Source: a virus. From it: a DNA stretch of 35,372 nt. The stretch is from positions 1-35,372 of IMG/VR virus record IMGVR_UViG_3300007538_005819; one strand, written 5' to 3'. Both the position numbers and the translations under genes were made by a program. A model generated the notes under the pieces. The model made no database searches and was not told where the DNA came from. It saw nothing but the letters and a program-made list of their open reading frames with translations. The number at the start of each line of letters is the position of its first letter. Positions within the stretch are counted from its first letter, which is position 1. Positions 1-35,372 of the stretch are shown here, piece by piece.

Positions 1-536
1 ACTCTTTTTGAATGTCCTACAATTTGATAAAAATCTTTTTTGTCATCACAATAATCCAACACTAATTGAAGAAGTGTTTTGAACATAAAAGCCCCCGAAG
101 TCTGTTTCTCACATCGTGTAAATAACTCAATGAAGGTAGTCAACGTATCCATATTATAATACCCATGACCATTAAGTTCACCGTAAACATTATCCATTTC
201 ATTTTTGGATATTAATTCATAGTTGTTTCTCTCTTCTACCGTCTTAAATGGTTCCATTTGGTCATAATTCTCTAACATTGTATGTACAAATTGTTGAACC
301 ATTTCTTTATTATATTCACACTTCACCAGTAGGTCGACAATCCAATGGGTATGTGATGGTGTTCGTAATCGTTTACCTGGTTCACGGTATTTAACAATGA
401 AATCAAGGTCAGGATTTTCACCACGAAATCCTTGATAAATTGCTATTACCGTACCATCACTCATAGTATAGTGTTTGAGTGGTGGGTAATAGTTATCCGT
501 TCCTCTTTGTTTGTATGTTAACTGTTTAATGGTCAT
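1..536 (-). CDS. Hypothetical phage protein, C-terminus outside the window
   Basis: An open frame runs from an ATG at 534-536 leftwards through the window edge, about 178 codons without a stop. It begins MTIKQLTYKQRGTDNYYPPL and contains a central stretch KRLRTPSHTHWIVDLLVK followed by helical, charged sequence. I do not recognise a family. It is soluble-looking, with no membrane segment or signal peptide. Its start overlaps the stop of the GIY-YIG gene in an ATGA junction, so the two are probably translated from one message and coupled. The C-terminal end and full length cannot be known from this window. Confidence 0.75.
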   Translation of the reverse strand, partial: MTIKQLTYKQRGTDNYYPPLKHYTMSDGTVIAIYQGFRGENPDLDFIVKYREPGKRLRTPSHTHWIVDLLVKCEYNKEMVQQFVHTMLENYDQMEPFKTVEERNNYELISKNEMDNVYGELNGHGYYNMDTLTTFIELFTRCEKQTSGAFMFKTLLQLVLDYCDDKKDFYQIVGHSKR

Positions 537-1138
537 AGGTTTATTTTTTTTAAATCTTCTTCTAAATTGTAATATCTGTTAATTCTAAGACTGTGTTTTG
601 ATTTATTATCCCAACAAATCATTTTTTCATTAAGGTGAACCAAATCTTTAATTCTATCTTCCATAATAACTGAAGGTCTTGCATTTTCCCTAAAGTAACC
701 AACTTTGTTTTTTATAATCAATTCTTCAATTATTGTTGTTGGTATTCCTTTATTTTGATAATCTTTAATCAAATCATTCACTTTTTGAAAATAATCAAAA
801 AATTCATTTTCAATGTTACCAATATATCTATTTTCGAATTCTACTTCTACACAATCTTGAACAATATCATAAAAAATAGATAAGGATTCTGAATTGACTT
901 CAAAAATCTCATCATGATTAGACTGTGTAATGTACTTTTTTAAATTATTTCTGAGTTTTGTTTCAACATCTCTTGCTTGATTGTAGGTTTCAAATTCATA
1001 AGTTTTTAAAAACTCAATTGGTCTAATATGTTCTGTGGTGTTATATGAAATTAATCTAGTATTTAGACAATTAGTAATACCGAATTTATAAAAATCTTCC
1101 ACACCGTCTGATGCTAAATATAAATAACCTTTTTTCAT
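533..1138 (-). CDS. GIY-YIG / T5orf172-like nuclease-fold protein
   Basis: The 201-residue product opens with GYLYLASDGVEDFYKFGIT, followed by LNTRLISYNTT. This is the pattern of the T5orf172/MUG113 branch of the GIY-YIG superfamily, where a short Tyr-containing strand is followed by K(F/I)G(I/R)T and an Arg-containing helix. The GIY-YIG fold occupies about residues 1-85, and a Glu near residue 58 (DVETKL) could be the metal ligand. The remaining 115 residues are charged and helical with no family I recognise. In phages such proteins are homing-type or DNA-processing nucleases, or occasionally only DNA binding. The gene heads a short minus-strand run and has a likely -7 promoter box about 95 nt upstream. 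The fold is fairly sure; nuclease activity is inferred. Confidence 0.7.
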   Translation of the reverse strand: MKKGYLYLASDGVEDFYKFGITNCLNTRLISYNTTEHIRPIEFLKTYEFETYNQARDVETKLRNNLKKYITQSNHDEIFEVNSESLSIFYDIVQDCVEVEFENRYIGNIENEFFDYFQKVNDLIKDYQNKGIPTTIIEELIIKNKVGYFRENARPSVIMEDRIKDLVHLNEKMICWDNKSKHSLRINRYYNLEEDLKKINL

Positions 1139-1156
1139 AAATTAAGTCTGTGTAAA

Positions 1157-1179
1157 CCCATAATTCTTTAGGTTATGGG
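1157..1179 (-). other. Hairpin in the leader of the GIY-YIG gene
   Basis: Inverted arms CCCATAA (1157-1163) and TTATGGG (1173-1179) enclose a 9-nt loop. The hairpin lies 18 nt upstream of the ATG at 1138 and downstream of the likely promoter at 1234, so it would be in the 5' untranslated leader. It could affect translation or stability. No known riboswitch motif was seen. Confidence 0.4.
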
Positions 1180-1233
1180 AGGAAATAGACTAGGTTTCCC
1201 TCTTTAAATTAACAATTAAATTTTAATATGTGA

Positions 1234-1241
1234 CAAATATA
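1234..1241 (-). promoter_or_regulatory. Possible Bacteroidota -7 box (TATATTTG)
   Basis: On the minus strand the sequence reads TATATTTG, an exact match to the Bacteroidota TAnnTTTG box. No TTTG is found 19-21 nt upstream; the best match there is TTTA. It would drive the GIY-YIG gene with a leader of roughly 90 nt. The rest of 1139-1326 is A/T-rich, and I see no gene in it. Confidence 0.4.
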
Positions 1242-1326
1242 ATTAAATGTAGTATTTTATTTTTAAATTTTCAATTTTTTTTAAAAATAAACAAATAACT
1301 ATACGATGTGAACTACCCAATCATAC

Positions 1327-1416
1327 CTATTTTTTCCTGTTGTCCATTCTTTGTGTTATATATAGTAATCCATTTACCACTATAAAAACTACAACGACAC
1401 TAATTATTGTTCCCAT
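1327..1416 (-). CDS. Possible 29-residue single-pass membrane protein
   Basis: A short frame starts at an ATG (1414-1416) with an A-rich upstream stretch typical of start sites in this window, and ends in TAG at 1327-1329. The product reads MGTIISVVVVFIVVNGLLYI and then TQRMDNRKK, that is one hydrophobic helix of about 18 residues followed by a basic tail, as expected for a small inner-membrane protein with its C-terminus inside. Its start lies 17 nt inside the end of the preceding gene, compatible with translational coupling. It resembles small phage membrane peptides that act in lysis or exclusion, but no function can be assigned. Short length keeps confidence moderate. Confidence 0.45.
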   Translation of the reverse strand: MGTIISVVVVFIVVNGLLYITQRMDNRKK

Positions 1417-1594
1417 TTTTCTTATTTTTTTTAATTACTTTATCATAAGCATATGACCACTTATCTCTAATATCTTTGTGTTTATGTTTTTTTTTAGAAT
1501 TTAATTTATCTAATTGTTTGTAAAATTTATCTTTTAACTTTTTTTCTTTCAAAGAAAAATAAATTTCACTAAATAAATCATCGTAATGTCCCAT
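1400..1594 (-). CDS. Small lysine-rich hypothetical protein
   Basis: A 64-residue, strongly basic protein: roughly a third of the residues are Lys, concentrated after residue 15 and in the tail KKNKKNGNNN. The N-terminus (MGHYDDLFSEIYFSLKEK) is an amphipathic helix. No family is recognised. Its charge suggests nucleic-acid binding or electrostatic association with another protein, which is inference only. It ends inside the start of the putative 29-residue membrane protein. The start ATG is preceded by A/T-rich sequence. Confidence 0.6.
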   Translation of the reverse strand: MGHYDDLFSEIYFSLKEKKLKDKFYKQLDKLNSKKKHKHKDIRDKWSYAYDKVIKKNKKNGNNN

Positions 1595-1630
1595 AACATT
1601 ATATTTTTTTTAAATTAATCTTTTGGTTCA

Positions 1631-1855
1631 CTAATTTTTTTTAGTTTCTGATTTACCCTTTACCTCATGAGGATTACTTGATTGTATTTGTAAAAATCGA
1701 TGTACAACTGCATCATTAAATGGTGTGACTTCATTTTTATTTAACTTTACTGTGTTAACAACTTCAGTTATTTTTTGCCACACTTCTTTACTCGGTACAC
1801 CATCAGTTGAGTCTACTATCCCTCTAATCCAATATAAAAATTCATTAGCGTTCAT
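1631..1855 (-). CDS. Conserved-looking small phage protein (MNANEFLYWIRG type)
   Basis: This 74-residue protein begins MNANEFLYWIRGIVDS, a start I associate with small conserved phage proteins that have N-terminal pattern (N)xxEFLxWLxG(Y/F). The middle is helical (PSKEVWQKITEVVNTV), and the tail is polar and basic (KGKSETKKN). It carries no catalytic motif and its function is unknown. Its first 11 nt overlap the end of the next upstream gene (1845-2051), so the two are likely co-translated. Confidence 0.65.
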   Translation of the reverse strand: MNANEFLYWIRGIVDSTDGVPSKEVWQKITEVVNTVKLNKNEVTPFNDAVVHRFLQIQSSNPHEVKGKSETKKN

Positions 1856-2051
1856 TATTTATACTTCTAATAAAGTTTGATTTTGACAATATTTTAATTT
1901 GATTTTTAACCATGTTACAAGTCTCTTGAATAAAAACTTTAATTGAAATTATTGGTAATGATATTATCAGAATAAAAGTACTTAAAATTACTAATATCAA
2001 AAATGATATAAATTGTAAATTTCTTTTTAAGGAAGGTAATTTGAATTTCAT
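1845..2051 (-). CDS. Small membrane protein
   Basis: The 68-residue product has a basic N-terminus (MKFKLPSLKRN) followed by a long hydrophobic run, about residues 13-38 (FISFLILVILSTFILIISLP), long enough for one membrane helix. A basic C-terminal half contains one Cys. The arrangement suggests a single-pass inner-membrane protein or a signal-anchor. No family is recognised. It could belong to lysis or superinfection-exclusion functions common among small phage membrane proteins, but nothing in the sequence decides this. It overlaps the following gene by 11 nt. Confidence 0.6.
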   Translation of the reverse strand: MKFKLPSLKRNLQFISFLILVILSTFILIISLPIISIKVFIQETCNMVKNQIKILSKSNFIRSINNER

Positions 2052-2054
2052 ATA

Positions 2055-2270
2055 TTAAAGATATTGTGTTATTCTACTAGCTTCTTGTTCTATTTTAAAT
2101 AACATTTTTTTATAACCATTAACTTTTTGTTGGTTCCCATAATCATACTCATTAATTTCAACACTTTTAGCCTGTTCTTCTATTGGTAGTTTTGGAACTC
2201 TATTAAGTAACTCTGTAAATTTTTGGTGTTCTGACATTAACCAATTATAATAGTCTGCTTTTGATTTCAT
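2055..2270 (-). CDS. Small hypothetical protein, helical
   Basis: A 71-residue soluble protein, mostly alpha-helical and charged (MKSKADYYNWLMSEHQKFTE at the start). It holds one Pro-containing turn (RVPKLPIEEQ) and the segment EYDYGNQQKVNGYKKMLFKIEQEA. No family is recognised. The ATG overlaps the stop of the ParB-like gene (ATGA), so the pair is likely translated together. Only three nucleotides separate it from the membrane-protein gene downstream. Confidence 0.6.
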   Translation of the reverse strand: MKSKADYYNWLMSEHQKFTELLNRVPKLPIEEQAKSVEINEYDYGNQQKVNGYKKMLFKIEQEASRITQYL

Positions 2271-2770
2271 ATTTTATTTTTTAATATTTTATTTTTTAAT
2301 ATTTTATAATTTGGAGAATTTTTTATGCGTTTTAAATATTCTTCGTTAGATTTATTAATGTTTTCATTTAGTATTTTTTTTACTTCAAAATCTATATTTA
2401 TATATTTTTTAACATTAATACTTGCGGATTTGTTAACCCAAACTTTAATCAAATCATTTGGTTTTTTATTTTCAGATAATATAAATGTTCTATGAAAACC
2501 GTTTACTATTGAATATTCAGTTATTCTTTCTTTTGGCTCTATGTATTTAGAAACAATTATTGATGGTATATAACCTATAGTATCTAAAGATTTTCTTAAT
2601 TTTTCCCATTCATATTGTTTATCAAATAAAAAATAAGAATTTAAACCCTTTTCTTTCATCAAACTATATTGTTTAATATTTTCATATCTAATAGTAGTGA
2701 GATAATAGTTTGGATGTAAAAATTTTATTAAAAAACTTGAAATCTCTTTTATAAACGTAAAAAATAACAT
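2267..2770 (-). CDS. ParB/Srx-fold domain protein
   Basis: The 167-residue product contains YSIVNGFHRTFILSENK at about residues 87-103, matching the ParB/sulfiredoxin-fold motif (V)xxGxHRxxA. It also has an upstream segment IPSIIVSKYIEP that fits the first strand of that fold. ParB-like domains bind or hydrolyse nucleotides and are common as small phage nucleases or DNA-binding proteins. The N-terminus (MLFFTFIKEISSFLIKFL) is hydrophobic and may be an anchor. The last residues (KILKNKILKNKI) come from a 15-bp tandem duplication in the DNA. Family assignment is moderate; activity is unknown. Confidence 0.5.
   Translation of the reverse strand: MLFFTFIKEISSFLIKFLHPNYYLTTIRYENIKQYSLMKEKGLNSYFLFDKQYEWEKLRKSLDTIGYIPSIIVSKYIEPKERITEYSIVNGFHRTFILSENKKPNDLIKVWVNKSASINVKKYINIDFEVKKILNENINKSNEEYLKRIKNSPNYKILKNKILKNKI
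2271..2300 (-). repeat. 15-bp tandem duplication at the 3' end of the ParB-like gene
   Basis: The 15-bp unit ATTTTATTTTTTAAT occurs twice in a row (2271-2285 and 2286-2300). In the coding frame it repeats the pentapeptide KNKIL. Being a multiple of three it leaves the frame open, and it looks like a recent slippage event. Confidence 0.85.
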
Positions 2771-2837
2771 AATATAATTTTAAAATAATCTACTAAAATG
2801 TAAATAATTCAATTAATAACTAGACTATAAGTATTTT

Positions 2838-4454
2838 TTAAAATGGTCTTTTTTGTAGTATCCAAGTGTCTTCTGGTACCATATGTAAACCTCTTCTTCT
2901 TCCACCGCCAACTATCATCTCTTGTGTCCTTTGTTCGTCAGTAATATCTAGTGGTTCTAATTTATATATGCGTGTGTCAGTTTCTGGTCCTTCCCAATTT
3001 TCTCTTTGTCTATATGTAATTCCAAAAATTCTATAAGGTGTAAAAGTTTTTGGTTTTACTCGTTCACCTCTACTAGTACTAAATCCCTCACGACTTTTGT
3101 CTAAGTCTACAATTATAATTTCATCACCTTTATTAAGTGGTTGATTGGTTTGTGTAGACTCATTTAATTTACCTAAATTATTTTTTTTACTTTTAATAAG
3201 ATTTTTTAATCTCCTACTTAAATTTATTTCTTTTAAGTTTTCTTTATGTAATTCATCAATTTTTGGTCTTATGAAATCATACAATTCGTTACCTAATTTT
3301 TTACCAAATTCAATATCACTAGGATAATGTACTTTCGCCATGTTTCTACTGAAAGCAATTTCATCCCCTAATTTGGTAAAATCTTTTTTATATTTTGGGT
3401 ATAAATCACTTAAATAGCGTGAAATAAATATACCTTGTGTCGCATGACCAGAAGGATAGGATGGTGTATTAGCCGATTTTAAATCTTCAGAACCTAATTC
3501 CATATTTTTAATCTTAGCTACTTGACTAGGTCTAGGTCTATTGTAATGATATTTTAATTTTAATATTATTGATTTAACATCATCCATTAATTTATTTATA
3601 CCCAAATGAGGAAAGTCTAAGTCTTTAGTTTTTAAAAATTTTTTAAAGTGTCCATCAATATCATCTGCACTTTTTACCATTTCTTTTTCTGTTGGAATGG
3701 TTTTTAAATATTCTATTTCTTTTTCTGTTTGTTGTGATTCGTTTTTTGGTGGTGGTGTATTTTTAAATTTATCCAAAGGAAATTCTTTAAATAAATCTAA
3801 ATTATTATTAATTTTTTTTTTGTGTTTTTTGGTTGGGGATTTTTTAAAAACCAAATCTTTTAGTTTTTTGTTTTTAGATTCATTTATTACTGAATTAAGG
3901 TAAACGCTTGTTGTCTGTCCATCTATGAACTCAGTATCACCGTAATCAATTACTTCTGTCGTGCCACCCCAATCATAAAATTCTTCATCACCCATATTTT
4001 CAGCACTATTTTTATCAAAAGCTACCACATCAACCTCACCACCTCTAAACACTATCCAACTCTCAGTCTCATCTCTAGTAATTCTATATGATTTAGGTGG
4101 TACTTTTATTGGGTTTCTTATAGAAGCATAATCACCGTCTTCTGTCCAATTATCCAAAGCCCACTTTATGTATTTTTTAGAAGCCATTGTAGATTCATAA
4201 GTGTCTAAATTTAACCCAAATAACTTCGCAAAATCATACCATTCACGCTCATAACTCGTACTTATACCACTAACTAATTCTTCCATTTGTTTTTTTGTAA
4301 ATCTTTTATGAATAGATGTTAATAACTTCAATTCAAAAGGTGTGAATGGTTTACGGTCAGCATTATCTAAAGATTCTTCATCAGACCAAGAATCTCGATT
4401 ACGGTCTTGTTCCTTAATACTTAAAATTTTTTTTATTTCTTTTAAAGTATACAT
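2838..4454 (-). CDS. PAP2-family phosphatase embedded in a larger protein with possible processing sites
   Basis: In 538 residues, about 255-400 form a PAP2 acid phosphatase core with all three motifs: K301-x6-R308-P309, P334-S-G-H337 and S369-R-x5-H376-x3-D380. The catalytic His and Asp are present. PAP2 enzymes remove phosphate from lipid phosphates, undecaprenyl-PP or small molecules; no membrane helices are seen, so this one is soluble. Residues 1-190 and 434-538 match no family I know. The core lies between two L/I-x-E sites, I190-N-E|S193 and L430-N-E|S433, and the N-terminus has I13-K-E|Q. This suggests cutting by a prohead-type protease to free the enzyme. The start overlaps the stop of the upstream transglycosylase gene (TAATG). 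Confidence 0.85.
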   Translation of the reverse strand: MYTLKEIKKILSIKEQDRNRDSWSDEESLDNADRKPFTPFELKLLTSIHKRFTKKQMEELVSGISTSYEREWYDFAKLFGLNLDTYESTMASKKYIKWALDNWTEDGDYASIRNPIKVPPKSYRITRDETESWIVFRGGEVDVVAFDKNSAENMGDEEFYDWGGTTEVIDYGDTEFIDGQTTSVYLNSVINESKNKKLKDLVFKKSPTKKHKKKINNNLDLFKEFPLDKFKNTPPPKNESQQTEKEIEYLKTIPTEKEMVKSADDIDGHFKKFLKTKDLDFPHLGINKLMDDVKSIILKLKYHYNRPRPSQVAKIKNMELGSEDLKSANTPSYPSGHATQGIFISRYLSDLYPKYKKDFTKLGDEIAFSRNMAKVHYPSDIEFGKKLGNELYDFIRPKIDELHKENLKEINLSRRLKNLIKSKKNNLGKLNESTQTNQPLNKGDEIIIVDLDKSREGFSTSRGERVKPKTFTPYRIFGITYRQRENWEGPETDTRIYKLEPLDITDEQRTQEMIVGGGRRRGLHMVPEDTWILQKRPF

Positions 4455-5782
4455 TAACTATAATTTATTTTTTTATTGTCATATTTTTCAGTCCACAACT
4501 CCATAAATTGGCATGGATGGGTTCCGTTATTTGCTTTCATATTTTTAAATATTCCTTTACCGTAATTTCTACCATACCCAAGTTTGTTTGAAGCCTGTTC
4601 TAATGATTCTTTACCACCTAAATTACCAAAATTTTGACACGCTGTATAAATAATTTCAAATCCTCTAGTTCCTTGATTATGTGCCATGTAAATTTCTGCA
4701 TTTGTAGGTCTTCTACCAGTTATATAACTTAAAGAACGAATTTTTTCTTTTAATTTTTTTCCAGCTGCTTTAGCATTCTCATATGGGTCCCACACTGTCA
4801 GATTTGTAACACCATAATCATCAAAATATTTAGGCATTATTTGATATAACCCAGAAGCTCCACTATTTTTATTTTTAGCTGATGGGTCACCACCAGATTC
4901 TATATTCGCTATAGTAAACATTAATTCCTTACTTAACCCATTTTCATCACTAGATACATTAATAGCGTCCACAACCACAGGACTAAAAGATTTTACATTA
5001 CCTTTTGTAAACTGTGTTTTAATTTGTTTAGGGTCATTAATTTTTGGATTTTTGTTTATGTTTTTGAGGTTTTTCATCGCTCTTAGTGTTTCCTTATCTA
5101 CCTTATCACTAACTTCAAATCCATGGTCAGCTTGAAAAGCATTCACAGCTTTTAAAGTTTCGGAACCAAACTTACCATCAACACCAAACCTTGGTAGTAC
5201 ATAATTAAGTGAAATTAAATCTTCTTGCATTTCCCTTACTTTGGACCTCATGTCTTTCCTACCTTTATCCATACCATCGTATAAAGATAATGTAGTTTCT
5301 CTATCAAATTTTTTACTTTCTAATATTCTGTGTAGTTGTTGTTCTGTAATTACAATATTCATTTTGGGAAGTTTAATTTTTTTATTTGTATTTTCGTAAA
5401 TGTTAATACCAGTGTACCCAAAACCTTTTACTAATTGTCCTGCAATTGCATTAGCTTCATCCTCAATTACTCCACCAATATCTTGTGGTGGATTATTGAT
5501 GTCTATCCTGCCATCTTCTAATTGTTTATGATGTACCAACTCATGAGCTATACTCCTTAAAATATCAGCTGTAGCTCTGTTTTTAGAATAAACATTTACA
5601 GTATTATCATTTAAATTATAAGAAGCTAAAGTCATTAATTTACTTCTATCAGTAACTAATTTTACAGTAACTGGTACTTTATAACCTAAGATATCTTGAC
5701 AAAATTGTAAAAACTTATCTACAATTTCTTTTTGAGATAAACTTCCACTTTGTTCTTTAATAACATTTTTACGTGTCTCCAT
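4454..5782 (-). CDS. Metallopeptidase-like / peptidoglycan-binding / lytic transglycosylase protein
   Basis: The 442-residue product has three modules. Residues 15-125 carry a zinc peptidase motif H80-E-L-V-H84, with E107 or E109 a possible third ligand. Residues 160-240 are a peptidoglycan-binding (PG_binding_1) fold with FGVDGKFGSETLKAVNAFQ. Residues 270-400 are an SLT lysozyme-like domain with catalytic E295 (ANIESGGDP), then SGASGLYQIMP and a late AHNQG motif. It should cut the glycan strands of host murein, either at DNA entry or at lysis. There is no signal peptide. The leader VIKE|Q (residues 7-10) and the internal ITEQQLHRILE|S (E155), which lies exactly between peptidase and wall-binding modules, look like prohead-protease sites. 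A TATTTAT box lies 5 nt before the ATG. Confidence 0.85.
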   Translation of the reverse strand: METRKNVIKEQSGSLSQKEIVDKFLQFCQDILGYKVPVTVKLVTDRSKLMTLASYNLNDNTVNVYSKNRATADILRSIAHELVHHKQLEDGRIDINNPPQDIGGVIEDEANAIAGQLVKGFGYTGINIYENTNKKIKLPKMNIVITEQQLHRILESKKFDRETTLSLYDGMDKGRKDMRSKVREMQEDLISLNYVLPRFGVDGKFGSETLKAVNAFQADHGFEVSDKVDKETLRAMKNLKNINKNPKINDPKQIKTQFTKGNVKSFSPVVVDAINVSSDENGLSKELMFTIANIESGGDPSAKNKNSGASGLYQIMPKYFDDYGVTNLTVWDPYENAKAAGKKLKEKIRSLSYITGRRPTNAEIYMAHNQGTRGFEIIYTACQNFGNLGGKESLEQASNKLGYGRNYGKGIFKNMKANNGTHPCQFMELWTEKYDNKKINYS

Positions 5783-5787
5783 TAACT

Positions 5788-5794
5788 ATAAATA
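5788..5794 (-). promoter_or_regulatory. TATTTAT box before the transglycosylase gene
   Basis: On the minus strand AGTATTTATAGTTA directly precedes the ATG at 5782, leaving a gap of 5 nt. It is one of the recurrent start-proximal boxes in this window. Confidence 0.45.
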
Positions 5795-5817
5795 CTTCCT
5801 ATTAATGGAATTTATGT

Positions 5818-6000
5818 TTATTTGTTATTTAAATCATATGGGTTAGGTGGTGGTGTTACCCCAGAAACCTCTTGTTCTTCCTGTACTTTTTTTAACATCT
5901 CCATGTACTGTTCAAATGCTTTTTTTTGTTGACTTTTAACACGTAGAGTTTTTTGTTTTGCTTTCTGCTTTTGATTTTTTCTATGTTTACTTTTTGGCAT
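5818..6000 (-). CDS. Small basic hypothetical protein
   Basis: The 60-residue protein begins MPKSKHRKNQKQKAKQKT at the first ATG. An extension to 6033 would need a TTG start and adds only 11 residues, so I reject it. The N-terminal 30 residues are extremely basic, the middle is a helix (FEQYMEMLKKVQEEQE), and the tail is Pro-rich (GVTPPPNPYDLNNK). The design suggests a nucleic-acid-binding tail attached to a small interaction motif, but no family is recognised. It stands alone between the terminator at 6042-6076 and the transglycosylase gene, and may be first in that operon. Confidence 0.6.
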   Translation of the reverse strand: MPKSKHRKNQKQKAKQKTLRVKSQQKKAFEQYMEMLKKVQEEQEVSGVTPPPNPYDLNNK

Positions 6001-6041
6001 ATTTTTTTTCTTAAATGTATTAATGAAACACAATCTTGTAA

Positions 6042-6076
6042 ATAAAAAAAAAGCCAGAGTTTTAAAACTCTGGCTT
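6042..6076 (-). terminator. Strong intrinsic terminator
   Basis: A perfect 26-nt palindrome (6051-6076, arms with core GCCAGAG/CTCTGGC) is followed on the minus strand by a run of nine or more T. It closes the non-coding RNA region that starts near 6637 and isolates the 5818-6000 gene from it. Confidence 0.85.
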
Positions 6077-6493
6077 TAGGGCTGAATTCGGTATTCAGAC
6101 ATCCACCACCCTTAAAAGGGAAATAAAAAAATTACAGTAGGATGTTGGGGATACCCTACATGATTATCTACTTCCCTTATAGTAGTCATTGTAACTTTGT
6201 GATTACAACATTAACTTTGTTAGCCATTTCTTATAGTTACCAAGAATTAGATTATGCCTCTAATTAATCCCTTACTTTATAGACTATAACACCTTTTAAC
6301 AAAGTATCAAAATTTTAGTGTAACGTATTGTGTGACCAATAGCTTCATCTGTAAAGATTATTATTAGTTAAACTTGGTTAGAGTTTTTCTAACAACACAG
6401 GTTATTTTAAAAAAGATTTTTTGATATTAGGTAACCTTAAACCTAAACGTAATCTCTCATTTTATATTGTGAGTTTACGTAGTGAACACTTTG

Positions 6494-6565
6494 AGCGGAT
6501 GGGTGAGACTTGAACTCCCAACTCCTAACTGGATGTTAGGTATTTTACTATTAAACTACACCCGC
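6494..6565 (-). tRNA. tRNA-Gly(UCC)-like, atypical
   Basis: Minus-strand cloverleaf: acceptor GCGGGTG/CATCCGC (7 pairs including one G-U), TA at 8-9, a D-arm GTTT/AAAT, anticodon stem CCTAA/TTAGG, loop CATCCAG, and T-loop TTCAAGT. Position 34-36 would read UCC (Gly). Oddities: position 33 is A instead of the near-universal U, the D-loop has AG where GG is expected, the T-stem needs an A bulge (GGGAG against CTCACC), and CCA is not encoded. It may be a degenerate tRNA or a tRNA mimic within the surrounding RNA rather than a working decoder. Confidence 0.55.
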
Positions 6566-6642
6566 TTGTAAAAAAGGAAGGTTCTTTTTTAAAGTTACAT
6601 AGTTCCAATATATATTGTGTAACTCCTTCCTTTTGTGTATAA

Positions 6643-6674
6643 CAAATATATAAAAAGTATTTTAAAAAGACAAC
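6643..6674 (-). promoter_or_regulatory. Bacteroidota-type promoter for the structured RNA
   Basis: The minus strand has an exact -7 box TATATTTG (6643-6650) and, 20 nt upstream, GTTG (6671-6674), a 3-of-4 match to the TTTG box. Transcription would start near 6637, at the first base pairs of the GGAAGG hairpin. That places the promoter precisely for the non-coding RNA. Confidence 0.6.
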
Positions 6675-6721
6675 TTATTTAAACATTTATTGTAAAGTTT
6701 TTTGTTAGTTGTAATTTAGAA

Positions 6722-9700
6722 CTATCTATTCGAAGAATTAATTTGCCAAAGTTTTACTACTCTTTCGGCTTCTGAAAGTAAATTTCTTTTTTTATCTAAA
6801 AAAGAATTATTATTTAGTTTTGTATTAGTCTCATTATATATAATATCTCTAACTTTATTAGAATTTTCATTTATACTATCTAAGTTAGATGATGTAACAA
6901 AACTAAATTTATCAACCCAATCTTTTCCACTTATCAAAAAGTGTGAAAAATTTTCTCGATTAATTTTTTTAATATTATTTAGTTTATCTAGGTACTCAAA
7001 AATAAATTTTCTATTTTCAACAACATCACCATTCACTTTTTCGATTTCATTTTCTTTTAATTTTTCTATGGATTCTATAAAATATTTTTTTAAAATAAAA
7101 TCTTTTTGTATATCAACAATTTCTTCTGAAACTGTATTCATGTTTATATCATTATCATACATAAAATCAGTACCAGATTCGTTAATAGTTTCTTTGTCTT
7201 TTTCATTAGTTAGCTTTTGGTAATACTCATCTTCCATCCTATCTTTAAACCATGGATTAATATCATAATCTGGGTAATAATAGGAATAGTCATTAAGTTC
7301 TAGACAATCCCCCTTTTTACCATAACAATCATCAAAGGAATATTCTTCCTCCATAAAAATATTAAATATATTATTTAAATTTTCTGTATCAAAATCATAA
7401 AGTATATCTTCTAGATGATGGTCAGCGTAATCTGGATGATATTCGAATCGATTTATATTATCCCAAGCATCACCATCTTGTACCCAATTTTTTAAATCAT
7501 CTTCTATTACATAATATAGTTTACCATTACGAGATTCTAGTTTACCATCATAATCAAAGTGTTCTTCTATATTATTTTTAATATCTTTTGTAATATCACT
7601 ATAAAACTTATCGTGTGCCGCATCTGAATTTGCCCACCTAATATAATGTTTTATGTTATCAATATCTTCTTCATATTTATAAATTAATTCTTCTTCTTCC
7701 TCATTTAATGGTTCATTATATAATAATCTTTCCGCTGTTTCTTTGTCGACATCTAAAACTTTGATTATTAAATCCCAACTAGCATCATCTAAGTCATCTA
7801 AAAAATTACTATGTAATTCATCGAATCCATATAAATCATCACCAAAAAAATCCTCGCTACATAAATATTTATCTACCAATTCCCTATCATCTTTTACGAA
7901 TAATTTTTGTAAATCGTCACAATCAAAAAACTTAGTTACTGGAAGTGGTTTTTTTGTATTTTGTAAATAACGTACCAATAATGGTATAAAATAACTTATG
8001 TGTTTTGGGGCACCAACTAACTTTAACATATTACGATTTATATTGTTTTTAGGGTCTTTATCCCAATATTCAAATATTTTTTTTACTAAACTTTCTGGAA
8101 ATGTAGTGGTTATTTCATCTTTTTCTTCATCAGAAGTCCCAGTTGGGAAATTCCATACTCCCCACGGATATAACGATAATTGTTCCTCATTAAGTTTTCT
8201 TCTAATTGTAGTAACCGCTTCTGGATATTTAGATTTCACAATTTCACTATTTTTATCGTCATAATCAACTTGGTCTAAAACATGTCTCATAGCATTTAAA
8301 GCTGACATTCTTTTATCATTTGAATCTAAAATTACCCATGGTGCACCACTGTGTGACGTATCTTTAAACACTCTTTCTTTATAGTCTGTATATTCATCCC
8401 ATTTTTCTCTAGAAGCTTCATCGTTGGGTGAGTATTTCCAGTATTTTAGTGGTGATTGTTGTCTAATAGTAAATCTTTGTTCTTGTTTTCCTTGTGTGAT
8501 TGATAACCAAAATTTAATCAATATTACCCCTTTACCTAATAAACTTTTTTCAAAGGGAACAACGTCTCTCATAAATTCTTCATATTCTTCTTTAGAAGAA
8601 TATCCCATAACTGGTTCTACAATACCTCTATTATACCAACTTCTATCAAAAAAAGTTATTTTACCAGGTTCTATATATTTTTCATATCTCTGAAACCAAT
8701 TTTTCTTTTCTTCTTCTGTAGGGATTCCTAATGCAATAACATTAAAATACTTTGGGTCTAAATATTCTGTCATATTTCCAATAGTGGAACCTTTTCCAGC
8801 TGTATCTCTTCCTTCAAAAATTATAACTAAAGGTATATTATTCTTTTTAACCCATTCTTGTAATTTTAATAACTCTATCTGTAATAACTCTTTTTCTGTT
8901 TTAAATATTTTCCTAGGTATTTTAGATTTTTCTTCTTCTACCTCATCATAATAATCAACACCCTGTGGTGTTTCCCCCTGTAATAATTTTTTTTCGTATT
9001 TAGCTCTTTTAGGTAATGAAGTGTTTAAACGACTAAGGTAATCTATAACTATTTCTGTTTTATCACCACTTTTTAAAAGTTTATTTTCCAAACCTCTCAA
9101 CATAGTGGGGAAATCAATTAAATCTATGTAATCAGAATCTTTTAGTTGGTCAACCAATTTAGATACTTCTTCATCATATATCTCATTTTCATCTAATGTA
9201 TCTTGTAATTGTTGTAAATATTGGTTTAGTTCATTTGGTGTATCACTTTTTTGTTCTGGTTTTTTAAATAAATTACTTAAAATATCAAAAAAACCTTCAT
9301 TAATTATTTTTTGATGTTCATTAAGTTTTTTATTTTTGTCTGGAAACATTTGATTTATATCAAATATAAGATGATTTGGGTGGTACTCGTCCACATAAAC
9401 ATCATTATAAGAATCAAACTCATATTTTTTATATACATATTCAAAATCTCTGTCTGATTCATCTACCTCTTCACTATCTATAATTTCAGCCAAACCGTAT
9501 TCAGGTCCTTCCAAACACATAATATAATCATGCAAATTGTATTCTTCAACACAACCAAGTTCAATTGGATTTGTTGTACTATATATTGTTTCTTCTATTA
9601 TAGGGTGGTAATATTGTTCTAATTCAAGTTCTTCCCATTCATTACATTCACAATCTCCCACACCTCCTCCAAAAACATCTTCAAGTTCATCTTCTGAACA

Positions 9701-10069
9701 AGCTCTATATTCATCACCGTGTTCATCCCAAATAATACCATCTACACACGCACAAGAATCACCAGATTCCTCACCCACACCATCCACACAATCATCATAA
9801 AACCATTCACTTTCTATGTCACCATAAACACGAACTCTACTAAGATATACTTTTGGTAAAACCCATTCTTCAACATTATCACGGTTACCAATTAAATAGT
9901 TGTATTCATATATGAAATTCATTTCACTACTTAAATAAGAAGGTAGTTTAAAATATTTCATTAATGTTTGTCCAAATTTATTAGTAGATGGTTGTTTAAT
10001 TAATGCAAGAGTAGTTTGCATAATTCTTTTAGCGTTAGTAGTTAAATTTAATTTTTGAGGTGACATCAT
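6722..10069 (-). CDS. Giant acidic protein with a central polyphosphate kinase 2 (PPK2) domain
   Basis: 1115 residues. The PPK2 core spans about 380-605: Walker A G420-R-D-T-A-G-K-G-S-T429, lid/Walker B motif FFDRSWYNRG (473-482) and a typical C-terminal WVILDSNDK (578-586). PPK2 enzymes use polyphosphate to phosphorylate nucleotides. Flanks are unusual: residues 60-250 are very acidic with a Cys-rich stretch (94-142), and 650-950 is another acidic region resembling part of the 915-residue protein at 28498. Possible prohead-protease sites surround the enzyme: I256-N-E|G259, L626-N-E|E, I962-N-E|S965 and L1098-S-E|A1101. A free PPK2 of about 370 residues would result. Two ATGs (10069, 10066) are possible starts. 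A TATTTAT box lies 2 nt upstream. Confidence 0.85.
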   Translation of the reverse strand: MMSPQKLNLTTNAKRIMQTTLALIKQPSTNKFGQTLMKYFKLPSYLSSEMNFIYEYNYLIGNRDNVEEWVLPKVYLSRVRVYGDIESEWFYDDCVDGVGEESGDSCACVDGIIWDEHGDEYRACSEDELEDVFGGGVGDCECNEWEELELEQYYHPIIEETIYSTTNPIELGCVEEYNLHDYIMCLEGPEYGLAEIIDSEEVDESDRDFEYVYKKYEFDSYNDVYVDEYHPNHLIFDINQMFPDKNKKLNEHQKIINEGFFDILSNLFKKPEQKSDTPNELNQYLQQLQDTLDENEIYDEEVSKLVDQLKDSDYIDLIDFPTMLRGLENKLLKSGDKTEIVIDYLSRLNTSLPKRAKYEKKLLQGETPQGVDYYDEVEEEKSKIPRKIFKTEKELLQIELLKLQEWVKKNNIPLVIIFEGRDTAGKGSTIGNMTEYLDPKYFNVIALGIPTEEEKKNWFQRYEKYIEPGKITFFDRSWYNRGIVEPVMGYSSKEEYEEFMRDVVPFEKSLLGKGVILIKFWLSITQGKQEQRFTIRQQSPLKYWKYSPNDEASREKWDEYTDYKERVFKDTSHSGAPWVILDSNDKRMSALNAMRHVLDQVDYDDKNSEIVKSKYPEAVTTIRRKLNEEQLSLYPWGVWNFPTGTSDEEKDEITTTFPESLVKKIFEYWDKDPKNNINRNMLKLVGAPKHISYFIPLLVRYLQNTKKPLPVTKFFDCDDLQKLFVKDDRELVDKYLCSEDFFGDDLYGFDELHSNFLDDLDDASWDLIIKVLDVDKETAERLLYNEPLNEEEEELIYKYEEDIDNIKHYIRWANSDAAHDKFYSDITKDIKNNIEEHFDYDGKLESRNGKLYYVIEDDLKNWVQDGDAWDNINRFEYHPDYADHHLEDILYDFDTENLNNIFNIFMEEEYSFDDCYGKKGDCLELNDYSYYYPDYDINPWFKDRMEDEYYQKLTNEKDKETINESGTDFMYDNDINMNTVSEEIVDIQKDFILKKYFIESIEKLKENEIEKVNGDVVENRKFIFEYLDKLNNIKKINRENFSHFLISGKDWVDKFSFVTSSNLDSINENSNKVRDIIYNETNTKLNNNSFLDKKRNLLSEAERVVKLWQINSSNR

Positions 10070-10071
10070 AA

Positions 10072-10078
10072 ATAAATA
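10072..10078 (-). promoter_or_regulatory. TATTTAT box before the PPK2 gene
   Basis: The minus strand reads ATATTTATTT immediately before ATGATG, gap 2 nt. It sits in the 16-nt space after the 73-residue gene. Confidence 0.4.
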
Positions 10079-10085
10079 TATGATA

Positions 10086-10307
10086 CTATAGAAGATTCAA
10101 CTTGTGAAATTTGTTAATTAGTTTGTGTTTTTCTTTTTTGTCTTCTGTAGTAGCTACTTTTTGTTCAAATAATTTCCATAATACTTCTTTTTGTAGTTTT
10201 GGTTCTACAATACCAAATAATTTAAGGTCATTTTTATTTTTTATTTGGTTATTTAGTATGGATTCAAGTATTTTATTTAATAGCTGTTCGTAATTAGTTT
10301 CCTTCAT
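10086..10307 (-). CDS. Small hypothetical helical protein
   Basis: A 73-residue charged helical protein beginning MKETNYEQLLNKILESIL and ending KHKLINKFHKLNLL. It includes ILE|S near residue 15, an L/I-x-E site like those in its large neighbours, but in so short a protein this may be chance. The central segment LFGIVEPKLQKEVLWKLFEQKVA looks like a helical interaction domain. No family is recognised. It lies 16 nt upstream of the PPK2 gene and 11 nt after the glutaredoxin gene, in the same operon. Confidence 0.6.
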   Translation of the reverse strand: MKETNYEQLLNKILESILNNQIKNKNDLKLFGIVEPKLQKEVLWKLFEQKVATTEDKKEKHKLINKFHKLNLL

Positions 10308-10318
10308 AATATTAAAAA

Positions 10319-10840
10319 CTAAACATTTGTGGGTTTTTCGGTGGAATTATATAAATCTTTGGTTTGATTTCTTTTATTCTGTATTTCTTCGGCTAGTTTT
10401 TTATTTCTATTCACCACTTCTTTTCTTCTTCTTTCTAATTCTTCTAAGTGATTTTTTTTATCTTCTTCTTCTTGTAACTTTTTACTTATAACATCTATTC
10501 TATCTAAAGCCATTTTAGTCATATACATATTGTTTTTAAGTAATTCTACAATGTCTTCCATAGTTGGTTCCCTATGTGTAACTGTTTGATAATATAGTAA
10601 AGACTGAATAGCTTCTTGTGGGTTACTAAAATCTCTATTAGGTATTAAATATTCTTTACCTATTACAAAGGTAGGGAACACAGCACTCCTAGTTAGAGAT
10701 TTAACATATTCCCATTCTTTTTTAAACTCTTTAAAATTTCTTTCAGTATACTCAACATTAGCTGCTTCTAATTCTTGTTTCATTTTTGCACAATACCCAC
10801 AAGTAGGCATTGTATACATTATAATTTCTAATTTTTCCAT
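10319..10840 (-). CDS. Glutaredoxin-like protein with C-terminal coiled coil
   Basis: Residues 1-85 form a glutaredoxin/thioredoxin fold: strand EIIMYTMPTC, redox pair C14-G-Y-C17, and a cis-Pro region SAVFPTFVIGKEYLI, with a following DFSNPQEAIQSLLYY helix. Residues 90-165 are a long charged helix, likely a coiled coil (KLQEEEDKKNHLEELERRRK), not found in ordinary glutaredoxins of about 85 residues. It would reduce disulfides or supply electrons to a ribonucleotide reductase elsewhere in the genome, with the tail giving oligomerisation or targeting. It is one of four thioredoxin-fold proteins in the window. The fold assignment is strong. Confidence 0.8.
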   Translation of the reverse strand: MEKLEIIMYTMPTCGYCAKMKQELEAANVEYTERNFKEFKKEWEYVKSLTRSAVFPTFVIGKEYLIPNRDFSNPQEAIQSLLYYQTVTHREPTMEDIVELLKNNMYMTKMALDRIDVISKKLQEEEDKKNHLEELERRRKEVVNRNKKLAEEIQNKRNQTKDLYNSTEKPTNV

Positions 10841-10846
10841 AATTTA

Positions 10847-11260
10847 TTATTTTACAATACTAAATTTATCACCTTGTTTAATTTTGTCAAGTATTTCTAG
10901 ACCACTTACAACATTGCCGAAACATGTGTGGTTACCGTCTAAATGTTCTGTATTATGTCTATTTAAACATATAAAAAACTGTGAACCACCCGTGTCCCTT
11001 CCTCTATGTGCCATAGACAACACACCTTTCTCATGATATTGTTTTTCATTATTTACCTCACATTTAATAGTGTAACCAGGTCCACCAGTACCGTCTCCAT
11101 TAGGACATCCACCTTGTACTACAAAACCTGGAATTACTCTGTGGAATGTAAGATTTTGATAAAATCCGTCATTTACTAAATTTTCAAAATTTTTTTTAGT
11201 TAATGGTGTTTCATCATATAATGAAATAACCATGTCACCGTAATTTGTAATTATTTTCAT
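10847..11260 (-). CDS. Cyclophilin-type peptidyl-prolyl cis-trans isomerase
   Basis: The 137-residue protein carries the core cyclophilin motifs: FHR41[10 protein letters not shown] (catalytic Arg and Gln), [14 protein letters not shown] (residues 83-96) and [11 protein letters not shown] (107-117). It is shorter than most bacterial cyclophilins (about 145-165) because loops are trimmed and the end is cut after [12 protein letters not shown], but no key residue is missing. There is no signal peptide, so it acts in the cytoplasm, probably on phage proteins during folding. Its ATG overlaps the stop of the membrane-protein gene (ATGA). It sits beside the two ClpP genes, so this is a protein-quality cluster. 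Confidence 0.9.
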
Positions 11261-11724
11261 TTTTTAATTTTATTAATTTGTTTTAAGACATTATTACTAT
11301 TTTCATTCATCTTTTTACTTATCATAGCACCTAAATTTCTTAAAACCATAGTAGATATTCTATACGCAACGTAGGTAACAGAAATTATTATGAAAACAAC
11401 AATTAAATTAAGAATTAAAGGTAACCACAAATTCATAAGATAAGTTTTAATATCTGTATAGGGCACGTATATTAATTGTTGGTTACTATATTCTATAAAT
11501 TTTTGAACGTCACCATCAAATTGTTCTATTTGTTGTTTTGTTAACTTGTCACAATTTATACAATATCCTAGGTCATAAACAGAATACATGGTTCCCAAAG
11601 CTTGAATAAATAAAAATGATATTATTATCTTCCATTTATATGTCTTTAAAAAAGACATTATTTTTTCTGTGGTATCGAATTTCTCAACAATACCATCTAA
11701 AAATTTTATATATTTTTTGAACAT
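11257..11724 (-). CDS. Two-pass membrane protein, unknown
   Basis: The 155-residue protein has two hydrophobic helices, about residues 31-50 ([18 protein letters not shown]) and 98-120 ([21 protein letters not shown]). A loop of about 45 residues between them contains a C-x2-C pair (YCINCDKL). The basic N-terminus and long basic C-terminal tail suggest both ends are cytoplasmic and the Cys loop periplasmic. No family is recognised. Holin, antiholin or membrane-anchor roles are possible. It is coupled by overlap to the cyclophilin gene and follows the ClpP genes. Confidence 0.65.
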
Positions 11725-11734
11725 AATATAATTT

Positions 11735-12337
11735 TTATTCTAATATTTTATCTACCAATCCGTATTCTAAACATTTTTTAGCGTCCCACCATAAATCATG
11801 CTTTAATATTTCATCCAATTCTTTTTGTGGTACTTTAGTATACTCTTGATATAAATTTTTTATCATATCCATCAATTTAGTATTATTTTCCATATCGTCA
11901 AGTAAATCGGAATATTTTCCCCAACTAGTAGCACTTAATTGATGGATTAACATATAAGCGTGTTTGTGAATATATCTTTCTTTACCAACTACACTAATCA
12001 TTGTACCAGCACTAGCAGCACACCCTTCTATAATTGTAATTACATCACATTTAGTATTTCTAATTGTATCTAAAGTTGATAAACCAGCAAAAATACTACC
12101 TCCGTAAGAATTGATGTGTAAATAAATTTTTGGTAACTCTACTCCTAATTTTAAACTACTAATTTGTAATTCTTTATCTAATTCATTTATTTGTTTATTC
12201 AACTCTAACATCTTACTCCTTTCTACCTCAGAATAAAAATAAATGTGATTGTTTACCGTTGTAATTTCGTTATTACTATCACTAGATGAATTTGATTTAT
12301 CATCTTGTTTTACACCCCAAATTGGTTCTTTATTCAT
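11735..12337 (-). CDS. ClpP-like serine protease, copy A
   Basis: The 200-residue protein shows the ClpP fold with catalytic triad Ser109 (GCAASAG), His132 (LIHQ) and Asp181 (KHDLWWDA), followed by the typical LEYGLVDKI. An oxyanion-type NSYGGSIFAG segment is at 76-85. The first 30 residues are polar and may be a disordered or processed propeptide. It is separated by one nucleotide from a second ClpP gene. ClpP forms tetradecamers and needs an AAA+ unfoldase (ClpX/ClpA), which is not in this window; it could borrow the host's. In phages ClpP-like enzymes can also act as prohead proteases, so a role in capsid maturation should be considered. Confidence 0.85.
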   Translation of the reverse strand: MNKEPIWGVKQDDKSNSSSDSNNEITTVNNHIYFYSEVERSKMLELNKQINELDKELQISSLKLGVELPKIYLHINSYGGSIFAGLSTLDTIRNTKCDVITIIEGCAASAGTMISVVGKERYIHKHAYMLIHQLSATSWGKYSDLLDDMENNTKLMDMIKNLYQEYTKVPQKELDEILKHDLWWDAKKCLEYGLVDKILE

Positions 12338-12338
12338 T

Positions 12339-13007
12339 TTAATTTCTTTTTTGTATTATCTCATCAATTATTCCATATTCTAAAGCTTGGTCTGCATCTA
12401 ACCATAAATCTCTTTGTGCATCCTTTTCAACTCTTTTGGTTGTTTTACCACAAGCTTTCGCCAATATATCAAATAAAATTTTATTGGTTTTTTCCCATTC
12501 ATCCATAGTAATTCGAGCGTCTTGGATGTTACCAACAGCACCACCACTAGATTGATGCAACATTGTTTTACTATATCTCAAAGAATTTCTTTTACCTTTT
12601 GTCCCTACTGCTAATAATACTGAACCCATAGAAGCTGCCATACCAGTATTTAATGTCCTAATATCACATTTAACATATTCCATAACATCAACAATCCCCA
12701 AACCAGCTTTTACCGAACCACCAGGTGAATCTATATGTAATGTAATATCATCGTCATTAATCGTATCTAAATACATTATTTGTGCTTGAAGAATTTGTGC
12801 AGTTATATCCATTATTGGTCCAGATAACCATATTATTCTTTCCATCATAAGTCTAGAAAATATATCAATTTGTGTGGCTCTCATTTCTCTTTCCTCTAAA
12901 ATATAGGGTGTAAGTGAATTTTGATAGTCCCATAAAGTGGTAGACGAAATTGGGTTCTTCATACTTCTACTATATAAACTAAAATCTTTGATTAGGTCAT
13001 TTTTCAT
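12339..13007 (-). CDS. ClpP-like serine protease, copy B
   Basis: I start this gene at the ATG at 13007 (222 residues), which has an A-rich leader; an upstream extension would need TTG at 13040. The triad is Ser126 (GMAASMGS), His151 (MLHQSSGG) and Asp200 (QRDLWLDA), with the substrate-cleft strand HIDSPGGSVKAG at 91-102. It is closer to standard ClpP than copy A and both appear active, so the two may form a mixed ring as ClpP1/ClpP2 pairs do in some bacteria. Residues 1-35 are an N-terminal extension. Alternatively one copy matures the capsid. Both lie in one operon with cyclophilin. Confidence 0.85.
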   Translation of the reverse strand: MKNDLIKDFSLYSRSMKNPISSTTLWDYQNSLTPYILEEREMRATQIDIFSRLMMERIIWLSGPIMDITAQILQAQIMYLDTINDDDITLHIDSPGGSVKAGLGIVDVMEYVKCDIRTLNTGMAASMGSVLLAVGTKGKRNSLRYSKTMLHQSSGGAVGNIQDARITMDEWEKTNKILFDILAKACGKTTKRVEKDAQRDLWLDADQALEYGIIDEIIQKRN

Positions 13008-13051
13008 ATTTAAATTATTATTTTTTTGTTTTACTGTCAATTTTATAATCT

Positions 13052-13630
13052 TTAACCTTGATAACTATCAATAGGTTCACCGTCAGAATAAACTAAATCA
13101 CGACATTCACGTAACAATTCTTGTTGACGTTCATAAATTGACTCCATAAACTCCATTTGAACTCTGTCATAATCTTCATCATCCCAATCCATATCTTCTG
13201 TAGGGTTATCCATATCATCTTCTTCAACCCAAATACAAGGTGTTCCGTCCAAATCTTTTTTGATTACGAGAGCACCAATAGGACTATACCCTTCATCCTC
13301 ATACTGAACTTCAATAGAAACTTCAGGGTCCTTATCCACTAACATATTATAAAGGTGTATGAAGAATTTAATAGGTGGATACCAAGCTGAAGTTAATGTA
13401 AAATTACCATAATCAATAATATCATCAAGATATGTCCACTTAGAACCAACATTATCTAACGACCATGAGTTCATAACACCACCGCTTTCTGCAACTTCTA
13501 CATCATTGTAAAAGGTTTGTGCGAATGTGGTAACTTCACCATCGTTCGCTCTTTCTAATAACTCATCAAGGTATTTGATGGTTTCTTCATTTGCATGGAC
13601 TTCAACCATGCTCTTTAAGTGATTTGCCAT
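13052..13630 (-). CDS. Api92/YubB-like ferredoxin-fold protein
   Basis: The 192-residue acidic protein begins MANHLKSMVEVHANEETIKY and has NSWSLDNVGSKWTYLDDI followed by LTSAWYPPIKFFIHLYNML. The pattern of a conserved N-W-G/K-W region, then an AWxPP(I) segment and a beta-rich acidic C-terminus is that of the Api92-like/DUF1281 family found in phages and plasmids. The biochemical role of this family is unknown to me. No catalytic residues are evident and no membrane segment is present. It lies between copy B of ClpP and the cupin gene. Confidence 0.6.
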   Translation of the reverse strand: MANHLKSMVEVHANEETIKYLDELLERANDGEVTTFAQTFYNDVEVAESGGVMNSWSLDNVGSKWTYLDDIIDYGNFTLTSAWYPPIKFFIHLYNMLVDKDPEVSIEVQYEDEGYSPIGALVIKKDLDGTPCIWVEEDDMDNPTEDMDWDDEDYDRVQMEFMESIYERQQELLRECRDLVYSDGEPIDSYQG

Positions 13631-13649
13631 TTTTTAATTTTTTAATTTT

Positions 13650-14033
13650 TTATTTATTTTCTGTTTTCCATTCTTCACCAAAATCACCAATTTTTGCTCT
13701 ATGTTCATCGGTTGGGTCATATTTTCTAGTGACGTAATAAGCTAATATTGTTCCTGGTTCTAAAGCTTTATACCCATGATAAACCCCTGGTGGAATTTCT
13801 AGTACTTGTGGGTTTTTGTCTGATAGATACTTGAATTCACAACCATCTTCTTCAGTTGCCCAACCAACTTTTAAACTACCTTTTAAACAAATCCAATAAT
13901 CAGTTTGTTTCTCATGTTTATGCCAAGCTACTATGTGTTCTGTTGAATTGATATAACTAACATTTATTTGTCCTTCTTTGAGTGGGAATACATCCAGTAA
14001 TCTTTGTGCTCTGTCATCTTCATGGTAATTCAT
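13650..14033 (-). CDS. RmlC-like cupin, sugar-nucleotide epimerase family
   Basis: The 127-residue single-domain cupin contains AWHKHEKQTDYWICLKGSLKVGW and EIPPGVYHGYKALEPGTIL, with a final KYDPTDEHRAKI. This is the layout of dTDP-4-dehydrorhamnose 3,5-epimerase relatives, including the H-x-H pair, the PGxxH strand and the late D-E-H segment. True RmlC proteins are about 180 residues, so this is a short variant such as a sugar isomerase or binding protein. It could alter a surface or DNA-linked sugar. It stands alone at the end of its operon segment, downstream of the terminator at 14079-14110. Confidence 0.65.
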   Translation of the reverse strand: MNYHEDDRAQRLLDVFPLKEGQINVSYINSTEHIVAWHKHEKQTDYWICLKGSLKVGWATEEDGCEFKYLSDKNPQVLEIPPGVYHGYKALEPGTILAYYVTRKYDPTDEHRAKIGDFGEEWKTENK

Positions 14034-14078
14034 GTTTTAATTATACTAAATAAAAATATTTAAGAAAAGTCTAGAGCA

Positions 14079-14110
14079 TAAAAAAATGGGACCTATGTCC
14101 CATTATTTTT
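14079..14110 (-). terminator. Intrinsic terminator after the DUF6011 gene
   Basis: Arms ATGGGAC (14086-14092) and GTCCCAT (14097-14103) with a 4-nt loop are followed on the minus strand by seven T. It lies directly after the stop of the gene at 14109. The rest of 14034-14078 is A/T-rich leader for the cupin gene. Confidence 0.75.
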
Positions 14111-14678
14111 AACACTCCAAAATATACTTTAAACTACCCATAGCGTTTTTGATGTGTGATTTTGGAATCCAGAATTCTAACTCACCAATCTCATCGATTT
14201 TCTCCTTTAAATTCTTATTGAATTCTTTTATCTCAGATTGGGTAGTTGGTCTTTTTAATCCCATGTATTTTGCACATGTAGGACCGATTCCAGAAGCTTT
14301 TGATACCCAATCAGTCAAATCTCTACCACAACAACGACAACATCCAACATCAGTAAAAGTCATTTTTCCTTTGACTCTAACTGCTTTATTTGTCAACGCA
14401 TTTATTTCTGAAACAGTTACTGTGATAGGTGTAATTTTACCCAAATTGTATTCTTCTGAAATTTCTCTAGCAACATATCTTTTTAAAACCAAGTCTACAT
14501 TTATTTTAATTGGTTTGATACTGCCTTTAGGTTTTTTTGGTGCGAAGAATTTTTTAACCGCCTCCATTTGTTTTGGGGTTAACTTACCCCAACGATTATA
14601 TCCATTAAGTACGGATTTAACAAATCCATTATTACCTTCGTAGTTTATTAGTTTTTGTATTGTGTCTTGGTCAGTCAT
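14109..14678 (-). CDS. DUF6011-like zinc-finger protein
   Basis: At about residues 112-136 this 189-residue protein has a Cys cluster VGCCRCCGRDLTDWVSKASG followed by IGPTCAKYMG. That fits the DUF6011 pattern CxxCGRxLT...S...GxGPxC, a small zinc-binding fold that occurs alone or with DNA-processing domains in phages. Residues 45-105 form a beta-rich domain; the first 45 are helical with KLTPKQMEAVKKFF. It probably binds nucleic acid or serves as an adaptor; no enzyme residues are seen. It has its own host-type promoter at 14715-14745 and its own terminator, so it is a single-gene unit. Confidence 0.7.
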   Translation of the reverse strand: MTDQDTIQKLINYEGNNGFVKSVLNGYNRWGKLTPKQMEAVKKFFAPKKPKGSIKPIKINVDLVLKRYVAREISEEYNLGKITPITVTVSEINALTNKAVRVKGKMTFTDVGCCRCCGRDLTDWVSKASGIGPTCAKYMGLKRPTTQSEIKEFNKNLKEKIDEIGELEFWIPKSHIKNAMGSLKYILEC

Positions 14679-14714
14679 ACTTTATTTTTTTAAGTGGTTA
14701 TCAATTCAACAATA

Positions 14715-14745
14715 CAAAGATAATTAAATTATATTAAACTACAAA
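14715..14745 (-). promoter_or_regulatory. Canonical Bacteroidota promoter for the DUF6011 gene
   Basis: The minus strand has TTTG (14742-14745), a 19-nt spacer and TATCTTTG (14715-14722), an exact match to the -33/-7 consensus. The start point would be near 14708, leaving a leader of about 30 nt. Confidence 0.8.
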
Positions 14746-14746
14746 C

Positions 14747-15652
14747 TTAATTTATCAAAATTAATTTTTTTGTACAATTAGGACATGTAAATTTTTCTTC
14801 AAATCGCTTATCAAAAACAACTTCATTTTCACAAACACATTCTTTTATTTCAAAGTCTTCTTTATTTGGTGATTCTTGTGGTGTGTAATTACAAACCAAA
14901 GTTTTATCCATTATGTAAGCATATCTGTGTTTTTGTGTTCTAGGTAACCAAACTCCTTTAGCATCCTTAGTCGTACCTCTATAATTTTTTTTGAAAGTGC
15001 CGTCACCAATATAAAGAAAAAAGTCACTTTTTGGTGTGGATAATCCATAATAAGTGAAATTACACACCTGATAGATACTACCACTATGTCTAGAATTATC
15101 AGCTAAAGTAATTACCGCTCTAACATTTTCTTTTTTCAATAATCTAATTGATGTACCTAACAAAAATGATGTTGCATTAGTTCCATTTAAGTTTGGTAAA
15201 ACACATAGTCTAGATAATTCTAAAACTGTTTGGTCAGTATTGGGTAATCCAAACCAACCTTTCAGTGCAACATTACCTTGTGGATTTGAGAATGTTGTCA
15301 CACCTAAAATTTCTTCATCTCCTTTTTTAAATAATCCAAAAGAAAACTTAGCAAAGAACTTTGCGTCAGCCAAATAATGATATTTTTTTATAAATTCGTA
15401 AGCCTGACTTTTATCTATTCTTTTAATTAAATAATCTTTTTTCTTAAAATTATTATTATGTCTAGGTTTTTCTTTAAATACGGGAAAATTACCATGCGGT
15501 ACGACATATTCTTTATCTGTTGAATTATTTTTAATTTTATAACCACCTTCTACCTTTCCTAAATATATCCCAACATTATTAGAATTGGTTATAAATAAGT
15601 CACCATCTTTTAATTTAGATAATGTGGTAGATTCTTCGCTAAAATTTGTCAT
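14747..15652 (-). CDS. Mom-like DNA-modification acyltransferase-fold protein
   Basis: Residues 70-240 of 301 match the Mom/GNAT-like family: YHYLADAKFFAKFSFGLFK, then ELSRLCVLPNLNGTNATSFL, then AVITLADNSRHSGSIYQVCN and FTYYGLS. The order (E-L-S-R-L, N-A/T-S, ADxxxxHxGxIYQxxNFxYxG) is that of phage Mu Mom and relatives, which modify adenine in phage DNA to escape restriction. The N-terminal 60 residues look like a small beta-barrel (SH3-like), and the C-terminal 45 carry Cys pairs (CVCENE and CPNC), a likely zinc ribbon. Both additions could bind DNA. It is followed by the UV endonuclease gene upstream in the same direction. Confidence 0.7.
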   Translation of the reverse strand: MTNFSEESTTLSKLKDGDLFITNSNNVGIYLGKVEGGYKIKNNSTDKEYVVPHGNFPVFKEKPRHNNNFKKKDYLIKRIDKSQAYEFIKKYHYLADAKFFAKFSFGLFKKGDEEILGVTTFSNPQGNVALKGWFGLPNTDQTVLELSRLCVLPNLNGTNATSFLLGTSIRLLKKENVRAVITLADNSRHSGSIYQVCNFTYYGLSTPKSDFFLYIGDGTFKKNYRGTTKDAKGVWLPRTQKHRYAYIMDKTLVCNYTPQESPNKEDFEIKECVCENEVVFDKRFEEKFTCPNCTKKLILIN

Positions 15653-15691
15653 AATTTTATAATTTAATTAAAAATAAATAAAAAAAAATAA

Positions 15692-16606
15692 TTAAGTCAA
15701 TAAAGTATTAGTACTCTGATATTTTATTAGAGCGAGTTCTTTTTTCTTGGCCTCTAACATCACATCAACGTCTACACCATAGGTATTAATATATTCAGAG
15801 ATATAATCTGAATGTGCTTGTGGTTTAATAGTATCATTATTCTCATGTAATGATTTACTCTCAGAGTAGTGAACTACAGGTTTGATATCACCCCAAGTGC
15901 TTGCAGCAAGTTTAAGTGCTTCTTCTTCCGTCAGACCACCTGTATTAAATTTATGATGATGATAATCAAACACTATTGGTATCCCTATCCTTTCGTGTAT
16001 GTACATCAAATCCTTAACTGAATACATTGACTCTTTATCATCATTTTCGACAGTCAAACGTGTTTGTACGGATTTAGGTAATCTTTCAAAGTTCTTACAG
16101 AACCTATCCATAGCAGAAATCTTATCACCATACACACCATTACAATGTATATTAATTTTATTATATGGTGTTCTAGATAAACCAATTAAATCAAATATTT
16201 CACCGTGGTTTGATAAATCTTTTATTGTGTTTTCAATAACGTTATCGTTGGGTGATACCAAAACATTAAATGGACCTGGATGGAATGTAATTCTATGTCC
16301 ATATTTTTTAACCAAATGACCCAAACCACTTAACAAGTGTTTAATCCTAATGTAGTGAGGTAAATCAGATAATTTATATTCTGATGCCCAAGGAAAAATA
16401 TCCGAACTCATTCTAAAAAATTTAATACCATTATTTTCATTCCATTGTATAATTTTTATTAAATCTCTGACATTTAAAATTGATAACTCAGAAGCATAAT
16501 CGATACCTTTACTAATAAATGTTCGTTTAATCATAGACCTATTGGTTGTGACTTTGGGTTTTTCTTTAGATAAAGACATATTAATACAAGCGTATCCTAA
16601 ATTCAT
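15692..16606 (-). CDS. uvsE: UV-damage endonuclease (UVDE/UvsE family)
   Basis: I start at the ATG at 16604-16606 because the family begins M-x-LGYACxN; the longer frame to 16648 would need TTG and runs into the operator palindrome. The 304-residue TIM barrel shows LGYACINMSL, FFRMSSDIFPWAS, ITFHPGPFNVLVSP, INIHCNGVYGDK, LTVENDDKE and IVFDYHHHKFN, with the His, Glu and Asp metal ligands of the family. UVDE nicks 5' to UV photoproducts and starts excision repair without UvrABC. In a phage it would protect DNA against sunlight damage. It has a canonical host promoter and a palindrome in its leader. Confidence 0.92.
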   Translation of the reverse strand: MNLGYACINMSLSKEKPKVTTNRSMIKRTFISKGIDYASELSILNVRDLIKIIQWNENNGIKFFRMSSDIFPWASEYKLSDLPHYIRIKHLLSGLGHLVKKYGHRITFHPGPFNVLVSPNDNVIENTIKDLSNHGEIFDLIGLSRTPYNKINIHCNGVYGDKISAMDRFCKNFERLPKSVQTRLTVENDDKESMYSVKDLMYIHERIGIPIVFDYHHHKFNTGGLTEEEALKLAASTWGDIKPVVHYSESKSLHENNDTIKPQAHSDYISEYINTYGVDVDVMLEAKKKELALIKYQSTNTLLT

Positions 16607-16642
16607 ATCGAAATAGTTAAATTTTAAGTTTTGAACTACCCA

Positions 16643-16659
16643 AACCAATAGTATTGGTT
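16643..16659. promoter_or_regulatory. Perfect palindrome, operator or leader hairpin
   Basis: AACCAATA-G-TATTGGTT is a perfect 17-nt inverted repeat. It lies just downstream of the predicted start point (about 16668) of the UVDE transcript, where a repressor or RNA hairpin would act. Confidence 0.6.
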
Positions 16660-16662
16660 AGG

Positions 16663-16680
16663 TATTTGAGATTTCAAATA
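16663..16680. promoter_or_regulatory. Second inverted repeat, overlapping the -7 box
   Basis: TATTTGA-GATT-TCAAATA, 7-bp arms with a 4-nt spacer. The right arm is part of the UVDE -7 box, so a protein bound here would block RNA polymerase. Confidence 0.55.
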
Positions 16681-16706
16681 TAAAGAATATTTATTTAAAA
16701 AACAAA
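16675..16706 (-). promoter_or_regulatory. Canonical Bacteroidota promoter for UVDE
   Basis: The minus strand reads TTTG (16703-16706), 20 nt, TATATTTG (16675-16682). The -33 box overlaps the ATG of the divergent gene at 16706. Confidence 0.75.
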
Positions 16707-16960
16707 TGAAAGATAGAATAAAAAAATTATTAAGAGAATTTAGTATTGACGAACTAGATAGAAAAACATATAAAGATGGTCAATTATCTTTAGAATATAT
16801 AGATGCTTACGATTACCCAAAATATGTTATTTATTATGATACAGAAGAACCAGTAGATGGTTATGGTGATGAAACAAATATAGTAGTCGCTGAATTAGAT
16901 TCTAGATTTTTTGATGAAAGAATGGCTAGAATAATATTACAATACCTAATAACTAGGTAA
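16706..16960 (+). CDS. Small acidic protein with capsid-targeting-like leader
   Basis: The 84-residue protein begins MKDRIKKLLREFSIDELDRK: a basic amphipathic helix ending L-R-E, as in the leaders of the larger neighbours. The rest is acidic and beta-rich (YVIYYDTEEPVDGYGDETN, VVAELDSRFFDERMARIILQ). No family is recognised. It is the only plus-strand gene between two minus-strand runs, diverging from UVDE and ending at a bidirectional terminator at 16989-17018. A TATTTAT box lies 11 nt upstream of its ATG. It may be a small virion-internal protein. Confidence 0.6.
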   Translation: MKDRIKKLLREFSIDELDRKTYKDGQLSLEYIDAYDYPKYVIYYDTEEPVDGYGDETNIVVAELDSRFFDERMARIILQYLITR

Positions 16961-16988
16961 ACTATTCAACTAAAATTTAGATATGTTC

Positions 16989-17018
16989 AAAAAAAAAACC
17001 CCAATATGGGGTTTTTTT
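16989..17018. terminator. Bidirectional intrinsic terminator
   Basis: CCCC (16999-17002) and GGGG (17008-17011) are flanked by ten A on the left and seven T on the right, so U-runs exist in both directions. It serves the 16706 gene on the plus strand and the RNA/TROVE transcript on the minus strand. Confidence 0.8.
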
Positions 17019-17090
17019 ACATTATCAGGAAGGTATTGATTGTTGCGTTATCATTTAATTTAAAGTAGATTGCTGAAACCTTCCTTATTT
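16989..17090 (-). ncRNA. Possible Y-RNA-like small RNA next to the TROVE gene
   Basis: On the minus strand, after a TATAAATA-like stretch, a segment of about 95 nt begins with GGAAGGT (17034-17028 complement pairing with 17078-17084). These arms close a 7-bp stem around about 43 nt of A/T-rich loop, then comes the terminator hairpin. A short RNA with paired ends and a large internal loop is the Y-RNA plan, and bacterial Y RNAs lie beside the gene for their Ro60 partner, as here. There is no sequence match to known Y RNA motifs that I can claim, so this is inference from position and shape. Confidence 0.4.
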
Positions 17091-17097
17091 ATATAAA

Positions 17098-17112
17098 CGT
17101 GAACTTATCACG
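17098..17112. other. Small hairpin in the region after the TROVE gene
   Basis: CGTGA and TCACG pair around a 5-nt loop. It lies just upstream of the possible small RNA. Confidence 0.4.
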
Positions 17113-17124
17113 GAATTTTTAAAA

Positions 17125-17289
17125 TCTGATGAGTAGTCAGAATATGGGTGAACTCTTTTTTAATTTAGGACTTCTGAGACTAAAAATCCCTTTTTTATTT
17201 TTTCAACAAGGTGGGGGAATATTTCCACCTCTCTCTTTCATAGTTATATTTAACTTTTGCTGAAAGTATTCTTTGGTCTACTCATCAGA
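17125..17289. repeat. Long-range 12-bp inverted repeat around a hairpin, covering the TROVE stop codon
   Basis: TCTGATGAGTAG (17125-17136) is perfectly complementary to CTACTCATCAGA (17278-17289), which contains the TROVE stop codon. Each arm can also fold alone (TCTGA/TCAGA at 17125-17141; GGTCT/AGACC at 17275-17291), with partly complementary loops. Between them is AGGTGG/CCACCT (17209-17230). This stretch holds no gene and looks like a structured 3' untranslated region. Confidence 0.6.
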
Positions 17290-18700
17290 CCGTTATTGGT
17301 TCGTATCGAAGTGAATCGACAGTCTCCATCATCATGTTGTAAGGTGTGAAGTTATCACAAGTTAAAACATTTTTCATGATTGAAGGTGAGAATCCAGATA
17401 CTAGTACTGTCCCCATTTCATTAAATGAAGTTGGGAAATTATCGTTTCTAGCATTTATGTTCCAGTAAACGATATCTGGTGTTTTATACCCAGCATTCTC
17501 AAACATCTCTTTAATCATTTGTTGTGCGGTTGGGTTCCATTTACCTAACACATTAGCTGAATCGAATTCCATGTCTGAAAGAATCAGAACTTTAGTTGGC
17601 ATCTCATGTTGAGACACTTGATGCTTGACTGCTTGTTCTAAAATTAATTCAAAAGTAGATGCTAAGTTTGTATTCATACCCCAATCAGCTCTTTTTAGTT
17701 GTTGATATCTATCTTTTAAATCACCATTAAGTACTTGAAATGTTGGTCTCTCTGAGAACGTAATAAACGTATCTTTGAACTGACCTATATTTCTTTCCGA
17801 AATATATAGACCTAGTGATATTGCAACATCCATACAAGAAACATTAGGATTGTTACCCGCTGAACATACCATAGAACCCGAAACATCTACAACTGGTAGT
17901 ATTCTTTCTTCAGAACCTTCCATATAGTTAGGTAAAGCTTTCCACTGTTCACTCGCAATTTCGGAGTCCCCAAACTTAAGTGATTTAGTGATATCATAAG
18001 GATATACCGCTCCAGCGTTAATTTTCACAGTACCCTTTTTAAGAGAATTAATATATTCTCTATATCTTTCACCGTCATTTTTGTGGAAAGCTTTTTGGTA
18101 TCTAGATGCGGCTAAGGATGGTAATTTAGAATAATCAATATTCTCCCATTTTTTAGAACACATACTAGTTTCAACCACATTAGTCAAACTAACTAATAAT
18201 TTACGATACTCTTTAGGTGTCATATTCAAATACTTTCTAATTGTATTTGCCTTAACACCTTTTCTTGGCATCCACTTTGCACATAAACCATCTTTGTTGT
18301 TTAAAGCTGATTTAATTAATTCAAGTGGTTCCAACCAACAGTTGTCTGTACCTACAAGAGTTAGGACATCGTCCCATCTTCCATATTCACTAATTAAGTG
18401 AACATTTTTTTTAAGTACTTCACTGTGGTTTTTACATAACCAACCTAAAATATCTCTAAAAATTTGTCTTTCACCAGCACCTTCTCTCACATCTCTTGCC
18501 CAGAATAAAATTTTCATAGCAATTAGAGCGTCTTCATTATATGCTTTTGAGAACTTTGAAATAAGTTTTTTCTTATTTATCCCTCTCATCGCACCTATCT
18601 GAAAAAATAGGTTCACACAGTGGTTCAAAGAAGATGAATTAGTTGCCATCCCATTTTCGGTTACCGTGTCTTGTGTCTGAAGTGCGTCTCTCAAATTCAT
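17285..18700 (-). CDS. Ro60-like protein: TROVE/DUF2828-type helical repeats plus VWA domain
   Basis: In 471 residues, about 25-250 are helical repeats with MKILFWARDVREGAGERQIF, the signature of the TROVE/DUF2828 group. Residues 265-440 are a von Willebrand A domain with a MIDAS D272-V-S-G-S276 and a later LSDMEFD. Ro60 proteins form a ring that binds Y RNAs and misfolded RNAs and works in RNA quality control and stress or UV survival. Only part of the canonical Ro60 sequence is recognisable, so RNA binding is inferred. The adjoining non-coding region fits a partner RNA. It is transcribed from an E. coli-like promoter at 18777-18805 and has a TATTTAT box 1 nt before the ATG. Confidence 0.8.
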   Translation of the reverse strand: MNLRDALQTQDTVTENGMATNSSSLNHCVNLFFQIGAMRGINKKKLISKFSKAYNEDALIAMKILFWARDVREGAGERQIFRDILGWLCKNHSEVLKKNVHLISEYGRWDDVLTLVGTDNCWLEPLELIKSALNNKDGLCAKWMPRKGVKANTIRKYLNMTPKEYRKLLVSLTNVVETSMCSKKWENIDYSKLPSLAASRYQKAFHKNDGERYREYINSLKKGTVKINAGAVYPYDITKSLKFGDSEIASEQWKALPNYMEGSEERILPVVDVSGSMVCSAGNNPNVSCMDVAISLGLYISERNIGQFKDTFITFSERPTFQVLNGDLKDRYQQLKRADWGMNTNLASTFELILEQAVKHQVSQHEMPTKVLILSDMEFDSANVLGKWNPTAQQMIKEMFENAGYKTPDIVYWNINARNDNFPTSFNEMGTVLVSGFSPSIMKNVLTCDNFTPYNMMMETVDSLRYEPITV

Positions 18701-18701
18701 G

Positions 18702-18708
18702 ATAAATA
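18702..18708 (-). promoter_or_regulatory. TATTTAT box before the TROVE gene
   Basis: CCTATTTATC precedes the ATG at 18700, gap 1 nt. The gene also has a separate sigma70-like promoter upstream. Confidence 0.3.
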
Positions 18709-18776
18709 GGTTAATTTAATTTTTGGTTAGTATTATAAATATTAAATAAATTAGTAAAAGTGACTAACGTTGTTCA

Positions 18777-18805
18777 AGTATATTAAAAAAAATCACTCCT
18801 GTCAA
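18777..18805 (-). promoter_or_regulatory. Consensus sigma70-type promoter (TTGACA, 17 nt, TATACT)
   Basis: The minus strand has TTGACA (18800-18805), a 17-nt spacer and TATACT (18777-18782). This is the E. coli-type, not the Bacteroidota-type, promoter. It would start transcription about 70 nt before the TROVE gene. Confidence 0.6.
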
Positions 18806-18834
18806 GCCCCAAGACGTAATTTTTTTATTTTTTT

Positions 18835-19053
18835 TTAATTTCCAATTTTTTCCATAAATAAATTAAGGTTTTCCAACTTGTCGTTGGCCGAAGCTAACTT
18901 ATCTAAAGCTATCATCGCCTCCTCTACTTGTTGTGGATGTTCACCAATACCAACACTATTACACATGTAATTGTTTAGTGTAAATTCTGCTTCTGCTTTT
19001 TCAGCTTCACATTGTGCTTTTAAAGCTAAGTACATTAAATCTTTCCCTTTCAT
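18835..19053 (-). CDS. Small acidic helical protein
   Basis: The 72-residue protein is almost wholly alpha-helical: MKGKDLMYLALKAQCEAEKA, then EFTLNNYMCNSVGIGEHPQQ and a C-terminal helix EEAMIALDKLASANDKLENL. No family is recognised and there are no catalytic or metal motifs. It may be a small adaptor or inhibitor. Upstream DNA is A-rich; downstream lies the 134-nt space holding the TROVE promoter. Confidence 0.6.
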   Translation of the reverse strand: MKGKDLMYLALKAQCEAEKAEAEFTLNNYMCNSVGIGEHPQQVEEAMIALDKLASANDKLENLNLFMEKIGN

Positions 19054-19097
19054 TTTTTTTAATTTGTTTTTAATTGTGAATTTTTAATATGTTGTAA

Positions 19098-19700
19098 TTA
19101 GTGAAATGAAACAAAACCATTTTCTGATGCAACTTTAAAAGCTTCTTTCCAATCATCATATTTTGCAAAAAACCATTCCATATCTCTAATATCATATTCT
19201 TTGTATGGGTGTACTTTTAAAAACCACATATCTATGTTTTCTTTGATTTTACCTTCATTATTTATAAAATCATTATATAGTTTTTTACTTAACTTAGGTC
19301 CTATTATACCATCTGAATCTGAAAAATTAATTAATTCTGAAAATGGTGGACTTTCTGGTTTACCAATTATTGATTCATCTTCTAATGACCAAACTTCTTG
19401 AGCTCCACCTGAGAAACCAGCAGCTAAAGCTAAATCATCTCTCCATTCATTATACCCACTATAACTACCAGCCCTAAATGAATTTTCACCCAAATTACGT
19501 GGTACCAAATACCAACCATTTTCTAAACCTTCTAAATGTTTTGGCCAATTACTATTTTTTTTGTCTATGTAATAAAGATAGTTATTTGGATATTGTTTAT
19601 CCCATTCATCAAATTCCTTATTAAAAGGTTTAACACCTTTTGGTACTTTATTGGGTGGTATATGTTCTACGTTTGAATAATATGATATATCTAATCCCAT
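19098..19700 (-). CDS. Conserved-looking phage protein of unknown function
   Basis: The 200-residue soluble protein begins MGLDISYYSNVEHIPPNKVP and has a central motif FRAGSYSGYNEWRDDLALAA. It is rich in Trp and Tyr and contains FSELINFSDSDGIIGPKLSK. This MGLDI...FRAGSYSGYN-W layout is one I associate with conserved phage and bacterial proteins of unknown role that may bind a ligand; I cannot name a function. Its start overlaps the stop of the glutaredoxin gene (TAATG), so it is the last gene of the redox/glutamine synthetase operon. Confidence 0.6.
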   Translation of the reverse strand: MGLDISYYSNVEHIPPNKVPKGVKPFNKEFDEWDKQYPNNYLYYIDKKNSNWPKHLEGLENGWYLVPRNLGENSFRAGSYSGYNEWRDDLALAAGFSGGAQEVWSLEDESIIGKPESPPFSELINFSDSDGIIGPKLSKKLYNDFINNEGKIKENIDMWFLKVHPYKEYDIRDMEWFFAKYDDWKEAFKVASENGFVSFH

Positions 19701-19972
19701 TATAACATTAATTTTTTAATCTTTTCTACACCCTCTTCAATTTCATCAAAATCATTATCTGGTGCCAAATAAATTTTACTTTTTTCGTCATGATTCACGA
19801 TACAAGCTGTTGGTATATATTGTGTGTTAGCTTCTTTACTAACTTTATCCCACTCTTTATCAAATCTTTCAATATCTCTGACTAAAAATTTAATCCCTTC
19901 TTTTTCTAATAAATTTTTCATTTTAGTACACCAAGGACACCCTTCTTCTGAATATATTAATAATGTTTTCAT
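19700..19972 (-). CDS. Glutaredoxin
   Basis: A 90-residue protein of standard glutaredoxin length. It has the dithiol active site C12-P-W-C15 in IYSEEGCPWCTKM, an IPTACIV cis-Pro segment at about 55-61, and a C-terminal helix FDEIEEGVEKIKKL. It probably reduces ribonucleotide reductase or other phage proteins using glutathione or an alternative thiol. It is the first of three adjacent thioredoxin-fold genes and is linked by overlap to the 200-residue unknown protein. Confidence 0.85.
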   Translation of the reverse strand: MKTLLIYSEEGCPWCTKMKNLLEKEGIKFLVRDIERFDKEWDKVSKEANTQYIPTACIVNHDEKSKIYLAPDNDFDEIEEGVEKIKKLML

Positions 19973-19978
19973 ATAATA

Positions 19979-20290
19979 TTAATTTAAATAGTAGTTAATT
20001 TTATCTTTGTAAAAACTTTTTTCTCGCAAACCAACAATTCTTTCTACTTCAACACCTTCTTTGTATATTATAATAGTTGGTATACTCCTTACTTGATGTT
20101 GAGACGAAGCTTCTGCATTATCAGTAACATTAACTTTACCTATTACTGCTTTATCAGCGAAATCATTTTCCAATTCTTCTATAGTTGGTGTTAACATCCT
20201 ACATGGTCCACACCATTCAGCCCAAAAATCAACTAGAACAACACGATTTTCTTTAATTGTGCTTTCTAATGTGTTATCGTTTAATTCCAT
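19979..20290 (-). CDS. trxA: Thioredoxin
   Basis: The 103-residue protein is a full thioredoxin: VLVDFWAEW26-C27-G-P-C30-RMLTPTIEEL, the buried Asp D21, cis-Pro in RSIPTIIIYKEG, and the final GLREKSFYKDKINYYL helix. It reduces disulfides in cytoplasmic proteins and can serve as processivity factor of some phage polymerases, although nothing here shows that. It sits between two glutaredoxin-like genes and upstream of the glutamine synthetase stop-to-start run. A TATTTAT box is 4 nt before its ATG, inside the end of the preceding gene's spacer. Confidence 0.92.
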   Translation of the reverse strand: MELNDNTLESTIKENRVVLVDFWAEWCGPCRMLTPTIEELENDFADKAVIGKVNVTDNAEASSQHQVRSIPTIIIYKEGVEVERIVGLREKSFYKDKINYYLN

Positions 20291-20292
20291 AA

Positions 20293-20568
20293 TTATAAAT
20301 ATTGTTTTAATTCTAACAAAGCCTCATCTGGTGTATTAAAATCTCTACCAGCAGCTATATAAATTCTATTTTTTTTATCTTCTACCAAAATAGTAGGTGT
20401 ATACATAATGTTAGAATTAGTTTTTAATTCTTCTTTTCTTATTTCTTCCCAAAGTTCTTTGTTTTTTAATACTTCAATAACTTTGTATTTTATATTTTCT
20501 TGTGTCAGTAGGTCTTTTAAAGCGACACAAGTTTTACATTCCCATTGACTAAATAATGTTATTCTCAT
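20293..20568 (-). CDS. Thioredoxin-fold protein with CKTC active site
   Basis: The 91-residue product reads MRITLFSQWECKTCVALKDL, with a redox pair C11-K-T-C14 and a later IMYTPTILVEDKKN (cis-Pro) and ARDFNTPDEALLELKQ-like helix. The CKTC pair is unusual between thioredoxin (CGPC) and glutaredoxin (CPYC). Function is probably disulfide exchange, perhaps specialised for a phage partner. It ends 2 nt before the thioredoxin start and begins 3 nt after the glutamine synthetase stop. Confidence 0.75.
   Translation of the reverse strand: MRITLFSQWECKTCVALKDLLTQENIKYKVIEVLKNKELWEEIRKEELKTNSNIMYTPTILVEDKKNRIYIAAGRDFNTPDEALLELKQYL
20295..20301 (-). promoter_or_regulatory. TATTTAT box before thioredoxin
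   Basis: AATATTTATAATT directly precedes the ATG at 20290, gap 4 nt. It overlaps the end of the gene at 20293. Confidence 0.35.
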
Positions 20569-20571
20569 ATT

Positions 20572-21651
20572 TTAAACTTCAATTGTTCTAAATTTATTTT
20601 CTGCTTTTAATAAAGTATCATAAATAATACCACATAATAAGTATGGATTAGCATTACTAGCTGGTCTTCTATCTTCCAAATAACCCTTCCAACCATTTTC
20701 TATTGTACTTATAGGTATTCTTATACTAGCACCTCTATCACTTACACCATAACTAAATTTATCAATGTGTTGGGTTTCATGTAATCCAGTTAATCTTTTT
20801 TCATTCCCATCACCATATAATTTAATATGGTTTTTATGGTTTTTACCAAACTCTTCACAAATAGATTCAATCATTTCTTTTCCACCAACTTCTCTAGTTA
20901 AATCACTAGAAAAATTAACATGCAACCCAGAACCATTCCAGTCTCCTTTAATTGGTTTTGGATTAAAATTAACTTTTAAATCATATTTTTCTGTTAATCT
21001 TATTAACAAAAATCTAGATAACCATAATTCATCACTAGCTTTTTTAGCTCCTTCTGAAAATACTTGGTACTCCCACTGTCCTACCATCACTTCAGCATTA
21101 ACACCAGTAATATTAAGATTAGCTTCCAAACAAACTTGTAAATGTTCTTCTATAATATCACGACCTACAACATTTTCAGAACCCACACCACAATAATATT
21201 GTCCTTGTGGTTTAGGATAACCTTCACTTGGGAAACCCAAAGGTTTGTTATTTTTTATTGTTAAAGTATATTCTTGTTCAAAACCAAACCAATATTGTTC
21301 ATCATCAATTAAATTATGTCTATAATTTGTTTCATGTGGTGAACCATCAGCATTTAAAACTTCACACATAACTAAATAACCATCTAATCGTTGTGGGTCC
21401 ATTATAACATGAACTGGTTTTAATAAACAATCTGAATTATTACCATCAGCTTGTTTAGTTGATGAACCGTCAAATGACCATTGAGGTAATTCTTCGGGAC
21501 AAGGAATTACTCTTCCATTATAAGCCAATGTTCTCTTAGTTTGCATTTTGGGGTCACTCATTGGGTCATAATCCCATATTTTGGTTTTACTCCTTAATTT
21601 TTGTGTTGGTTGGTAACCATCTAACCAAATATACTCTAGTTTTACTTTCAT
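20572..21651 (-). CDS. Glutamine synthetase, type II (eukaryote-like)
   Basis: 359 residues with the GSII landmarks: N-terminal beta-grasp LEYIWLDGYQPTQKLRSKT, WSFDGSSTKQADGNNSDCLL, FGFEQEYTL (metal-binding Glu pair), GVNAEVMVGQWEYQVF, NGSGLHVNFS, and RGASIRIPISTIENGWKGYL followed by EDRRPASNANPY. Length equals that of flavobacterial GSII, so it is intact. It joins ammonia to glutamate with ATP. In infected cells it could keep glutamine available for nucleotide and amino-acid synthesis. Its position with thioredoxin and glutaredoxins suggests one metabolic takeover operon. Origin from a Bacteroidota host is likely. Confidence 0.93.
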   Translation of the reverse strand: MKVKLEYIWLDGYQPTQKLRSKTKIWDYDPMSDPKMQTKRTLAYNGRVIPCPEELPQWSFDGSSTKQADGNNSDCLLKPVHVIMDPQRLDGYLVMCEVLNADGSPHETNYRHNLIDDEQYWFGFEQEYTLTIKNNKPLGFPSEGYPKPQGQYYCGVGSENVVGRDIIEEHLQVCLEANLNITGVNAEVMVGQWEYQVFSEGAKKASDELWLSRFLLIRLTEKYDLKVNFNPKPIKGDWNGSGLHVNFSSDLTREVGGKEMIESICEEFGKNHKNHIKLYGDGNEKRLTGLHETQHIDKFSYGVSDRGASIRIPISTIENGWKGYLEDRRPASNANPYLLCGIIYDTLLKAENKFRTIEV

Positions 21652-21700
21652 CTTAATAATGTATCGTATTTTTATTTATATTTAAACATAATAACTAATT

Positions 21701-23500
21701 TTAAAAAGGTAAATCTATTAACTCATGAATTTCTTCACCTGACACAAACCCAGCATATTCTTTACTGTATTTTAAAATTTTTCTTTCATTAGTAATTTTG
21801 TCATATATATTAATTGTAGGCATTACTTCACTTTTTGGTTTACACACATAATCCAAAAATTCTTTCCTAAGTAATTTTTTAACAATTTCCCATTCATTAT
21901 CTGGAATAGCATTGTACTTCATTCTAGCTTGAACCAATTTAGGTTCACCTATATTGTTCATTTTAAATTCACAAGTCATTCTATTCGTATTGTTAGGATA
22001 ATCCTTTCTTACCGATATAATAATACTATCGTATCTGTCTAAATAAGTTCTAACACAATGATGTTGTATTTGTCCTTCATTGAAATATTCAAAATCATTA
22101 TCCAACACTTTTACAAAATATTTTGTGTCATCAACAATTATTGGTTTTTCTATATGTTCCAAAAATTTAGATGGGTATATGTAACTAACTTCTTTATTTC
22201 TTTCTAATTGGTTTATTAAATATGACCATTCAATATGTTCTTGTTCAAAATCTAAAATAGTTTTTGCCTTTATTTTTTTGACCACACCATATGACTTTAA
22301 CTTTTCTCTCATACTAATATGGTCATATAATTCATTTATAAACCACTTTATCCTATCACAATCAAGTGACGTATTATATATGTTAATTATATTTTTCTTT
22401 TCATGTTTATTGAGTTCACCTTCCAATTTTAAAGTTTTAGCATAACTTACCCACTTATTATCTGTAAAATTATTACTTTTAATTAAAATATTTGGTTTGA
22501 TTTGTTTTATATTATCATCACCTAAATAATCCCTTAAATGTGTTAAGTCGGTAATGTTACATTTTGGATTTAAATTCAATAATCGATTATAAAATTTACC
22601 ATTTAATCCATTTTCTTTCAATATAGATTGAAGTAAATTCATATTATTTTTTTTCAATATTTTTATTCCAGGATAATGATTTATTAAATAATATTTGTAA
22701 TCATTTGGTACTTTAATACTTCTAACCTTAACAAACCATTCCATGATTATATTACCTAAAATCTCCGATTGGTCGCCAACAAATATATTTTTTTTAAAAC
22801 TATTAGTGGTATTTCCTAAACCTAATTCATCATATAATGCCGTTAATAAAGGAGTAACATTTATTGTATTTATTTTTCTTTTGTTTAATGAAGAATTTAA
22901 CTGCACACCTTTTAATACACTTAAATTGTTCTGAAATTTCAATGACTTTATTTTTGTGTCAATCTTACTAAAGTCATTTTTACTTGTAAAAGTGTGTCTT
23001 CTTCTGTTACTAAATGTGCTTGTTGTAATATAAAAATTATTAGTTTTTATGTTAAAGGTGATATGTATATCATTACTTTCTTTTTTAAAATATCTGTAAC
23101 CAACTACTCTTGATTTAGTAAAATTAAAAATGGATACCTTAATCTTATCTTCATTTTTTTCTAATACAATTGTAACTCTATCAACTAACGCACTATAAAA
23201 AATATTAGTGGATTTATCCAACCATTCTTTTTCTTCCACATGTAACACATTATTGTGTTTAGGTGTAAAATAACCCATCTCGACATGTTTAATTGGACCG
23301 AAAGAATTTGAATTAGATTTTTTAATATATGGTGTGACTGTTTTATTGGAATATTTATTGGAATAATTTTCAATAACTAAATCATCATTAAAGTCAGTTT
23401 TATTTTCAAGTAATTCATTATAATCATAATGTCCTAATAATTGAAATTTTTCATCAACTACCTTAAAAATATTAACCCAACTAGTATTTTTTTTAGCCAT
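21701..23500 (-). CDS. PcfJ-like protein
   Basis: A 599-residue protein. Around residues 470-560 it has DNDFEYFNEGQIQHHCVRTY, LDRYDSIIISVR, RMTCEFKM and KLVQARMKYNAIPDNEW. The sequence (EG-x-x-x-HHCV..Y....I.S.R...T.E......Q.R...N) is that of PcfJ-family proteins of conjugative plasmids and phages, whose biochemical role is unclear. The first 450 residues are charged, mixed helix and strand, and not recognised. There is no membrane segment. It follows the tRNA and leads towards the glutamine synthetase gene, with a 49-nt gap. Confidence 0.55.
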   Translation of the reverse strand: MAKKNTSWVNIFKVVDEKFQLLGHYDYNELLENKTDFNDDLVIENYSNKYSNKTVTPYIKKSNSNSFGPIKHVEMGYFTPKHNNVLHVEEKEWLDKSTNIFYSALVDRVTIVLEKNEDKIKVSIFNFTKSRVVGYRYFKKESNDIHITFNIKTNNFYITTSTFSNRRRHTFTSKNDFSKIDTKIKSLKFQNNLSVLKGVQLNSSLNKRKINTINVTPLLTALYDELGLGNTTNSFKKNIFVGDQSEILGNIIMEWFVKVRSIKVPNDYKYYLINHYPGIKILKKNNMNLLQSILKENGLNGKFYNRLLNLNPKCNITDLTHLRDYLGDDNIKQIKPNILIKSNNFTDNKWVSYAKTLKLEGELNKHEKKNIINIYNTSLDCDRIKWFINELYDHISMREKLKSYGVVKKIKAKTILDFEQEHIEWSYLINQLERNKEVSYIYPSKFLEHIEKPIIVDDTKYFVKVLDNDFEYFNEGQIQHHCVRTYLDRYDSIIISVRKDYPNNTNRMTCEFKMNNIGEPKLVQARMKYNAIPDNEWEIVKKLLRKEFLDYVCKPKSEVMPTINIYDKITNERKILKYSKEYAGFVSGEEIHELIDLPF

Positions 23501-23535
23501 TTTATAATTTTTTGTAAAATTAATTCAACTTTTAG

Positions 23536-23609
23536 TGGTCTTGGTAGGGCTCGAACCTACGACCTGCGGATTATGAGTCCGATGCTCTAACCAACTGAGC
23601 TACAAGACC
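23536..23609 (-). tRNA. tRNA with CAU anticodon (Met or lysidine-modified Ile)
   Basis: A complete 74-nt cloverleaf: acceptor GGTCTTG/CAAGACC, D-arm GCTC/GAGC with AGTTGGTTA, anticodon loop CTCATAA, T-arm GTAGG/CCTAC with TTCGAGC, and discriminator A. CCA is not encoded. The outer anticodon-stem pair (T27-C43) is mismatched. The loop fits elongator Met or Ile2; the sequence alone does not decide. Confidence 0.93.
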
Positions 23610-23644
23610 TTTTAAATTCAGATAAGAATCTTATATAAAAAATT

Positions 23645-23682
23645 AAAAGAACTCCAACTAACTTGAGAGGAGTTCTTTTTTT
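23645..23682. terminator. Terminator after the DUF932 gene
   Basis: AAAAGAACTCC (23645-23655) pairs with GGAGTTCTTTT (23669-23679), followed by T on the plus strand and A/T-rich DNA on the minus strand. It lies 16 nt downstream of the DUF932 stop. Confidence 0.75.
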
Positions 23683-23697
23683 AATAACACCAACCAT

Positions 23698-24465
23698 TTA
23701 TGAAACATACTCTTCAGCTAATGTCCATAGGTCTTTATTAATTTTCAACCTTTGGTCAATATTAGTCAGTTCTCTAACAGTTTGTTGTCTCCCAGATGAT
23801 AAAAAGTAAGTAATTCCACCTCTAATAATTTTTTCTTGAACAATATTAAAGACTTCCCAAAGTTTATCTCCCTGGTCCTCACTTCTAGTTGGTTTAAGGA
23901 TGTCTGAAATTGGAATATAGTCTTGTCCATCCTTCCAACGAGTTAGAATCGCTTTTTTAGCAAAATCTTTTTTAGCGACCTCACTCATAGTGGTATTTTT
24001 AAAGCTATCAACACATCCCATAATTTTAGGAATTGAAGTGACAATCTTATCTGTTATTTTTTGAACATCTTCAAGTTTATACCACTGATGTTTGATTTTA
24101 ACTTTTTCGAAAGTTTGGTCAGCGATAACTAACCCATTTAAACAAGCGAATCGAAAAAGTCCCGCGTGTAGATTAAATGCATGTCTACCATCATGTGAAT
24201 TAGTTAAAACAATTTCTGGTACAATACCATCTACGATAGGTACATCATTGTTTCTAAATCTCAACATATGTTTGGTGAACATTCCTTGACCAGTTCTAGA
24301 ATTTCTTTGACTAGCTGAATAAACCTGCCAACCTTCTTGTCCTAAATCATCCATAATTTGTGTTGTTGGGATAAAACTATATTTATCTGACACGTTAGTT
24401 GATGGTTGTTTAGCGTAAACTGAAGGTGCTATAGTTTCAATAAAAGACTGTGTTAATGGTTCCAT
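23698..24465 (-). CDS. DUF932 (phage/plasmid-like) protein
   Basis: The 255-residue protein has the DUF932 core: PTTQIMDDLGQEGWQVYSAS, HMLRFRN, EIVLTNSHDGRHAFNLHAGL and FRFACLNGLVI. This is a common phage and plasmid family often encoded near replication or anti-restriction genes; its role is unknown. It is transcribed alone from a perfect Bacteroidota promoter at 24522-24552 and ends at a terminator, so it is probably an early gene. Confidence 0.85.
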   Translation of the reverse strand: MEPLTQSFIETIAPSVYAKQPSTNVSDKYSFIPTTQIMDDLGQEGWQVYSASQRNSRTGQGMFTKHMLRFRNNDVPIVDGIVPEIVLTNSHDGRHAFNLHAGLFRFACLNGLVIADQTFEKVKIKHQWYKLEDVQKITDKIVTSIPKIMGCVDSFKNTTMSEVAKKDFAKKAILTRWKDGQDYIPISDILKPTRSEDQGDKLWEVFNIVQEKIIRGGITYFLSSGRQQTVRELTNIDQRLKINKDLWTLAEEYVS

Positions 24466-24521
24466 AAATTTTTCTATTATTTTTATTTATTTTATTATTC
24501 TTTATTTATATGATTGTAGTA

Positions 24522-24552
24522 CAAATATAATAAATTATTTTGGTAATACAAA
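24522..24552 (-). promoter_or_regulatory. Canonical Bacteroidota promoter for DUF932
   Basis: TTTG (24549-24552), 19 nt, TATATTTG (24522-24529) on the minus strand. The start point would be near 24515, giving a 50-nt leader. The 103-nt divergent gap also must hold the promoter of the plus-strand genes, of which only a weak TTATTTTG (around 24535-24542) is seen. Confidence 0.8.
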
Positions 24553-24568
24553 CAGAAAATAAAAAAAT

Positions 24569-24814
24569 ATGTCATTCCACAAAAAAAGATTGGATAAAGA
24601 AAATATTATTAGAATATATGACAATGAAGGTTTATTAGGTTTGGAAAAATATATTGGTGATACAAACACCATAATAACTTCCAATGAATTCTCTTACAAC
24701 ATTGTCAACACACTAATAGATGAAAAATTAAATTTACCACAAAAATGGAATAAAATATTAAAAATAATAAAAAAAGAAAAATACACAAATGAAAGAAAAA
24801 GAATTACTGTCTAA
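24569..24814 (+). CDS. Small basic hypothetical protein
   Basis: An 81-residue protein starting MSFHKKRLDKENIIRIYDNE and ending KIIKKEKYTNERKRITV. It is basic and helical with no known motif. It is the first gene of a plus-strand run; its end overlaps the next gene by 26 nt, in a different frame. The ATG has the A-rich leader typical of real starts here. It could bind nucleic acid, but nothing specific can be said. Confidence 0.6.
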   Translation: MSFHKKRLDKENIIRIYDNEGLLGLEKYIGDTNTIITSNEFSYNIVNTLIDEKLNLPQKWNKILKIIKKEKYTNERKRITV

Positions 24815-25109
24815 ACTAGAAAATTTAGTAAATGAAAAATATGAACCTATATTGGTTATTCAATTGTTGAGGGTTCCACCACAGGAAGAATTGCAGGCTT
24901 TCGCTAAAGGATTATCAGAACAATTTGGTTATAAAGTTTTAGTATTACCTGGTGACATAGAAACCAAAGTAGAACTTATTAGTGTTTTAAAAACGGATGT
25001 CAAAAAAGTAGAAGATTTAACTAATAGGGTATTGACCTTAATAGGAGATTTAGAAAAAGAATATAAAGATGTTTTAACACCAGTTGCTAACGATGGGGAA
25101 GAAAAATAA
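24789..25109 (+). CDS. Hypothetical protein, thioredoxin-free helical
   Basis: The 106-residue protein begins MKEKELLSKLENLVNEKYEP and contains a beta-alpha segment ILVIQLLRVPPQEELQAFAK with FGYKVLVLPGDIETKVEL, followed by helical ISVLKTDVKKVEDLTNRVLT. The pattern hints at a small alpha/beta domain, without a recognised family or catalytic motif. It overlaps the genes on both sides (26 nt and 17 nt), so all three are probably translationally coupled. Confidence 0.6.
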   Translation: MKEKELLSKLENLVNEKYEPILVIQLLRVPPQEELQAFAKGLSEQFGYKVLVLPGDIETKVELISVLKTDVKKVEDLTNRVLTLIGDLEKEYKDVLTPVANDGEEK

Positions 25110-25341
25110 AACTAACTTAGTTAATCACCCAAAACATTATGGTGGTGAAGAAAGTACTTATGAAGTAGTTAAAGTCGCTGAAGCTTGGGGTTTAGATATG
25201 GACGCTTATCTGTTCAATGTATTAAAATATATTGGTAGAAATGGAAAAAAGACAGATAACCCACCAATTCAAGATTTGGAGAAAGCTGCATGGTATCTCA
25301 ATCGTAAAATTAACAATTTAAAACAAACAAAGTCTAATTAA
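25093..25341 (+). CDS. DUF3310 (SaV-like) protein
   Basis: I start at the ATG at 25093 (82 residues) instead of the TTG at 25084. The protein matches DUF3310: NLVNHPKHYGGEESTYEVVK, AWGLDMDAYLFNVLKYIGR and LEKAAWYLNRKI. Members are small phage proteins sometimes called nucleotide kinase-like and often located among DNA-metabolism genes; their activity is not established to my knowledge. The conserved NHPxHY and YIxRxG-K segments are intact. It ends 22 nt before the hydrolase gene. Confidence 0.85.
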   Translation: MGKKNKTNLVNHPKHYGGEESTYEVVKVAEAWGLDMDAYLFNVLKYIGRNGKKTDNPPIQDLEKAAWYLNRKINNLKQTKSN

Positions 25342-25352
25342 TTTTAGTAAAG

Positions 25353-25359
25353 TATTTAT
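25353..25359 (+). promoter_or_regulatory. TATTTAT box before the SleB-like hydrolase
   Basis: AGTATTTATAAGT directly precedes the ATG at 25364, gap 4 nt. Confidence 0.45.
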
Positions 25360-25363
25360 AAGT

Positions 25364-26176
25364 ATGAAACTTATAAATGAACTTACATCATTAATTGAAA
25401 TTTATTCTAAAGAATCTACTGAAGAGGAATGTTTACCTAAACCAGTTGAAAAGTGGAATGAAGTAAATTATTCAGTTAAAGATATAAAAGAAGGTAAAAT
25501 ACTTAATTACGGTGATAGGGATACTAAAAATACTAATGCCCTTAAAAAAATCCAAGATAAATTAGGTGTTGTTATTGATGGTGAATATGGTGTCGGCACT
25601 TTAAAAGCTTTAGCTAAAGAATTAGATATAGATTTATGTGAACAAACTAATTACAATATACCAATAGGTCCAAACGCTATTAAAAATTTAGGTATTAAAG
25701 AAAGTTTAATAATAACTAAAGAAAATAGAGAAGACTACATATTAGCTTCTACCTTAGCAATTGAAAATCAAAATGCTGGTAAAAAAGAATTATACGCAAT
25801 ACTATCCACTATAAAAAATAGAGCTAATAAATGTAATAAAAGTATGGAATACATGGTTTTATTACCCCAACAATATAGTACTTGGAATTATTACAACGGA
25901 TTAAGTGCTGAAGAAAAAAAGAAAGAGTTAAAAAATAGATTAGAAAACCACATAGAAAATAAAAATCTAAATAATTTTTTAAAGGTAGTTAAAGACTTTA
26001 AAAAAGGTGGTGTTATTTCCAATTACAACCATTATTTTACTAATGAATTAGCTGATGAAGCCGATAACGGTGAATTAACAAACTCAATTGCTCAATCATA
26101 CTTAGATAATAAAGATAACTCTAAAGTAATTGGTGACCACACATTTTGGTGGGATAAAAATCACAAATGTTCCTAA
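25364..26176 (+). CDS. Cell-wall hydrolase (SleB/Hydrolase_2-like) with peptidoglycan-binding domain
   Basis: In 270 residues, the leader MKLINELTSLIEIYSKES resembles the capsid-targeting-like starts of neighbours. Residues 45-85 are a peptidoglycan-binding repeat (NALKKIQDKLGVVIDGEYGVGTLKALA). Residues 120-268 match cell-wall hydrolase Hydrolase_2: LAIENQNAGKKELYAILSTI, KNRANK, LLPQQYSTWN, a later NHYFTNELADEA and GDHTFWW. The first Glu would be catalytic. It should cut host murein; lacking a signal peptide, it needs a holin or virion delivery. A TATTTAT box is 4 nt upstream. It is the second wall-cutting enzyme in the window after that at 4454. Confidence 0.75.
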   Translation: MKLINELTSLIEIYSKESTEEECLPKPVEKWNEVNYSVKDIKEGKILNYGDRDTKNTNALKKIQDKLGVVIDGEYGVGTLKALAKELDIDLCEQTNYNIPIGPNAIKNLGIKESLIITKENREDYILASTLAIENQNAGKKELYAILSTIKNRANKCNKSMEYMVLLPQQYSTWNYYNGLSAEEKKKELKNRLENHIENKNLNNFLKVVKDFKKGGVISNYNHYFTNELADEADNGELTNSIAQSYLDNKDNSKVIGDHTFWWDKNHKCS

Positions 26177-26190
26177 TGTTGAATTAAAGA

Positions 26191-26197
26191 TATTTAT
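26191..26197 (+). promoter_or_regulatory. TATTTAT box before the DHH gene
   Basis: ATATTTATCTTAT precedes the ATG at 26203, gap 5 nt. It lies in the 26-nt space after the hydrolase stop. Confidence 0.45.
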
Positions 26198-26202
26198 CTT
26201 AT

Positions 26203-28116
26203 ATGAAAAGGTTAATCAAAGAAAGTGGTATTCAAGACATTAATAAAATAGCTAAAAGATATCCCAAAGCTGAAATTTATTTTCATCAAGATTTAGACGG
26301 TGTTGTATCTGCAATCGCAATGAAAGAATACTTAGAGAAGTACGGAATAGATGTTGTTGACACTCACGTTATTCAATACGGTGATAGAGAATTTTCTGTA
26401 TCTAAACCTAAAGCTGAAGGAGACACAATGCAGGTATTGGTAGATTTTGCCCATGGTAAACCTATGTTCACTATTCACACTGACCACCACGATAGTCAAT
26501 CGGGTGTAGAAGGTGATACTTCCACTCAATTTAGAGGAGCTCGGTCAAATGTTGAGACCATTTCTCAAATTGTTAGTCCTCAAGATATTTTTACTAGTGA
26601 TGATATATTAAGAATATCAACAATTGATAGTGCTGATTACGCAAAACATGGTTTGACACCAGATGATGTAATGAACTACATTAAAAAATTTGACTTTAAT
26701 GGTACAGTTCCCGAAAATAAATGGATGTTAGCTTTATTAACCAATAAATTACTTTTAGCATATAAAAACAAACCAGGATTCTTAGAAAAATTGGTAGCTA
26801 GGTCTTCACCTTCATTAATGAATATTTTTCACAATATTAACTCAATAGCTGGAGACGAGAATTTTGCTTCACCAGAACAAATGGCAATAAATCAAGAAAA
26901 ATATGTTAAATCACAAGAAGAAAGTGAAAATCTAAAATTAGAGGACAATATTATTATACAATACGGTGGTGGTAGTCTTTATAAACCAGGTTCTTATGAT
27001 AGATACACACCATTTAAAATATACCCAAATGCTGATTTTCTAGTAATAGCTTGGCCAATGGGATTGGTTCAAGCCTCATGTAATCCATTTAAAAAAGAAA
27101 GAGCATTAAAAGGAATTAATTTAGCTGACATAGCTCAAGAAGTGTTAAGTAAAATTGAACCTCAACTTAGAAATCATCAAGTTCCTGTTTCTGTTATAAA
27201 AAGAATTGGTGAAACAAAAGCTGATGAAAGTAGTATTGGTTTTAAAACTTCTGATTTGTTTGCACTCTATAAAGATTATTTAGTTAATTTACCTCCAGTT
27301 AACTCACCTTATTATAATGAAATTGTTAGGATAATAGACACTCCTTGGAACAATTTAAGTGAAGAAGAAAAACAAGTTCTAGACAATATTACTGTACCAG
27401 CTTGGGATGTGATACAAGCAAATAGTGGTGGCCACAAATGTATAACTAATGTAAGTGGACTTAACTTTTTTGCTAGAGCAACACGTAATCCAGAAGGTAA
27501 TTATCGTAAAAAGGACACTAAACCAACAAGGTATGTAGAATTTGTTAAATGGGTCCAAAATGAAATGGTTAAAACACTTAAAGAAAAAATAAGTCAAGAA
27601 TCTATTAATGAAATAAAAAGAAATATTAAAAAAACATTAATAGAATCTTCTTTTATTTCTGATGCCTTAGGTGATTTAGCTTCAGCAGCTATAGGTGCAA
27701 CTGGTTTTGTTGGAATGCCAGTAATGGTAGCTTTAATAGGTAAAAACATATACGAGATTAAAAAAAATAATACTGATTTAGAAATAGCTTTGGACAAATT
27801 TAAGAATAACCCAACAGCTGAAGATTTAAAAGTTATTGAAGAAGAAATGTATAATGTAAGTCAAGATTTGGTAGATTTAACATCTAGGGTAATTCAACTG
27901 ATTCCAGACCCAACAGCGGCAAGTGACATAGCAGCTTTTGTGGGAGAACAAACTTTAGGTGCTTTAGCTTTACATAAAATACCAGCAATTCTTGATAATT
28001 TAAAACCTTTAATTGATAAAATTCCAATTATCGGTAAGACTGAAGTAACTGACGCAATGAATAATGTTGGACTAGCACATAAATTATTGGATGAAATAGG
28101 TGAGAAACTTAATTAA
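26203..28116 (+). CDS. DHH-family phosphoesterase with C-terminal hydrophobic domain
   Basis: In 637 residues, about 20-430 form a DHH/DHHA1 phosphoesterase: F27-HQDLDGVVSA (motif I), VDFAHG (80-85), TDHHDS (93-98) and a late SGGHKC (DHHA1 GGH motif, 408-413). Such enzymes (NrnA, RecJ relatives) hydrolyse short RNA, pAp or cyclic dinucleotides. Residues 484-637 are separate: a Gly/Ala-rich hydrophobic stretch (SAAIGATGFVGMPVMVALIG) with helices, perhaps membrane-seeking. The leader MKRLIKE|S and the internal TLIE|S (E481), exactly between the two parts, look like prohead-protease sites. Substrate is unknown; degrading cyclic-nucleotide defence signals is one idea. Confidence 0.8.
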   Translation: MKRLIKESGIQDINKIAKRYPKAEIYFHQDLDGVVSAIAMKEYLEKYGIDVVDTHVIQYGDREFSVSKPKAEGDTMQVLVDFAHGKPMFTIHTDHHDSQSGVEGDTSTQFRGARSNVETISQIVSPQDIFTSDDILRISTIDSADYAKHGLTPDDVMNYIKKFDFNGTVPENKWMLALLTNKLLLAYKNKPGFLEKLVARSSPSLMNIFHNINSIAGDENFASPEQMAINQEKYVKSQEESENLKLEDNIIIQYGGGSLYKPGSYDRYTPFKIYPNADFLVIAWPMGLVQASCNPFKKERALKGINLADIAQEVLSKIEPQLRNHQVPVSVIKRIGETKADESSIGFKTSDLFALYKDYLVNLPPVNSPYYNEIVRIIDTPWNNLSEEEKQVLDNITVPAWDVIQANSGGHKCITNVSGLNFFARATRNPEGNYRKKDTKPTRYVEFVKWVQNEMVKTLKEKISQESINEIKRNIKKTLIESSFISDALGDLASAAIGATGFVGMPVMVALIGKNIYEIKKNNTDLEIALDKFKNNPTAEDLKVIEEEMYNVSQDLVDLTSRVIQLIPDPTAASDIAAFVGEQTLGALALHKIPAILDNLKPLIDKIPIIGKTEVTDAMNNVGLAHKLLDEIGEKLN

Positions 28117-28450
28117 ATTGTAATTCCATTCCTTTTTTTATACCTAATTTGTTTGTTTCACCACCATTTAACTCTAACACTTGATTACCAATACCTTGAT
28201 ATAATTCACACTTATTCGTTTGACAAGGTAAACAATTTTTATGAATTTGAGTTACTTTATTATCAACTAACATTATAATATCTAATGGGATTTTACAATT
28301 TTTCATCCAAAATGATTGTTCTTGTACATTTGGAAATAAAAACAACATTCCACCATCAAGTTTTTCTCTACCCATCATGCCTATTTTTCGTTTAGATGGT
28401 GTATCCATAACTTCTATGGGCAATATATCTTTATTTATTGACAATCTCAT
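28109..28450 (-). CDS. DUF192 family protein
   Basis: The 113-residue protein matches DUF192: IGMMGREKLDGGMLFLFPN, SFWMKNCKIPLDIIML, KNCLPCQTNKCELYQGIGNQ, and VLELNGGETNKLGIKKG. DUF192 proteins are small beta-barrels of unknown function, usually exported in bacteria; this one lacks a signal peptide. The Cys residues in the LPCQTNKC segment could bind metal or form a disulfide. It is convergent with the DHH gene, their ends overlapping by 8 nt. A TATTTAT box is 4 nt before its ATG. Confidence 0.85.
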   Translation of the reverse strand: MRLSINKDILPIEVMDTPSKRKIGMMGREKLDGGMLFLFPNVQEQSFWMKNCKIPLDIIMLVDNKVTQIHKNCLPCQTNKCELYQGIGNQVLELNGGETNKLGIKKGMELQFN

Positions 28451-28454
28451 ACAT

Positions 28455-28461
28455 ATAAATA
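28455..28461 (-). promoter_or_regulatory. TATTTAT box before the DUF192 gene
   Basis: ACTATTTATATGT precedes the ATG at 28450 on the minus strand, gap 4 nt. Confidence 0.4.
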
Positions 28462-28473
28462 GTTTTAAGATTA

Positions 28474-28480
28474 TATTTAT
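28474..28480 (+). promoter_or_regulatory. TATTTAT box before the 915-residue gene
   Basis: ATATTTATTAATAAAA lies 17 nt before the ATG at 28498. It shares the 47-nt divergent gap with the box of the DUF192 gene on the other strand. Confidence 0.35.
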
Positions 28481-28497
28481 TAATAAAATGATTTCAA

Positions 28498-31245
28498 ATG
28501 AATGTTAACCTAATTAACTATAACACACAAAAAGGTCTAATATTAGAAAAAATAGAAGAAAAAGATTCTATCGTAAAAAAAACATTACTTGATTTAGGTG
28601 GTATAATAGATGGGACTTTTACTTTCGGTACTGGTATCACAGCTATGTTACCCGCAGTTAAACAACTAATGACTGGTTCAACACCTCAACTAACAGAACA
28701 AGATATAATTATTTTATATATTACCGCTATGTGGATATTAGTTGGTAAACATAAAGAAAAAGTAACTAAATTACTTGAAATTATAAAAGAAAAAGGATTA
28801 ACCGAATCATTAAATACAGTTTTTAATTTTTTAGAATCTTTAGAAGATGTAGTTTTAAAAATTGGTAAATCATTAGGTTATACAGCAAATTCATTAACTG
28901 ACATAGTCGCATTTACTTTTCTTGCATTTCCAATATTAGACGGCATTTTATTTTTAATGAATCAAGGTTTTATAGATTATGGTTCACCAACTGGTTACTT
29001 AAAGAGTATTTTATTTGGTGTGGGTATATTAGGATTTAAAAACATTTTTAATCATATTATAAAAAAATTAGGTGGTAAATTAGAAAAGCTGGATGAAACT
29101 AATTATCTGAATGAAGGTGTTGAATTTTATGATGAAACATTATTAATGGTCAATGATGTGATGTCTATAGTTAAAAGTACTATCACGGACAAAAATGAAA
29201 AAACATATTATTTACCAGAAGATTTAAGAAATGAAGAATTAATATATGATATAGAAAATTATATTTTTACAATAGAATTAACTATATCTAGAGATGAAAC
29301 TATTGAGGATGAATTTAATATCGAAGCTTACTATGTTGATGGTGAGGATACAATAGAAATATATCTAACAATAAACCCTTTATTCGAACCTGAAAGTTAC
29401 GAACATATAGAAAATTATTTAGCTGAATATATAAGACATGAAATTAGACATGCTGAACAAGAAGTTATGGGTGTTAAACCAAAAAAAAGAGACAATAAGT
29501 TAAGTGGTTTAGAATATTATACTCAACCACATGAGATAGACGCTCAAACCTCTGGTTTAAATATTAGAAGAATAAAACAAAATCGTTCTTTTGAAGAGGT
29601 TGTTCGTAATTCTATAGAGAATAGTAAAAAAAGATATGGATTAAGTGATGAAGAAGGTGAAGAACTTTACGACATACTATTAAACGATATTATTGAAAGA
29701 TATGGTAAAGAGTCTCTACAAGAAGTAAATTTATATGAGCAAACAGAGCCTTTAAAAGAAATACCCAAAAAAATAGTTTTGGATAATGAAAAATATAAAA
29801 TATATGTACCACTTAAAACATCAGACATATGTAATATACCAAACACCAAGTATTGTTATACAAACACAACCATAAAAAATCAAGCATCTAATGGAACACC
29901 TTATATAATTGAATTCAAAAAATCTGAAGCTAAAGATAATGACAATTTATTAGTTATAGATAGTGGGAAAATACCTTTTTTAAGAGAACCAAAATCAACT
30001 AAACTAGCTTACGATGTTAATGGTTATCCAGTTAACATTTTAAAATCATTAAGTCAAGAAAAAGAACTTCAAGATTTTTTTCATTTAAATTATTCATTAA
30101 AAGATAGAATAAAATACAATGTTGATTTTGATGAATCCGATATGTTAAAAGGAAAAAACCATAGTAAATTAGGTGAACTTTTATATTATATTAATAATAA
30201 TAAAAAAGATTATACGGAACTAATTGATTTTTTTGGTTCTTTTGATGAATTTAATTCGCGTTATCATAGTTGGGCTGATGAAAATGAAATAGAATTAGTA
30301 CCTAGTGGTATTAATGTTTTTCTAAGTGAAGATGATTTTAAATACAATGTCTTAGGTTTAAGTAATGACGATAACTATTATTATAATTTAATTATGGGTA
30401 ATTACCATGATTCACCTTATGACGAATTACCTGATGATGAATTGAATTATGCATCTTGTTGGTTTAATAATGAACAACGAGTTAAATTAATTGAAATTAT
30501 GAATGTGATGCAAGGTACTGATATTCCTTTGGACAGACCATGTCATCAGTTTAATGATGGTGAAATAAATGACTTTTTCAATTTATATTTTCCGAATGAA
30601 TGGGATAGATATGGTTCTGATATGTTATATACTTTAGGTTACGGTATAGCTAAAAATAGAGTTGATAAATTAAAAAAAGAGTTTGATGATGAAGTAATTT
30701 TTGATTATGAAGAAGTTTCAAATGATGTGGTAATGATTCATATTGGGTGGCAATCTTTACTTTACTTAGTCACAAATTATTTAGATGAAAATAGTACTTT
30801 AGATGATTTATTTAATCAACCGATTAGTGAAATTGGTTTTGATTTAAGTGAAGCTTATTATGATGAATATGGTTGGGGTGAGGAAACTGAAAATGATATA
30901 CGTCAAACTATAGATAAGTTACTAGAAACTATCGATGAAAATGAAAATATATCTGATAGAAGAGAATTTGTAGATAAATTTACTAAATTTATCAAAGATG
31001 AAGGTTTTACCAAACCATCATACGGTAATTATATTTTTAGTAAAGAAACACCAATAGAAGGTAATGATGGTAAAAATTATAAAAGAACTATAGTAGTAGA
31101 TAAATTAATCCCTTCTGAAGAAAAAATTGATTTTACAATAACTATTAGTGGACCTCTTAAATATGATAGAGAAAGTTATGTATTACCTTTCGAAGATTTT
31201 GTTACGAAAGTTAAAAGTCTTTCTTTATTTGAAATTCCTCAGTAG
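28498..31245 (+). CDS. 915-residue protein: membrane segments, HEXXH peptidase-like domain, acidic repeats
   Basis: Residues 30-185 contain about four hydrophobic segments (31-55, 68-83, 133-155, 167-181). After YLNE|G (E206) comes a possible zinc metallopeptidase domain with HEIRH (314-318), and a third ligand may be H345 or E346 in QPHEIDAQ. The remaining 500 residues are unrecognised; 620-815 is very acidic and similar in composition and layout to residues 740-950 of the PPK2 protein. SLQE|V and LYE|Q (409, 414) may be further cut sites. Cutting after E206 would separate a membrane part from the enzyme. A role in virion entry or host takeover is possible. The gene ends 7 nt into the bS21 gene, tail to tail. 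Confidence 0.75.
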   Translation: MNVNLINYNTQKGLILEKIEEKDSIVKKTLLDLGGIIDGTFTFGTGITAMLPAVKQLMTGSTPQLTEQDIIILYITAMWILVGKHKEKVTKLLEIIKEKGLTESLNTVFNFLESLEDVVLKIGKSLGYTANSLTDIVAFTFLAFPILDGILFLMNQGFIDYGSPTGYLKSILFGVGILGFKNIFNHIIKKLGGKLEKLDETNYLNEGVEFYDETLLMVNDVMSIVKSTITDKNEKTYYLPEDLRNEELIYDIENYIFTIELTISRDETIEDEFNIEAYYVDGEDTIEIYLTINPLFEPESYEHIENYLAEYIRHEIRHAEQEVMGVKPKKRDNKLSGLEYYTQPHEIDAQTSGLNIRRIKQNRSFEEVVRNSIENSKKRYGLSDEEGEELYDILLNDIIERYGKESLQEVNLYEQTEPLKEIPKKIVLDNEKYKIYVPLKTSDICNIPNTKYCYTNTTIKNQASNGTPYIIEFKKSEAKDNDNLLVIDSGKIPFLREPKSTKLAYDVNGYPVNILKSLSQEKELQDFFHLNYSLKDRIKYNVDFDESDMLKGKNHSKLGELLYYINNNKKDYTELIDFFGSFDEFNSRYHSWADENEIELVPSGINVFLSEDDFKYNVLGLSNDDNYYYNLIMGNYHDSPYDELPDDELNYASCWFNNEQRVKLIEIMNVMQGTDIPLDRPCHQFNDGEINDFFNLYFPNEWDRYGSDMLYTLGYGIAKNRVDKLKKEFDDEVIFDYEEVSNDVVMIHIGWQSLLYLVTNYLDENSTLDDLFNQPISEIGFDLSEAYYDEYGWGEETENDIRQTIDKLLETIDENENISDRREFVDKFTKFIKDEGFTKPSYGNYIFSKETPIEGNDGKNYKRTIVVDKLIPSEEKIDFTITISGPLKYDRESYVLPFEDFVTKVKSLSLFEIPQ

Positions 31246-31427
31246 TTCTCCCCATATTTTTTTTGTTTATAGGATGCCTTTTGTATTTCTTGTCTCCTTT
31301 CAACTGAAGGTTTGGTGTATTCTCTTCTATCCATACATTGTTTAATTAGTTGGGTTTGAATAACTTTTTTTCTCAGTTCTTTAATCGCTCTTTCTAAATT
31401 ATTTTTTTTTACTTCTACTTTTAACAT
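31239..31427 (-). CDS. rpsU: Ribosomal protein bS21
   Basis: The 62-residue basic protein has the bS21 layout: MLKVEVKKNNLERAIKELRK, VIQTQLIKQCMDRREY, TKPSVERRQEIQKAS and a basic tail. The REYxxKPSxxRR stretch is the family signature, and length is normal. bS21 sits next to the anti-Shine-Dalgarno end of 16S rRNA in the small subunit. In Bacteroidota it helps hide that sequence, so a phage copy could replace the host protein and change which messages are translated. It is first to be read in the minus-strand run at its left end and converges on the 915-residue gene. Confidence 0.88.
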   Translation of the reverse strand: MLKVEVKKNNLERAIKELRKKVIQTQLIKQCMDRREYTKPSVERRQEIQKASYKQKKYGENY

Positions 31428-31436
31428 ATATTTTTA

Positions 31437-31655
31437 TTATTTTAACCAGTTATCTAATTCATTTTGTGTAGGTATATTTAAAATTTTTTCACATTTTTTA
31501 CAAGTCCACATTGCTTTTGAAGTACTACCTTTATATTCAAAAATAAATTTAATGTGTTTGTCTTCATGTTCACATTCTTTTTGAATTTCTTCAATCTGTT
31601 TTACAATTTCTTCTTTTTGTGAAACCAAGTCTTGTACTTTTTTTATATTTTCCAT
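31437..31655 (-). CDS. Small zinc-ribbon-like protein
   Basis: A 72-residue protein with a coiled-coil N-terminus (VSQKEEIVKQIEEIQKEC) followed by C28-E-H and a second pair in MWTCKKCEKILNIP. C-x-H plus C-x2-C is a probable zinc site. It ends TQNELDNWLK. No family is named. The fold is like small phage zinc ribbons that bind nucleic acid or a partner. It lies 9 nt upstream of the bS21 gene and may be expressed with it. Confidence 0.6.
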   Translation of the reverse strand: MENIKKVQDLVSQKEEIVKQIEEIQKECEHEDKHIKFIFEYKGSTSKAMWTCKKCEKILNIPTQNELDNWLK

Positions 31656-31668
31656 TTTAAATTAATTT

Positions 31669-31845
31669 TTAAACATCGAACCCATCTTTACGTGCATATT
31701 TTTTCATTTCTACACTAACTTCTTCCCATAGATTATTTAATTCTTTTAAATATTTTTCTATAGATTTTTCATCTTTTTCAGACTGTGAGATTCTTAGTTT
31801 ATCTATAACTTTTTCTATTTTTTTATTTAGTAGTTCTTGTGCCAT
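31669..31845 (-). CDS. Small helical protein (58 residues)
   Basis: A short ATG frame giving MAQELLNKKIEKVIDKLRIS followed by a charged helix and ending KYARKDGFDV. It is a helical, charged, probable coiled-coil protein. The ATG overlaps the stop of the upstream gene (TAATG), and A/T-rich spacing to the zinc-ribbon gene is 13 nt, so the frame fits its operon. No family is recognised. The packing with both neighbours is the chief reason to accept it. Confidence 0.65.
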   Translation of the reverse strand: MAQELLNKKIEKVIDKLRISQSEKDEKSIEKYLKELNNLWEEVSVEMKKYARKDGFDV

Positions 31846-32045
31846 TATGTAATTATTGAAAATCCTGAATTATGTAAAACATTTTTAATTTTATGTTTTG
31901 TAGCTAAATTACTAGCTAAGATATTACGTTCTTCTTTATTTTTAGCTATTATACTTTCTAATGGGTGACCCGTAAAGTCAATTAAATTAATTAAATATTT
32001 TATTTTGTTATTTGATTCTTTAAATTTATGTGTAATTATTTTCAT
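31845..32045 (-). CDS. Small basic hypothetical protein
   Basis: The 66-residue basic protein starts MKIITHKFKESNNKIKYLIN and ends VLHNSGFSIIT. It has the mixed alpha/beta composition of small phage proteins, with KFKE|S near the N-terminus. No family is recognised. It is coupled by overlap to the 58-residue gene and starts 34 nt downstream of the 372-residue gene's stop. Confidence 0.55.
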   Translation of the reverse strand: MKIITHKFKESNNKIKYLINLIDFTGHPLESIIAKNKEERNILASNLATKHKIKNVLHNSGFSIIT

Positions 32046-32079
32046 ATTCTATTTTTATAGAAATATATGAAATTAAAAA

Positions 32080-33198
32080 TTAATCGTAAATGTGTTCGTC
32101 AAAATATTCATTATAATAATCCAACACATCATCGTCTGGTGCATCAACATAGGGACAATTTACACCCACTTCTCTTCTGTAAATATTAATAAAATTACCA
32201 CTATAGATATCTGTGTTATATAAAGCCATATCTATAAATAAATTATAAACTAAATTAGTGACATCATATATTTCAGCATCAACAGTTTTTTTTAAATTTT
32301 TATAAAAACTATCTACTTTTTCAACTGATGTCCTAGATACTGTGATATTATCTATAGGTTTACCAAACGCTTCTTCTATCTCATTGTTGTATTCTCTTAT
32401 ATATTCTTTATTAAGTGCAGTCTTATAAGCTTTTAAGTAACTTTTCTCTAAAAATTTAGTAAGTTGTTTTAGTTCATCCGCACAACTAAGAAGTACTGTG
32501 AAATTATATCTATCTGTATTAGTATCTAAGAAATAATTAAATCTATTAATGTCAACATAAAATTCATCTTCACCAATATTATCTTCTTCTACCCAATTTT
32601 CGAATTCTTCTCTAAAACAAGTTAAAGTTTCAAATTTTTCTAATACAGTTTTTACAAGTTTTTCATAATTTTTTTCTGATAATGAATCAACTAAATATTC
32701 TAAATCAGGTACCCACATATCATTCTCCCAATTATTCACTATTCCATCGTTAAAAACCATCTCTGCAATTTTTTTACAATTTTCCCCCATATAATACTTT
32801 TTTTCATCAAATAGTTCTACTTTGTCTTCATTAGTTAAAGTTAAATATATTCTACCTTCTTTAGTTATTTTTAGATTATCAACATCACCAATCATATCAT
32901 TTAACACATACTTATATAAGATTGTCTTGTCTATTGATTTATTTACAATATTCTTACTACCTAATGCATTGATAATATGATATCTATTACTTGGATATGT
33001 CCAATTACGGTATATGTTATCTAAAAATTGTACACCTAAACCTAATTTTTCTAATTGTAGGTAAAGTGTATGCATGTCACCGAATAATTTTATATAATCA
33101 CTAATTTCTTCATATCCCCTACTATTAATCATTTTAATAGCCCATTCGGGAATTGTTTTTTCCTCTATAATAGTGTTTATAGTTTTAATCAAGTTCAT
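32080..33198 (-). CDS. 372-residue acidic hypothetical protein
   Basis: It begins MNLIKTINTIIEEKTIPEWA, a leader of the same style (basic start, then I-I-E-E) as the packaged-protein candidates. The rest is mixed helical and acidic, with clusters such as FENWVEEDNIGEDEFYVDIN and APDDDVLDYYNEYFDEHIYD at the end. There is no catalytic motif, membrane segment or known family. Composition resembles the acidic regions of the PPK2 and 915-residue proteins, so common origin or shared role is possible. A TATTTAT box is 4 nt before the ATG. Confidence 0.65.
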   Translation of the reverse strand: MNLIKTINTIIEEKTIPEWAIKMINSRGYEEISDYIKLFGDMHTLYLQLEKLGLGVQFLDNIYRNWTYPSNRYHIINALGSKNIVNKSIDKTILYKYVLNDMIGDVDNLKITKEGRIYLTLTNEDKVELFDEKKYYMGENCKKIAEMVFNDGIVNNWENDMWVPDLEYLVDSLSEKNYEKLVKTVLEKFETLTCFREEFENWVEEDNIGEDEFYVDINRFNYFLDTNTDRYNFTVLLSCADELKQLTKFLEKSYLKAYKTALNKEYIREYNNEIEEAFGKPIDNITVSRTSVEKVDSFYKNLKKTVDAEIYDVTNLVYNLFIDMALYNTDIYSGNFINIYRREVGVNCPYVDAPDDDVLDYYNEYFDEHIYD

Positions 33199-33202
33199 AA
33201 CA

Positions 33203-33209
33203 ATAAATA
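33203..33209 (-). promoter_or_regulatory. TATTTAT box before the 372-residue gene
   Basis: TCTATTTATTGTT precedes the ATG at 33198 on the minus strand, gap 4 nt, just after the terminator at 33221-33247. Confidence 0.4.
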
Positions 33210-33220
33210 GATTAATATAA

Positions 33221-33247
33221 ACAAAAAAGGAGGATTTACTCCTCCTT
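33221..33247 (-). terminator. Terminator overlapping the end of the 44-residue gene
   Basis: AAGGAGGA (33227-33234) and TCCTCCTT (33240-33247) form an 8-bp stem with a 5-nt loop, followed on the minus strand by six T. The TAA stop of the 33236 gene lies in the loop and arm. Confidence 0.75.
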
Positions 33248-33370
33248 AATTAATTTTTCATTTTTGTCTAACTGTTCTTGAATTTTAGACCTAATCATTT
33301 TTTGCATGTCATCTAAAAACTTTTTAGGGTCTTTATCCTTTGACTTATTACTTTTACATCCACAACCCAT
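33236..33370 (-). CDS. Small Cys-containing protein (44 residues)
   Basis: A short ATG frame with product MGCGCKSNKSKDKDPKKFLD followed by a charged helix ending NEKLIKEE. The N-terminal GCGC could bind metal or be modified. The last codons form the upstream arm of an intrinsic terminator, which supports a real gene end at this point. It starts 2 nt after the stop of the 71-residue gene at 33373, so the two form an operon. No family is recognised. Confidence 0.6.
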   Translation of the reverse strand: MGCGCKSNKSKDKDPKKFLDDMQKMIRSKIQEQLDKNEKLIKEE

Positions 33371-33372
33371 AA

Positions 33373-33588
33373 TTATTTAATGAATTTGTCAAACCTACCG
33401 TTTTTAACTTCATTAACTAAAAGTTCAAACTGTTCTTTAGTGAATGTGGTGAATCCTTCTTCCTTTCCACCAATAATAACATCATCACGGTCTAAATGAA
33501 TGTCAACAGCTGGACATTTACAACTTCCTTTACCACATAATGTGATTTCTAATGAATTTTTTGTTTCTTTAATTGGTAATTCGTTCAT
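33373..33588 (-). CDS. Small hypothetical protein with Cys pair
   Basis: The 71-residue protein reads MNELPIKETKNSLEITLCGK, then GSCKCPAVDIHLDRDDVIIG and a C-terminal helical GFTTFTKEQFELLVNEVK. The CGKGSCKCP segment may bind a metal. The ordering (short beta strands with VxIxxDDVxIGG, then a helix) suggests a small conserved phage domain, but I cannot name it. It diverges from the structural genes starting at 33777. Confidence 0.6.
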   Translation of the reverse strand: MNELPIKETKNSLEITLCGKGSCKCPAVDIHLDRDDVIIGGKEEGFTTFTKEQFELLVNEVKNGRFDKFIK

Positions 33589-33776
33589 AATTTATTTTTT
33601 TATTTAGTTATTTTATTATAATATATAAATATTACGACTTTTTTATTAATTGTAAATTAATGTCTATTAAAAGTATTTATAAATAAAACTAAATTGTGTT
33701 CTTAATTGAAAATATATTTTACCTGCAAGTATTTTTCACGTAATGGTATATAGTAAATTAAGTTAATGGTATATAT
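33589..33776 (+). promoter_or_regulatory. Divergent regulatory region before the structural genes
   Basis: This 188-nt gene-free gap contains a TATTTAT box (33674-33680, in AGTATTTATAAAT), a 7-of-8 match to the Bacteroidota -7 box (TATATTTT near 33714), and two copies of TAATGGTATATA (33741-33752 and 33764-33775) spaced 23 nt apart just before the ATG. These may be binding sites for a late regulator. Confidence 0.45.
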
Positions 33777-34904
33777 ATGTCTGAATTTTTTGATAAATAT
33801 TTTGCTTGTAATGGTCCCTGTGAAGAAATTAATAGATTAATTTCAGCTCCAAACCCTTTTTCTGCTTTTACACAACAGGTTATAAATTGTTTACCAGAAC
33901 CAGCACCATTTCCTTGTGAATTGATATCATACTGCCTAACGGGAATTAGTGGTTCGGATATCTATGTAACAGGATTCACATATAATAACGCTAATACATT
34001 TACATTATTTAGAAACGATGGAGTTGATTTATCAACCACCATAAATACAATGTCTGGTTTAACTGTTACTGGTAATACTTATTTACTTAATGTTACAGGT
34101 ACATCATTTTATACAGATTATATTGATTTTAACAATAATTTATCACCATTACCTAGTGACTTAGAAGGTAGAATGTATTGGGACGAAGATAACGGTACAG
34201 TGACATTAGGAATGCACGGAGGACAAGTTCTCCAACAAATAGGTTTAGAACAATATTACTATATAAAAAATCAAAGTGGTACCACAATAGAAAATGGTAA
34301 AGTTGTTAGAGCTGCAGGCACTTTAGGTAATTCAGGTAGGATATTAGGTGAATACATGATTGCGGATAGTACTATACCAGCTAAATTTACTTTAGGTATC
34401 GCAACTGAAGATATTATTAATGGTGATGATGGGTATGTTACTGAATTTGGTTTAGTAAGGGGTATTGATACCACAGGAACATTATATGGTGAGAGTTGGA
34501 GTGGTGGTACGATTCTATATGTTTCACCAACAGTTCCAGGTGGTTTAACTAAAGAAGAACCACAAGCTCCCGATTTAAAAATAGAAATGGGAATTGTAGT
34601 TAATGCCAAAAATAATGGTTCTATTTTTGTTAGACCTAATAGATATCCTTACATGTATGATTTACAACAAGTAAATTATTCAGCAGGAACTGAAAATAAT
34701 TTAGATATTCTACAATGGAATAGTTCTAACCTAACTTGGGATAAAACTAACACCCCTTCGTTCAATAGTTTAACTGTTAATGGTACAATATCCGCTACAA
34801 CATTAGATGCTACATATATATTAAGTGGTGGTACTAATTTATCAACATTAATAGAAAGTATTGACCAATTGCAAATAGTCTTAAATTCACAGGTATTTAG
34901 TTAA
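33777..34904 (+). CDS. Virion structural protein, fibre-like
   Basis: The 375-residue protein begins MSEFFDKYFACNGPCEEINR and continues in Ser/Thr/Gly/Asn-rich beta sequence: GNTYLLNVTGTSFYTDYIDF, a carbohydrate-lattice-like IKNQSGTTIENGKVVRAAG with LGIATEDIINGDDGYVTEFG. It ends LNSQVFS after a short helical STLIESIDQLQ. Low charge, repeats of short beta strands and a C-terminal trimerisation-like helix are typical of tail fibre or spike proteins. No family is identified. Gene start is set by the ATG after the direct repeats. It begins a plus-strand structural run that continues past the window edge. Confidence 0.6.
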   Translation: MSEFFDKYFACNGPCEEINRLISAPNPFSAFTQQVINCLPEPAPFPCELISYCLTGISGSDIYVTGFTYNNANTFTLFRNDGVDLSTTINTMSGLTVTGNTYLLNVTGTSFYTDYIDFNNNLSPLPSDLEGRMYWDEDNGTVTLGMHGGQVLQQIGLEQYYYIKNQSGTTIENGKVVRAAGTLGNSGRILGEYMIADSTIPAKFTLGIATEDIINGDDGYVTEFGLVRGIDTTGTLYGESWSGGTILYVSPTVPGGLTKEEPQAPDLKIEMGIVVNAKNNGSIFVRPNRYPYMYDLQQVNYSAGTENNLDILQWNSSNLTWDKTNTPSFNSLTVNGTISATTLDATYILSGGTNLSTLIESIDQLQIVLNSQVFS

Positions 34905-34915
34905 AAAAGAAAAAT

Positions 34916-35278
34916 ATGGGAACAATTAGTAAAGAAATATTAAGTGGGAGTCTTCAGGGTAAGCCAATCCAAATCACAGCAACGGGTTCAACTGGAACTA
35001 CTATTCATACAACATTAGCGTCATCAACCATAATAGATGAAATATGGTTATACGCTACAAATAGTTCTGCAAGTGATGTGGAATTGACAATTGAATATGG
35101 GGCAACTGGTTCACCATATGAAATATCAGCAGATATACCTACAAAATCAGGATTAAGTTTAATTTTAGCAGGAACAATATTAACTGGAGATGGTTCTACA
35201 GGTTCAACAATAACCTCATACGCAGCATCTCCTAATTCAATTAATTTAATAGGTTATGTAAATAGAATAACACCATGA
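34916..35278 (+). CDS. Small beta-rich virion-like protein
   Basis: The 120-residue protein MGTISKEILSGSLQGKPIQI is rich in Thr, Ser, Gly and Ile, with DEIWLYATNSSASDVELTIE and SLILAGTILTGDGSTG. It looks like a beta-sandwich such as those of decoration, baseplate or tail-associated proteins. There are no Cys residues or membrane segments. It starts 11 nt after the fibre-like gene and its stop overlaps the next ATG (ATGA). Role is inferred from composition and position. Confidence 0.6.
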   Translation: MGTISKEILSGSLQGKPIQITATGSTGTTIHTTLASSTIIDEIWLYATNSSASDVELTIEYGATGSPYEISADIPTKSGLSLILAGTILTGDGSTGSTITSYAASPNSINLIGYVNRITP

Positions 35279-35372
35279 GTAATAATAAATTTGGTTTAAG
35301 AACGAGACTTGGTTTAATTAAAGAAATATCACAAACAACCCAATCAGATTCATCATGTGGATGGCAAAGACC
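35275..35372 (+). CDS. Protein cut by the right window edge
   Basis: A frame opening with MSNNKFGLRTRLGLIKEISQ, then TTQSDSSCGWQR, runs off the window. The first residues are basic with L-I-K-E, the same style as other leaders here. It is translationally coupled to the 34916 gene by an ATGA overlap and is likely part of the structural block. Confidence 0.6.
   Translation, partial: MSNNKFGLRTRLGLIKEISQTTQSDSSCGWQR

What the first reader, a model, noticed from the sequence alone, without database searches (positions are those of the whole stretch)
2838..31245. Enzyme-bearing polyproteins framed by L/I-x-E sites: a possible packaged, protease-cut cargo set
In four large proteins a recognisable enzyme is separated from unknown segments by short sites of the form (L/I)-x-E followed by G/S/A/E: PAP2 between INE|S193 and LNE|S433; PPK2 between INE|G259 and LNE|E629; the metallopeptidase from the wall-binding/SLT part at ILE|S156; the DHH enzyme from a hydrophobic domain at LIE|S482. 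A fifth (915 residues) has LNE|G207 between membrane part and HEXXH domain. Many also begin with a basic leader ending in L/I-x-E (VIKE|Q, SIKE|Q, LIKE|S, LLRE|F). T4 internal proteins and Alt carry N-terminal capsid-targeting peptides cut by gp21 after L/I-x-E. The hypothesis is that this phage packs enzymes in its capsid as precursors. The motif is loose and will occur by chance; position at domain borders is the argument.
Basis: partly seen in the sequence, partly recalled or inferred. Interest (0 to 1): 0.85.

Follow-up and report, generated by a model that had tools for sequence, protein, structure and literature searches.

The report
Phage enzyme polyproteins with cut-site joints
This phage appears to string enzymes together in long proteins whose joints look like cut sites for the protease that matures T4-type virus heads, so the pieces could be loaded into the head and injected into the host; comparison with relatives supports the cut sites, but no data from virus particles were available.

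Summary
The listed L/I-x-E sites are all present. Their number is ordinary (35 against 30.5 expected); their placement is not. Relatives shuffle the same modules between different chains, and many joints fall at L/I-x-E. At 91 homology borders in 54 linked proteins, [LI]xE[QSGAT] lies within 12 residues of 42 (15.9 expected; none of 2000 permutations reached it); borders elsewhere show no excess; nine of eleven control motifs show none, two rise to 1.23 and 1.31. The DHH leader site is kept in 82 of 82 loci although leaders differ. Phage PPK2 N-termini carry [LI]xE in 42 of 54, bacterial ones in 19 of 75; PPK2 fusions in 17 of 19 contexts. Relatives encode a T4 gp21-type protease and a capsid protein with [LI][NT]E at the T4-like position. 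Chains reach 3039 residues.

Best reading: head-loaded cargo polyproteins cut in trans by the prohead protease. Cleavage, packaging and injection are inferred; the window itself gave no protease match. Closest known: T4 internal proteins/Alt and 'polyvalent proteins'. New variant of a known kind.

The parts
2838..4454 (-). PAP2 polyprotein ORF, 538 aa
   Evidence: PAP2 Pfam E 5e-9; motifs Kx6RP, PSGH, SRx5Hx3D intact
4410..4454 (-). N-terminal leader MYTLKEIKKILSIKE, putative capsid-targeting peptide, site IKE|Q
   Evidence: G008 and G009 homologues have IQE|Q at the same place
3879..4409 (-). Module A (residues 16-192), unnamed repeat ending INE|S193
   Evidence: 9 full-length matches in window and relatives, most of them seeds of the model; AF2 pLDDT 76, no significant PDB match
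3159..3878 (-). PAP2 phosphatase module (residues 193-432), ending LNE|S433
   Evidence: Stands alone as G004_8875, 177 aa
2841..3158 (-). Module B (residues 433-538), GDEI repeat, SH3-like in model
   Evidence: 22 matches in window and relatives, some weak; AF2 pLDDT 74, no significant PDB match
4454..5782 (-). Metallopeptidase-like + PG_binding_1 + SLT ORF, 442 aa
   Evidence: HELVH
5753..5782 (-). N-terminal leader METRKNVIKE|Q
   Evidence: Homologues TIKE|Q (G008, G009) and IIQE|Q (G012), listing
5318..5362 (-). Internal copy of a start leader, MNIVITEQQLHRILE|S156 (residues 141-155)
   Evidence: Same leader type starts separate downstream genes in G008, G009 and G012
4457..5317 (-). Peptidoglycan-binding and transglycosylase part (residues 156-442)
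   Evidence: PF01471 and PF01464
6722..10069 (-). PPK2 polyprotein ORF, 1115 aa
9296..10069 (-). N-terminal segment (residues 1-258), ending LNE|HQKIINE|G259
   Evidence: Borders at 231-253
8186..9295 (-). PPK2 module (residues 259-628), ending LNE|E629
   Evidence: PF03976 E 1e-71; EGRDTAGKG and DRSWYNR present; stand-alone in L006, L007 and L009
7178..8185 (-). Unnamed module (residues 629-964), ending INE|S965
   Evidence: Borders at 614-629 and 965-966
6725..7177 (-). C-terminal module (residues 965-1115)
   Evidence: Borders at 965-984
26203..28116 (+). DHH polyprotein ORF, 637 aa
   Evidence: PF01368 E 7e-4, below its curated cut-off; DLDG and DHHD present
26203..26223 (+). Leader MKRLIKE|S8
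   Evidence: [LI]xE kept in 82 of 82 loci
26224..27612 (+). DHH enzyme (residues 8-470), ending INE|I471
   Evidence: Ends soon after the domain in L024, L025 and L028; fused to a SET domain in L026
27613..27645 (+). 11-residue peptide between INE470 and LIE481
   Evidence: LIE, LLE or LVE in homologues
27646..28113 (+). Hydrophobic module (residues 482-637)
   Evidence: Stand-alone gene G012_49333, 175 aa
28498..31245 (+). Membrane-part + HEXXH ORF, 915 aa, LNE|G207
   Evidence: HEIRH at 314; border 203-217; same module begins after LINE in G012_50224 and after STIKE in L004
25364..26176 (+). Weaker candidate member: endolysin-like ORF with leader MKLINELTSLIE
   Evidence: PHROG 938 E 1e-5; leader by eye
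16706..16960 (+). Weak candidate: 84-aa ORF with leader ending LLRE|F
   Evidence: no separate homology test done

Best explanation
The five ORFs are precursors of head-packaged cargo. A short N-terminal leader directs each chain into the forming head core. A T4 gp21-type (S77) prohead protease then cuts after (L/I)-x-E, removing the leader and separating the modules, which stay with the DNA and enter the host on infection. Shown by sequence comparison: module shuffling, the site at many joints, its conservation, and protease plus matching capsid site in relatives. Inferred: targeting by the leader, cleavage, packaging, injection, and the use of the enzymes (nucleotide and phosphate chemistry, cell-wall cutting, possibly counter-defence).
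For: Homology borders found without the motif: [LI]xE[QSGAT] 42 of 91 against 15.9 expected, [LI]NE 22 against 6.0; rest of proteome 11 of 162 against 10.8. L.E is the most enriched two-letter word at its spacing (p 5e-9, uncorrected); NE and EQ lead for adjacent letters. PPK2 C-terminal fusions 17 of 19 contexts against 5.7; 3 of the 19 were already in the first data set, leaving 14 of 16 new ones. Leaders: DHH 82 of 82 loci, 59 of 59 distinct contexts, with at least four unlike leaders; PPK2 42 of 54 against 20.8 shuffled, bacterial PPK2 19 of 75 against 24.3; cargo families 15.9 of 27 against 86.7 of 670 others. In variable surroundings the border E is kept in 81% of 36 site pairs against 36% of 47 for other border E with the same next residues. 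S77 protease on the same contig as cargo homologues in 4 of 12 records, two of them near-copies in the PPK2 chain. Capsid protein with [LI][NT]E, protease, and a core protein with 7-12 [LI]xE[QSGAT] sites in 20 of 21 loci. T4 IPII and IPIII start MKTYQEFIAE|A; four of five huge-phage DHH and PPK2 proteins have leaders ending FINE|E after a Y or F. A review says gp21 cuts after L/I-X-E and that 10 residues of IPIII suffice for targeting (PMC9026906, passages).
Against: No virion or cleavage data. No protease match in the window or in G001, its closest longer relative, so the window phage's own protease is unseen. 24 of 91 borders have no [LI]xE within 12 residues, and chance alone would give 39.9. 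Motif number in the window is ordinary. Two control motifs rose: [LI]xxE 1.23 (p 0.047), and E[QSGAT] preceded by a non-L/I residue 1.31 (p 0.0015), a pattern that includes many L/I-x-E sites. Ex[LI] is also raised in PPK2 N-termini, 29 of 54 against 20.5, so helical leaders explain part of the N-terminal signal. Motif density in the core protein exceeds shuffles in G012 but not in G004 (p 0.16). Huge-phage L114 has FMNE|S and cultured relative immuto VSE|A at the likely capsid site (by eye), neither [LI]xE.
Confidence: 0.72

Rival explanations
1. Polyvalent-type proteins whose own zinc metallopeptidase domains (HELVH, HEIRH) cut the chains, or which act uncut after injection.
For: Two of the five window ORFs carry an HEXXH motif; Iyer et al. 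2017 propose processing by embedded zincins or assemblin-like peptidases (PMC5512222, abstract and passages).
Against: The same L/I-x-E stands at the capsid maturation position in relatives with a gp21-type protease; the four giant chains scanned gave no Pfam peptidase hit.
Confidence: 0.12
2. The internal sites are leftovers of gene fusion: downstream genes kept their start leaders, and nothing is cut inside the chain now.
For: ORF 4454-5782 holds an internal leader copy with its Met where relatives have two separate genes.
Against: Border sites are retained better than other E residues in variable surroundings; repeats in G012_5366 and G008_177123 are separated by sites such as LNE|Q without an obvious leader (by eye).
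Confidence: 0.1
3. L/I-x-E is a by-product of helical, acidic linker composition and has no role.
For: Motif number is ordinary; Ex[LI] is somewhat raised in PPK2 leaders and [LI]xxE at borders.
Against: [LI]xD, [VFMY]xE, [KR]xE, [DE]xE, Ex[LI] and [LI]xQ show no border excess, and borders outside the component show none for L/I-x-E.
Confidence: 0.06

Closest known systems
T4 internal proteins IPI-III and Alt with capsid-targeting sequences, cut by gp21
   Same: Short leader, L/I-x-E, S77 protease in relatives, cargo thought to enter the host
   Different: T4 cargo is single proteins; here multi-enzyme chains with internal sites, several leader types, up to 3039 residues in relatives
Polyvalent proteins (Iyer et al. 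2017)
   Same: Many unlike domains in one chain, shuffled between elements, thought to be injected
   Different: In the passages seen, that paper proposes embedded peptidases; here sites suit an outside head protease. No polyvalent-named Pfam family among the hits
phiKZ/SPN3US ejection proteins
   Same: Many head proteins cut by a gp21-like protease after x-x-E, with redundant sites in propeptides
   Different: Their motif is S/A/G-x-E or A-x-E, and in the passages seen processing removes propeptides rather than separating enzymes (PMC5694885; PMC9026906)
RNA-virus polyproteins (recalled)
   Same: One chain diced by a viral protease
   Different: No relation tested; here a head-maturation protease of a dsDNA phage is proposed

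Membership tests
T4-type capsid-targeted internal protein | N-terminal leader ending in L/I-x-E | tested here: met
   Cargo families 15.9 of 27 against 3.5 shuffled; DHH 82 of 82 loci
T4-type capsid-targeted internal protein | gp21-type S77 protease in the same phage | tested here: inconclusive
   No match in the window fragment; on the same contig as cargo homologues in 4 of 12 records; in relatives' head clusters
T4-type capsid-targeted internal protein | Capsid protein cut at the same motif | tested here: inconclusive
   [LI][NT]E at the T4-like position in 20 of 21 loci of relatives; no capsid gene seen in the window; cleavage itself not observed
T4-type capsid-targeted internal protein | Protein present in the virion, leader removed | not testable with these tools
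   Needs virion mass spectrometry
Polyvalent proteins | Several unlike domains shuffled between chains | tested here: met
Polyvalent proteins | Shares the domain set named in Iyer et al. 2017 | tested here: inconclusive
   No polyvalent-named Pfam family among hits of the chains scanned; HEXXH and cell-wall enzymes recur; the paper's domain list was not compared one by one
Polyvalent proteins | Injected into the host | not testable with these tools
   Needs experiment

The most novel reading that the evidence does not exclude
Large T4-related phages, mostly known from metagenomes, use a true polyprotein strategy: chains of up to about 3000 residues are loaded into the prohead and diced by the head-maturation protease at (L/I)-x-E, and interchangeable leader and cut-site units let enzymes be swapped freely between phage lineages as injected cargo.
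Probability: 0.5. Interest if true: 0.92.

Novelty: new variant of a known kind. Interest (0 to 1): 0.8.

Why it matters
If right, the cut sites give a sequence signature for proteins that phages carry into cells, turning unknown phage genes into testable injected effectors. It would add a polyprotein strategy, cut by the capsid protease, to tailed phages, and supply natural capsid-targeting leaders.

Tried and rejected
Counting the motif alone: not informative. PHROGs (ten ORFs) hit only the SLT ORF, the 25364 ORF and the window-end ORF 34916. Foldseek for modules A and B: best E 0.48 and 0.32, no significant match. tblastn of the PAP2 and 915-aa ORFs against phage records: no match; DHH matched 4 and PPK2 15 records, none over 80% of the query. 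A Gp23 search of eight records gave two hits below the cut-off with stops inside; by G012's gene order the G008 and G009 contigs end before the head cluster, and one search found it in other contigs. A regular-expression survey of leader classes I and II gave few non-redundant families (2 and 11), so I claim no number of leader classes beyond the DHH and PPK2 lists. Literature: nine searches of open-licence PMC papers, seven on this question; in the titles and abstract openings shown, none described enzyme polyproteins cut by a prohead protease. Only PMC5694885, PMC5512222, PMC7824862 and PMC9026906 were opened, as passages (for PMC5512222 the abstract too).

Dropped or capped before counting: G001 was left out as close to the window and G003 was never fetched, so one search used the window and eight contigs; border clusters 391 were reduced to 253, later 91 inside and 162 outside the component; G010 pairs and pairs above 85% identity were left out; 5'-open and duplicate N-termini were left out (85 loci to 54); six of 86 loci had no end anchor; five of 80 loci were unusable. 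Scans returned capped lists: 80 of 197, 80 of 503, 80 of 578 confirmed relatives, from pattern lists that were themselves capped. Rows are not independent: several of the 82 DHH loci are the same or near-identical contigs, and about half of the 19 contexts are one (I/V)NE|Q(S/T) family. Start codons were taken as the first ATG in the open frame (first ATG/GTG/TTG for the gene sets).
Full report
What is there. The window is a 35,372-base virus record, probably a fragment. Signature motifs of PAP2, PPK2 and DHH are present (the motifs are recalled).

Chance. The case rests on placement.

Module shuffling. PPK2 in the window lies between LNE|HQKIINE|GFF and LNE|E. In L004 it starts at LLVE|GFF and is followed by STIKE|S and the HEXXH module that in the window belongs to the 915-aa ORF. 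In L006 and L009 it stands alone. The DHH enzyme is followed by the hydrophobic module after LIE, LLE or LVE, by a SET domain in L026, by about 500 other residues in L027, or by a stop. The hydrophobic module is a gene of its own in G012 and PAP2 a gene of its own in G004. Relatives contain giant chains: G012_5366 (3039 residues), G012_19995 (2457), G008_177123 (2007), G008_167832 (1668), which carry an unnamed repeat A (9 full-length matches over all proteins) and a GDEI repeat B (22 matches, some weak), many of them separated by LNE|Q, LQE|Q, IKE|Q and the like. [LI]xEQ is 10 against 1.4 shuffled in G012_5366 and 7 against 1.1 in G008_177123.

Test of placement. I compared all proteins of the window and eight contigs by BLAST and took the ends of local homology as borders, without the motif. 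Over all 253 non-redundant borders the signal is modest: [LI]xE 94 against 76.6, [LI]NE 27 against 9.9. Split by homology into the 54 proteins linked to the five window ORFs and the rest, it is concentrated: [LI]xE 67 of 91 against 39.9, [LI]xE[QSGAT] 42 against 15.9, [LI]NE 22 against 6.0, none of 2000 permutations reaching these; outside, [LI]xE[QSGAT] 11 of 162 against 10.8. Of eleven control motifs nine lay between 0.83 and 1.16 of expectation; [LI]xxE reached 1.23 (p 0.047) and E[QSGAT] preceded by a non-L/I residue 1.31 (p 0.0015), a pattern that itself includes many L/I-x-E sites, while [^LI]xE[QSGAT] was 0.98. Counting all two-letter words, L.E ranked first at its spacing and NE and EQ among adjacent letters.

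Conservation. In variable surroundings the E of border sites is kept in 81% of 36 site pairs (both positions 78%), against 36% of 47 for other border E with the same next residues and 52% of 61 for the motif inside domains. In 82 of 82 DHH loci (59 of 59 distinct contexts) [LI]xE precedes the enzyme, although the leaders differ: MKKLIKE|SG, MKIEITEKQLEFINESLLNE|GG, MELVNTLSQILLKE|SG, MLRKYGQFINE|EVG. Phage PPK2 N-termini carry [LI]xE in 42 of 54 (20.8 shuffled; Ex[LI] was also raised, 29 against 20.5), bacterial PPK2 in 19 of 75 (24.3 shuffled). PPK2 fusions carry it within 30 residues after the domain in 17 of 19 contexts against 5.7; L001, L126 and L127 belong to the first data set, so 14 of 16 are new. 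The two misses have VNE.

The protease. A T4 gp21-type protease (PF03420) lies on the same contig as cargo homologues in 4 of 12 records. By G012's gene order, contigs G008 and G009 end before the head cluster. Loci covering that cluster (L278-L280, L283 and others) hold a protease, a core protein with 7-12 [LI]xE[QSGAT] sites and a capsid protein with [LI][NT]E followed by A, S or T at the T4-like position, in 20 of 21 loci. Core-protein density exceeds shuffles in G012 (17.9 against 4.4 per 1000) but not clearly in G004 (10.4 against 5.9, p 0.16). L279 shares its metagenome number with G008 and L283 with G011; that they are the same phages is a guess. In T4 itself IPII and IPIII begin MKTYQEFIAE|A and gp22 has 16 [LI]xE. 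A review states that gp21 cuts after L/I-X-E, that the first ten residues of IPIII suffice for targeting, and that such leaders may let T4-like phages take up varied cargo (PMC9026906, passages). Exceptions: huge-phage L114 has FMNE|S, and the cultured Flavobacterium phage immuto has VSE|A at the likely capsid site (by eye).

A telling detail. ORF 4454-5782 contains, at its joint, MNIVITEQQLHRILE|S, a leader complete with Met. In G008, G009 and G012 the two halves are separate genes, and the second starts with the same kind of leader (MKI.ITE.QL).

Mechanism. Most likely the leader brings the chain into the core, the prohead protease removes it and parts the modules, and the products are injected. 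These steps are inference. The enzymes suggest nucleotide and phosphate work, wall cutting and perhaps counter-defence; no activity was tested.

Known or new. It works like T4 internal proteins and like polyvalent proteins (PMC5512222, abstract and passages), but enzyme chains with head-protease sites at the joints did not appear in the titles and abstract openings of seven literature searches. New variant of a known kind.

Noticed in passing
L110, L111, L112, L113 (LR756502, LR745206): Huge-phage (about 640 kb) DHH and PPK2 proteins have leaders of the form (Y/F)..FINE|E, very like T4 IPII/IPIII MKTYQEFIAE|A; L114 (LR756501) has FMNE|S instead.
   Followed up: partly
window 17285-18700 (-): DUF2828/DUF7788 protein; it looks to me like a Ro60/TROVE-type protein (recalled, not tested).
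   Followed up: no
window 11735-13040 (-): Two adjacent ClpP-like proteases (Pfam E 1e-30 and 2e-57).
   Followed up: no
window 14747-15652 (-) and 15692-16648 (-): Mom-family DNA-modification protein beside a UvdE UV endonuclease.
   Followed up: no
window 20572-21651 (-) and 19700-20568 (-): Glutamine synthetase next to three small ORFs that look like thioredoxins or glutaredoxins (by eye); a further glutaredoxin at 10319-10840.
   Followed up: no
L151, L159, L163, L166: PPK2 chains of other phages begin with a GD-type module resembling module B (by eye).
   Followed up: no
L115 (Flavobacterium phage immuto): Cultured relative with gp21-type protease (LLTE|S), a core-like protein with six [LI]xE[QSGAT] sites, and VSE|A at the likely capsid site; a possible experimental system.
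   Followed up: partly
G009:182311-185327 and G008:190124-193598: More genes whose leaders end INE|Q, LSE|Q, ISE|Q or LSE|E near the contig ends, possible further cargo.
   Followed up: no
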